From: Crossaster papposus
Lineage: Eukaryota > Echinodermata > Asteroidea > Velatida > Solasteridae
DNA length: 64,000 bases
Reading direction: 5' to 3'
Assembly (NCBI GenBank): GCA_037893245.1
Contig: JBAIAA010000509.1
Location: 1,054,001-1,118,000, forward strand
Notes under the pieces: generated by a model
What the model was told of the DNA's origin: nothing
The model's input: the letters and a program-made list of their open reading frames with translations, nothing else
Database searches by the model: none
Shown here: piece by piece, positions 1 through 64,000 of the stretch
Position numbering within the stretch: the stretch's first letter is position 1
Layout of the letters: every line of letters begins with the position of its first letter
Position numbers and translations under genes: made by a program

Positions 1-683
1 GATGGAGGAGGATGGAGGAGGATGGAGGAGGATGGAGGAGGATGGAGGAGGATGGAGGAGGATGGAGGAGGATGGAGGAGGATGGAGGAGGATCGAGGAG
101 GATCGAGGAGGATCGAGGAGGATCGAGGAGGATCGAGGAGGATCGAGGAGGATCGAGGAGCATCGAGGAGCATCGAGGAGGATGGAGGAGGATGGAGGAG
201 GATGGAGGAGGATGGAGGAGGATGGAGGAGGATGGAGGAGGATGGAGGAGGATGGAGGAGGATGGAGGAGGATGGAGGAGGATGGAGGAGGATGGAGGAG
301 GATGGAGGAGGATGGAGGAGGATGGAGGATGGAGGAGGATGGAGGAGGATGGAGCATCGAGGAGCATCGAGGAGCATCGAGGAGCATCGAGGAGCATCGA
401 GGAGGATCGAGGAGCATCGAGGAGGATCGAGGAGGATCGAGGAGGATCGAGGAGGATCGAGGAGGATCGAGGAGGATGGAGGAGGATCGAGGAGGATGGA
501 GGAGGATCGAGGAGGATCGAGGAGGATCGAGGAGGATCGAGGAGGATCGAGGAGGATCGAGGAGGATCGAGGAGGATCGAGGAGGATCGAGGAGGATCGA
601 GGAGGATCGAGGAGGATCGAGGAGGATCGAGGAGGATCGAGGAGGATCGAAGAGCATCGAGGAGCATCGAGGAGGATCGAGGA
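1..683. repeat. 10-bp purine-rich minisatellite
   Basis: About 68 tandem copies of a 10-bp unit. There are three variants: GATGGAGGAG, GATCGAGGAG and CATCGAGGAG. Variants are grouped in blocks (first GATGG, then GATCG, then GATGG again, then CATCG, then a long GATCG block), as expected from local slippage and unequal exchange. One unit near 325-335 is short and shifts the register. No stop codon falls in any plus frame, so the repeat opens long spurious reading frames in all three. The plus strand is strongly purine- and G-rich. The array lies downstream of the last visible harmonin exon on the opposite strand. Confidence 0.97.
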
Positions 684-710
684 GGGTTAGGGTTAGGGTT
701 AGGGTTAGGG
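684..710 (+). repeat. (TTAGGG)4 telomere-type repeat
   Basis: GGG followed by four perfect TTAGGG units, immediately abutting the minisatellite. This is the metazoan telomere motif. It is too short to be a telomere, and unique sequence with a gene follows, so it is best read as an interstitial telomeric sequence or a subtelomeric junction. Confidence 0.9.
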
Positions 711-754
711 AAAACACTTCAGAAACTCTGACACCCATGTTAATCCTGACTTAC

Positions 755-863
755 TTTTGACTTTCAATGTAAGTGATTTGCTCATCCCAATAGTAGACAT
801 CACTTCATTATTTGTGGCTTGGCTGATGTTGTATCCATTCAAACGAACAATTTCATCCCCCAC
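755..863 (-). CDS. USH1C: Harmonin exon 5 (second half of PDZ1)
   Basis: This 109-bp exon begins with VGDEIVRLNGYNIS and ends SLTLKVK. Human PDZ1 continues [20 protein letters not shown] and ends VSIKVR. The acceptor is TTTAAG at 864-869 and the donor is GTAAGT at 754-749. It ends in phase 1. The next exon is not in the window: between here and position 1 lie only about 40 bp, the TTAGGG run and the minisatellite. Confidence 0.88.
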
Positions 864-3800
864 CTTAAAGCAAAGAGAACAATACGTTCAGCTATTAAAG
901 GTTTAAGACAATAATTTAAAAAAATTGGGCCACCAGTATTAACCGATCGAAAGGATACTCGGTGATTTGGGGTATAGGTATGCACACCTAGAGTTGGGAA
1001 ATGTGTGGCAGCCTTACAGCGTCAGCGGTGGCAGCTTTTTTGGGGGTTATCACTTATATTTTTGAAATGGCTGCCAATTAATTATGGCCGTTTTTCAAAC
1101 CCCAGCTTCGTCTTTGTCTCTGGCTTCATTCATGCAGTTCAGCAATGGGCTGGAGCTAGAGAAGTATCCGAAGCCAGGGATTTGGAAAACGGCCTTGATG
1201 TGGTAACCATAGACATCTAATACAAGCTAGACACGACATGTGTATACTGTTATCGTTGTAGTCATTGTTCTGATAATAGGCCGCGTCACAAAACACACGC
1301 GTATTGCAAATTTGCCCCCTTTCCGCGCACGCCACGCTAGCGATGAGCGTACTTGCACATTCCATACGAGGATCAATTTTCCGAACAGTTTTAAAAAACG
1401 CATGTCTAGGTTTTATTTAGATGTCTATGGTGGTAACAAGCATATTGACGGCCATTTAAATAAAAACCTGATAACATCAAAAGAAACTGCCTCCGATGCA
1501 ATGCTTTCACATATTTTTTCAAAAACAGGGGTGCATACCTTGCCAATGAGCATTATGAGCATGAGCATTATTCCCGCTCATTTGGTACTGAACGACCCCT
1601 CAGCCTGATGGCCTTTTTTCACAATTGTGGAATTTGTTTTAATTAAGACGACACAAATAAAAATACCTTCAGTCCTTTTCTAGCAGCTAGGGAGTCTGCA
1701 GTGACTTCAGATACAAGCATTCCTACGCCAAACTCAACACCGCCGCGTAATGCAAAACCAAGGCTTTCATTTCCATGTCGAGCGAGTCGGATAGTCCTCA
1801 ATTTCTTACTGTAAAAATGATAACAAATACTATACAAATTGAGTGCACGGCTCAGAGTGGAATGGGAGGAATTATAGGTAAAATCTTTGATGAAATTGTT
1901 GGAAAGTTGAATTCTTTTTCAGAAAAACCTTACGCAATTGATTTCGTAAGTTGCGCAACATTTGTTTGTTGCGCAACATTTTGGTTTCAACAGTTTTTCA
2001 CGAAAGTTGAATAGTGCTCAAATCAGCTATATGCACGAAAAATTTATGTGGCGTAAGGACCGCAAATACCCTATTGTAGCAGCAAATCGTAATTGCTATG
2101 GAGCTCTCACTGATGAACTTATCAAGTATAAAAAACACACGCTGCTTTGTGTTTGAAGTAAAGGAATTTGGTTATTGTAACTGTGCCTTACGATTCTGCA
2201 GAAATTCGGGCAAATTGGTTTAAAAATGACAGGAGATGATTCAATGACCGTTTCCTGAAATATCACATATCACGTAAATGCTGTTTTTATCCTCGTCCAG
2301 ATGTTTACATTTAAAATGTTGCGTAGCTACGCCAAGTTTCGTGAAATTGATTGTAAGTTTATGGCCAGCTACACTTTTTCTCAACAAAATTGTTGCGTAA
2401 GTCCTACGCATGACCCAAGCTATGATTTTTTGTGTGAATTTGGCTGCATGTCCTTACAGTTAACCCGATTAAATATACAAAAAAGGCAATTGTGAGGCGT
2501 TCTGGCACAATGAGACAGAACTGAACACAGGGAAACAGGAGAAAACTGCAAAATAATGAATATTGGAAGATTTTGTATTATTTTCAGATTTATTGATATT
2601 GCAATTTTTTGTATGCCTACTATTTTGTTGAGAAATATTATGGGAGAACATGTAGTGGAATAAAAGTTGTTATTTAAGGGGAAACAATTGGCATTTGTTC
2701 ACATCACATGATGTACAAAACTTGAAACTGTAAAGGCCTTTCTCTCAACATTCAACTTTTGTGACGTTGACAAATATAAAACTTTAAATTAACTTGTTAA
2801 CCAGTTCGCGCCGGAGGACGTACATGCACACAAAATGGTCCCCGAGATTCAAAACGAATGACGCATAAACACGTTGCTAGCAAGGCCGGTTTAACAAGGT
2901 TAACAGAATGTCCAATCGAAGTGCAACAAACAGCATTGTAAGAATATTGTTATCCTCTTCTCTAAAACCTGAGAACCATCATTTCAACCTCTGCTCAGTT
3001 TTGTCTCATTTTGCCAGAACCCCTCACAATTTCCTAGAGTGAAAGTAATACCATACCTAGGTGATTGAGGAACAAGTTGGTTATACAGCATTTGCTGAGA
3101 GGGCTGGATGAAGGTCCGCACTTCATCAAACAGAGCCATGTGGTCTGGGTGAATGACCACCGACTTTACAGTGTCCACAAAATGGTGGATCTCATGGTTC
3201 CTGTGGAAGTATACAACATGTACATAAAAACCAACATAAAGTTCTAAGTACATGTACAATGACGTTGTCCTATATAGACGATGTGCCCTCTGTTTACATC
3301 TGTATTCAAATGTGCCCGGCAGTATGCACACGCATCATGTTTAAATATATAAATTTGGTTAAGAGATGACATTAGAGGTTACATAATTCAAAGGCGATCT
3401 GACCTGCGACGTCACTCTTTAACCCTAACCCTCCAGGGTATTTTGGCTAGAAACCCTTTGACTTGTGTGCAGAGTCCAGCAAGGTCAAGCAGTCACCACA
3501 GATGCACTGTGCTGGATTTGGCAGGGTTAGGGTTAAGCAAATTTTATGTAAAACACGATGTGTGCATATACTGCCGGGCACATTTGAATACAGATGTAAA
3601 CATGTGACGTCAGAGGGCACATCGTCTATAGATACCAGTCTAGTGTAATTTCCAATATAGTATCTGGGACTTAATCATAAAGATGTCATTTATCCAATCA
3701 GCATGCTTAGAAAAGACATCACCCATGCTACAGATTACTCCAGTCATGCAGTGCGTGTACAAACAACTGCACGCGACCTCCGGTCATTTTGCTGTCACTG

Positions 3801-5052
3801 ATTGGTGTTTGTGGTACCATGTGACAGAATTTCATGAATATGTATAGGATATACTGAGTGGTTTAATTGTGCGGTAGTGTGCAAGATTCATGAGCAACTT
3901 CCATTCTGAGATTACGGGACATGTAGTGGTTGAGGGAAGACTAGATACAATGTACTGTGTAATTTGATACCCTATGGAGACCTGAACATAATGGGGACAA
4001 TGGGAGTCAAAAGGTCTTCACTGGGTAATTTCTATAGATGAATGTCTCCACAAGGTTTTCACAAAATAGATTCATGGATTTTACTCAAAAACTAGGGTTA
4101 GTGTTTGGTTTAGGGTTAGGTTTGGGGTTAGAGTATAATATAGTGCTGGGCGAGTAGTGATTTTCCCCACTCGAGTACTCACGAAGAAATTACTCGCGAG
4201 TAATCGAGTACTCACGAGTAGTTGCCACAATTTTTACAAGGTGTAAAATGACGATCACACACGTGTTTATCACCATGTGTTTTCATTCAAAGCAGAACGG
4301 TAATTTCGCAGTGACTTCTGCAGAAATTTGGTTTCCTTTATTTCCTTAAGTTCCAATTCAGAATGTTTTGATTCCTCCATGGTAGAATTGAAAATCAATA
4401 CAAATTATTATCATATCGTAAAACCATTGCAATTGTCATTATTATAGTAGTAGAGTCCAACCCAAACCCAGAACGTGGTCTTGAAACCTGATATCTGCAG
4501 AAGTCTGGCTTTCTTTGTATAAATTCTGCGGGCTGGGGACATCTGCGGTCAGCGATTTTTGCTACATTTCGTGTTGGCTCACTCAAAGGATTTAGTTTGT
4601 TGAACCTTATTTATTTGGGAATAAGATGTGCCATTGCAGGCGTGCTATTGTGGGGAGCAGCAAGTCAATTCATTACGTGTCGTTCCATCATACGACTTCA
4701 ACTTAATCAGTACTTGTCAACAATCATCGCTTGTTAACAATCACAACTTGCGAGTATTTATTGCTACTCGGGCTGGCACGAGTAATTGAATAGTTGAAAA
4801 AACGCAAGTAGTGCTAGGAGTAGCAAAAACTAATCATGAGTACACGAGTACTCAAGTTACTTGCCCAGCACTAGTATAACATGGTATATTTGGTCCAAAT
4901 TTTAACCCAGGAAATTATTAACCATGGTTGAAAAAGAAGCATTTTGACAGTCCAAAAGGGATACAAATTTGCGGGTGAACTTACAGCTGGTAGTCCCTCA
5001 AACACTGATACAGCTTGGCTCTGTCCGATTCAGCTTCAATTAAATGGGCTAC
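755..5052 (-). CDS. USH1C: Harmonin-like scaffold protein, partial gene (exons 2-5)
   Basis: Four minus-strand exons (5052-4985, 3200-3057, 1808-1667, 863-755) splice in phase into about 154 codons. The product runs through the harmonin N-terminal domain and most of PDZ domain 1. Every junction has GT donors and AG acceptors, and the phases agree (0, 2, 2, 0, 1). Recalled human harmonin aligns across the whole stretch, for example LFDAIRPLI with LFDEVRTFI and [11 protein letters not shown] with VGDEIVRLNGY. In vertebrates harmonin is a PDZ scaffold that links cadherin 23, sans and myosin VIIa in hair-cell stereocilia and microvilli; a similar role in actin-based protrusions is inferred here. 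The first coding exon (the equivalent of MDRKVAREFRHK) was not found upstream, and the exons for PDZ2, the coiled coil and PDZ3 would lie left of the window. Whirlin and PDZD7 share this architecture, but the N-terminal domain matches harmonin best. Confidence 0.87.
1667..1808 (-). CDS. USH1C: Harmonin exon 4 (first half of PDZ1)
   Basis: This 142-bp exon encodes KKLRTIRLARHGNESLGFAL then RGGVEFGVGM..., ending ARKGLK. SLGF is the carboxylate-binding GLGF-type loop of a PDZ domain. Human harmonin reads RKLKEVRL...GLGLSVRGGLEFGCG at this point. The acceptor is TTTTTACAG at 1809-1817, and the donor GTATTT starts at 1666. The single T that opens the exon completes a Ser codon from exon 3. It ends in phase 0. 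Confidence 0.88.
3057..3200 (-). CDS. USH1C: Harmonin exon 3 (core of N-terminal domain)
   Basis: This 144-bp exon begins with one base that completes the previous Leu codon. It encodes NHEIHHFVDTVKSV...ALFDEVRTFI...YNQLVPQSP, corresponding to human MDVAVLVGDLKLVI...LPLFDAIRPLI...YDQLTPR. The acceptor is TTCCACAG at 3201-3208 and the donor is AG/GTATGG at 3056. It ends in phase 2. Confidence 0.87.
3273..3630. mobile_element. Foldback/MITE with telomere-like inner motif
   Basis: A roughly 360-bp inverted-repeat element in harmonin intron 2. Arms of about 80 bp run 3273-3350 and 3550-3630, beginning TATAGACGATGTGCCCTC on each strand; the right arm carries a few extra bases including TGACGTCA. 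The interior has CCCTAACCCT at 3422-3431 and its reverse complement near 3523-3536, so the telomere-like motif is part of the palindrome. A TA dinucleotide flanks both ends, but no longer target duplication is clear. There is no coding capacity. Confidence 0.75.
4092..4131 (+). repeat. Degenerate TTAGGG-like repeat
   Basis: About 40 bp of imperfect TTAGGG-type units (AGGGTTAG, TTTAGGGTTAGG, TTGGGGTTAG) directly left of the hAT element in the harmonin intron. Confidence 0.6.
4141..4873. mobile_element. Non-autonomous hAT-type DNA transposon
   Basis: A 733-bp element with terminal inverted repeats TAGTGCTGGGC(G/A)AGTA. It is flanked by 8-bp duplications GTATAATA (4133-4140) and GTATAACA (4874-4881), 7 of 8 bases matching. 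An 8-bp target duplication is typical of the hAT superfamily. Subterminal regions are rich in repeated CGAGTACTC / GAGTAAT motifs in both orientations, possible transposase-binding sites. No transposase frame is visible. It sits in harmonin intron 2. Confidence 0.8.
4985..5052 (-). CDS. USH1C: Harmonin exon 2 (start of N-terminal domain)
   Basis: This 68-bp exon encodes VAHLIEAESD...LRDYQL, matching human [22 protein letters not shown]. The acceptor is a pyrimidine tract followed by ATAAG at 5053-5057, and the donor is GTAAGT at 4984-4979. The exon begins in phase 0 with the valine that also opens human exon 2, so the intron position appears conserved. It ends in phase 2. Confidence 0.85.
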
Positions 5053-5403
5053 CTTATCGACAAAAAGAAAAGAAAAGTGACAATGATTTTATTTAGGCTA
5101 ATAATAGTAGCCCCCACTTACATTTCACATATTGATATACGTTTCGAAATCATTTTAGTGAAAAGGGTACATCTTAGACAGAAATTTAAACTATAAAAAA
5201 GTATGTCCCCCATCCCATTATTTACAATCGATTTATAAAAGATGCGGCTTTCCATACGAAAGTGTGTCGATAGGTGGCGCACTATATGTAAACAAATGGC
5301 GGTCCCCCCGTTTCGCATGCAGAGCATCACAATTCACAAGCTTTTGCCGATAGCACAGCTTAAGAAACCGCATTTTTGTGTGTGAAGAAGTAACTTAGTA
5401 CCT
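5053..5403. other. Upstream of harmonin exon 2, no gene recognised
   Basis: This holds the branch/pyrimidine region for exon 2 and then AT-rich sequence. A 70-residue open frame on the minus strand (5118-5330) has no family resemblance that I recognise. I searched for harmonin exon 1 and did not find it. Confidence 0.5.
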
Positions 5404-5645
5404 GGGGCCAATTTCACGGAGCTGCTAAGCACAACAATTTGCTTAGCACAAAAACGTCTTAATCATTAAAAACAAGTTATCAGCCAAAATTCTACGTGTT
5501 TTTCATGCTAAGCAAAAAAAAGCTGATTATCAATCAAAAACAATAAAGATCACGTGAAAATTTGGTTTGTAACCTTGTTTTTACCAAGGACAAATTTTCA
5601 TGCTAAGCAAATTTTTGTGCTTAGCAGCTCCGTGAAATTGGCCCC
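5404..5645. mobile_element. MITE with 45-bp terminal inverted repeats
   Basis: A 242-bp palindromic element. The ends read GGGGCCAATTTCACGGAGCT on each strand, and the inverted repeats extend about 45 bp with one mismatch, including the GCTTAGCA motif. The core contains more copies of TGCTAAGCA in both orientations. There is no open frame and no convincing target-site duplication. Confidence 0.85.
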
Positions 5646-6200
5646 TGGAGAGTTAAGACAAAAGACTGACAAGTGTAAATAACACAAAATTGGTGTATGA
5701 AAATCAGTGCCACGACGCGACCAGCGAAAACAACCAATTTTGTAGTCAAAGTTGTGTCGGTGTGTCGCATTTTTTTTTCACACGGGAGTTACCACGGTCT
5801 GCAACGAAAAGGACTTATTTGGAAAGTGAGGAAACAAGGAATAGAGGTAGGCCTATAGTATTATATTAACAAATCCAGATTTGTCGTATAGGCAACCTAG
5901 CTTTTTTCCTTGATTTTGAAAACGGTTCCCGATTTTGCAAGACGCCAGAGAACACACGACATCATCAACAACACAAATGCATCATCAGCACAGTGATTGG
6001 TGATACTTCCCATAACCACAGAAGAATCCACCCAAAACTGTTAACCACAAAAGATGGAAATGCCATTTTATTGCAAAGTATGGGGGCAGGGTCAGGCAGG
6101 GGCGTTACTCCTTCTAGTCTACTAGGGTGCCTTATGTTATAGTTCTAGCACTATATATCGTAATATTTTTTGACGTTGGTAATTTTTATTGATATTTTTA
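5646..6200. other. Non-coding, nothing recognised
   Basis: AT-rich sequence between a MITE and the left inverted arm. I see no exon with supporting splice sites, no RNA gene and no clear repeat. Confidence 0.4.
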
Positions 6201-6420
6201 GGCAACAACGTAGTGGCTATCGTTACGGCAGTAGACCATGGGACGAAGTCACAAAATCCTTTCAGAAAGACATTTTCGTGATCCCCAACTTGGTACATGA
6301 TAAAACTTTCACAAATTGATCTTTAGGGCATACCTAACAACGTTTGGGGTGTTCATTTTTGCAAAAGTGGCACTTTGGAGAGTTATTTCACGTAAAAAAA
6401 TTGATGGGGCGAAAATAACA
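6201..6420 (+). repeat. Left arm of a 3.5-kb inverted pair
   Basis: This segment recurs in inverted orientation at 9424-9776. Shared blocks in order are GTGGCTATCGTTACGG, AGACCATGGGACGA, CGTGATCCCCA, TTGGTAC, GTTCATTTTTGCAAAAGTGG and GCGAAAATA. This copy lacks the 159-bp insertion found in the other arm, so it preserves the empty site. The pair may be the ends of a larger element or an inverted duplication. Confidence 0.65.
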
Positions 6421-6530
6421 TGGGGCGAGTTGGTTTTTCTCGCCTAGTTTTCATAACAAATTCGCCCCAAAGCCAGTTCGCCCCATACTTTTGTTAACCT
6501 AATATTGTATTGACTCAAGCCAACTCGCCT
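6421..6530. repeat. Short TCGCCCC/GGGGCGA inverted motifs
   Basis: Several copies of GGGGCGA and its complement TCGCCCC (6421-6485, partly in the adjoining arm) form short inverted pairs. They may be the inner end of the arm at 6201-6420. The function is unknown. Confidence 0.4.
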
Positions 6531-7535
6531 CATAGAACATGTACATGTACAAGTTGCCAGTGACAAACATGAACTATTACCATCGTTTAAATGTAAATCA
6601 CTCTTGATGGGTTCCCAGATGGATCCATTTAAGTGTGTTATTATATAATTGATTGATAAATAAAATGGCTTATATTCAATTTCAATCTGCAATGGTTTTT
6701 TTCTATTTTTTTTTTTGGGGGGGGGAAGGTGGGTCAATCAGCTCAGTGTTTTGTTTAAAGGGGAATTTTAATGGGTTTCATGCAAGGCGAGCTTGTAATG
6801 AAATACATAATAATGAAATACATCAAAAGATAAGATTCACACAATATGTATTGTTTGTCATTTTATTCTTGTCAGCACTAGTACATAAACTTCAGTACTC
6901 ACTCATTTTTTTTTTTTATGGAACATAACTTGCAAAGTGACATTAAAATAAATAGAATCACATGAAAATTGAGAATTAACAAATGAATGTTCAAAATTTG
7001 TGGCCCTGTACCCACGTTTTGGTTGCTGTGGTCCAGGAGTGATAGTGCCTGCCCCAACCCTCCAGTTTATTTTACAATGGACCTGTAACATTACTGGGAA
7101 GCTGAATTGTTTGTGATTAAAGTCATGGTTGTAATAACATTTAAAATTACAGAAATGGTGAATTGTATGCACCATTTGCAAATAATAATTACATTTAAAT
7201 TTGTGTAAATGCCTATTTGAGTACCATATTTTCTCAGTAAGAGGGATATTCATACTCCATCATGGATGTTTCAGTATGTAGCTCTAATAAGTTTTAACTA
7301 GGTTACACTTTTCAATTAGAAAAAGCCTTGAAAATAGTTTCCCTCATTGGAACAGGGATAGTGGAAGTTAACTAAATGAAAAATGTCAGAAAAATGCTCC
7401 TGACTTGTCTTAAATATTTAGTCATTTAGTACACAAAAACCAGTTCCAGCATAATTCTCTCAGCTTTTCCCTCTAAAATTAAGAATTATAACAATCACAA
7501 AATCACTGAAGTGAGCACATTATTGTTACAATTAT
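6531..7535. other. Probable 3' UTR and non-coding sequence
   Basis: AT-rich sequence. On the minus strand, polyadenylation-type AATAAA occurs at about 7065-7070 and again near 6860, downstream of the stop codon of the two-exon gene. The open frames here have no recognisable content. There is a run of G and T at 6700-6730. Confidence 0.4.
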
Positions 7536-7705
7536 TCACAACCCATGCGATTTGGGGCAGATAATGCACATCCGGTACGACATGCTTCTAATGTTGGGGC
7601 TTAGATAGTAGGCTGGCACTGGATCTGAGTAAACACAAGTCTTCTGTGGAGGTCTGTCATTAGCACTGCTCGTCTCCTGATTAGCAACTGCATATAAGGT
7701 TAAAT
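7536..7705 (-). CDS. Probable terminal exon of the Cys/His motif gene
   Basis: This exon encodes 56 residues ending ...MCIICPKSHGL before TGA. Its acceptor is the best in the region (TTCTTTTTTCTCTCTAG). The phase fits exon 1 directly through a split Asp codon (G/AT). The assignment to the same gene is inferred. Confidence 0.45.
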
Positions 7706-9171
7706 CTAGAGAGAAAAAAGAAGGGAAAAATACAATCAATGAGGGAATTTGGAAATGACTTGTTACAAGAATTTTTTTTAGCTCGTCACTTGTCCCTATT
7801 TTCTTTTCTTTTTTAATGTTGCACACGCTTCCCACCCCCCCCCCCCCCCCCCCCCCACCCCCACCACAAAAAAAATTAATTGAAATAAAATTTCTTTAGT
7901 TGAACAGAATTTTTACGATTTGAAATGCAAACTTGCCGTACAATGCATTTTCCTGAGATACCGGTATGGTCTTATTTGTAACCTTGTACAAACAAAAAAT
8001 TGCTCACACCTAATGTTTTCTCAAACACCCACCCCCCCCCCCCCCCACCCTTATAAAAAGGGGATAAAAGATAGGTGTATACATGTACTTAGCCAGAGCT
8101 GGCTAATTTTTTTTTACATAAACGAGATTTGACGAGCTACATGTATGCGTAGCTAAGTTGTCGTGAATCCAACAATTTCATTTATTAAATTAGCACGCGG
8201 AGTTTCTGTAGGCTGTGTCCGGATTACTTCGCTGCGGCTTGAAATTATGCATGAGTCTATGGTAGCAGCTACAACCACATTTTATAGACTCGTGCATAAT
8301 GCCAAACTGCAGCCAGAAGGCAAAATAGCGGCCAACGTTCATGCTGGATATAGAAAAAAATTCGCGTGAAAAAAGATATCCATTTTAAAAATGAATTGTA
8401 ACCTCGAGTTGAATGACAATCTTTTGACTTTTTGTATTGTATTATTACAGTTCACTTCCTCTTTGGTCAATATCAAATATGTTTTGTATGTGTTGTCGGT
8501 GCTGTGCGTGTTGTCGGTTATTAGTATGACCCCCGACAACATGCACAGCACCGACAACACATTCATTCCATAACATATTCTACATTGACAAATGACAAAA
8601 GAAAGAGTTACAGAACTATAATAACATAAAGCGTGTTCGAATGTGTGGCCCGGGGTCAATATCATAGTTAAGAGAATATGGCCTGTTGGCGTAAATGTCA
8701 TTTAAGAGCATCAGAATCTTTTTCGGAACCACAAACAAACACTGAGGTGAAAGCTTCACCCTGAACGAAGTCTGAAGTCTAGGCCTGAAGTTGAACGTTA
8801 CTGCAACACCTACCGGTTCCAACGATTGTCCTTTGTCGTTTCTCTTGGACAGCTGTGACTTGCTCTATCATATTGATGTCCGTAAACCGGGCGTAGCAAG
8901 ATCGATAAAATCCAACATGTTTCGGTTGTCCGCGGCCGCCTAGCCTGCCGATGCTAAACCCATCCGCTCTCTGCAACGCGGAGTCATGTTTGGCCAGTAA
9001 TTCTCTCGCTATATCTGACTGTTTTCCCTTCAAACTCTTCCATTTGTCAGCAAACTCGAGGAAGCGAGACCAGCTTTGATTAGAAAAAGGTGAAACCCTG
9101 CCTTTGGCTCCAGAATCACAGTGCAAAATGCACATAAATAAAGGCTCGGCGTCGTCTTTAGAAGCCGCCAT
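7536..9171 (-). CDS. Putative two-exon gene, Cys/His motif protein
   Basis: Proposed join of exon 9171-8814 and exon 7705-7536 (intron 8813-7706, 1,108 bp), giving 175 residues. Exon 1 starts at an ATG in good context (AACATGG) and ends in phase 1 at a strong donor (CCG/GTAGGT). The last exon has a long pyrimidine tract before CTCTCTAG, begins in the matching phase and ends at TGA (7538-7536). Residues 14-18 are CILHC and residues 85-97 are HVGFYRSCYARFT. I recall a similar arrangement, an early Cys followed by an H..CY..F motif, from multicopy uncharacterised invertebrate proteins, where it may bind zinc. The C-terminal tail contains CVYSDPVPAYYLSPN and ends CIICPKSHGL. No enzyme motif is visible. 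An intermediate exon, or unrelated exons, cannot be ruled out. Confidence 0.5.
7835..7856 (+). repeat. Poly-C tract (22 C)
   Basis: An uninterrupted run of 22 C, continuing as CA-interrupted C runs to 7865, inside the proposed intron. A second run of 15 C lies at 8032-8046. Confidence 0.95.
8032..8046 (+). repeat. Poly-C tract (15 C)
   Basis: A run of 15 C following CACCCA, 175 bp from the longer poly-C tract. Both lie in the proposed intron. Confidence 0.95.
8231..8313. repeat. Imperfect hairpin, about 32-bp arms
   Basis: Arms 8231-8262 and 8282-8313 share GCTGC...ATTATGCA(T/C)GAGTCTAT in inverted orientation around an approximately 20-bp loop. It may be a small MITE remnant. Confidence 0.55.
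8490..8561. repeat. Strong hairpin with internal direct repeats
   Basis: Arms of 27-28 bp (8490-8517 and 8533-8561) pair with a single mismatch around a 15-bp loop. Each arm contains TGTTGTCGG twice (TGTTGTCGGTGCTGTGC then GTGTTGTCGG). It lies in the proposed intron of the Cys/His gene. It could be a recent foldback insertion or a structured RNA; nothing chooses between them. Confidence 0.8.
8814..9171 (-). CDS. First exon of the Cys/His motif gene
   Basis: This exon encodes 119 residues beginning MAASKDDAEPLF. It has good coding character: no low complexity, and an acidic/basic helix-like middle (FLEFADKWKSLKGKQSDIA). It is the best-supported coding segment outside harmonin. Two CCAAT boxes lie upstream. 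Confidence 0.65.
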
Positions 9172-9290
9172 GTTGGATTGCTGTACACCGGGTCAGAAAC
9201 TGTGCGTAACGAGAGCGCTGATTGGATGCCGACGGAGATTCACAACACAGTATTTCCGATTGGTCACAATTTAGGTTTAGTCACGTGAGT
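9172..9290 (-). promoter_or_regulatory. Promoter region with CCAAT and E-box motifs
   Basis: Upstream of the minus-strand ATG at 9171 there are two CCAAT boxes (reading on the minus strand; 9221-9225 and 9259-9263) about 50 and 90 bp away, and a CACGTG E-box at 9282-9287. No TATA box is evident. The short spacing to the ATG implies a short 5' UTR. Confidence 0.5.
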
Positions 9291-9423
9291 GCCGTTTTGT
9301 TAAATGAAACTTTGTTTCAGTTTTGGCTTCAGTTATGCAGTTTGGCAATAACGCTAGAGCCACGTACGGGCCAAAGCCTAGGTTTATGCAACGGCAAGTT
9401 TTGTAAAAAAAAAAAAAAATCGG

Positions 9424-9776
9424 TCCATATTTTCGCCAAAAATACACCAAAAGTGCCACTTTTGCAAAAATGAACAGTCATTTTTGTATTTAGCAACAAC
9501 AACTTGAATGAACTTCGATGTTTTCATTTTGTACCAAAATGGGGATCACGAACGAACACAATAATCGCACTCGTCCCATGGTCTACAGTTGGCGATCTGA
9601 TTTCCTGACAATGACAATACTCTGGACCTTTCACTCTTGGAACCTGGCTAGTATCAACCAGTCTGGTTCCAAGAACGACATCCAAATATTATTGTCAATG
9701 TGTCGGCCTAGGTACAGTGTATGTCTGGGAATCAGCTAGTCAACTACCGTAACGATAGCCACTGCGTTTCACAGGC
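9424..9776 (-). repeat. Right arm of a 3.5-kb inverted pair
   Basis: The reverse complement of the arm at 6201-6420, with the same blocks in the same order. It is longer because of a 159-bp insertion at 9586-9744. The inner boundary lies just upstream of the Cys/His gene promoter. Confidence 0.65.
9586..9744. mobile_element. 159-bp Tc1/mariner-like MITE
   Basis: Inserted in the right inverted arm; the left arm is the uninterrupted reference. TA dinucleotides flank it (9584-9585 and 9745-9746). The ends are imperfect inverted repeats CAGTTGGCGATCTGATT and AGTTGACTAGCTGATT. A TA target duplication and CAGT-like ends fit the Tc1/mariner superfamily. The interior has a 10-bp perfect hairpin, TCTTGGAACC with its complement (9635-9674). 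Confidence 0.65.
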
Positions 9777-11052
9777 AAATTAAATTGCACTCAGAAATTC
9801 ACTTCTGATTAAAATATCTTTCTGGAATGAACAATTAACATTTTTTTGTTTTTATTTATTTATTACAGCATATCTTCTGAATCACAGGAATCTACCCCAT
9901 CTGAACAATTATATAACATGTAGCTGTAAATAAACTGAATGTTCATTCATGCGAGTCATTCATGTGCGGTTTTGTATTTAAGTATAAGCTGTTGTACTGG
10001 TCAACTTGGTCAACTGCTACGCAACATTATGATAGAATTGTTCACTTGAAAATAAAAGCATTAATTTTGGCACACATTCAGAGTGTAAAGAAAGATATTT
10101 GGCTTTCCGCTCTCGGGCCATCGTAGATTTCACCTTAGGAAAAATTTAGGAAAAATAACACGCAATGGTAGCCATTTTAAAATTCTTGAATATGCCTGAC
10201 ATATTTTTTTCAAGGGACAAATCTAAGGCCCTATACATTTATATTCTAAAGACATAATATTTTGATTGTGTGACAAATTCCATGCTTTTATCATTTTTAC
10301 CATGTTTGTTTCACCAATCTGCCTGACTAAACAGCAATTGTTTTGGCATGATGTATATTATTGCTACTACTAGGGGGGACAATACAAATTAATATTGCTT
10401 TTAGGAAGTTATTTGGGACTATTTCTTGAAGGGCTTGGTGAGTAGATTGCAAATCTCTTTCAACTTTCAAAATCGGTCAAAGCGTTGCCAAGTTATGGTC
10501 CGATAAACTTTTCAGATTGCGCTTTTTCCTAGACAACAAACGTATTAAGCAACAGCAATTAAAAAGTGTTTTTTGAACCATCTCATTTATTCTATTTACA
10601 TCTTTCAAGCATTTCAAATCATCTTTTCTAGTATGTATGTTGCTCATATTTTTTATATAAGTCTTTCTTTTTCAGATGATACATTTCATGAGATCTGCAA
10701 ATTCTCATGTTGTTACTCGTTGTCTAGTGGGTCTGCACGGTGTGTATGACACCCCTACTACTACCATGGAGGAATCGACCACCTGTAAGAAGTACAATTG
10801 CCAATAAAGTATCCCATGTACAGCATAATATCAACCGAAAATTGTTTTTGGAAAATTGTTAGTAAACTTAAATTGTTATAACCTAGCCTCTTTTACAGGC
10901 TTCATATGAAAATCATGACCAACTATAGGTTCAAAGAAGTGCCAATTAGACCAGACTATATTGAATGCAAAAATAAGTTACATGAAGTTTTTTTGAAAAG
11001 CCAACTGTCATTTTTACATTTACTAGGACAGATTACTTCCATTTAGAACTCG
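9777..11052. other. AT-rich intergenic DNA, no gene recognised
   Basis: No exon-like frame longer than about 40 codons has supporting splice sites. There are short inverted words (CTACTACTAGGGG near 10370 and CCCCTACTACTA near 10752; CCTAGACAACAA near 10528 and TTGTTACTCGTTGTCTAG near 10715). These suggest another degraded element at about 10360-10770, but the match is too weak to call. Confidence 0.4.
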
Positions 11053-11396
11053 TGTTGGGCGCAATTCAGTCTTTCTGCGCGGCACGAACTACTGATCTGC
11101 ACAAACTGTTAATCTGCGCGAACCGTCCATTGCGTGCGCTGCTGTGATTATGGGGAGGTACAGGTACGTAGGCCCGAATCAGATCGCGCTGCATTAGTTG
11201 TCGGTTGATCGTGCCTCAATTGGCCGATCGTGCCACCACCAGTCGATTGCCTTCTATTTAGCTCTTTCATTTAGTTCCAATGCACGAGTAATTGGGGGGT
11301 TGTTTTGCAAAAGAGAAGTAAAAACTGAGAAATAGGCCGACGGTACTTGTGCAAACTGCATTTTTGATAGCGCAGATTTAGAGACTGCGCCCAACA
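11053..11396. mobile_element. 344-bp element with TGTTGGGCGCA inverted ends
   Basis: The left end is TGTTGGGCGCAATTCAGTC and the right end, reverse-complemented, is TGTTGGGCGCAGTCTCTAAA, followed on both sides by TCTGCGC. There is no clear target duplication and no coding potential. It is a likely degraded DNA transposon. Confidence 0.55.
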
Positions 11397-11823
11397 TTTT
11401 GATTTTGGACCCCAAAAAGTAGTTCCATTCCCTGCATCCGACAACATTGATTTTCGGATTCAGGACATCAATCTAAGTCGAGTCACACAAAGTTTGTTTT
11501 TTATCCCAAACTGGTACCACTGGCACTGACGAAGGCCATGATTTTCTGAGCATATTTTTGGGTCACGTATGTGCAATTTAATTTATTTGAAGTTTGATGG
11601 CGTATAGCATAAGTCAGTGGTGATCGACTATGGAACTCATCCCAGAGCCTATTACAATATATATTCTCTATTCCCATCCATTTTTGAGAATTACAGCAAA
11701 AGCAAAAATGGTGAATTCCTACCTTTAACTTGAAGGTGGAAGTTCGAGGTTGACCGACTGAAACCTCCATTTTTGAGCAACACATTCGGGGAATTAACGA
11801 GCGCCCTCTATCGTAAAGCGCCG
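11397..11823. other. Left flank of the tRNA array
   Basis: Non-repetitive sequence leading to the array edge. A 177-codon minus-strand frame spans this flank and the first tRNA antisense; it lacks recognisable content and I regard it as spurious. Confidence 0.5.
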
Positions 11824-11924
11824 CCATGGCATTCTCTTTTGATTCAGTATAAAACTGCTTTAAAAAAGTGATAGTAATTATTTCTATATCTTTGAACAAT
11901 TGAACAATTAAACATTGAACCAAT

Positions 11925-11996
11925 GTAGTGATCGTATAGCGGTTAGACCATTGCGTTGTGGTCGCAATAACCCAGGTTCGAATCCTGGTTATAGCA
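11925..11996 (+). tRNA. tRNA-His(GUG), first array unit, degenerate
   Basis: The anticodon arm and the T arm with its B box are intact. The acceptor stem GTAGTGA/TTATAGC and the D arm (TATAGCGGTTAGACC) are altered, so folding would be impaired. It is followed by spacer B, the only B spacer left of 37 kb. Confidence 0.75.
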
Positions 11997-12079
11997 TTCC
12001 ATTTTGATTTCTTATAATAAAAAGTGCTTTTCAAATTTGATAGTACATGTAATTGTTTTTTCAGCTTTTTCTCTGAACT

Positions 12080-12151
12080 TCTATGGTCGTCTAGTGGTTA
12101 GGACATTGCGTTGTGGTCGCAATAACCCAGGTTCGAATCCTGGTCATGGCA
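12080..12151 (+). tRNA. tRNA-His(GUG), second unit, altered acceptor
   Basis: The D, anticodon and T arms are consensus. The acceptor strand TCTATGG against TCATGGC has a mismatch at the first pair, which matters for tRNA-His identity. Confidence 0.75.
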
Positions 12152-12223
12152 TTCTCTTTTGATTCAGAATAATAGAAACTGTTTTAGGTATTTGATATTA
12201 ATTTCCAGCTCCTTTTTCTAACA

Positions 12224-12295
12224 GCTGTGACCGTCTAGTGGTTAGGACATTGCGTTGTGGTCGCAATAACCCAGGTTCGAATACTGGTCATGGCA
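12224..12295 (+). tRNA. tRNA-His(GUG), third unit
   Basis: Consensus except GTGACC in the acceptor/linker and one T-stem mismatch (CCAGG/ACTGG), which also alters the B box to GGTTCGAATAC. The Helitron begins 11 bp after its end. Confidence 0.8.
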
Positions 12296-12306
12296 TTATC
12301 TTTTGA

Positions 12307-13467
12307 TCTATATAATAATACGCTACTCTCTGTCTGTCTGTCTGTGTGTCTGTCTGTGCGCGCTTTTTCGTCCCCTTCCCGGGGTCGTGCGGCGTTCAAA
12401 CTCGGTGGGTGGGTCCGGCTCGGTCCCCGCAAGAACCAGTTTGCATTCGCTAGAGCGTACGAGGTCAAAGGTCATCTAGGGGTCACCTTTTTGAAGTTAG
12501 TCGCAATGCTCGATGCGAGGTGAGCGTGGCAAAAATAAAACGGGTTAGCGTTTTTCGGGTCTTCCGGGGTCAAAGGTCGTCTAAGGGTCGAATTTTAAAA
12601 GTTTGTCCTATCGGGATAATGGACTGGGAAAAAAATTCTAACCCAGGAGGTCATTCAGGGGGTGAAACATCCCTTCAAAATAATGGTTTGGGCCAAAAAC
12701 CATAGAGTTGTGCAGACAAATCGAAATCTGATCCCTTTGTGTTTAGCCGCTGTCAAAAAAAGTCTCTGACATCTCTTTGAGCGGCCTTGGTAGAGAACAA
12801 ACACAGCTGTTATCAATCGCCACCCAGATATCCCCTGGGGGGTAGTTAGAGCTGTTGGTCGTTGTTATTTGTATCATATGGCTGTTTCATGTCTGTATTG
12901 CGCAATACTGATTTCAATGTTTACATGCTTGCAATGGATGTCCTTAAAAAAATACATAAAATAGCCAGAATGTTTAAATCTTTGATATGTGTGTCCAGGG
13001 TCCTTATATCCATCTGTTGAGACCGTGAGAAAAAGATTTGTACCCCCAAACACAGTTCATTACCCCCAACATTGTCACGGGAAGAAGTCTACAAGCAGTG
13101 CTGATTTCGCTCATATAAGGTAATGCATTGGTTTTTATATCTAAGTTGAATTTAAATAACTTTAATCAAGGGAAAATGGTGTATCAATAATTCAATACAT
13201 TCTTATAACTGTTACAAAATAATGCTCAAAAGGTGGGAAATATTATAAGAAATGTAGGCCTGTGTATCTGTATCATTGCAGCCAATTAAGTTTATGCAAG
13301 GTCAGCAAAATATTTTGTAAATCAATTATTAGTCTGTCAGATGAAGTAATCAGACGAGAGTTGTATTTGGCACCTCCATGATAGAGTCAACATGTATCCA
13401 CAATCCCCATCCATCCAGGGAAGTAGCTACAAACCCGAGAACCGACAAACCCCGGGTGACCGCCTAG
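12307..13467 (+). mobile_element. Non-autonomous Helitron (1,161 bp)
   Basis: It begins TCTATATAATAATACG and ends CTAG, inserted between A and T of a spacer A that otherwise reads CTTTTGA / TTCAGTATAATAG. This is the classic Helitron signature: 5' TC, 3' CTRR, A-T target, no target duplication. About 6 nt before the CTAG lies a small hairpin, ACCCG...CGGGT. A TCTG/TG microsatellite occupies about 12326-12358. There is no Rep/helicase frame. Confidence 0.85.
12326..12358 (+). repeat. (TCTG)n microsatellite
   Basis: About eight imperfect TCTG/TGTG units near the Helitron 5' end. Confidence 0.85.
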
Positions 13468-13701
13468 TTCAGTATAATAGAAACTGTTTTAGGTATTTGA
13501 TATTAATTTCCAGCTACTTTTTCTAACTGCTGTGATCGTCTAGTGGTTAGGACATTGCGTTGTGGTCGCAATAACCCAGGTTCGAATCCTGGCCATGCCA
13601 TTTTCTTTTGATTCAGTATGATAGAAACTGTCTCTTTTGATTCAGTATAATAGAAACTGTTTTAAGTATTTGATATTAATTTCCAGTTCCTTTTTCTAAC
13701 T

Positions 13702-13773
13702 GCTGTGATCGTCTAGTGGTTAGGACATTGCGTTGTAGTGGCAATACCCCAGGTTCGAATCCTGGTCATGGCA
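13702..13773 (+). tRNA. tRNA-His body with anticodon GTA (Tyr)
   Basis: The anticodon loop is TTGTAGT in place of TTGTGGT, giving GUA. The closing pair is G-G (GGCAA), so the stem is weakened. The T arm and acceptor are otherwise consensus. It is unlikely to be a real tRNA-Tyr, since the rest of the molecule is tRNA-His. Confidence 0.75.
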
Positions 13774-13778
13774 TTCTC

Positions 13779-13782
13779 TTTT
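13779..13782 (+). terminator. Pol III terminator TTTT (representative)
   Basis: In standard spacer A the tRNA is followed by TTCTCTTTTGATT, so a T4 run starts 6 nt after the discriminator base. The same position holds T4-T6 in most units and TTTT in spacer B (TTCCATTTTGATTTC). A spacer subfamily reading TTCTTATTTCATTCAG lacks it. Confidence 0.8.
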
Positions 13783-14133
13783 GATTCAGTATAATAGAAA
13801 CTGTTTTAGGTATTTGATAATAATTTTCAGCTACTTTTCCTAACTGCTGCGATCGTCTAGTGGTTAGGACATTGCGTTGTGGTCGCAATAACCCAGGTTC
13901 GAATCCTGGTCATGGCATTCTCTTTTGATTCAGCATAATAGAAAATGTTTTAGGTATTTGATATTAATTTTCAGCTACCTTTCCTAACTGCTGTGATTGT
14001 CTAGTGGTTAGGACATTGCGTTGTGGTCGCAATAAACCAGGTTCGAATCCTGGTCATGGCATTCTTATTTCATTCAGTATAATAGAACCTGTTTTAGGTA
14101 TTTGATATAAATTTTCAGCTACCTTTCCTAACT

Positions 14134-14205
14134 GCTGTGATCGTCTAGTGGTTAGGACATTGCGTTGTGGTCGCAATAACCCAGGTTCGAATCCTGGTCA
14201 TGGCA
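14134..14205 (+). tRNA. tRNA-His(GUG), reference unit
   Basis: Intact example of the consensus, 72 nt. The acceptor stem GCTGTGA pairs with TCATGGC (two G-U wobbles), and the discriminator is A73, as in eukaryotic tRNA-His. D arm: GTCT/GGAC around AGTGGTTA. Anticodon arm: TTGCG/CGCAA around TTGTGGT with anticodon GTG. Variable loop: TAAC. T arm: CCAGG/CCTGG around TTCGAAT. The B box GGTTCGAATCC is perfect, and the A box is TCGTCTAGTGG. There is no intron and no encoded CCA. The G-1 base needed for HisRS would be added by Thg1-type activity. Pol III is the expected polymerase. Confidence 0.96.
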
Positions 14206-15824
14206 TTTTCTTTTGATTCAGTATAATAGAAACTGTCTCTTTTGAATCTGTATAATAGAAACTGTTTTAAGTATTTGATATTAATTTCCAGTTCCTTTTT
14301 CTAACTGCTGTGATCGTCTAGTGGTTAGGACATTGCGTTGTGGTGGCAATACCCCAGGTTCGAATCCTGGTCATGGCATTCTCTTTTGATTCAGTATAAT
14401 ATAAACTGTTTTAGGTATTTGATAATAATTTTCAGCTACTTTTCCTAACTGCTGCGATCGTCTAGTGGTTAGGACATTGCGTTGTGGTCGCAATAACCCA
14501 GGTTCGATTCCTGGTCATGGCATTCTTATTTCATTCAGTATAATAGAACCTGTTTTAGGTATTTGATATAAAATTTCAGCTACATTTCCAAACTGCTGTG
14601 ATCGTCTAGTGGTTAGGACATTGCGTTGTGGTCGCAATAACCCAGGTTCGAATCCTGGTCATGGCATTCTCTTTTGATTCAGTATAATAGAAACTGTTTT
14701 AGGTATTTGATATTAATTTCCAGCTCCATTTTTCTAACAGCTGTGATCGTCTGGTTATGACATTGTGTTGTGGTCGCAATAACCCAGGTTCGAATCCTGG
14801 TCATGGCATTTTCTTTTGATTCAGTATAATAGAACCTGTTTTAGGTATTGGATATTAATTTTCAGCTACTTTTCGTAACTGCTGTGATCGTCTAGTGGTT
14901 AGGACATTGCGTTGTGGTCGCAATAACCCAGGTTCGAATCCTGGTCATTGCATTCTCTTTTGATTCAGTATAATAGAAACTGTTTTAGGTATTTGATATT
15001 AATTTTCAGCTACCTTTCCTAACTGCTGTGATCGTCTAGTGGTTAGGACATTGCGTTGTGGTCGCAATAACCCAGGTTCGAATCCTGGTCATGGCATCCT
15101 CTTTTTTATTCAGTATAATAGAAACTCTTTTAGGTATTTGATATTAATTTCTAGCTCCATTTTTCTAACAGCTGTGATCGTCTAGTGGTTAGGACATTGC
15201 GTTGTGGTCGCAATAACCCAGGTTCGAATCCTGGTCATGGCATTCTCTTTTGATTCAGTATAATAGAAACTGTTTTAGGTATTGATATTAATATTCAGCT
15301 ACATTTCCTAACTGCTGTGATCGTCTCGTGGTTAGGAAATTTCGTTGTGGTCGCAATAACCCAGGTTCGAATCCTGGTCATGGCATCCTCTTTTGATTCT
15401 GTATAATAGAAACTGTTTTAGGTATTTGATATTAATTTTCAACTGCCTTTCCTAACTGCTGTGATCGTCTAGTGGTTAGGACATTGCGTTGTGGTCGCAA
15501 TAACCCAGGTTCGAATCCTGGTCATGGCATCCTCTTTTGATTCAGTATAATAGAAACTGTTTTAGGTATTTGATATTAATTTCCAGCTCCATTTTCTAAC
15601 AGCTGTGATCGTCTAGTGGTTAGGACATTGCGTTGTGGTCGCAATAACCCAGGTTCGAATCCTGGTCATGGCATTCTCTTTTGATTCAGCATAATAGAAA
15701 ATGTTTTAGGTATTTGATATTAATTTTCAGCTACCTTTCCTAACTGCTGTGATCGTCTAGTGGTTAGGAGTTAGGACATTGCGTTGTGGTCGCAATAACC
15801 CAGGTTCGAATCCTGGTCATGGCA

Positions 15825-17445
15825 TTTTCTTTTGATTTAGCATAATAGAACCTGTTTTAGATATTGGATATTAATATTCAGCTACTTTTCCTAACTGCTG
15901 TGATCGTCTAGTGGTTAGGACATTGCGTTGTGGTCGCAATAACCCAGGTTCGAATCCTGGTCATGGCATTCTTATTTCATTCAGTATAATAGAACCTGTT
16001 TTAGGTATTTGATATAAATTTTCAGCTACATTTCCTAACTGCTGTGATCGTCTAGTGGTTAGGACATTGCGTTGTGGTCGCCATAACCCAGGTTCGAATC
16101 CTGGTCATGGCATCCTCTTTTGATTCAGTATAATAGAAACTGTTTTAGGTATTTGATATTAATTTCCAGCTCCATTTTTCTAACAGCTGTGATCGTCTGG
16201 TTATGACATTGTGTTGTGGTCGCAATAACCCAGGTTCGAATCCTGGTCATGGCATTTTCTTTTGATTCAGTATAATAGAACCTGTTTTAGGTATTGGATA
16301 TTAATTTTCAGCTACTTTTCGTAACTGCTGTGATCGTCTAGTGGTTAGGACATTGCGTTGTGGTCGCAATAACCCAGGTTCGAATCCTGGTCATTGCATT
16401 CTCTATTGATTCAGTATAATAGAAACTGTTTTAGGTATTTGATATTAATTTTCAGCTACCTTTCCTAACTGCTGTGATCGTCTAGTGGTTAGGACATTGC
16501 GTTGTGGTCGCAATAACCCAGGTTCGAATCCTGGTCATGGCATCCTCTTTTTTATTCAGTATAATAGAAACTCTTTTAGGTATTTGATATTAATTTCTAG
16601 CTCCATTTTTCTAACAGCTCTGATCGTCTAGTGGTTAGGACATTGCGTTGTGGTCGCAATAACCCAGGTTCGAATCCTGGTCATGGCATTCTCTTTTGAT
16701 TCAGTATAATAGAAACTGTTTTAGGTATTTGATATTAATATTCAGCTACATTTCCTAACTGCTGTGATCGTCTCGTGGTTAGGAAATTTTGTTGTGGTCG
16801 CAATAACCCAAGGTTCGAATCCTGGTCATGGCATCCTCTTTTGATTCAGTATAATAGAAACTGTTTTAGGTATTTGATATTAATTTTCAGCTGCCTTTCC
16901 TAACTGCTGTGATCGTATAGTGGTTAGGACATTGCGTTGTGGTCGCAATAACCCAGGTTCGAATCCTGGTCATGGCATCCTCTTTTGATTCAGTATAATA
17001 GAAACTGTTTTAGGTATTTGATATTAATTTCCAGCTCCATTTTTCTAACAGCTGTGATCGTCTAGTGGTTAGGACATTGCGTTGTGGTCGCAATAACCCA
17101 CGTTCGAATCCTGGTCATGGCATTCTCTTTTGATTCAGCATAATAGAAAATGTTTTAGGTATTTGATATTAATTTTCAGCTACCTTTCCTAACTGCTGTG
17201 ATCGTCTAGTGGTTAGGAGTTAGGACATTGCGTTGTGGTCGCAATAACCCAGGTTCGAATCCTGGTCATGGCATTTTCTTTTGATTTAGCATAATAGAAC
17301 CTGTTTTAGATATTGGATATTAATTTTCAGCTCCTTTTTCTAACAGCTGTGACCGTCTAGTGGTTAGGACATTGCGTTGTGGTCGCAATAACCCAGGTTC
17401 GAATCCTGGTCATGGCATTATCTTTTGATTCAGTATAATAGAAAC
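15825..17445 (+). repeat. Segmental duplication, copy 1 (offset 6,360)
   Basis: About 1.6 kb, 10 units, repeated at 22185-23805 with unit starts displaced by exactly 6,360 bp throughout and matching variant order (D-loop deletion, broken anticodon stem, TATAGTGG variant, D-arm insertion). Confidence 0.85.
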
Positions 17446-19348
17446 TGTCTCTTTTGATTCAGTATAATAGAAACTGTTTTAAGTATTTGATATTAATTTT
17501 CAGCTACTTTTCCTAACTGCTGTGATCGTCTAGTGGTTAGGACATTGCGTTGTGGTCGCAATAACCCAGGTTCGAATCCTGGTCATGGCATTCTTATTTC
17601 ATTCAGTATAATAGAACCTGTTTTAGGTATTTGATATAAATTTTCAGCTACCTTTCCTAACTGCTGTGATCGTCTAGTGGTTAGGACATTGCGTTGTGGT
17701 CGCAATAACCCAGGTTCGAATCCTGGTCATGGCATTTTCTTTTGATTCAGTATAATAGAAACTGTCTCTTTTGATTCTGTATAATAGAAACTGTTTTAAG
17801 TATTTGATATTAATTTCCAGTTCCTTTTTCTAACTGCTGTGATCGTCTAGTGGTTAGGACATTGCGTTGTGGTGGCAATACCCCAGGTTCGAATCCTGGT
17901 CATGGCATTCTCTTTTGATTCAGTATAATATAAACTGTTTTAGGTATTTGATAATAATTTTCAGCTACTTTTCCTAACTGCTGCGATCGTCTAGTGGTTA
18001 GGACATTGCGTTGTGGTCGCAATAACCCAGGTTCGAATCCTGGTCATGGCATTCTTATTTCATTCAGTATAATAGAACCTGTTTTAGGTATTTGATATAA
18101 AATTTCAGCTACATTTCCAAGCTGCTGTGATCGTCTAGTGGTTAGGACATTGCGTTGTGGTCGCAATAACCCAGGTTCGAATCCTGGTCACGGCATCCTC
18201 TTTTGATTCAGTATAATAGAAACTGTTTTAGGTATTTGATATTAATTTCCAGCTCCATTTTTCTAACAGCTGTGATCGTCTGGTTATGACATTGTGTTGT
18301 GGTCGCAATAACCCAGGTTCGAATCCTGGTCATGGCATTTTCTTTTGATTCAGTATAATAGAACCTGTTTTAGGTATTGGATATTAATTTTCAGCTACTT
18401 TTCGTAACTGCTGTGATCGTCTAGTGGTTAGGACATTGCGTTGTGGTCGCAATAACCCAGGTTCGAATCCTGGTCATTGCATTCTCTTTTGATTCAGTAT
18501 AATAGAAACTCTTTTAGGTATTTGATATTAATTTCTAGCTCCATTTTTCTAACAGCTGTGATCGTCTAGTGGTTAGGACATTGCGTTGTGGTCGCAATAA
18601 CCCAGGTTCGAATCCTGGTCATGGCATTCTCTTTTGATTCAGTATAATAGAAACTGTTTTAGGTATTGATATTAATATTCAGCTACATTTCCTAACTGCT
18701 GTGATCGTCTCGTGGTTAGGAAATTTCGTTGTGGTCGCAATAACCCATGTTCGAATCCTGGTCATGGCATCCTCTTTTGATTCAGTATAATAGAAACTGT
18801 TTTAGGTATTTGATATTAATTTTCAGCTACCTTTCCTAACTGCTGTGATCGTCTAGTGGTTAGGACATTGCGTTGTGGTCGCAATAACCCAGGTTCGAAT
18901 CCTGGTCATGGCATCCTCTTTTTTATTCAGTATAATAGAAACTCTTTTAGGTATTTGATATTAATTTCTAGCTCCATTTTTCTAACAGCTGTGATCGTCT
19001 AGTGGTTAGGACATTGCGTTGTGGTCGCAATAACCCAGGTTCGAATCCTGGTCATGGCATTCTCTTTTGATTCAGTATAATAGAAACTGTTTTAGGTATT
19101 TGATATTAATATTCAGCTACATTTCCTAACTGCTGTGATCGTCTCGTGGTTAGGAAATTTTGTTGTGGTCGCAATAACCCAAGGTTCGAATCCTGGTCAT
19201 GGCATCCTCTTTTGATTCAGTATAATAGAAACTGTTTTAGGTATTTGATATTAATTTTCAGCTGCCTTTCCTAACTGCTGTGATCGTCTAGTGGTTAGGA
19301 CATTGCGTTGTGGTCGCAATAACCCAGGTTCGAATCCTGGTCATGGCA
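16471..19348 (+). tRNA. 20 tandem tRNA-His units, block 2
   Basis: Starts: 16471, 16617, 16761, 16906, 17051, 17195, 17346, 17519, 17663, 17836, 17980, 18124, 18269, 18410, 18555, 18698, 18842, 18988, 19132, 19277. 18269 has the D-loop deletion and 17195 the D-arm insertion. 16761, 18698 and 19132 have the broken anticodon stem, and 16761 and 19132 have an extra A before the T arm. 17836 has the closing-pair mismatch. The others are near consensus. Confidence 0.92.
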
Positions 19349-19421
19349 TCCTCTTTTGATTCAGTATAATAGAAACTGTTTTAGGTATTTGATATTAATT
19401 TCCAGCTCCATTTTTCTAACA

Positions 19422-22328
19422 GCTGTGATCGTCTAGTGGTTAGGACATTGCGTTGTGGTCGCAATAACCCAGGTTCGAATCCTGGTCATGGCATTCTCTT
19501 TTGATTCAGCATAATAGAAAATGTTTTAGGTATTTGATATTAATTTTCAGCTACCTTTCCTAACTGCTGTGATCGTCTAGTGGTTAGGAGTTAGGACATT
19601 GCGTTGTGGTCGCAATAACCCAGGTTCGAATCCTGGTCATGGCATTTTCTTTTGATTTAGCATAATAGAACCTGTTTTAGATATTGGATATTAATTTTCG
19701 GCTACTTTTCGTAACTGCTGTGATCGTCTAGTGGTTAGGACATTGCGTTGTGGTCGCAATAACCCAGGTTCGAATCCTGGTCATGGCATTCTTATTTCAT
19801 TCAGTATAATAGAACCTGTTTTAGGTATTTGATATAAATTTTCAGCTACATTTCCTAACTGCTGTGATCGTCTAGTGGTTAGGACATTGCGTTGTGGTCG
19901 CAATAACCCAGGTTCGAATCCTGGTCATGGCATTTTCTTTTGATTCAGTATAATAGAAACTGTCTCTTTTGATTCAGTATAATAGAAACTGTTTTAAGTA
20001 TTTGATATTAATTTCCAGCTCCATTTTTCTAACAGCTGTGATCGTCTGGTTATGACATTGTGTTGTGGTCGCAATAACCCAGGTTCGAATCCTGGTCATG
20101 GCATTTTCTTTTGATTCAGTATAATAGAACCTGTTTTAGGTATTGGATATTAATTTCCAGCTCCTTTTTCTAACTGCTGTGATCGTCTAGTGGTTAGCAC
20201 ATTGTGTTGTGGTCGCAATAACCCAGGTTCGAATCCTGGTCATGGCATTATCTTTTGATTCAGTATAATAGAAACTGTTTTAGGTATTTGATATTAATTT
20301 CCAGCTACTTTTTCTAACTGCTGTGATCGTCTAGTGGTTAGGACATTGCGTTGTGGTCGCAATAACCCAGGTTCGAATCCTGGCCATGCCATTTTCTTTT
20401 GATTCAGTATAATAGAAACTGTCTCTTTTGATTCAGTATAATAGAAACTGTTTTAAGTATTTGATATTAATTTTCAGCTACTTTTCGTAACTGCTGTGAT
20501 CGTCTAGTGGTTAGGACATTGCGTTGTGGTCGCAATAACCCAGGTTCGAATCCTGGTCATGGCATTCTTATTTCATTCAGTATAATAGAACCTGTTTTAG
20601 GTATTTGATATAAATTTTCAGCTACCTTTCCTAACTGCTGTGATCGTCTAGTGGTTAGGACATTGCGTTGTGGTCGCAATAACCCAGGTTCGAATCCTGG
20701 TCATGGCATTCTTATTTCATTCAGTATAATAGAACCTGTTTTAGGTATTTGATATAAATTTTCAGCTACCTTTCCTAACTGCTGTGATCGTCTAGTGGTT
20801 AGGACATTGCGTTGTGGTCGCAATAACCCAGGTTCGAATCCTGGTCATGGCATTCTTATTTCATTCAGTATAATAGAACCTGTTTTAGGTATTTGATATA
20901 AATTTTCAGCTACCTTTCCTAACTGCTGTGATCGTCTAGTGGTTAGGACATTGCGTTGTGGTCGCAATAACCCAGGTTCGAATCCTGGTCATGGCATTTT
21001 CTTTTGATTCAGTATAATAGAAACTGTCTCTTTTGATTCTGTATAATAGAAACTGTTTTAAGTATTTGATATTAATTTCCAGTTCCTTTTTCTAACTGCT
21101 GTGATCGTCTAGTGGTTAGGACATTGCGTTGTGGTGGCAATACCCCAGGTTCGAATCCTGGTCATGGCATTCTCCTTTGATTCAGTATAATATAAACTGT
21201 TTTAGGTATTTGATAATAATTTTCAGCTACTTTTCCTAACTGCTGCGATCGTCTAGTGGTTAGGACATTGCGTTGTGGTCGCAATAACCCAGGTTCGAAT
21301 CCTGGTCATGGCATTCTTATTTCATTCAGTATAATAGAACCTGTTTTAGGTATTTGATATTAATTTCTAGCTCCATTTTTCTAACTGCTGTGATCGTCTA
21401 GTGGTTAGGACATTGCGTTGTGGTCGCAATAACCCAGGTTCGAATCCTGGTCACGGCATCCTCTTTTGATTCAGTATAATAGAAACTGTTTTAGGTATTT
21501 GATATTAATTTCCAGCTCCATTTTTCTAACAGCTGTGATCGTCTGGTTATGACATTGTGTTGTGGTCGCAATAACCCAGGTTCGAATCCTGGTCATGGCA
21601 TTTTCTTTTGATTCAGTATAATAGAACCTGTTTTAGGTATTGGATATTAATTTTCAGCTACTTTTCGTAACTGCTGTGATCGTCTAGTGGTTAGGACAAT
21701 GCGTTGTGGTCGCAATAACCCAGGTTCGAATCCTGGTCATTGCATTCTCTTTTGATTCAGTATAATAGAAACTCTTTTAGGTATTTGATATTAATTTCTA
21801 GCTCCATTTTTCTAACAGCTGTGATCGTCTAGTGGTTAGGACATTGCGTTGTGGTCGCAATAACCCAGGTTCGAATCCTGGTCATGGCATTCACTTTTGA
21901 TTCAGCATAATAGAAAATGTTTTAGGTATTTGATATTAATTTTCAGCTACCTTTCCTAACTGCTGTGATCGTCTAGTGGTTAGGAGTTAGGACATTGCGT
22001 TGTGGTCGCAATAACCCAGGTTCGAATCCTGGTCATGGCATTTTCTTTTGATTTAGCACAATAGAACCTGTTTTAGATATTGGATATTAATTTTCAGCTA
22101 CTTTTCCTAACTGCTGTGATCGTCTAGTGGTTAGGACATTGCGTTGTGGTCGCAATAACCCAGGTTCGAATCCTGGTCATGGCATTTTCTTTTGATTTAG
22201 CATAATAGAACCTGTTTTAGATATTGGATATTAATATTCAGCTACTTTTCCTAACTGCTGTGATCGTCTAGTGGTTAGGACATTGCGTTGTGGTCGCAAT
22301 AACCCAGGTTCGAATCCTGGTCATGGCA
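19422..22328 (+). tRNA. 20 tandem tRNA-His units, block 3
   Basis: Starts: 19422, 19566, 19717, 19861, 20035, 20176, 20320, 20493, 20637, 20781, 20925, 21098, 21242, 21387, 21532, 21673, 21818, 21962, 22113, 22257. 20035 and 21532 have the D-loop deletion; 19566 and 21962 the D-arm insertion; 21098 the closing-pair mismatch. 20493-20925 are four near-identical successive units, three of them followed by the terminator-poor spacer. Confidence 0.92.
20493..22184 (+). repeat. Segmental duplication, copy 1 (offset 7,424)
   Basis: Twelve units matching 27917-29607. The offset is 7,424 bp, becoming 7,423 after 21242 because of a one-base difference. The rare TCTCCTTTGATTC spacer is shared by both. 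Confidence 0.85.
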
Positions 22329-22400
22329 TTCTTATTTCATTCAGTATAATAGAACCTGTTTTAGGTATTTGATATAAATTTTCAGCTACATTTCCTAACT

Positions 22401-25286
22401 GCTGTGATCGTCTAGTGGTTAGGACATTGCGTTGTGGTCGCAATAACCCAGGTTCGAATCCTGGTCATGGCATCCTCTTTTGATTCAGTATAATAGAAAC
22501 TGTTTTAGGTATTTGATATTAATTTCCAGCTCCATTTTTCTAACAGCTGTGATCGTCTGGTTATGACATTGTGTTGTGGTCGCAATAACCCAGGTTCGAA
22601 TCCTGGTCATGGCATTTTCTTTTGATTCAGTATAATAGAACCTGTTTTAGGTATTGGATATTAATTTTCAGCTACTTTTCGTAACTGCTGTGATCGTCTA
22701 GTGGTTAGGACATTGCGTTGTGGTCGCAATAACCCAGGTTCGAATCCTGGTCATTGCATTCTCTATTGATTCAGTATAATAGAAACTGTTTTAGGTATTT
22801 GATATTAATTTTCAGCTACCTTTCCTAACTGCTGTGATCGTCTAGTGGTTAGGACATTGCGTTGTGGTCGCAATAACCCAGGTTCGAATCCTGGTCATGG
22901 CATCCTCTTTTTTATTCAGTATAATAGAAACTCTTTTAGGTATTTGATATTAATTTCTAGCTCCATTTTTCTAACAGCTCTGATCGTCTAGTGGTTAGGA
23001 CATTGCGTTGTGGTCGCAATAACCCAGGTTCGAATCCTGGTCATGGCATTCTCTTTTGATTCAGTATAATAGAAACTGTTTTAGGTATTTGATATTAATA
23101 TTCAGCTACATTTCCTAACTGCTGTGATCGTCTCGTGGTTAGGAAATTTTGTTGTGGTCGCAATAACCCAAGGTTCGAATCCTGGTCATGGCATCCTCTT
23201 TTGATTCAGTATAATAGAAACTGTTTTAGGTATTTGATATTAATTTTCAGCTGCCTTTCCTAACTGCTGTGATCGTATAGTGGTTAGGACATTGCGTTGT
23301 GGTCGCAATAACCCAGGTTCGAATCCTGGTCATGGCATCCTCTTTTGATTCAGTATAATAGAAACTGTTTTAGGTATTTGATATTAATTTCCAGCTCCAT
23401 TTTTCTAACAGCTGTGATCGTCTAGTGGTTAGGACATTGCGTTGTGGTCGCAATAACCCAGGTTCGAATCCTGGTCATGGCATTCTCTTTTGATTCAGCA
23501 TAATAGAAAATGTTTTAGGTATTTGATATTAATTTTCAGCTACCTTTCCTAACTGCTGTGATCGTCTAGTGGTTAGGAGTTAGGACATTGCGTTGTGGTC
23601 GCAATAACCCAGGTTCGAATCCTGGTCATGGCATTTTCTTTTGATTTAGCATAATAGAACCTGTTTTAGATATTGGATATTAATTTTCAGCTCCTTTTTC
23701 TAACAGCTGTGACCGTCTAGTGGTTAGGACATTGCGTTGTGGTCGCAATAACCCAGGTTCGAATCCTGGTCATGGCATTATCTTTTGATTCAGTATAATA
23801 GAAACTGTTTTAGGTATTTGATATTAATTTCCAGCTACTTTTTCTAACTGCTGTGATCGTCTAGTGGTTAGGACATTGCGTTGTGGTCGCAATAACCCAG
23901 GTTCGAATCCTGGCCATGCCATTTTCTTTTTATTCAGTATAATAGAAACTGTCTCTTTTGATTCAGTATAATAGAAACTGTTTTAAGTATTTGATATTAA
24001 TTTTCAGCTACTTTTCCTAACTGCTGTGATCGTCTAGTGGTTAGGACATTGCGTTGTGGTCGCAATAACCCAGGTTCGAATCCTGGTCATGGCATTCTTA
24101 TTTCATTCAGTATAATAGAACCTGTTTTAGGTATTTGAAATAAATTTTCAGCTACCTTTCCTAACTGCTGTGATCGTCTAGTGGTTAGGACATTGCGTTG
24201 TGGTCGCAATAACCCAGGTTCGAATCCTGGTCATGGCATTTTCTTTTGATTCAGTATAATAGAAACTGTCTCTTTTGATTCTGTATAATAGAAACTGTTT
24301 TAAGTATTTGATATTAATTTTCAGCTACCTTTCCTAACTGCTGTGATCGTCTAGTGGTTAGGACATTGCGTTGTGGTCGCAATAACCCAGGTTCGAATCC
24401 TGGTCATGGCATCCTCTTTTTTATTCAGTATAATAGAAACTCTTTTAGGTATTTGATATTAATTTCTAGCTCCATTTTTCTAACAGCTGTGATCGTCTAG
24501 TGGTTAGGACATTGCGTTGTGGTCGCAATAACCCAGGTTCGAATCCTGGTCATGGCATTCTCTTTTGATTCAGTATAATAGAAACTGTTTTAGGTATTTG
24601 ATATTAATATTCAGCTACATTTCCTAACTGCTGTGATCGTCTCGTGGTTAGGAAATTTTGTTGTGGTCGCAATAACCCAAGGTTCGAATCCTGGTCATGG
24701 CATCCTCTTTTGATTCAGTATAATAGAAACTGTTTTAGGTATTTGATATTAATTTCCAGCTCCATTTTTCTAACAGCTGTGATCGTCTAGTGGTTAGGAC
24801 ATTGCGTTGTGGTCGCAATAACCCAGGTTCGAATCCTGGTCATGGCATTCTCTTTTGATTCAGCATAATAGAAAATGTTTTAGGTATTTGATATTAATTT
24901 TCAGCTACCTTTCCTAACTGCTGTGATCGTCTAGTGGTTAGGAGTTAGGACATTGCGTTGTGGTCGCAATAACCCAGGTTCGAATCCTGGTCATGGCATT
25001 TTCTTTTGATTTAGCATAATAGAACCTGTTTTAGATATTGGATATTAATTTTCGGCTACTTTTCGTAACTGCTGTGATCGTCTAGTGGTTAGGACATTGC
25101 GTTGTGGTCGCAATAACCCAGGTTCGAATCCTGGTCATGGCATTCTTATTTCATTCAGTATAATAGAACCTGTTTTAGGTATTTGATATAAATTTTCAGC
25201 TACATTTCCTAACTGCTGTGATCGTCTAGTGGTTAGGACATTGCGTTGTGGTCGCAATAACCCAGGTTCGAATCCTGGTCATGGCA
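22401..25286 (+). tRNA. 20 tandem tRNA-His units, block 4
   Basis: Starts: 22401, 22546, 22687, 22831, 22977, 23121, 23266, 23411, 23555, 23706, 23850, 24023, 24167, 24340, 24486, 24630, 24776, 24920, 25071, 25215. 22546 has the D-loop deletion; 23555 and 24920 the D-arm insertion; 23121 and 24630 the broken anticodon stem. 22401-23706 repeat 16041-17346 at an offset of 6,360 bp. Confidence 0.92.
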
Positions 25287-25388
25287 TTTTCTTTTGATTC
25301 AGTATAATAGAAACTGTCTCTTTTGATTCAGTATAATAGAAACTGTTTTAAGTATTTGATATTAATTTCCAGCTCCATTTTTCTAACA

Positions 25389-27946
25389 GCTGTGATCGTC
25401 TGGTTATGACATTGTGTTGTGGTCGCAATAACCCAGGTTCGAATCCTGGTCATGGCATTTTCTTTTGATTCAGTATAATAGAACCTGTTTTAGGTATTTG
25501 ATATTAATTTTCAGCTACCTTTCCTAACTGCTGTGATCGTCTAGTGGTTAGGAGTTAGGACATTGCGTTGTGGTCGCAATAACCCAGGTTCGAATCCTGG
25601 TCATGGCATTTTCTTTTGATTTAGCATAATAGAACCTGTTTTAGATATTGGATATTAATTTTCAGCTACATTTCCTAACTGCTGTGATCGTCTAGTGGTT
25701 AGGACATTGCGTTGTGGTCGCAATAACCCAGGTTCGAATCCTGGTCATGGCATTTTCTTTTGATTCAGTATAATAGAAACTGTCTCTTTTGATTCAGTAT
25801 AATAGAAACTGTTTTAAGTATTTGATATTAATTTCCAGCTCCATTTTTCTAACAGCTGTGATCGTCTAGTGGTTAGGACATTGCGTTGTGGTCGCAATAA
25901 CCCAGGTTCGAATCCTGGTCATGGCATTCTCTTTTGATTCAGCATAATAGAAAATGTTTTAGGTATTTGATATTAATTTTCAGCTACCTTTCCTAACTGC
26001 TGTGATCGTCTAGTGGTTAGGAGTTAGGACATTGCGTTGTGGTCGCAATAACCCAGGTTCGAATCCTGGTCATGGCATTTTCTTTTGATTTAGCATAATA
26101 GAACCTGTTTTAGATATTGGATATAAATTTTCGGCTACTTTTCGTAACTGCTGTGATCGTCTAGTGGTTAGGACATTGCGTTGTGGTCGCAATAACCCAG
26201 GTTCGAATCCTGGTCATGGCATTCTTATTTCATTCAGTATAATAGAACCTGTTTTAGGTATTTGATATAAATTTTCAGCTACATTTCCTAACTGCTGTGA
26301 TCGTCTAGTGGTTAGGACATTGCGTTGTGGTCGCAATAACCCAGGTTCGAATCCTGGTCATGGCATTTTCTTTTGATTCAGTATAATAGAAACTGTCTCT
26401 TTTGATTCAGTATAATAGAAACTGTTTTAAGTATTTGATATTAATTTCCAGCTCCATTTTTCTAACAGCTGTGATCGTCTGGTTATGACATTGCGTTGTG
26501 GTCGCAATAACCCAGGTTCGAATCCTGGCCATGCCATTTTCTTTTGATTCAGTATAATAGAAACTGTCTCTTTTGATTCAGTATAATAGAAACTGTCTCT
26601 TTTGATTCAGTATAATAGAAACTGTTTTAAGTATTTGATATTAATTTCCAGCTCCATTTTTCTAACAGCTGTGATCGTCTGGTTATGACATTGTGTTGTG
26701 GTCGCAATAACCCAGGTTCGAATCCTGGTCATGGCATTTTCTTTTGATTCAGTATAATAGAACCTGTTTTAGGTATTTGATATTAATTTTCAGCTACCTT
26801 TCCTAACTGCTGTGATCGTCTAGTGGTTAGGAGTTAGGACATTGCGTTGTGGTCGCAATAACCCAGGTTCGAATCCTGGTCATGGCATTTTCTTTTGATT
26901 TAGCATAATAGAACCTGTTTTAGATATTGGATATTAAGTTTCAGCTACATTTCCTAACTGCTGTGATCGTCTAGTGGTTAGGACATTGCGTTGTGGTCGC
27001 AATAACCCAGGTTCGAATCCTGGTCATGGCATTTTCTTTTGATTCAGTATAATAGAAACTGTCTCTTTTGATTCAGTATAATAGAAACTGTTTTAAGTAT
27101 TTGATATTAATTTCCAGCTCCATTTTTCTAACAGCTGTGATCGTCTAGTGGTTAGGACATTGCGTTGTGGTCGCAATAACCCAGGTTCGAATCCTGGTCA
27201 TGGCATTCTCTTTTGATTCAGCATAATAGAAAATGTTTTAGGTATTTGATATTAATTTTCAGCTACCTTTCCTAACTGCTGTGATCGTCTAGTGGTTAGG
27301 AGTTAGGACATTGCGTTGTGGTCGCAATAACCCAGGTTCGAATCCTGGTCATGGCATTTTCTTTTGATTTAGCATAATAGAACCTGTTTTAGATATTGGA
27401 TTTTAATTTTCGGCTACTTTTCGTAACTGCTGTGATCGTCTAGTGGTTAGGACATTGCGTTGTGGTCGCAATAACCCAGGTTCGAATCCTGGTCATGGCA
27501 TTCTTATTTCATTCAGTATAATAGAACCTGTTTTAGGTATTTGATATAAATTTTCAGCTACATTTCCTAACTGCTGTGATCGTCTAGTGGTTAGGACATT
27601 GCGTTGTGGTCGCAATAACCCAGGTTCGAATCCTGGTCATGGCATTTTCTTTTGATTCAGTATAATAGAAACTGTCTCTTTTGATTCAGTATAATAGAAA
27701 CTGTTTTAAGTATTTGATATTAATTTCCAGCTCCATTTTTCTAACAGCTGTGATCGTCTGGTTATGACATTGCGTTGTGGTCGCAATAACCCAGGTTCGA
27801 ATCCTGGCCATGCCATTTTCTTTTGATTCAGTATAATAGAAACTGTCTCTTTTGATTCAGTATAATAGAAACTGTTTTAAGTATTTGATATTAATTTTCA
27901 GCTACTTTTCGTAACTGCTGTGATCGTCTAGTGGTTAGGACATTGC
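25389..27946 (+). repeat. Tandem duplication of a 1,279-bp, 8-unit block
   Basis: Units 25389-26468 recur in order as 26668-27747, with the same alternation of D-loop-deleted, D-arm-inserted and normal units. Confidence 0.85.
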
Positions 27947-28420
27947 GTTGTGGTCGCAATAACTCAGGTTCGAATCCTGGTCATGGCATTCTTATTTCAT
28001 TCAGTATAATAGAACCTGTTTTAGGTATTTGATATAAATTTTCAGCTACCTTTCCTAACTGCTGTGATCGTCTAGTGGTTAGGACATTGCGTTGTGGTCG
28101 CAATAACCCAGGTTCGAATCCTGGTCATGGCATTCTTATTTCATTCAGTATAATAGAACCTGTTTTAGGTATTTGATATAAATTTTCAGCTACCTTTCCT
28201 AACTGCTGTGATCGTCTAGTGGTTAGGACATTGCGTTGTGGTCGCAATAACCCAGGTTCGAATCCTGGTCATGGCATTCTTATTTCATTCAGTATAATAG
28301 AACCTGTTTTAGGTATTTGATATAAATTTTCAGCTACCTTTCCTAACTGCTGTGATCGTCTAGTGGTTAGGACATTGCGTTGTGGTCGCAATAACCCAGG
28401 TTCGAATCCTGGTCATGGCA
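25389..28420 (+). tRNA. 20 tandem tRNA-His units, block 5
   Basis: Starts: 25389, 25530, 25681, 25855, 25999, 26150, 26294, 26468, 26668, 26809, 26960, 27134, 27278, 27429, 27573, 27747, 27917, 28061, 28205, 28349. D-loop deletion: 25389, 26468, 26668, 27747. D-arm insertion: 25530, 25999, 26809, 27278. The first eight units recur as 26668-27747 at +1,279 bp. The spacer before 26668 contains a tripled CTCTTTTGATTCAGTATAAT word. Confidence 0.92.
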
Positions 28421-28521
28421 TTTTCTTTTGATTCAGTATAATAGAAACTGTCTCTTTTGATTCTGTATAATAGAAACTGTTTTAAGTATTTGATATTAAT
28501 TTCCAGTTCCTTTTTCTAACT

Positions 28522-31336
28522 GCTGTGATCGTCTAGTGGTTAGGACATTGCGTTGTGGTGGCAATACCCCAGGTTCGAATCCTGGTCATGGCATTCTCCT
28601 TTGATTCAGTATAATATAAACTGTTTTAGGTATTTGATAATAATTTTCAGCTACTTTTCCTAACTGCTGCGATCGTCTAGTGGTTAGGACATTGCGTTGT
28701 GGTCGCAATAACCCAGGTTCGAATCCTGGTCATGGCATTCTTATTTCATTCAGTATAATAGAACCTGTTTTAGGTATTTGATATAAAATTTCAGCTACAT
28801 TTCCAAACTGCTGTGATCGTCTAGTGGTTAGGACATTGCGTTGTGGTCGCAATAACCCAGGTTCGAATCCTGGTCACGGCATCCTCTTTTGATTCAGTAT
28901 AATAGAAACTGTTTTAGGTATTTGATATTAATTTCCAGCTCCATTTTTCTAACAGCTGTGATCGTCTGGTTATGACATTGTGTTGTGGTCGCAATAACCC
29001 AGGTTCGAATCCTGGTCATGGCATTTTCTTTTGATTCAGTATAATAGAACCTGTTTTAGGTATTGGATATTAATTTTCAGCTACTTTTCGTAACTGCTGT
29101 GATCGTCTAGTGGTTAGGACAATGCGTTGTGGTCGCAATAACCCAGGTTCGAATCCTGGTCATTGCATTCTCTTTTGATTCAGTATAATAGAAACTCTTT
29201 TAGGTATTTGATATTAATTTCTAGCTCCATTTTTCTAACAGCTGTGATCGTCTAGTGGTTAGGACATTGCGTTGTGGTCGCAATAACCCAGGTTCGAATC
29301 CTGGTCATGGCATTCACTTTTGATTCAGCATAATAGAAAATGTTTTAGGTATTTGATATTAATTTTCAGCTACCTTTCCTAACTGCTGTGATCGTCTAGT
29401 GGTTAGGAGTTAGGACATTGCGTTGTGGTCGCAATAACCCAGGTTCGAATCCTGGTCATGGCATTTTCTTTTGATTTAGCACAATAGAACCTGTTTTAGA
29501 TATTGGATATTAATTTTCAGCTACTTTTCCTAACTGCTGTGATCGTCTAGTGGTTAGGACATTGCGTTGTGGTCGCAATAACCCAGGTTCGAATCCTGGT
29601 CATGGCATTCTTATTTCATTCAGTATAATAGAACCTGTTTTAGGTATTTGATATAAATTTTCAGCTACATTTCCTAACTGCTGTGATCGTCTAGTGGTTA
29701 GGACATTGCGTTGTGGTCGCAATAACCCAGGTTCGAATCCTGGTCATTGCATTCTCTATTGATTCAGTATAATAGAAACTGTTTTAGGTATTTGATATTA
29801 ATTTTCAGCTACCTTTCCTAACTGCTGTGATCGTCTAGTGGTTAGGACATTGCGTTGTGGTCGCAATAACCCAGGTTCGAATCCTGGTCATTGCATTCTC
29901 TTTTGATTCAGTATAATAGAACCTGTTTTAGGTATTGGATATTAATTTTCAGATACTTTTCGTAACTGCTGTGATCGTCTAGTGGTTAGGACATTGCGTT
30001 GTGGTCGCAAGAACCCAGGTTCGAATCCTGGTCATTGCATTCTCTTTTGATTCAGTATAATAGAAACTGTTTTAGGTATTTGATATTAATTTGCAGCTAC
30101 CTTTCCTAACTGCTGTGATCGTCTAGTGGTTAGGACATTGCGTTGTGGTCGCAATAACCCAGGTTCGAATCCTGGTCATGGCATCCTCTTTTTTATTCAG
30201 TATAATAGAAAATCTTTTAGGTATTTGATATTAATTTCTAGCTCCATTTTTCTAACAGCTGTGATCGTTTAGTGGTTAGGACATTGCGTTGTGGTCGCAA
30301 TAACCCAGGTTCGAATCCTGGTCATGGCATTCTCTTTTGATTCAGTATAATAGAACCTGTTTTAGGTATTTGATATTAATATTCAGCTACATTTCCTAAC
30401 TGCTGTGATCGTCTCGTGGTTAGGAAATTTCGTTGTGGTCGCAATAACCCAGGTTCGAATCCTGGTCATGGCATCCTCTTTTGATTCAGTATAATAGAAA
30501 CTGTTTTAGGTATTTGATATTAATTTTCAGCTGCCTTTCCTAACTGCTGTGATCGTCTAGTGGTTAGGACATTGCGTTGTGGTCGCAATAACCCAGGTTC
30601 GAATCCTGGTCATGGCATCCTCTTTTGATTCAGTATAATAGAAACTGTTTTAGGTATTTGATATTAATTTCCAGCTCCATTTTTCTAACAGCTGTGATCG
30701 TCTAGTGGTTAGGACATTGCGTTGTGGTCGCAATAACCCAGGTTCGAATCCTGGTCATGGCATTCTCTTTTGATTTAGCATAATAGAAAATGTTTTAGGT
30801 ATTTGATATTAATTTTCAGCTACCTTTCCTAACTGCTGTGATCGTCTAGTGGTTAGGACATTGCGTTGTGGTCGCAATAACCCAGGTTCGAATCCTGGTC
30901 ATGGCATTTTCTTTTGATTTAGCATAATAGAACCTGTTTTAGATATTGGATATTAATTTTCAGCTACTTTTCGTGACTGCTGTGATCGTCTAGTGGTTAG
31001 GACATTGCGTTGTGGTCGCAATAACCCAGGTTCGAATCCTGGTCATGGCATTCTCTTTTGATTCAGCATAATAGAAAATGTTTTAGGTATTTGATATTAA
31101 TTTCCAGCTCCATTTTTCTAACAGCTGTGATCGTCTGGTTATGACATTGTGTTGTGGTCGCAATAACCCAGGTTCGAATCCTGGTCATGGCATTTTCTTT
31201 TGATTCAGTATAATAGAAACTGTTTTAGGTATTTGATATTAATTTTCAGCTGCCTTTCCTAACTGCTGTGATCGTCTAGTGGTTAGGACATTGCGTTGTG
31301 GTCGCAATAACCCAGGTTCGAATCCTGGTCATGGCA
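28522..31336 (+). tRNA. 20 tandem tRNA-His units, block 6
   Basis: Starts: 28522, 28666, 28810, 28955, 29096, 29241, 29385, 29536, 29680, 29824, 29968, 30112, 30258, 30402, 30546, 30691, 30835, 30979, 31124, 31265. 28955 and 31124 have the D-loop deletion; 29385 the D-arm insertion; 30402 the broken anticodon stem; 28522 the closing-pair mismatch. 29968 reads CGCAAGAACCC after the anticodon stem. Confidence 0.92.
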
Positions 31337-31983
31337 TCCTCTTTTGATTCAGTATAATAGAAACTGTTTTAGGTATTTGATATTAATTTCCAGCTCCATT
31401 TTTCTAACAGCTGTGATCGTCTAGTGGTTAGGACATTGCGTTGTGGTCGCAATAACCCAGGTTCGAATCCTGGTCATGGCATTCTCTTTTGATTTAGCAT
31501 AATAGAAAATGTTTTAGGTATTTGATATTAATTTTCAGCTACCTTTCCTAACTGCTGTGATCGTCTAGTGGTTAGGACATTGCGTTGTGGTCGCAATAAC
31601 CCAGGTTCGAATCCTGGTCATGGCATTTTCTTTTGATTTAGCATAATAGAACCTGTTTTAGATATTGGATATTAATTTTCAGCTACTTTTCGTGACTGCT
31701 GTGATCGTCTAGTGGTTAGGACATTGCGTTGTGGTCGCAATAACCCAGGTTCGAATCCTGGTCATGGCATTCTCTTTTGATTCAGCATAATAGAAAATGT
31801 TTTAGGTATTTGATATTAATTTCCAGCTCCATTTTTCTAACAGCTGTGATCGTCTGGTTATGACATTGTGTTGTGGTCGCAATAACCCAGGTTCGAATCC
31901 TGGTCATGGCATTTTCTTTTGATTCAGTATAATAGAACCTGTTTTAGGTATTGGATATTAATTTTCAGCTACTTTTCGTAACT
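30546..31983 (+). repeat. Tandem duplication of a 719-bp, 5-unit block
   Basis: Units 30546, 30691, 30835, 30979 and 31124 recur at +719, sharing the private TCGTGACTGCTG spacer end. Confidence 0.88.
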
Positions 31984-33073
31984 GCTGTGATCGTCTAGTG
32001 GTTAGGACATTGCGTTGTGGTCGCAATAACCCAGGTTCGAATCCTGGTCATTGCATTCTCTTTTGATTCAGTATAATAGAAACTGTTTTAGGTATTTGAT
32101 ATTAATATTCAGCTACATTTCCTAACTGCTGTGATCGTCTCGTGGTTAGGAAATTTCATTGTGGTCGCAATAACCCAGGTTCGAATCATGCTCATGGCAT
32201 CCTCTTTTGATTCAGTATAATAGAAACTGTTTTAGGTATTTGATATTAATTTTCAGCTGCCTTTCCTAACTGCTGTGATCGTCTAGTGGTTAGGACATTG
32301 CGTTGTGGTCGCAATAACCCAGGTTCGAATCCTGGTCATGGCATCCTCTTTTGATTCAGTATAATAGAAACTGTTTTAGGTATTTGATATTAATTTCCAG
32401 CTCCATTTTTCTAACAGCTGTGATCGTCTAGTGGTTGGGACATTGCGTTGTGGTCGCAATAACCCAGGTTCGAATCCTGGTCATGGCATTCTCTTTTGAT
32501 TCAGCATAATAGAAAATGTTTTAGGTATTTGATATTAATTTTCAGCTGCCTTTCCTAACTGCTGTGATCGTCTAGTGGTTAGGACATTGCGTTGTGGTCG
32601 CAATAACCCAGGTTCGAATCCTGGTCATGGCATCCTCTTTTGATTCAGTATAATATAAACTGTTTTAGGTATTTGATATTAATTTCCAGCTCCATTTTTC
32701 TAACAGCTGTGATCGTCTAGTGGTTAGGACATTGCGTTGTGGTCGCAATAACCCAGGTTCGAATCCTGGTCATGGCATTCTCTTTTGATTCAGCATAATA
32801 GAAAATGTTTTAGCTATTTGATATTAATTTTCAGCTACCTTTCCTAACTGCTGTGATCGTCTAGTGGTTAGGAGTTAGGACATTGCGTTGTGGTCGCAAT
32901 AACCCAGGTTCGAATCCTGGTCATTGCATTCTCTTTTGATTCAGTATAATAGAAACTCTTTTAGGTATTTGATATTAATTTCTAGCTCCATTTTTCTAAC
33001 AGCTGTGATCGTCTAGTGGTTAGGACATTGCGTTGTGGTCGCAATAACCCAGGTTCGAATCCTGGTCATGGCA
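31410..33073 (+). tRNA. 12 tandem tRNA-His units, block 7
   Basis: Starts: 31410, 31554, 31698, 31843, 31984, 32128, 32272, 32417, 32561, 32706, 32850, 33002. 31843 has the D-loop deletion; 32850 the D-arm insertion. 32128 has the broken anticodon stem plus T-arm changes (CAGG/CATG). The remainder are near consensus. Confidence 0.92.
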
Positions 33074-33145
33074 TTCTCTCTTGATTCAGTATAATAGAAA
33101 CTGTTTTAGATATTGGATATTAATTTTCAGCTACTTTTCCTAACT

Positions 33146-33632
33146 GCTGTGATCGTCTAGTGGTTAGGACATTGCGTTGTGGTCGCAATAACCCTAGCCT
33201 TTAAACAAGGCCACATGTCTGATAGACGCCGAGCGACTAAAAAGAGACTAATCGCGAAAACCTGTGTGAACGCCAGTGCGAATTGCCCAGACAAGTAGCC
33301 TTTAGCAATCTGGTTTGGAATTCGCTACCGAAAAGGTAGAGTCCAATCAGCGAACGTATCTCCGCGTGACGTCAGCTTATATTTGGTATGCAAATTTGAA
33401 CGCTCATATGATCGCCGTTCTGATTGGTCAAAGTAGGCGTATTGGCATGCTAATATGTATCTATGAATAATTCATGCGAGCAGTGAAACCTACATTGCAA
33501 AAGGCCTCGTGACATTCGTCACTGGATCGCGCGTTCACCCCAGGTATCTAGACTCATCTCAGCCGCTTAGCCAGAGTCACGAGGCCTTGTCAAAAGGCTA
33601 CAATAACCCAGGTTCGAATCCTGGTCATGGCA
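33146..33632 (+). pseudogene. tRNA-His unit split by a transposon
   Basis: Bases 33146-33194 give the consensus acceptor, D and anticodon arms up to CAATAACCC. A 406-bp element follows. The tRNA then resumes after the duplicated CAATAACCC (33601-33609) and ends with a consensus T arm and acceptor at 33632. The insertion lies between the anticodon stem and the B box, separating the A and B boxes. Confidence 0.92.
33195..33600. mobile_element. 406-bp TIR element with 9-bp target duplication
   Basis: The ends are TAGCCTTTAAACAAGGCC and, reverse-complemented, TAGCCTTTTGACAAGGCC. It is flanked by perfect 9-bp direct repeats CAATAACCC (33186-33194, 33601-33609). A 9-bp duplication fits Mutator-like or Merlin-type elements better than hAT (8 bp). 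The interior is not tRNA-like, is less AT-rich than the array, and carries no transposase frame. Identical target copies imply a fairly recent insertion. Confidence 0.85.
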
Positions 33633-33734
33633 TTTTCTTATGATTCAGTATAATAGAAACTGTCTCTTTTGATTCAGTATAATAGAAACTGTTTTAAGTA
33701 TTTGATATTAATTTCCAGCTCCATTTTTCTAACA

Positions 33735-36571
33735 GCTGTGATCGTCTGGTTATGACATTGTGTTGTGGTCGCAATAACCCAGGTTCGAATCCTGGTCATG
33801 GCATTTTCTTTTGATTCAGTATAATAGAACCTGTTTTAGGTATTGGATATTAATTTTCAGATACTTTCCGTAACTGCTGTGATCGTCTAGTGGTTAGGAC
33901 ATTGCGTTGTGGTCGCAAGAACCCAGGTTCGAATCCTGGTCATTGCATTCTCTTTTGATTCAGTATAATAGAAACTGTTTTAGGCATTTGATATTAATTT
34001 TCAGCTACCTTTCCTAACTGCTGTGATCGTCTAGTGGTTAGGACATTGCGTTGTGGTCGCAATAACCCAGGTTCGAATCCTGGTCATGGCATCCTCTTTT
34101 TTATTCAGTATAATAGAAAATCTTTTAGGTATTTGATATTAATTTCTAGCTCCATTTTTCTAACAGCTGTGATCGTTTAGTGGTTAGGACATTGCGTTGT
34201 GGTCGCAATAACCCAGGTTCGAATCCTGGTCATGGCATTCTCTTTTGATTCAGTATAATAGAACCTGTTTTAGGTATTTGATATTAATATTCAGCTACAT
34301 TTCCTAACTGCTGTGATCGTCTCGTGGTTAGGAAATTTCGTTGTGGTCGCAATAACCCAGGTTCGAATCCTGGTCATGGCATCCTCTTTTGATTCAGTAT
34401 AATATAAACTGTTTTAGGTATTTGATATTAATTTTCAGCTGCCTTTCCTAACTGCTGTGATCGTCTAGTGGTTAGGACATTGCGTTTTGGTCGCAATAAC
34501 CCAGGTTCGAATCCTGGTCATGGCATCCTCTTTTGATTCAGTATAATAGAAACTGTTTTAGGTATTTGATATTAATTTCCAGCTCCATTTTTCTAACAGC
34601 TGTGATCGTCTAGTGGTTAAGACATTGCGTTGTGGTCGCAATAACCCAGGTTCGAATCCTGGTCATGGCATTCTTATTTCATTCAGTATAATAGAACCTG
34701 TTTTAGGTATTTGAAATAAATTTTCAGCTACATTTCCTAACTGCTGTGATCGTCTAGTGGTTAGGACATTGCGTTGTGGTCGCAATAACCCAGGTTCGAA
34801 TCCTGGTCATGGCATTTTCTTTTGATTCAGTATAATAGAAACTGTCTCTTTTGATTCAGTATAATAGAAACTGTTTTAAGTATTTGATATTAATTTCCAG
34901 CTCCATTTTTCTAACAGCTGTGATCGTCTGGTTATGACATTGTGTTGTGGTCGCAATAACCCAGGTTCGAATCCTGGTCATGGCATTTTCTTTTGATTCA
35001 GTATAATAGAACCTGTTTTAGGTATTGGATATTAATTTTCAGATACTTTTCGTAACTGCTGCGATCGTCTAGTGGTTAGGACATTGCGTTGTGGTCGCAA
35101 GAACCCAGGTTCGAATCCTGGTCATTGCATTCTCTTTTGATTCAGTATAATAGAAACTGTTTTAGGTATTTGATATTAATTTGCAGCTACCTTTCCTATC
35201 TGCTGTGATCGTCTAGTGGTTAGGACATTGCGTTGTGGTCGCAATAACCCAGGTTCGAATCCTGGTCATGGCATCCTCTTTTTTATTCAGTATAATAGAA
35301 AATCTTTTAGGTATTTGATATTAATTTCTAGCTCCATTTTTCTAACAGCTGTGATCGTTTAGTGGTTAGAACATTGCGTTGTGGTCGCAATAACCCAGGT
35401 TCAAATCCTGGTCATGGCATTCTCTTTTGATTCAGTATAATAGAACCTGTTTTAGGTATTTGATATTAATATTCAGCTACATTTCCTAACTGCTGTGATC
35501 GTCTCGTGGTTAGGAAATTTCGTTGTGGTCGCAATAACCCAGGTTCGAATCCTGGTCATGGCATCCTCTTTTGATTCAGTATAATAGAAACTGTTTTAGG
35601 TATTTGATATTAATTTTCAGCTGCCTTTCCTAACTGCTGTGATCGTCTAGTGGTTAGGACATTGCGTTGTGGTCGCAATAACCCAGGTTCGAATCCTGGT
35701 CATGGCATCCTCTTTTGATTCAGTATAATAGAAACTGTTTTAGGTATTTGATATTAATTTCCAGCTTCATTTTTCTAACAGCTGTGATCGTCTAGTGGTT
35801 AGGACATTGCGTTGTGGTCGCAATAACCCAGGTTCGAATCCTGGTCATGGCATTCTCTTTTGATTGAGCATAATAGAAAATGTTTTAGGTATTTGATATT
35901 AATTTTCAGCTACCTTTCCTTACTGCTGTAATCGTCTAGTGGTTAGGACATTGCGTTGTGGTCGCAATAACCCAGGTTCGAATCCTGGTCATGGAATTTT
36001 CTTTTGATTTAGCATAATAGAACCTGTTTTAGATATTGGATATTAATTTTCAGCTACTTTTCGTAACTGCTGTGATCGTCTAGTGGTTAGGACATTGCGT
36101 TGTGGTCGCAATAACCCAGGTTCGAATCCTGGTCATGGCATTCTCTTTTGATTCAGCATAATAGAAAATGTTTTAGGTATTTGATATTAATTTCCAGCTC
36201 CATTTTTCTAACAGCTGTGATCGTCTGGTTATGACATTGTGTTGTGGTCGCAATAACCCAGGTTTGAATCTTGGTCATGGCATTTTCTTTTGATTCAGTA
36301 TAATAGAACCTGTTTTAGGTATTGGATATTAATTTTCAGCTACTTTTCCTAACTGCTGTGATCGTCTAGTGGTTAGGACATTGCGTTGTGGTCGCAATAA
36401 CCCAGGTTCGAATCCTGGTCATGGCATCCTCTTTTGATTCAGTATAATATAAACTGTTTTAGGTATTTGATATTAATTTCCAGCTCCATTTTTCTAACAG
36501 CTGTGATCGTCTAGTGGTTAGGACATTGCGTTGTGGTCGCAATAACCCAGGTTCGAATCCTGGTCATGGCA
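33735..36571 (+). tRNA. 20 tandem tRNA-His units, block 8
   Basis: Starts: 33735, 33876, 34020, 34166, 34310, 34454, 34599, 34743, 34917, 35058, 35202, 35348, 35492, 35636, 35781, 35925, 36069, 36214, 36355, 36500. 33735, 34917 and 36214 have the D-loop deletion; 34310 and 35492 the broken anticodon stem. 34454 has anticodon TTG (separate entry). 35058-36214 repeat 29968-31124 at +5,090 bp. Confidence 0.92.
34454..34525 (+). tRNA. tRNA-His body with anticodon TTG (Gln)
   Basis: The loop TTTTGGT gives anticodon UUG while every stem, including the acceptor, D, anticodon and T stems and both internal promoter boxes, is consensus. It is the best-preserved anticodon-shifted unit in the array and could be transcribed. 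Charging identity would be ambiguous. Confidence 0.8.
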
Positions 36572-36930
36572 TTCTCTTTTGATTCAGCATAATAGAAAAT
36601 GTTTTAAGTATTTGATATTAATTTCCAGCTACTTTTCCTAACTGCTGTGATCGTCTAGTGGTTAGGACATTGCGTTGTGGTCGCAATAACCCAGGTTCGA
36701 ATCCAGGTCATGACATTCTCTTTTGATTCAGTATAATAGAAACTGTTTTAGGTATTTGATATTAATTTTCAGCTACTTTTCCTAACTGCTGTGATCGTCT
36801 AGTGGTTAGGACATTGCGTTGTGGTCGCAATAACCCAGGTTCGAATCCTGGTCATGGCATTTTCTTTTGATTCAGTATTAAAGAAACTGTTTTAGGTATT
36901 TGATATTAATTTCCAGCTTTTTTTCTAACA

Positions 36931-37002
36931 GCTTTGATCGTCTAGTGGTTAGGACATTGCGTTGTCGTCGCAATAACCCAGGTTCGAATCCTGGTCATGG
37001 CA
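36931..37002 (+). tRNA. tRNA-His body with anticodon GTC (Asp)
   Basis: The loop TTGTCGT gives GUC. The anticodon stem, D arm and T arm are consensus, and the acceptor (GCTTTGA) has one mismatch. Confidence 0.75.
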
Positions 37003-37074
37003 TTCTCTATTGATTCAGTATAATGGAAACTGTTTTAGGTATTTTATATTAATTTCCAGCTGCTTTTCCTAACT

Positions 37075-38170
37075 GCTGTGATCGTCTAGTGGTTAGGACA
37101 TTGCGTTGTGGTCGCAATAACCCAGGTTTGAATAATGGACATAGCATTCCATTTTGATTTCTTATAATAAAAAGTGCTTTTCAAATTTGATATTACATGT
37201 AATTGTTTTTCAGCTTTTTCTCTCAACTGCTGTGAACGTCTAGTGGTTAGGACATTGCGTTGTGGTCGCAATAACCTAGGTTCGAATCCTGGTCATGGCA
37301 TTCTCCTTTGATTCAGTATAATAGAAACTGTTTTAGGTATTTGATATTAATTTCCAGCTACTTTTCCTAACTGCCTTGATCGTCTAGTGGTTAGGACATT
37401 ACGTTGTGGTCGCAATAACCCTGGTTCGAATCCTGGTCATAGCATTCCATTTGGATTTCTTAAAATAAAAAGTGCTTTTCAAATTTGATAGTACATGTAT
37501 TTGTTTTTCATCCTTTTCTCTTAACTGCTGTGATCGTCTAGTGGTTAGGACATTGCGTTGTGGTCGCAATAACCCAGGTTCGAATCCTGGTCATGGCATT
37601 TTATTTTGATTCAGTATTAAAGAAACTGTTTTAGGTATTTGATATTAATTTCCAGCTTTTTGTTCTAACAGCTGTGATCGTCTAGTGGTTAGGACATTGC
37701 GTTGTCGTCGCGAATCCTGGTCATGGCATTCTCTATTGATTCAGTATAATAGAAACTGTTTTAGGTATTTTATATTAATTTTCATCTACTTTTCCTAACT
37801 GCTGTGATCGTCTAGTGGTTAGGACATTGCGTTGTGTTCGCAATAACCCAGGTTCGAATCCTGGTCATGGCATTCTCTTTTGATTCAGTATAATAGAAAC
37901 TGTTTTAGGTATTTGATATTAACTTCCAGCTACTTTTTCTAACTGCCTTGATCATCTAGTGGTTAGGACATTGCGTTGTGGTCGCAATAACCCAGGTTCG
38001 AATCCTGGTCATGGCATTCCATTTTGATTTCTTATAATAAAAAGTGCTTTTCAAGTTTGATATTACATGTAATTGTTTTTCAGCTTTTTCTTTCAACTGC
38101 TGTGATCGTCTAGTGGTTAGGACATTGCGTTGTGGTCGCAATAACACAGGTTCGAATCCTGGTCATGGCA
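37075..38170 (+). repeat. Segmental duplication, copy 1 (offset 7,988/8,132)
   Basis: Matches 45063-46300. The second copy contains one additional 144-bp unit (45659). It shares the internally deleted tRNA (37671/45803) and the TTTGGATTTCTTAAAATAAA spacer variant. Confidence 0.85.
37147..37228 (+). repeat. Spacer B (82 bp), representative
   Basis: A distinct spacer containing TTCCATTTTGATTTCTTA, AAAAAGTGCTTTTCAAATTT and TACATGTAATTGTTTTTCAG. It gives a 154-bp period and usually follows a tRNA ending CATAGCA rather than CATGGCA. It recurs about 35 times right of 37 kb and once at the left edge (11997-12079). Confidence 0.9.
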
Positions 38171-39558
38171 TTCTCTTTTGATTCAGTATAATAGAAACTG
38201 TTTTAGGTATTTGATATTAATTTCCAACTACTTTTCCTAACTGCTGTAATCGTCTAGTGGTTAGGACATTGCGTTGTGGTCGCAATAACCCAGGTTTGAA
38301 TAATGGACATGGCATTCTCTATTGATTCAGTATAATAGAAACTGTTTTAGGTATTTTATATTAATTTTCAGCTACTTTTTCTAACTGCTGTGATCGTCTA
38401 GTGGTTAGGACATTGCGTTGTGTTCGCAATAACCCAGGTTCGAATCCTGGTCATGGCATTCTCTTTTGATTCAGTATAATAGAAACTGTTTTAGGTATTT
38501 GATATTAATTTCAAGCTCCTTTTTCTAACAGCTGTGATCGTCTAGTGGTTAGGACATTGCGTTGTGGTCGCAATAACCCAGGTTCGAATCCTGGTCATGG
38601 CATTCTCTATTGATTAAGTATAATAGAAACTGTTTTAGGTATTTGATATTAATTTCAAGCTCCTTTTTCTAACAGCTGTGATCGTCTAGTGGTTAGGACA
38701 TTGCGTTGTGGTCGCAATAACCCAGGTTCGAATCCTGGTCATGGCATTCTCTTCTGATTCAGTATAATAGAACCTGTTTTAGGTATTTGATATTAATTTT
38801 CAGCTACTTTTTCTAACTGCTGTGATCGTCTAGTGGTTAGGACATTGCGTTGTGGTCGCAATAACCCAGGTTGGAATCCTGGTCATGGCATTCTCTTCTG
38901 ATTCAGTATAATAGAACCTGTTTTAGGTATTTGATATTAATTTCCAGCTACTTTTCCTAACTGCTGTGATCGTCTAGTGGTTAGGACATTGCGTTGTGGT
39001 CGCAATAACCCAGGTTTGAATAATGGACATAGCATTCCATTTTGATTTCTTATAATAAAAAGTGCTTTTCAAATTTGATAGTACATGTAATTATTTTTCA
39101 GTTTTTTCTCTCAACTGCTGTTATCGTCTAGTGGTTAGGACATTGCGTTGTGGTCGCAATAACCCAGGTTCGAATCCTGGTCATAGCATTCCATTTTGAT
39201 TTCTTATAATAAAAAGTGCTTTTCAAATTTGATAGTACATGTAATTGTTTTTCAGATATTTCTCTCAACTGCTGTGATCGTCTAGTGGTTAGGACATTGC
39301 GTTGTGGTTGCAACAACCCAGGTTCGGATCCTGGTCATGGCATTCTCTTTTGATTCAGTTTAATAGAAACTGTTTTAGGTATTTGATAATAATTTCCAGT
39401 TCCATTTTCTAACTGCTGTGATCGTCTAGTGGTTAGGACATTGCGTTGTGGTCGCAATAACCCAGGTTCGAATCCTGGTCATGGCATTCTGTTTTGATTC
39501 AGTATAATAGAAACTGTTTTAGGTATTTGATATTAATTTCCAGTTCCATTTTCTAACT

Positions 39559-42380
39559 GCTGTGATCGTCTAGTGGTTAGGACATTGCGTTGTGGTCGCA
39601 ATAACCCAGGTTCGAATCCTGGTCATGGCATTCTCTTTTGATTCAGTATAATAGAACCTGTTTTAGGTATTTGATATTAATTTTCAGCTACTTTTCCTAA
39701 CTGCTGTGATCGTCTAGTGGTTAGGACATTGCGTTGTGGTCGCAATAACCCAGGTTCGAATCCTGGTCATGGCATTCTCTTTTGATTCAGTATAATAGAA
39801 ACTGTTTTAGGTATTTGATATTAATTTCCAACTACTTTTCCTAACTGCTGTAATCGTCTAGTGGTTAGGACATTGCGTTGTGGTCGCAATAACCCAGGTT
39901 TGAATAATGGACATGGCATTCTCTATTGATTCAGTATAATAGAAACTGTTTTAGGTATTTTATATTAATTTTCAGCTACTTTTTCTAACTGCTGTGATCG
40001 TCTAGTGGTTAGGACATTGCGTTGTGTTCGCAATAACCCAGGTTCGAATCCTGGTCATGGCATTCTCTTTTGATTCAGTATAATAGAAACTGTTTTAGGT
40101 ATTTGATATTAATTTCAAGCTCCTTTTTCTAACAGCTGTGATCGTCTAGTGGTTAGGACATTGCGTTGTGGTCGCAATAACCCAGGTTCGAATCCTGGTC
40201 ATGGCATTCTCTTCTGATTCAGTATAATAGAACCTGTTTTAGGTATTTGATATTAATTTTCAGCTACTTTTTCTAACTGCTGTGATCGTCTAGTGGTTAG
40301 GACATTGCGTTGTGGTCGCAATAACCCAGGTTGGAATCCTGGTCATGGCATTCTCTTCTGATTCAGTATAATAGAACCTGTTTTAGATATTTGATATTAA
40401 TTTCCAGCTACTTTTCCTAACTGCTGTGATCGTCTAGTGGTTAGGACATTGCGTTGTGGTCGCAATAACCCAGGTTTGAATAATGGACATAGCATTCCAT
40501 TTTGATTTCTTATAATAAAAAGTGCTTTTCAAATTTGATAGTACATGTAATTATTTTTCAGTTTTTTCTCTCAACTGCTGTTATCGTCTAGTGGTTAGGA
40601 CATTGCGTTGTGGTCGCAATAACCCAGGTTCGAATCCTGGTCATAGCATTCCATTTTGATTTCTTATAATAAAAAGTGCTTTTCAAATTTGATAGTACAT
40701 GTAATTGTTTTTCAGATATTTCTCTCAACTGCTGTGATCGTCTAGTGGTTAGGACATTGCGTTGTGGTTGCAACAACCCAGGTTCGAATCCTGGTCATGG
40801 CATTCTCTTTTGATTCAGTTTAATAGAAACTGTTTTAGGTATTTGATAATAATTTCCAGTTCCATTTTCTAACTGCTGTGATCGTCTAGTGGTTAGGACA
40901 TTGCGTTGTGGTCGCAATAACCCAGGTTCGAATCCTGGTCATGGCATTCTGTTTTGATTCAGTATAATAGAAACTGTTTTAGGTATTTGATATTAATTTC
41001 CAGTTCCATTTTCTAACTGCTGTGATCGTCTAGTGGTTAGGACATTGCGTTGTGGTCGCAATAACCCAGGTTCGAATCCTGGTCATGGCATTCTCTTTTG
41101 ATTCAGTATAATAGAACCTGTTTTAGGTATTTGATATTAATTTTCAGCTACTTTTCCTAACTGCTGTGATCGTCTAGTGGTTAGGACATTGCGTTGTGGT
41201 CGCAATAACCCAGGTTCGAATCCTGGTCATGGCATTCTCTTTTGATTCAGTATAATAGAAACTGTTTTAGGTATTTGATATTAATTTCCAGCTACTTTTC
41301 CTAACTGCTGTGATCGTCTAGTGGTTAGGACATTGCGTTGTGGTCGCAATAACCCATGTTCGAATCCTGGTCGTGGCATTCTCTTTTGATTCAGTATAAT
41401 AGAAACTGTTTTAGGTATTTGATATTAATTTTCAGCTACTTTTCCTAACTGCTGTGATCGTCTAGTGGTTAGGACATTGCGTTGTGGTCGCAATAACCCA
41501 GGTTCGAATCCTGGTCATGGCATTCTATTTTGATTCAGTATAATATAAACTGTTTTAGGTATTTGATAATAATTTCCAGCTCCTTTTTCTAACAGCTGTA
41601 ATCGTCTAGTGGTTAGGACATTGCGTTGTGGTCGCAATAACCCAGGTTCGAGTCCTGGTCATGGCATTCTCTTTTGATTCAGTATAATAGAAACTGTTTT
41701 AGGTATTTGATATTAATTTTCGGCTCCTTTTTCTAACAGCTGTGATCGTCTAGTGGTTAGGACATTGCGTTGTGGTCGCAATAACCCAGGTTCGAATCCT
41801 GGTCATGGCATTCTCTTTTGATTCAGCATAATAGAAAAGGTTTTAGGTATTTGATATTAATTTTCAGCTACCTTTCCTAACTGCTGTGATCGTCTAGTGG
41901 TTAGGACATTGCGTTGTGTTCGCAATAACCCAAGTTCTGGTCATGGCATTCTCTTTTGATTCAGTATAATAGAACCTGTTTTAGGTATTGGATATTAATT
42001 TTCAGCTACTTTTCGTAACTGCTGTGATCGTCTAGCGGTTAGGACATTGCGTTGTGGTCGCAATAACCCAGGTTCGAATCCTGGTCATGGCATTCTCTTT
42101 TGATTCAGTATAATAGAAACTGTTTTAGGTATTTGATATTAATTTTCAGCTCCTTTTTCTAACAGCTGTGATCGTCTAGTGGTTAGGACAGTGCGTTGTG
42201 GTCGCAATAACCCAGGTTCGAATCCTGGTCATGGCATTCTCTTTTGATTCAGTATAATAGAAACTGTTTTAGGTATTTGATATTAATTTCCAGCTGCTTT
42301 TCCTAACTGCTGTGATCGTCTAGTGGTTAGGACATTGCGTTTTGGTCGCAGTAACCCAGGTTTGAATAATGAACATAGCA
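39559..42380 (+). tRNA. 20 tandem tRNA-His units, block 10
   Basis: Starts: 39559, 39703, 39847, 39991, 40135, 40279, 40423, 40577, 40731, 40875, 41019, 41163, 41307, 41451, 41595, 41739, 41883, 42021, 42165, 42309. 39847, 40423 and 42309 have a broken T arm, and 42309 also has anticodon TTG. 41883 has lost the B-box core (AAGTTCTGG). 39991 and 41883 have GTGTTC at the anticodon 3' side (base 37 changed, anticodon still GTG). Confidence 0.9.
42309..42380 (+). pseudogene. tRNA-His-like, anticodon TTG, broken T arm
   Basis: The loop TTTTGGT is combined with TTTGAATAATG in the T arm, which destroys the B box. The same type occurs at 51604, 53346 and 54512. Confidence 0.8.
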
Positions 42381-42832
42381 TTCCATTTTGATTTCTTATA
42401 ATAAAAAGTGCTTTTCAAATTTGATAGTACATGTAATTATTTTTCAGCTTTTTCTCTCAACTGCTGTTATCGTCTAGTGGTTAGGACATTGCGTTGTGGT
42501 CGCAATAACCCAGGTTCGAATCCTGGTCATAGCATTCCATTTTGATTTCTTATAATAAAAAGTGCTTTTCAAATTTGATAGTACATGTAATTGTTTTTCA
42601 GATATTTCTCTCAACTGCTGTGATCGTCTAGTGGTTAGGACATTGCGTTGTGGTCGCAATAACCCAGGTTCGAATCCTGGTCATGGCATTCTCTTTTGAT
42701 TCAGTTTAATAGAAACTGTTTTAGGTATTTGATATTAATTTCCAGCTCCTTTTTCTAACTGCCTTTATCGTCTAGTGTTTAGGACATTGCGTTGTGGTCG
42801 CAATAACCCAGGTTCGAATCCTGGTCATAGCA

Positions 42833-42904
42833 ATACATTTTGATTTCTTATAATAAAAAGTGCTTTAGGTATTTGATATTATTTTTCAACTACTTTTCCT
42901 AACT
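42833..42904 (+). repeat. Chimeric A/B spacer
   Basis: It begins like spacer B (TTTTGATTTCTTATAATAAA, AAGTGCTTT) and then switches to spacer A (AGGTATTTGATATT). The total is 72 bp, so the period returns to 144. The same junction occurs at 52128-52199 and 54738-54809. Confidence 0.85.
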
Positions 42905-43336
42905 TCCATGATCGTCTAGTGGTTAGGACGTTGCGTTGTGGTCGCAATAACCCAGGTTCGAATCCTGGTCATGGCATTCTATTTTGATTCAGTATAATAT
43001 AAACTGTTTTAGGTATTTGATAATAATTTCCAGCTCCTTTTTCTAACAGCTGTGATCGTCTAGTGGTTAGGACATTGCGTTGTGGTCGCAATAACGCAGG
43101 TTCGAGTCCTGGTCATTGCATTCTCTATTGATTAAGTATAATAGAAACTGTTTTAGGTATTTGATATTAATTTTCGGCTCCTTTTTCTAACAGCTGTGAT
43201 CGTCTAGTGGTTAGGACATTGCGTTGTGGTCGCAATAACCCAGGTTCGAATCCTGGTCATGGCATTCTCTTTTGATTCAGTATAATAGAACCTGTTTTAG
43301 GTATTAGATATTGATTTTCAGCTACTTTTCGTAACT

Positions 43337-43408
43337 GCTGTGATCGTCTAGTGGTTATGACATTGCGTTGTCGTCGCAATAACCCAGGTTCGAATCCTGG
43401 TCATGGCA
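43337..43408 (+). tRNA. tRNA-His body with anticodon GTC (Asp)
   Basis: The loop TTGTCGT gives GUC. The acceptor and T arm are consensus, and the D stem is altered to TATGAC. It is duplicated at 52632. Confidence 0.75.
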
Positions 43409-45360
43409 TTCTCTTTAGATTCAGCATAATAGAAAAGCTTTTAGGTATTTAATATTAATTTTCAGCTACTTTTCCTAACTGCCTTGATCGTCTAGTGGTT
43501 AGGACATTGCGGTGTGGTCGCAATAACACAGGTTCGAATCCTGGTCATGGCATTCTCTTTTGATTCAGTATAATAGAAACTGTTTTAGGTATTTGATATT
43601 AATTTCCAGTTCCATTTTCTAACTGCTGTGATCGTCTAGTGGTTAGGACATTGCGTTGTGGTCGCAATAACCCAGGTTCGAATCCTGGTCATGGCATTCT
43701 CTTTTGATTCAGTATAATAGAAACTGTTTTAGGTATTTGATATTAATTTTCAGCTCCTTTTTCTAACTGCTGTGATCGTCTAGAGTTTGGGACATTGCGT
43801 TGTGGTCGCAATAACCCAGGTTCGAATCCTGGTCATGGCATTCTCATTTGATTCAGTATAATAGAAACTGTTTTAGGTATTTGATATTAATTTCCAGCTC
43901 CTTTTTCTAACAGCTGTGCTCGTCTAGTGGTTAGACCTTGCGTTGTGGTCGCAATAACCCAGGTTCGAATCCTGGTCATGGCATTCTCTTTTGATTCAGA
44001 ATAATATAAACTGTTTTAGGTATTTGATATTAATTTTCGGCTCCTTTTTGTAACAGCTGTGATCGTCTAGTGTTTGGGACATTGCGTTGTGGTCGCAATA
44101 ACCCAGGTTCGATTCCTGGTCATGGCATTCTCTTTTGATTCAGTATTAAAGAAACTGTTTTAGGTATTTGATATTAATTTCCAGCTTCTTTTTCTAACAG
44201 CTGTGACCCTCTAGTGGTTAGGACATTGCGTTGTGGTCGCAATAACCCAGGTTCGAATCCTGGTCATGGCATTCTCTTTTGATTCAGTATAATAGAAACT
44301 GTTTTAGGTATTTGATATTAATTTCCAGCTACTTTTCCTGACTGCCTTGATCGTCTAGTGGTTAGGACATTGCGTTGTGGTCGCAACAACACAGGTTCGA
44401 ATCCTGGTCATGGCATTCTCTTTTGATTCAGTATAATAGAAACTGTTTTAAGTATTTGATATTAATTTCCAGCTACTTTTCCTAACTGCTGTGATCGTCT
44501 AGTGGTTAGGACATTGCGTTGTGGTCGCAATAACCCAGGTTCGAGTCCTGGTCATGACATTCTCTTTTGATTCAGTATAATAGAAACTGTTTTAGGTATT
44601 TGATATTAATTTCCAGCTACTTTTCCTAACTGCCTTGATCGTCTAGTGGTTAGGACATTGCGTTGTGGTCGCAATAACACAGGTTCGAATCCTGGTCATG
44701 GCATTCTCTTTTGATTCAGTATAATAGAAACTGTTTTAGGTATTTGATATTAATTTCCAGCTACTTTTCCTAACTGCCTTGATCGTCTAGTGGTTAGGAC
44801 ATTACGTTGTGGTCGCAATAACACAGGTTCGAATCCTGGTCATGGCATTCTCTTTTGATTTAGTATAATAGAAACTGTTTTAAGTATTTGATATTAATTT
44901 CCAGCTACTTCTCCTAACTGCTGTGATCGTCTAGTGGTTAGGACATTGCGTTGTGGTCGCAATAACCCAGGTTCGAATCCAGGTCATGACATTCTCTTTT
45001 GATTCAGTATAATAGAAACTGTTTAGGTATTTGATATTAATTTTCAGCTACTTTTCCTATCTGCTGTGATCGTCTAGTGGTTAAGACATTGCGTTGTGGT
45101 CGCAATAACCCAGGTTTGAATAATGGACATAGCATTCCATTTTGATTTCTTATAATAAAAAGTGCTTTTCAAATTTGATATTACATGTAATTGTTTTTCA
45201 GCTTTTTCTCTCAACTGCTGTGAACGTCTAGTGGTTAGGACATTGCGTTGTGGTCGCAATAACCTAGGTTCGAATCCTGGTCATGGCATTCTCCTTTGAT
45301 TCAGTATAATAGAAACTGTTTTAGGTATTTGATATTAATTTCCAGCTACTTTTCCTAACT

Positions 45361-48195
45361 GCCTTGATCGTCTAGTGGTTAGGACATTACGTTGTGGTCG
45401 CAATAACCCTGGTTCGAATCCTGGTCATAGCATTCCATTTGGATTTCTTAAAATAAAAAGTGCTTTTCAAATTTGATAGTACATGTATTTGTTTTTCATC
45501 CTTTTCTCTTAACTGCTGTGATCGTCTAGTGGTTAGGACATTGCGTTGTGGTCGCAATAACCTAGGTTCGAATCCTGGTCATGGCATTCTCTTTTGATTC
45601 AGTATAATATAAACTGTTTTAGGTATTTGATATTAATTTCCAGTTCCTTTTTCTAACTGCTGTGAGCGTCTAGTGGTTAGGACATTGCGTTGTGGTCGCA
45701 ATAACCCAGGTTCGAATCCTGGTCATGGCATTTTATTTTGATTCAGTATTAAAGAAACTGTTTTAGGTATTTGATATTAATTTCCAGCTTTTTGTTCTAA
45801 CAGCTGTGATCGTCTAGTGGTTAGGACATTGCGTTGTCGTCGCGAATCCTGGTCATGGCATTCTCTATTGATTCAGTATAATAGAAACTGTTTTAGGTAT
45901 TTTATATTAATTTTCATCTACTTTTCCTAACTGCTGTGATCGTCTAGTGGTTAGGACATTGCGTTGTGTTCGCAATAACCCAGGTTCGAATCCTGGTCAT
46001 GGCATTCTCTTTTGATTCAGTATAATAGAAACTGTTTTAGGTATTTGATATTAACTTCCAGCTACTTTTTCTAACTGCCTTGATCATCTAGTGGTTAGGA
46101 CATTGCGTTGTGGTCGCAATAACCCAGGTTCGAATCCTGGTCATGGCATTCCATTTTGATTTATTATAATAAAAAGTGCTTTTCAAGTTTGATATTACAT
46201 GTAATTGTTTTTCAGCTTTTTCTTTCAACTGCTGTGATCGTCTAGTGGTTAGGACATTGCGTTGTGGTCGCAATAACCTAGGTTCGAATCCTTGTCATGG
46301 CATTCTCCTTTGATTCAGTATAATAGAAACTGTTTTAGGTATTTGATATTAATTTCCAGCTACTTTTCCTAACTGCCTTGATCGTCTAGTGGTTAGGACA
46401 TTACGTTTTTGTCGCAATAACCCTGGTTCGAATCCTGGTCATAGCATTCCATTTTGATTTCTTAAAATAAAAAGTGCTTTTCAAATTTGATAGTACATGT
46501 AATTGTTTTTCAGCTTTTTCTCTCAACTGCTGTGATCGTCTAGTGGTTAGGACATTGCGTTGTGGTCGCAATAACCCAGGTTCGAATCCTGGTCATGGCA
46601 CTCTCTTTTGATTCAGCATAATAGAAAATGTTTTAGGTATTTGATATTAATTTTCAGCTACCTTTCCTAACTGCTGTGATCGTCTAGTGGTTAGGACATT
46701 GCGTTGTGGTCGCAATAACCCAGGTTCGAATCTTGGTCGTGGCATTCTCTTTTGATTCAGTATAATAGAAACTGTTTTAGGTATTTGATATTAATTTCCA
46801 TCTCCATTTTTCTAACAGCTGTGATCGTCTAGTGGTTAGGACATTGCGTTGTGGTCGCAATAACCCAGGTTCTAGTCCTGGTCATGGCATTCTCTTTTGA
46901 TTCAGTATAATAGAAACTGTTTTAGGTATTTGATATTAATTTTCGGCTCCTTTTTCTAACAGCTGTGATCGTCTAGTGTTTGGGACATTGCGTTGTGGTC
47001 GCAATAACCCAGGTTCGAATCCTGGTCATGGCATTCTCTTTTGATTCAGTATAATAGAAACTGTTTTAGGTATTTGATATTAATTTTCAGCAAATTTTCG
47101 TAACTGCTGTGATCGTCTAGTGGTTACGACATTGCGTTGTGGTCGCAATAACCAAGGTTCGAATCCTGGTCATGGCATCCTCTTTTGATTCAGTATAATA
47201 GAAACTCTTTTAGGTATTTGATATTAATTTCTAGCTCCATTTTTCTAACAGCTGTGATCGTCTAGTGGTTAGGACATTGCGTTGTGGTCGCAATAACCCA
47301 GGTTCGAGTCGTGGTCATTGCATTCTCTTTTCATTCAGAGTAATAGAAACTGTTTTAGGTATTTGATATTAATTTTCGGCTTCTTTTTGTAACAGCTGTG
47401 ATCGTCTAGTGTTTGGGACATTGCGTTGTGGTCGCAATAACCCTGGTTCGAATCCTGGTCATAGCATTCCACTTTGATTTCTTATAATAAAAAGTGCTTT
47501 TCAAATTTGATAGTACATGTAATTGTTTTCCAGCTTTTTCTTTCAACTGCTGTTATCGTCTAGTGGTTAGGACATTGCGTTGTGGTCGCAATAACCCAGG
47601 TTCGAATCCTGGTCATGGCATTCTCTTTTGATTCAGTATAATAGAAACTGTTTTAGGTATTTGATATTAATTTCTAGCTACTTTTCCTAACTTCTTGATC
47701 GTCTAGTGGTTAGGACGTTGCGTTGTGGTCGCAATAACCCAGGTTCGAATCCTGGTCTTGGCATTATATTTTGATTCAGTATAATATAAACTGTTTTAGG
47801 TATTTGATATTAATTTCCAGCTCCTTTTTCTAACAGCTGTGATCGTCTAGTGGTTAGGACATTGCGTTGTGGTCGCAATAACCCAGGTTCGAATCCTGGT
47901 CTTGGCATTATATTTTGATTCAGTATAATATAAACTGTTTTAGGTATTTGATATTAATTTCCAGCTCCTTTTTCTAACAGCTGTGATCGTCTAGTGGTTA
48001 GGACATTGCGTTGTGGTCGCAACAACCCAGGTTCGAATCCTGGTCTTGGCATTATATTTTGATTCAGTATAATATAAACTGTTTTAGGTATTTGATATTA
48101 ATTTCCAGCTCCTTTTTCTAACTGCTGTGATCGTCTAGTGGTTAGGACATTGCGTTGTGGTCGCAATAACCCAGGTTCGAATCCTGGTCATGGCA
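45361..48195 (+). tRNA. 20 tandem tRNA-His units, block 12
   Basis: Starts: 45361, 45515, 45659, 45803, 45933, 46077, 46231, 46375, 46529, 46673, 46818, 46962, 47106, 47251, 47395, 47549, 47693, 47836, 47980, 48124. 45803 is internally deleted like 37671. 46375 has anticodon TTT and a stem mismatch. 47693 has a shortened 5' acceptor strand. 46962 and 47395 carry the GTGTTTGG D loop. Confidence 0.9.
46375..46446 (+). pseudogene. tRNA-His-like, anticodon TTT
   Basis: The loop TTTTTGT gives UUU. The stem TTACG/CGCAA has a mismatch and the T stem a central T-T. The T5 run inside the gene could also terminate Pol III early. Confidence 0.7.
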
Positions 48196-48267
48196 TTCTC
48201 TTCTGATTCAGTATAATAGAAACTGTTTTAGGTATTTTATATTAATTTTCAGCTACTTTTTCTAACT

Positions 48268-51099
48268 GCTGTGATCGTCTAGTGGTTAGGACATTGCGTT
48301 GTGGTCGCAATAACCCAGGTTCGAATCCTGGTCATGGCATTCTCTTCTGATTCAGTATAATAGAACCTGTTTTAGGTATTTGATATTAATTTTCAGCTAC
48401 TTTTCCTAACTGCTGTGATCGTCTAGTGGTTAGGACATTGCGTTGTGGTGGCAATAACCCAGGTTCGAATCCTGGTCATGGCATTCTCTTTTGATTCAGT
48501 ATAATAGAAACTGTTTTAGGTATTTGATATTAACTTCCAGCTACTTTTCCTAACTGCTTTGATCGTCTAGGGGTTAGGACATTGCGTTGTGGTCGCAATA
48601 ACCCCGGTCCGAATCCTGGTCATAGCATTCCATTTTGATTTCTTATAATAAAAAGTACTTTTCAAATTTGATATTACATGTAATTGTTTTTCAGCTTTTT
48701 CTCTCAACTGCTGTGATCGTCTAGTGGTTAGGACATTGCGTTGTGGTCGCAATAACCCAGGTTCGAATCCTAGTCATGGCATTCTCTTTTGATTCAGTAT
48801 AATAGAAACTGTTTTAGGTATTTGATATTAATTTCCAGCTTCTTTTTCTAACAGCTGTGACCGTCTTGTGGTTAGGACATTGCGTTGTGGTCGCAATAAC
48901 CTAGGTTCGAATCCTGGTCATGGCATTCTGTTTTGATTCAGTATAATAGAAACTGTTTTAGGTATTTGATATTAATTTCCAGCTTCTTTTTCTAACAGCT
49001 GTGACCGTCTTGTGGTTAGGACATTGCGTTGTGGTCGCAATAACCCAGGTTTGAATAATGGACATGGCATTCTCTATTGATTCAGTATAATAGAAACTGT
49101 TTTAGGTATTTTATATTAATTTTCAGCTACTTTTTCTAACTGCTGTGATCGTCTAGTGGTTAGGACATTGCGTTGTGTTCGCAATAACCCAGGTTCGAAT
49201 CCTGGTCATGGCATTCTCTTTTGATTCAGTATAATAGAAACTGTTTTAGGTATTTGATATTAATTTCAAGCTCCTTTTTCTAACAGCTGTGATCGTCTAG
49301 TGGTTAGGACATTGCGTTGTGGTCGCAATAACCCAGGTTCGAATCCTGGTCATGGCATTCTCTTCTGATTCAGTATAATAGAACCTGTTTTAGGTATTTG
49401 ATATTAATTTTCAGCTACTTTTTCTAACTGCTGTGATCGTCTAGTGGTTAGGACATTGCGTTGTGGTCGCAATAACCCAGGTTGGAATCCTGGTCATGGC
49501 ATTCTCTTCTGATTCAGTATAATAGAACCTGTTTTAGGTATTTGATATTAATTTCCAGCTACTTTTCCTAACTGCTGTGATCGTCTAGTGGTTAGGACAT
49601 TGCGTTGTGGTCGCAATAACCCAGGTTTGAATAATGGACATAGCATTCCATTTTGATTTCTTATAATAAAAAGTGCTTTTCAAATTTGATAGTACATGTA
49701 ATTATTTTTCAGTTTTTTCTCTCAACTGCTGTTATCGTCTAGTGGTTAGGACATTGCGTTGTGGTCGCAATAACCCAGGTTCGAATCCTGGTCATAGCAT
49801 TCCATTTTGATTTCTTATAATAAAAAGTGCTTTTCAAATTTGATAGTACATGTAATTGTTTTTCAGATATTTCTCTCAACTGCTGTGATCGTCTAGTGGT
49901 TAGGACATTGCGTTGTGGTTGCAACAACCCAGGTTCGAATCCTGGTCATGGCATTCTCTTTTGATTCAGTTTAATAGAAACTGTTTTAGGTATTTGATAA
50001 TAATTTCCAGTTCCATTTTCTAACTGCTGTGATCGTCTAGTGGTTAGGACATTGCGTTGTGGTCGCAATAACCCAGGTTCGAATCCTGGTCATGGCATTC
50101 TGTTTTGATTCAGTATAATAGAAACTGTTTTAGGTATTTGATATTAATTTCCAGTTCCATTTTCTAACTGCTGTGATCGTCTAGTGGTTAGGACATTGCG
50201 TTGTGGTCGCAATAACCCAGGTTCGAATCCTGGTCATGGCATTCTCTTTTGATTCAGTATAATAGAACCTGTTTTAGGTATTTGATATTAATTTTCAGCT
50301 ACTTTTCCTAACTGCTGTGATCGTCTAGTGGTTAGGACATTGCGTTGTGGTCGCAATAACCCAGGTTCGAATCCTGGTCATGGCATTCTCTTTTGATTCA
50401 GTATAATAGAAACTGGTTTAGGTATTTGATATTAATTTCCAGCTACTTTTCCTAACTGCTGTGATCGTCTAGTGGTTAGGACATTGCGTTGTGGTCGCAA
50501 TAACCCAGGTTCGAATCCTGGTCGTGGCATTCTCTTTTGATTCAGTATAATAGAAACTGTTTTAGGTATTTGATATTAATTTTCAGCTACTTTTCCTAAC
50601 TGCTGTGATCGTCTAGTGGTTAGGACATTGCGTTGTGGTCGCAATAACCCAGGTTCGAATCCTGGTCATGGCATTCTATTTTGATTCAGTATAATATAAA
50701 CTGTTTTAGGTATTTGATAATAATTTCCAGCTCCTTTTTCTAACAGCTGTAATCGTCTAGTGGTTAGGACATTGCATTGTGGTCGCAATAACCCAGGTTC
50801 GAGTCCTGGTCATGGCATTCTCTTTTGATTCAGTATAATAGAAACTGTTTTAGGTATTTGATATTAATTTTCGGCTCCTTTTTCTAACAGCTGTGATCGT
50901 CTAGTGGTTAGGACATTGCGTTGTGGTCGCAATAACCCAGGTTCGAATCCTGGTCATGGCATTCTCTTTTGATTCAGCATAATAGAAAAGGTTTTAGGTA
51001 TTTGATATTAATTTTCAGCTACCTTTCCTAACTGCTGTGATCGTCTAGTGGTTAGGACATTGCGTTGTGGTCGCAATAACCCAAGTTCTGGTCATGGCA
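48268..51099 (+). tRNA. 20 tandem tRNA-His units, block 13
   Basis: Starts: 48268, 48412, 48556, 48710, 48854, 48998, 49142, 49286, 49430, 49574, 49728, 49882, 50026, 50170, 50314, 50458, 50602, 50746, 50890, 51034. 48998 and 49574 have a broken T arm; 51034 lacks the B-box core; 48412 has the closing-pair mismatch; 50746 has TTGCA in the anticodon stem. 48998-51034 repeat 39847-41883 at +9,151 bp. Confidence 0.9.
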
Positions 51100-51603
51100 T
51101 TCTCTTTTGATTCAGTATAATAGAACCTGTTTTAGGTATTGGATATTAATTTTCAGCTACTTTTCGTAACTGCTGTGATCGTCTAGCGGTTAGGACATTG
51201 CGTTGTGGTCGCAATAACCCAGGTTCGAATCCTGGTCATGGCATTCTCTTTTGATTCAGTATAATAGAAACTGTTTTAGGTATTTGATATTAATTTTCAG
51301 CTCCTTTTTCTAACAGCTGTGATCGTCTAGTGGTTAGGACAGTGCGTTGTGGTCGCAATAACACTGGTTCGAATCCTGGTCATGGCATTCTCTTTTGATT
51401 CAGTATAATAGAAACTGTTTTAGGTATTTGATATTAATTTCCAGCTGCTTTTCCTAACTGCTGTGATCGTCTAGTGGTTAGGACATTGCGTTGTGGTCGC
51501 AATAACCCAGGTTCGAATCCTGGTCATGGCATTCTCTTTTGATTCAGTATAATAGAAACTGTTTTAGGTATTTGATATTAATTTCCAGCTGCTTTTCCTA
51601 ACT

Positions 51604-51675
51604 GCTGTGATCGTCTAGTGGTTAGGACATTGCGTTTTGGTCGCAGTAACCCAGGTTTGAATAATGAACATAGCA
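51604..51675 (+). pseudogene. tRNA-His-like, anticodon TTG, broken T arm
   Basis: A copy of the 42309 type (GCAGTAACCC after the stem, AATAATGAACATAGCA end), carried by the duplicated segment. Confidence 0.8.
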
Positions 51676-52127
51676 TTCCATTTTGATTTCTTATAATAAA
51701 AAGTGCTTTTCAAATTTGATAGTACATGTAATTATTTTTCAGCTTTTTCTCTCAACTGCTGTTATCGTCTAGTGGTTAGGACATTGCGTTGTGGTCGCAA
51801 TAACCCAGGTTCGAATCCTGGTCATAGCATTCCATTTTGATTTCTTATAATAAAAAGTGCTTTTCAAATTTGATAGTACATGTAATTGTTTTTCAGATAT
51901 TTCTCTCAACTGCTGTGATCGTCTAGTGGTTAGGACATTGCGTTGTGGTCGCAATAACCCAGGTTCGAATCCTGGTCATGGCATTCTCTTTTGATTCAGT
52001 TTAATAGAAACTGTTTTAGGTATTTGATATTAATTTCCAGCTCCTTTTTCTAACTGCCTTTATCGTCTAGTGTTTAGGACATTGCGTTGTGGTCGCAATA
52101 ACCCAGGTTCGAATCCTGGTCATAGCA

Positions 52128-52199
52128 ATACATTTTGATTTCTTATAATAAAAAGTGCTTTAGGTATTTGATATTATTTTTCAACTACTTTTCCTAACT
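52128..52199 (+). repeat. Chimeric A/B spacer (second copy)
   Basis: Same junction as 42833-42904, inside the +9,295-bp duplicate. Confidence 0.85.
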
Positions 52200-52631
52200 T
52201 CCATGATCGTCTAGTGGTTAGGACGTTGCGTTGTGGTCGCAATAACCCAGGTTCGAATCCTGGTCATGGCATTCTATTTTGATTCAGTATAATATAAACT
52301 GTTTTAGCTATTTGATAATAATTTCCAGCTCCTTTTTCTAACAGCTGTGATCGTCTAGTGGTTAGGACATTGCGTTGTGGTCGCAATAACGCAGGTTCGA
52401 GTCCTGGTCATTGCATTCTCTATTGATTAAGTATAATAGAAACTGTTTTAGGTATTTGATATTAATTTTCGGCTCCTTTTTCTAACAGCTGTGATCGTCT
52501 AGTGGTTAGGACATTGCGTTGTGGTCGCAATAACCCAGGTTCGAATCCTGGTCATGGCATTCTCTTTTGATTCAGTATAATAGAACCTGTTTTAGGTATT
52601 AGATATTGATTTTCAGCTACTTTTCGTAACT

Positions 52632-52703
52632 GCTGTGATCGTCTAGTGGTTATGACATTGCGTTGTCGTCGCAATAACCCAGGTTCGAATCCTGGTCATG
52701 GCA
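52632..52703 (+). tRNA. tRNA-His body with anticodon GTC (Asp), duplicate
   Basis: Same sequence type as 43337 (TATGAC D stem, TTGTCGT loop), copied with the +9,295-bp segment. Confidence 0.75.
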
Positions 52704-53345
52704 TTCTCTTTAGATTCAGCATAATAGAAAAGCTTTTAGGTATTTGATATTAATTTTCAGCTACCTTTCCTAACTGCTGTGATCGTCTAGTGGTTAGGAC
52801 ATTGCGTTGTGGTCGCAATAACCCAGGTTCTGTTCATGGTATTCTCTTTTGATTCAGTATAATAGAACCTGTTTTAGGTATTGGATATTAATTTTCAGCT
52901 ACTTTTCGTAACTGCTGTGATCGTCTAGCGGTTAGGACATTGCGTTGTGGTCGCAATAACCCAGGTTCGAATCCTGGTCATGGCATTCTCTTTTGATTCA
53001 GTATAATAGAAACTGTTTTAGGTATTTGATATTAATTTTCAGCTCCTTTTTCTAACAGCTGTGATCGTCTAGTGGTTAGGACAGTGCGTTGTGGTCGCAA
53101 TAACACTGGTTCGAATCCTGGTCATGGCATTCTCTTTTGATTCAGTATAATAGAAACTGTTTTAGGTATTTGATATTAATTTCCAGCTGCTTTTCCTAAC
53201 TGCTGTGATCGTCTAGTGGTTAGGACATTGCGTTGTGGTCGCAATAACCCGGGTTCGAATCCTGGTCATGGCATTCTCTTTTGATTCAGTATAATAGAAA
53301 CTGTTTTAGGTATTTGATATTAATTTCCAGCTGCTTTTCCTAACT

Positions 53346-53417
53346 GCTGTGATCGTCTAGTGGTTAGGACATTGCGTTTTGGTCGCAATAACCCAGGTTT
53401 GAATAATGGACATAGCA
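53346..53417 (+). pseudogene. tRNA-His-like, anticodon TTG, broken T arm
   Basis: Same TTTTGGT loop and a degenerate T arm ending AATAATGGACATAGCA. It is followed by spacer B. Confidence 0.8.
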
Positions 53418-54511
53418 TTCCATTTTGATTTCTTATAATAAAAAGTGCTTTTCAAATTTGATAGTACATGTAATTATTTGTCAGCTTTTTCACTCAACTG
53501 CTGTTATCGTCTAGTGGTTAGGACATTGCGTTGTGGTCGCAATAACCCAGGTTCGAATCCTGGTCATAGCATTCCATTTTGATTTCTTATAATAAAAAGT
53601 GCTTTTCAAATTTGATAGTACATGTAATTGTTTTTCAGATATTTCTCTCAACTGCTGTGATCGTCTAGTGGTTAGGACATTGCGTTGTGGTCGCAATAAC
53701 CCAGGTTCGAATCCTGCTCATGGCATTCTCTTTTGATTCAGTTTAATAGAAACTGTTTTAGGTATTTGATATTAATTTCCAGCTACTTTTCCTAACTTCC
53801 TTGATCGTCTAGTGGTGAGGACGTTGCGTTGTGGTCGCAATAACCCAGGTTCGAATCCTGGTCATGGCATTCTCTTTTGATTCAGCATAATAGAAAAGGT
53901 TTTAGGTATTTGAAATTAATTTTCAGCTACCTTTCCTAACTGCTGTGATCGTCTAGTGGTTAGGACATTGCGTTGTGGTCGCAATAACCCAGGTTCGAGT
54001 CCTGGTCATGGCATTCTCTTTTGATTCAGCATATTAGAAAAGGTTTTAGGTATTTGATATTAATTTTCAGCTACTTTTCCTAACTGCTGTGATCGTCTAG
54101 TGGTTAGGACATTGCGTTGTGGTCGCAATAACCCAGGTTCTGGTCATGGCATTCTCTTTTGATTCAGTATAATAGAACCTGTTTTAGGTATTGGATATTA
54201 ATTTTCAGCTACTTTTCGTAACTGCTGTGATCGTCTAGCGGTTAGGACATTGCGTTGTGGTCGCAAAAACCCAGGTTCGAATCCTGGTCATGGCATTCTC
54301 TTTTGATTCAGTATAATAGAAACTGTTTTAGGTATTTGATATTAATTTTCAGCTCCTTTTTCTAACAGCTGTGATCGTCTAGTGGTTAGGACAGTGCGTT
54401 GTGGTCGCAATAACACTGGTTCGAATCCTGGTCATGGCATTCTCTTTTGATTCAGTATAATATAAACTGTTTTAGGTATTTGATATTAATTTCCAGCTGC
54501 TTTTCCTAACT

Positions 54512-54583
54512 GCTGTGATCGTCTAGTGGTTAGGACATTGCGTTTTGGTCGCAATAACCCAGGTTTGAATAATGGACATAGCA
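54512..54583 (+). pseudogene. tRNA-His-like, anticodon TTG, broken T arm
   Basis: Fourth member of this type, again directly before a spacer B. Confidence 0.8.
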
Positions 54584-54737
54584 TTCCATTTTGATTTCTT
54601 ATAATAAAAAGTGCTTTTCAAATTTGATAGTACATGTAATTATTTTTCAGCTTTTTCTCTCAACTGCTGTTATCGTCTAGTGGTTAGGACATTGCGTTGT
54701 GGTCGCAATAACCCAGGTTCGAATCCTGGTCATAGCA

Positions 54738-54809
54738 TTCCATTTTGATTTCTTATAATAAAAAGTGCTTTAGGTATTTGATATTAATTTTCAACTACTT
54801 TTCCTAACT
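54738..54809 (+). repeat. Chimeric A/B spacer (third copy)
   Basis: Same breakpoint after AAGTGCTTTAGG. It follows tRNA 54666, in a context not shared with the first two copies. Confidence 0.85.
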
Positions 54810-56406
54810 TCCTTGATTGTCTAGTGGTTAGGACGTTGCGTTGTGGTCGCAATAACCCAGGTTCGAATCCTGGTCATGGCATTCTATTTTGATTCAGTAT
54901 AATATAAACTGTTTTAGGTATTTGATAATAATTTCCAGCTCCTTTTTCTAACAGCTGTGATCGTCTAGTGGTTAGGACATTGCGTTGTGGTCGCAATAAC
55001 CCAGGTTCTGGTCATGGCATTCTCTTTTGATTCAGTATAATAGAAACTGTTTTAGGTATTTGATATTAATTTTCAGCTACTTTTCCTAACAGCTGTGATC
55101 GTCGAGTGGTTAGGACATTGCGTTGTGGTCGCAATAACCCAGGTTCGAATCCTGGTCATGGCATTCTCTTTTGATTCAGTATAATAGAAACTGTTTTAGG
55201 TATTTGATATTAATTTCCAGCTCCTTTTTCTAACAGCTGTGATAGTCTAGTGGTTAGGACATTGCATTGTGGTCGCTATAACCCAGGTTCGAATCCTGGT
55301 CATGCATTCTGTTTTGATTCAGTATAATATAAACTGTTTTAGGTATTTGATATTAATTTTCAGCTACTTTTCCTAACTGCTGTGATCGTCTAATGGTTAG
55401 GACATTGCGTTGTGTTCGCAATAACCCTGGTTCGAATCCTGGTCATAGCATTCCATTTTGATTTCTTATAATAAAAAGTGCTTTTCAAATTTGATAGTAC
55501 ATGTAATTGTTTTTCAGCTTTTTCTCTCAACTGCTGTGATCGTCTAGTGGTTAGGACATTGCGTTGTGGTCGCAATAACCCAGGTTCGAATCTTGGTCAT
55601 GGCATTCTCTTTTGATTCAGTATAATAGAACCTGTTTTAGGTATTTGATATTAATTTTCAGCTACTTTTTCTAACTGCTGTGATCGTCTAGTGGTTAGGA
55701 CATTGCGTTGTGATCGCAATAACCCAGGTTCGAATCCTGGTCATGGCATTCTCTTTTGATTCAGTATAATAGAAACTGGTTTAGGTATTTGATATTAATT
55801 TCCAGCTACTTTTCCTAACTGCTATGATCGTCTAGTGGTTAGGACATTGCGTTGTGGTCGCAATAACCCAGGTTCGAATCCTGGTCATGGCATTCTCTTT
55901 TGATTCAGTATAATAGAAACTGTTTTAGGTATTTGATATTAATTTCCAGCTACTTTTCCTAACTTCCTTGATCGTCTAGTGGTTAGGACGTTGCGTTGTG
56001 GTCGCAATAACCCAGGTTCGAATCCTGGTCATGGCATTCTCTTTTGATTCAGCATAATAGAAAAGGTTTTAGGTATTTGATATTAATTTTCAGCTACCTT
56101 TCCTAACTGCTGTGATCGTCTAGTGGTTAGGACATTGCGTTGTGGTCGCAATAACCCAGGTTCGAATCCTGGTCATGGCATTCTATTTTGATTCAGTATA
56201 ATATAAACTGTTTTAGGTATTTGATATTAATTTCCAGTTCCTTTTTCTAACAGCTGTGAGCGTCTAGTGGTTAGGACATTGCGTTGTGGTCGCAATAACC
56301 CAGGTTCGAATCCTGGTCATAGCGTTCTATTTTGATTTCTTATAATAAAAAGTGCTTTTCAAATTTGATAGTACATGTAATTGTTTTTCAGCTTTTTCTC
56401 TCAACT

Positions 56407-56478
56407 GCTGTGAGCGTCTGGTGGTTAGGACATTGCGTTGGGGTCGCAATAACCCAGGTTCGAATCCTGGTCATAGCA
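56407..56478 (+). tRNA. tRNA-His body with anticodon GGG (Pro)
   Basis: The loop TTGGGGT gives GGG. The stems are otherwise intact, the acceptor ends TCATAGCA, and the unit is embedded between two B spacers. Position 8 is G (GTGAGCG). Confidence 0.7.
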
Positions 56479-56848
56479 TTCTATTTTGATTTCTTATAAT
56501 AAAAAGTGCTTTTCAAATTTGATAGTACATGTAATTGTTTTTCAGCTTTTTCTCTCAACTGCTGTGAGCGTCTAGTGGTTAGGACATTGCGTTGTGGTCG
56601 CAATAACCCAGGTTCGAGTCCTGGTCATGGCATTCTTTTTTGATTCAGTATAATAGAAACTGTTTTAGGTATTTGATATTAATTTTCAGCTACTTTTCCT
56701 AACTGCTGTGATCGTCTAGTGGTTAGCACATTGGGTTGTGGTCGCAATAACCCTGGTTCGAGTCCTGGTCATGGCATTCTTTTTTGATTCAGTATAATAG
56801 AAACTGTTTTAGGTATTTGATATTAATTTTCAGCTACTTTTCCTAACT

Positions 56849-58030
56849 GCTGTGATCGTCTAGTGGTTAGCACATTGGGTTGTGGTCGCAATAACCCAGG
56901 TTCGAATCCTAGTCATAGCAGTCCATTTTGGATTCTTATAATAAAAAGTGCTTTTCAAATTTGATAGTACATGTAATTGTTTTTCATCTTTTTCTCTCAA
57001 CTGCTGTGATCGTCTAGTGGTTAGGACATTGCGTTGTGGTCGCAATAACCCTGGTTCGAGTCCTGGTCATGGCATTCTATTTTGATTCAGTATAATATAA
57101 ACTGTTTTAGGTATTTGATATTAATTTCCAGTTCCTTTTTCTAACTGCTGTGATCGTCTAGTGGTTAGCACATTGGGTTGTGGTCGCAATAACCCTGGTT
57201 CGAGTCCTGGTCATGGCATTCTTTTTTGATTCAGTATAATAGAAACTGTTTTAGGTATTTGATATTAATTTTCAGCTACTTTTCCTAACTGCTGTGATCG
57301 TCTAGTGGTTAGCACATTGGGTTGTGGTCGCAATAACCCAGGTTCGAATCCTAGTCATAGCAGTCCATTTTGGATTCTTATAATAAAAAGTGCTTTTCAA
57401 ATTTGATAGTACATGTAATTGTTTTTCATCTTTTTCTCTCAACTGCTGTGATCGTCTAGTGGTTAGGACATTGCGTTGTGGTCGCAATAACCCTGGTTCG
57501 AGTCCTGGTCATGGCATTCTATTTTGATTCAGTATAATATAAACTGTTTTAGGTATTTGATATTAATTTCAAGCTCCTTTTCCTACCTGCTGTGATCGTC
57601 TAGTGGTTAGGACATTGCGTTGTGGTCGCAATAACCCTGGTTCGAGTCCTGGTCATGGCATTCTTTTTTGATTCAGTATAATAGAAACTGTTTTAGGTAT
57701 TTGATATTAATTTTCAGCTACTTTTCCTAACTGCTGTAATCGTCTAGTGGTTAGCACATTGGGTTGTGGTCGCAATAACCCAGGTTCGAATCCTAGTCAT
57801 AGCAGTCCATTTTGGATTCTTATAATAAAAAGTGCTTTTCAAATTTGATAGTACATGTAATTGTTTTTCATCTTTTTCTCTCAACTGCTGTGATCGTCTA
57901 GTGGTTAGGACATTGCGTTGTGGTCGCAATAACCCTGGTTCGAGTCCTGGTCATGGCATTCTATTTTGATTCAGTATAATATAAACTGTTTTAGGTATTT
58001 GATATTAATTTCCAGTTCCTTTTTCTAACT
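56849..58030 (+). repeat. 442-bp three-unit higher-order repeat
   Basis: A trimer (A-spaced, B-spaced, A-spaced) repeats at 56849, 57291 and 57733. The GCACATTGGG tRNA and a TTTTGGATTCTTATAATA B spacer mark each repeat. Single later copies sit at 58607 and 63422. Confidence 0.85.
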
Positions 58031-59850
58031 GCTGTGATCGTCTAGTGGTTAGGACATTGCGTTGTGGTCGCAATAACCCAGGTTCGAATCCTGGTCATGG
58101 CATTCTATTTTGATTCAGAATAATATAAACTGTTTTAGGTATTTGATATTAATTTTCAGCTACTTTTCCTAACTGCTGTGATCGTCTAGTGGTTAGGACA
58201 TTGCGTTGTGGTCGCAATAACCCAGGTTCGAATCCTGGTCATGGCATTCTATTTTGATTCAGTATAATATAAACTGTTTTAGGTATTTGATATTAATTTT
58301 CAGCTACATTTCCTAACTGCTGTGATCGTCTAGTGGTTAGGACATTGCGTTGTGGTCGCAATAACCCAGGTTCGAATCCTGGTCATGGCATTCTATTTTG
58401 ATTCAGTATAATATAAACTGTTTTAGGTATTTGATATTAATTTCCAGTACCTTTTTCTAACTGCTGTGATCGTCTAGTGGTTAGGACATTGCGTTGTGGT
58501 CGCAATAACCCAGGTTCGAATCCTGGTCATGGCATTCTTTTTTGATTCAGAATAATAGAAACTGTTTTAGGTATTTGATATTAATTTTCAGCTACTTTTC
58601 CTAACTGCTGTGATCGTCTAGTGGTTAGCACATTGGGTTGTGGTCGCAATAACCCAGGTTCGAATCCTAGTCATAGCAGTCCATTTTGGATTCTTATAAT
58701 AAAAAGTGCTTTTCAAATTTGATAGTACATGTAATTGTTTTTCATCTTTTTCTCTCAACTGCTGTGATCGTCTAGTGGTTAGGACATTGCGTTGTGGTCG
58801 CAATAACCCTGGTTCGAGTCCTGGTCATGGCATTCTTTTTTGATTCAGTATAATAGAAACTGTTTTAGGTATTTGATATTAATTTCCAGCTCCTTTTTCT
58901 AACTGCTGTGATCGTCTAGTGGTTAGGACATTGCGTTGTGGTCGCAATAACCCAGGTTCGAATCCTGGTCATGGCATTCTCTTTTGATTCAGTATAATAG
59001 AACCTGTTTTAGGTATTTGATATTTATTTTCAGCTACATTTCCTAACTGCTGTGATCGTCTAGTGGTTAGGACATTGCGTTGTGGTCGCAATAACCCAGG
59101 TTCGAATCCTGGTCATGGCATTCTCTTTTGATTGAGTATAATAGAACCTGTTTTAGGTATTTGATATTAATTTCAAGCTCCTTTTTCTAACTGCTGTGAT
59201 CGTCTAGTGGTTAGGACATTGGGTTGTGGTCGCAATAACCCAGGTTCGAATCCCGGTCATGGCATTCTCTTTTGATTCAGTATAATAGAACCTGTTTTAG
59301 GTATTTGATATTAATTTTCAGCTACATTTCCTAACTGCTGTGATCGTCTAGTGGTTAGGACATTGCGTTGTGGTCGCAATAACCCAGGTTCGAATCCTGG
59401 TCATGGCATTCTATTTTGATTCAGTATAATATAAACTGTTTTAGGTATTTGATATTAATTTCCAGTTCCTTTTTCTAACTGCTGTGAGCGTCTAGTGGTT
59501 AGGACATTGCGTTGTGGTCGCAATAACCCAGGTTCGAATCCTGGTCATAGCATTCCATTTTGATTTCTTATAATAAAAAGTGCTTTTCAAATTTGATAGT
59601 ACATGTAATGGTTTTTCAGCTTTTTCTCTCAACTGCTGTGATCGTCTAGTGGTTAGGACATTGCGTTGTGGTCGCAATAACCCTGGTTCGAGTCCTGGTC
59701 ATGGCATTCTTTTTTGATTCAGTATAATATAAACTGTTTTAGGTATTTGATATTAATTTCCAGCTCCTTTTTCTAACTGCTGTGATCGTCTAGTGGTTAG
59801 GACATTGCGTTGTGGTCGCAATAACCCAGGTTCGAATCCTGGTCATGGCA
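57003..59850 (+). tRNA. 20 tandem tRNA-His units, block 16
   Basis: Starts: 57003, 57147, 57291, 57445, 57589, 57733, 57887, 58031, 58175, 58319, 58463, 58607, 58761, 58905, 59049, 59193, 59337, 59481, 59635, 59779. A three-unit period of 442 bp is visible (56849, 57291, 57733). Units 57147, 57291, 57733 and 58607 carry GCACATTGGG. T stems reading CCTGG/CCTGG, with a central T-T mismatch, are frequent here. Confidence 0.9.
58031..59185 (+). repeat. Segmental duplication, copy 1 (offset 4,815)
   Basis: Eight units matching 62846-64000 (window end) at a constant +4,815 bp. Confidence 0.85.
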
Positions 59851-59922
59851 TTCTCTTTTGATTCAGTATAATAGAACCTGTTTTAGGTATTTGATATTTA
59901 TTTTCAGCTACATTTCCTAACT

Positions 59923-62773
59923 GCTGTGATCGTCTAGTGGTTAGGACATTGCGTTGTGGTCGCAATAACCCAGGTTCGAATCCTGGTCATGGCATTCTCT
60001 TTTGATTGAGAATAATAGAAACTGTTTTAGGTATTTGATATTAATTTTCAGCTACTTTTCCTAACTGCTGTGATCGTCTAGTGGTTAGCACATTGCGTTG
60101 TGGTCGCAATAACCCAGGTTCGAATCCTTGTAATGGCATTCTCTTTTGATTCAGTATAATAGAAACTGTTTTAGGTATTTGATATTAATTTCTAGCTACT
60201 TTTCCTGTCTGCCTTGATCATCTAGTGGTTAGGACATTGCGTTGTGGTCGCAAAAACCCAGGTTCGAATCCCGGTCATGGCATTCTCTTTTGATTCAGTA
60301 TAATATAAACTGTTTTAGGTATTTGATATTAATTTCCAGTTTCTTTTTTCTAACTGCTGTGAGCGTCTAGTGGTTAGGACATTGCGTTGTGGTCGCAAAA
60401 ACCCAGATTCGAATCCTGGTCATGGCATTCTCTTTTGATTCAGTATAATATAAACTGTTTTAGGTATTTGATATTAATTTCCAGTTTCTTTTTTCTAACT
60501 GCTGTGAGCGTCTAGTGGTTAGGACATTGCGTTGTGGTCGCAATAACCCTGGTTCGAATCCTGGTCATGGCATTCTCTTTTGATTCAGTATAATATAAAC
60601 TGTTTTAGGTATTTGATATTAATTTCCAGTTCCTTTTTTCTAACTGCTGTGATCGTCTAGTGGTTAGGACATTGCGTTGTGGTCGCAATAACCCAGGTTC
60701 GAATTCTGGTCATGGCATTCTATTTTGATTCAGTATAATATAAACTGTTTTAGGTATTTGATATTAATTTCCAGTTCCTTTTTCTAACTGCTGTGAGCGT
60801 CTAGTGGTTAGGACATTGCGTTGTGGTCGCAATAATCCAGGTTCGAATCCTGGTCATAGCATTCCATTTTGATTTCTTATAATAAAAAGTGCTTTTCAAA
60901 TTTGATAGTACATGTAATTGATTTTTAGCTTTTTCTCTCAATTGGTGTGATCGTCTAGTGGTTAGGGCATTGCGTTGTGGTCGCAATAACCCAGGTTCGA
61001 ATCCTGGTCATGGCATTCTCTTTTGATTCAGTATAATAGAAACTGTTTTAGGTATTTGATATTAATTTTCAGCTACTTTTCCTAACTGCTGTGATCGTCT
61101 AGTGGTTAGCACATTGCGTTGTGGTCGCAATAACCCAGGTTGGAATCCTGGTTATAGCATTCCATTTTGATTTCTTATAATAAAAAGTGCTTTTCAAATT
61201 TGATAGTACATGTAATTGTTTTTCAGCTTTTTCTACCAACTGCTGTGATCGTCTAGTGGTTAAGACATTGCGTTGTGGTCGCAATAACCCAGGTTCGAAT
61301 CCTGGTCATGGCATTCTCTTTTGATTCAGTATAATAGAACCTGTTTTAGGTATTTGATATTAATTTTCAGCTACATTTCCTAACTGCTGTGATCGTCTAG
61401 TGGTTAGGACATTGCGTTGTGGTCGCAATAACCCAGGTTCGAATCCTGGTCATGGCATCCTATTTTGATTCAGTATAATATAAACTGTTTTAGGTATTTG
61501 ATATTAATTTTCAGCTACTTTTCCTGTCTGCCTTGATCATCTAGTGGTTAGGACATTGCGTTGTGGTCGCAATAACCCAGTTTCGAATCCTGGTCATGGC
61601 ATTCTCTTTTGATTCAGTATAATAGAAACTGTTTTAGGTATTTGATATTAATTTTCAGCTACTTTTCCGAACTGCTGTGATCGTCTAGTGGTTAGCCCAT
61701 TGCGTTGTAGTCGCAATAACCCAGGTTCGAATCCTGGTTATAGCATTCCATTTTGATTTCTTATAATAAAAAGTGCTTTTCAAATTTGATAGTACATGTA
61801 ATTGATTTTCAGCATTTTCTCTCAACTGCTGTGATCGTCTAGTGGTTAGGACATTGCGTTGTGGTCGCAATAACCCAGGTTCCAGTCCTGGTCATGGCAT
61901 TCTTTTTTGATTCAGTATAATAGAAACTGTTTTAGGTATTTGATATTAATTTCCAGCTCCTTTTTCTAACTGCTGTGATCGTCTAGTGGTTAGGACATTG
62001 CGTTGTGGTCGCAATAACCCAGGTTCGAATCCTGGTCATGGCATTCTCTTTTGATTCAGTATAATAGAACCTGTTTTAGGTATTTGATATTAATTTTCAG
62101 CTACATTTCCTAACTGCTGTGATCGTCTCGTGGTTAGGACATTGCGTTGTGGTCGCAATAACCCAGGTTCGAATCCTGGTCATGGCATTCTCTTTTGATT
62201 CAGTATAATAGAACCTGTTTTAGGTATTTGATATTAATTTTCAGCTACATTTCCTAACTGCTGTGATCGTCTAGTGGTTAGGACATTGCGTTGTGGTCGC
62301 AATAACCCAGGTTCGAATCCTGGTCATGGCATTCTATTTTGATTCAGTATAATATAAACTGTTTTAGGTATTTGATATTAATTTCCAGTTCCTTTTTCTA
62401 ACAGCTGTGAGCGTCTAGTGGTTAGGACATTGCGTTGTGGTCGCAATAACCCAGGTTCGAATCCTGGTCATAGCGTTCTATTTTGATTTCTTATAATAAA
62501 AAGTGCTTTTCAAATTTGATAGTACATGTAATTGTTTTTCAGCTTTATCTCTCAACTGCTGTGAGCGTCTGGTGGTTAGGACATTGCGTTGTGGTCGCAA
62601 TAACCCTGGTTCGAGTCCTGGTCATGGCATTCTTTTTTGATTCAGTATAATAGAAACTGTTTTAGGTATTTGATATTAATTTTCAGCTACATTTCCTAAC
62701 TGCTGTGATCGTCTCGTGGTTAGGACATTGCGTTGTGGTCGCAATAACCCAGGTTCGAATCCTGGTCATGGCA
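59923..62773 (+). tRNA. 20 tandem tRNA-His units, block 17
   Basis: Starts: 59923, 60067, 60211, 60356, 60501, 60646, 60790, 60944, 61088, 61242, 61386, 61530, 61674, 61828, 61972, 62116, 62260, 62404, 62558, 62702. 60211 and 61530 have GCCTTGATCATC. 60944 has GGTGTGA in the acceptor. 62116 and 62702 have CTCGTGG in the D loop. All retain anticodon GTG. Confidence 0.9.
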
Positions 62774-62845
62774 TTCTATTTTGATTCAGTATAATATAAA
62801 CTGTTTTAGGTATTTGATATTAATTTCCAGTTCCTTTTTCTAACT

Positions 62846-63935
62846 GCTGTGATCGTCTAGTGGTTAGGACATTCCGTTGTGGTCGCAATAACCCAGGTTC
62901 GAATCCTGGTCATGGCATTCTATTTTGATTCAGAATAATATAAACTGTTTTAGGTATTTGATATTAATTTTCAGCTACTTTTCCTAACTGCTGTGATCGT
63001 CTAGTGGTTAGGACATTGCGTTGTGGTCGCAATAACCCAGGTTCGAATCCTGGTCATGGCATTCTATTTTGATTCAGTATAATATAAACTGTTTTAGGTA
63101 TTTGATATTAATTTTCAGCTACATTTCCTAACTGCTGTGATCGTCTAGTGGTTAGGACATTGCGTTGTGGTCGCAATAACCCAGGTTCGAATCCTGGTCA
63201 TGGCATTCTATTTTGATTCAGTATAATATAAACTGTTTTAGGTATTTGATATTAATTTCCAGTTCCTTTTTCTAACTGCTGTGATCGTCTAGTGGTTAGG
63301 ACATTGCGTTGTGGTCGCAATAACCCAGGTTCGAATCCTGGTCATGGCATTCTTTTTTGATTCAGAATAATAGAAACTGTTTTAGGTATTTGATATTAAT
63401 TTTCAGCTACTTTTCCTAACTGCTGTGATCGTCTAGTGGTTAGCACATTGGGTTGTGGTCGCAATAACCCAGGTTCGAATCCTAGTCATAGCAGTCCATT
63501 TTGGATTCTTATAATAAAAAGTGCTTTTCAAATTTGATAGTACATGTAATTGTTTTTCATCTTTTTCTCTCAACTGCTGTGATCGTCTAGTGGTTAGGAC
63601 ATTGCGTTGTGGTCGCAATAACCCTGGTTCGAGTCCTGGTCATGGCATTCTTTTTTGATTCAGTATAATAGAAACTGTTTTAGGTATTTGATATTAATTT
63701 CCAGCTCCTTTTTCTAACTGCTGTGATCGTCCAGTGGTTAGGACATTGCCTTGTGGTCGCAATAACCCAGGTTCGAATCCTGGTCATGGCATTCTCTTTT
63801 GATTCAGTATAATAGAACCTGTTTTAGGTATTTGATATTTATTTTCAGCTACATTTCCTAACTGCTGTGATCGTCTAGTGGTTAGGACATTGCGTTGTGG
63901 TCGCAATAACCCAGGTTCGAATCCTGGTCATGGCA
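62846..63935 (+). tRNA. 8 tandem tRNA-His units, block 18
   Basis: Starts: 62846, 62990, 63134, 63278, 63422, 63576, 63720, 63864. This is a copy of 58031-59049 at +4,815 bp. 62846 has a TTCCG stem mismatch, 63422 the GCACATTGGG variant, and 63720 CCAGTGG plus TTGCC. Spacer sequence continues to the window end, so the array is not closed on the right. Confidence 0.9.
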
Positions 63936-64000
63936 TTCTCTTTTGATTGAGTATAATAGAACCTGTTTTAGGTATTTGATATTAATTTCAAGCTCCTTTT

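Follow-up and report, generated by a model that had tools for sequence, protein, structure and literature searches.

A tandem array of 344 tRNA-His(GUG) units in Crossaster papposus, probably a tRNA-gene satellite

Introduction

Very large clusters of tRNA genes are found in animals on zebrafish chromosome 4, for which 5,227 genes and near-complete methylation are reported (PMC11574265, PMC2888827). Neighbouring genes in zebrafish are described as mostly heterogeneous (PMC2888827), whereas the Crossaster papposus array considered here is built from one isoacceptor. The Ser-Tyr-Tyr cluster of Arabidopsis is likewise a tandem tRNA cluster in which intact copies and pseudogenes occur together and whose core arose by tandem duplication. 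It differs in belonging to a plant, in serving two amino acids and in having fewer genes (54 clustered tRNA-Tyr genes), and its tissue-specific activity has been demonstrated according to PMC12308677. The human 1q23.3 tRNA VNTR is also a tandem repeat containing tRNA genes, but it is described as having a 7.3-kb unit, 9-43 copies and CTCF binding (PMC4041453). Entamoeba carries tandem tRNA arrays as well, and nearly all of its tRNA genes are said to lie in them; the units there contain up to 5 tRNA genes split by short tandem repeats (PMC2652664). In Hydractinia, tRNAs and other non-coding RNAs form tandem arrays (PMC11067881), to be compared with an array whose spacers are mostly 72-82 nt. 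Tandem families with a tRNA-derived segment include PolIII/TAN of newts, with a unit of about 360 nt, and OAX of Xenopus, with a unit deemed too long for a proper satellite; both are described as containing tRNA-like segments, not intact tRNA genes (PMC10702118). Other reported forms of tRNA amplification are the 1,019 dispersed tRNA-Ser copies of the flat oyster (PMC9679248) and the tRNA-like parts of the Helenus/Ajax LTR elements (PMC10886601).

The C. papposus array is an unusually long, compact, single-isoacceptor case of the known tandem tRNA arrays. Animal genomes typically hold some ten tRNA-His genes. No report of a tRNA-His array this large was found in the literature listings searched, in which few subscription journals are represented.

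Extent and copy number of the array

The analysis covered a window of 64,000 nt, and the features located in it are collected in Table 1. With the tRNA consensus of the unit itself as query, BLAST returned 345 matches at E<=1; every one lies on the + strand, and 338 align over 61 nt of the query or more. The matches at 33146 and 33601 are the two parts of a single unit interrupted by a transposon, so the 345 matches correspond to 344 units. These lie head to tail on one strand with similar spacers, in agreement with the original prediction of a single-strand tandem array of that size. The first match begins at 11928, with an extrapolated gene start at 11925, and the final unit is truncated by the window end, as expected of an array that was said to run off the window. 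The array length minus the two inserts is about 50.6 kb by span arithmetic. ARAGORN with bacterial settings called 328 tRNA genes, 307 of them His; the other calls were 11 undetermined, 3 Gln, 3 Asp, 2 Tyr, 1 Lys and 1 Pro. Rfam produced 329 matches at or above the gathering score, and among the 150 matches listed the family was RF00005 and the strand + throughout. Twenty mononucleotide-shuffled windows gave 19 matches in total at E<=1, about one per window with all lengths pooled.

Table 1. Positions of the array, its zones and its inserts within the window
Feature	Positions	Strand	Description	Basis
Tandem tRNA-His(GUG) array	11824-64000	+	344 units, open at window end	BLAST, ARAGORN, Rfam
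Left edge	11824-11924	+	truncated unit: apparent last bases of a tRNA, then diverged spacer	match to array spacers, sequence read
Outermost complete unit	11925-12079	+	diverged, with B-class (154-bp type) spacer	unit listing, class assignment
Presumed Helitron-like insert	12307-13467		1161 bp, in the spacer of unit 3	TC...CTAG ends
Class-A zone	13529-37074	+	B-class units absent	class assignment, ARAGORN
Terminal-inverted-repeat insert	33195-33600		406 bp, inside a tRNA	ends TAGCCTTT...AAAGGCTA
Mixed zone	37075-64000	+	class-A units with 37 of 38 B-class (154-bp type) units interspersed	class assignment
27-unit block	39847-43768	+	pairs with 48998-53057; a single unit indel; 1.26 differences per unit on average	

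The median unit length is 144 bp. A spacing of 144-154 bp had been proposed, and the modes fall there (144 bp in 207 of 344 intervals, 154 bp in 35 and 145 bp in 31), but the actual range in stretches without an insert is wider, at 130-200 bp. The spacer measures 72 nt in 244 of 343 units and 82 nt in 35 of 343, the half-unit at 33561 included. The aligned set comprises 342 units. The insert-bearing rows of more than 210 bp at 12224 and 33146 were excluded from it, as was half-unit 33561, which begins with 40 nt of transposon sequence. The comparison of the two classes, the tallies of variants, the structure test and the integrity scores use these 342 units; counts over 343 units retain the half-unit, as do the zone assignments, the block and lag comparisons and the copy numbers of haplotypes.

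Integrity of the tRNA units

A unit was scored as clean on five criteria, namely length, GUG, all stems, B box and A73. Clean tRNA-His genes make up 154 of the 342 units, and 188 failed at least one criterion. Units that are canonical with five conserved residues included number 139, of which 115 also have a T4 run within 25 nt. Such a run is present in 289 of 342 units (it begins 5 nt past the gene end in 229 of 343), and the B box is perfect in 303 of 342. The anticodon is GTG in 328 of the 342 aligned units, so the view of the array as a single isoacceptor stands for most of it and fails for the 14 units with a different anticodon (5 TTG, 5 GTC, 2 GTA, 1 TTT and 1 GGG; the one AAG belongs to half-unit 33561). 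Two length variants of the tRNA region, called as D-arm variants by ARAGORN and located in the class-A zone, measure 69 nt (16 units) and 79 nt (12 units). The best predicted fold of the 79-nt variant is not a cloverleaf. The 69-nt variant is predicted to fold as a cloverleaf with a 3-pair D stem at -20.7 kcal/mol (consensus, -23.6 kcal/mol), and for that reason it may not be dead.

The discriminator is not followed by CCA in any of the 343 units, which rules out a retrocopy of a mature tRNA. The acceptor stem of the class-A consensus contains U3:G70 and G4:U69, and 314 of the 343 aligned units have G-T at 4:69. PMC7302879 reports mischarging of tRNA-Thr by animal alanyl-tRNA synthetase when G4-U69 is present, and it argues that a tRNA-His bearing the pair would be inert owing to the added G-1; a mistranslation reading of G4:U69 was dropped on the strength of that argument.

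Two unit classes and their variation

The aligned units fall into two classes, 304 in class A and 38 in class B, and comprise 234 distinct haplotypes. Between the classes the mean pairwise difference is 31% of aligned spacer sites against 7.6% of tRNA sites, and the consensus sequences differ at 19 of 72 aligned spacer positions but at only 1 of 72 tRNA positions. Because the spacers diverged while the tRNA consensus stayed nearly fixed, the founding genes appear to have been under constraint. Within class A, variants present in more than 5% of units number 5 in the tRNA and 25 in the spacer, those in 1-5% of units 28 and 24, and rare ones (1% or less) 74 and 41 (rare versus common, tRNA versus spacer, Fisher p=3e-6). 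This contrast could also be produced by selection that stops tRNA variants from spreading or by gene conversion confined to the tRNA. In class B, diversity is higher in the tRNA (0.083) than in the spacer (0.066), and the pattern is therefore not uniform across classes.

Stem-breaking changes account for 54 of the 107 distinct tRNA variants of class A, against 51.5 expected from the spacer mutation spectrum (p=0.63), and for 10 of the 17 variants found in more than 5 units, against 8.2 expected. Rare variants outside CpG sites number 62 in the tRNA and 41 in the spacer (p=0.01, base-stratified z=2.2) with half-unit 33561 excluded. A stronger excess of mutation in the tRNA body (72 in 64 tRNA sites against 41 in 72 spacer sites, base-stratified z=3.1) was discarded since it had included that half-unit. 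Rare non-CpG variants are as frequent in the leader (8 in 9 sites) as in the tRNA body, but not in the transcribed trailer (4 in 9), and the tRNA-body excess is accordingly treated as weak. High mutation rates at tRNA genes have reportedly been observed.

Growth of the array

Seventeen runs, each 6-17 units long, reappear at lags between 8 and 125 units with no more than 3 differences per unit; together with the 27-unit block of Table 1 they indicate homogenised monomers of the kind that arise by unequal exchange or block duplication. Neighbouring units are no closer to each other than distant ones (19.1 differences at lag 1, 19.4 at lag 100). Amplification appears to have proceeded regardless of function, as seen in the stem-breaking variants, which are about as numerous as expected, and in the copying of defective units: among the defective haplotypes, one is present in 7 copies, one of class B in 6 and a further one in 4. 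As a counterpoint, intact haplotypes are repeated more than defective ones (mean 1.77 versus 1.28 copies, p=2e-4, half-unit 33561 included). This greater repetition could mean weak selection; alternatively, one would expect ancestral haplotypes, being older, to be intact as well as repeated.

Origin and possible roles of the array

The array is probably a tRNA-gene satellite derived from a once-working tRNA gene and not a device tuned for more tRNA-His. It would have started when one ordinary tRNA-His(GUG) gene, or several, complete with leader, trailer and T-run, underwent head-to-tail duplication in an animal genome, and unequal exchange or block duplication would then have added several to dozens of units each time. 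The near fixation of the tRNA consensus suggests that the founders worked, and single units may by now be nearly neutral or dispensable. By analogy with zebrafish chromosome 4, silencing or weak expression is probable for most of the array, though usable tRNA-His could still come from part of the 115 fully canonical units. A satellite was among the ideas put forward in the original prediction, and it gains support from the multi-unit block duplications, the amplified defective units and the two spacer classes; the 154 clean units count against it.

The same prediction suggested a dosage device for histidine-rich products, which would supply extra tRNA-His, or hold it in reserve, for a tissue or stage making such a product, with selection acting on total output. 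Even the 115 canonical units would make many genes, and there is precedent in the Arabidopsis Ser-Tyr-Tyr cluster, silent in most tissues, active in root-cap cells and likened in PMC12308677 to the tandem silk-gland tRNA-Ala genes of Bombyx. The suggestion nevertheless fares poorly and is unlikely to be right: fewer than half of the units are intact, cloverleaf-breaking variants of class A are not under-represented even when only variants shared by more than 5 units are counted, and class B, with 2 intact units of 38, was copied all the same. Moreover, tRNA levels in the early zebrafish embryo are reported not to track gene copy number (PMC11574265). It is quite doubtful that the array is a regulated tRNA-His reserve, kept silent in most cells until a cell type in extreme need of histidine turns on the whole row, with selection acting on how many units work and not on any single one. 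Were this true, the small surplus of rare variants seen in the tRNA body relative to the spacer would be a mark of germ-line Pol III transcription, and the array would amount to a mutation-accumulation experiment set up by nature, each unit carrying its own untranscribed control.

There is a similarly small chance that the assembler inflated a shorter array or joined two haplotypes in series. The 27-unit block has its second copy about 9.15 kb away and differs little from it, as allelic copies might, but the number of distinct haplotypes, the many different lags of the duplicated runs, the presence of two inserts and the unequal B-class content of the zones all speak against an artefact. That the unit derives from a tRNA-headed retroposon and not from a tRNA gene is very unlikely. 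Squamate satellites, some of them built from 143-151-nt units, are reported to arise from tRNA-headed SINEs (PMC10702118), and 2,342 of the 2,368 tRNA-Gln-like loci of Schistosoma mansoni are given as SINEs (PMC2770079), a case in which high tRNA counts can mislead. Here, however, the unit is mostly a complete tRNA plus a spacer of 72 or 82 nt, a T4 run commonly begins 5 nt past the gene, CCA is lacking and neither a body, a LINE-derived region nor a tail was seen by eye in the 23 units read. The original prediction also put forward a chromatin boundary or Pol III hub; such a role, or that of a replication barrier, with the array kept for its TFIIIC sites and not for tRNA, is highly improbable: it would fit the many perfect B boxes and the proposal that the CTCF-binding human tRNA tandem repeat is a boundary (PMC4041453), but the B box overlaps the T arm of the tRNA gene. 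A viral or prokaryotic origin was set aside: an exact 40-nt spacer pattern had 0 matches in viral_contigs and an exact 62-nt tRNA pattern had 0 matches in genome_contigs. No layout typical of LTR elements was noticed either.

Provided that the array is correctly assembled, a single locus contains no fewer than 115 canonical genes for one isoacceptor, and tRNA gene counts in a genome of this kind may therefore say little about tRNA supply. With hundreds of adjoining copies of tRNA and spacer, the array allows relaxed selection, homogenisation and the mutation of Pol III genes to be measured directly.

Inserts, left edge and flank

The insert in unit 3 lies between A and T, and joining its flanks rebuilds the spacer sequence; it is taken here to be Helitron-like on the assumption that Helitrons have TC...CTAG ends and an A/T site. 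The terminal-inverted-repeat insert is flanked by a 9-bp duplication, CAATAACCC. At the left edge, positions 11825-11879 show 81-83% identity to array spacers in the 20 matches listed. The left flank of the array carries harmonin-like exons, in support of an animal origin of the sequence. The observed/expected ratio of CpG is 0.78 in the array from 13529 on and 0.74 in the left flank.

Organization of the array and its flank

The tRNA-His(GUG) units are arranged head to tail on a single strand from approximately position 11,824 to the end of the window, and the right side of the array extends past it. A BLAST search within the window with the unit consensus as query returned 345 matches, all on the plus strand, which correspond to 344 units because two matches represent the two halves of a single unit that a 406-bp element interrupts. 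ARAGORN predicted 328 tRNA genes within the array, 307 of which were tallied as His, while Rfam gave 329 matches (among the 150 listed, all were tRNA on the plus strand). Median unit length is 144 bp, with a range of 130-200 bp where no insert interrupts the unit. Duplications of 29 bp (TCTTTTGATTCAGTATAATAGAAACTGTC), found between 13529 and 37074, lengthen the spacer to 101-102 nt in 18 of 343 units and to 131 nt in one.

Tandem tRNA arrays are known in Entamoeba (PMC2652664) and at human 1q23.3 (PMC4041453), Nematostella and teleosts have tRNA clusters with at least fifty members (PMC2888827), and tRNA-related tandem repeats are treated in PMC10702118. In Hydractinia, ncRNA genes form tandem arrays with copy numbers from tens to hundreds; every amino acid has tRNAs among them, and the spacers measure hundreds to thousands of nt (PMC11067881). 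Compared with the Hydractinia, Nematostella, teleost, Entamoeba and human arrays and clusters described in these sources, the present array is a new member that is unusually long and compact and limited to a single isoacceptor.

Two harmonin-type exons (1643-3334) are located some 8.5 kb away from the edge of the array, and an N-terminal domain followed by PDZ is the exon order of a harmonin-type animal gene. The satellite and TTAGGG run at 1-710 perhaps mark a subtelomeric or interstitial telomeric site. An open frame at 8779-9192 (minus strand, 137 aa) had no Pfam match at E<=0.1. The exact spacer pattern of the unit had 0 matches in the viral collection, as did the exact tRNA pattern in the prokaryote collection.

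Features in the window
Feature	Position	Strand	Remarks
10-bp satellite, 69 copies (GATCGAGGAG/GATGGAGGAG)	1-685		At window start
TTAGGG run, ~4.7 copies	683-710		Directly after satellite
PDZ exon, next after harmonin-like exon	1643-1918	minus	PDB KIAA1526 E 2e-6, harmonin E 1.5e-5 (best); Pfam PDZ E 8e-4, just below cut-off
Exon like harmonin N-terminal domain	2984-3334	minus	PDB harmonin E 0.0012; Pfam USH1C_N E 0.049, below cut-off
Helitron-like element	12307-13467		Between A and T of spacer; TCTG microsatellite near its 5' end
Terminal-inverted-repeat element, 406 bp	33195-33600		Inside tRNA gene; 9-bp target duplication
Best block pair	39847-43768 with 48998-53057		27 units, one unit indel
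tRNA-His bodies with Asp, Gln, Tyr, Lys or Pro anticodon (ARAGORN)	starts 36931, 43336, 52631, 34453, 53345, 54511, 13701, 61673, 46374, 56406

Growth of the array

Neighbouring units are no more similar than units far apart, but stretches of 6-17 units reappear almost unchanged 8 to 125 units away. This repetition of multi-unit runs without extra similarity between neighbours indicates growth by unequal exchange or block duplication involving many units at once rather than by single-unit slippage. The best block pair is similar enough that it could be an allelic duplicate within the assembly. Simple assembler stutter as the source of the array's length is spoken against by the 234 distinct sequences among 342 aligned units and by the two transposon inserts.

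Constraint on the tRNA units

The unit consensus is predicted to fold into a full cloverleaf (energy z-score -1.9 versus shuffles) in which 21/21 stem pairs are standard. CCA followed the discriminator in none of 343 units, and the unit therefore derives from a gene with its own flanks, which rules out descent from a mature tRNA. Among the 342 aligned units, the discriminator is A in 340, the anticodon GUG in 328, the B box perfect in 303, the length the standard 72 nt in 301, a T4 run no more than 25 nt away in 289, and every stem pair unbroken in 179. Length, GUG, unbroken stems, B box and A73 coincide in 154 units; 139 of the 342 also have five conserved residues, and 115 have T4 in addition.

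Class B, defined by its 154-bp type spacer, comprises 38 units (the leftmost one and 37 others located beyond 37 kb) and differs from class A at 31% of aligned spacer sites and 7.6% of tRNA sites, the consensus tRNAs differing at 1/72 positions. Since the spacers diverged while the tRNA stayed nearly fixed, the tRNA was then constrained or selectively homogenised. Within class A, common variants (>5% of units) number 25 in the spacer versus 5 in the tRNA, those at 1-5% are about even (24 versus 28), and rare ones (<=1%) number 41 versus 74 (rare versus common, Fisher p=3e-6). Class A holds 107 distinct tRNA variants, and 54 of them break a stem pair; the spacer's mutation spectrum predicts 51.5 and a flat spectrum 50.5. 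Variants in more than 5 units do no better than the whole set (10/17, 8.2 expected). From these sequence comparisons we conclude that the founding units were functional genes and that single units appear nearly neutral at present. Alternatively, weak selection may slow the spread of tRNA variants. Counter to this conclusion, intact unit haplotypes average 1.77 copies versus 1.28 for defective ones (half-unit 33561 included), diversity in class B is higher in tRNA than in spacer, and the amplified 69-nt variant is predicted to keep a cloverleaf, its D stem shortened, although the 79-nt variant is not.

Possible function

The array is most likely a satellite that would be largely silent or weakly used. 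In zebrafish, CpG methylation is nearly complete at the 5,227 predicted tRNA genes of chromosome 4, and tRNA levels in the early embryo do not track gene copy number (PMC11574265). The main functional rival is that the array could serve as a regulated reserve of tRNA genes, for which the Arabidopsis Ser-Tyr-Tyr cluster offers a precedent (PMC12308677). Anticodons other than GUG (Gln, Asp, Tyr, Lys or Pro) occur in 14/342 units, and the tRNA-His bodies to which ARAGORN assigned one of these anticodons could misread codons if expressed.
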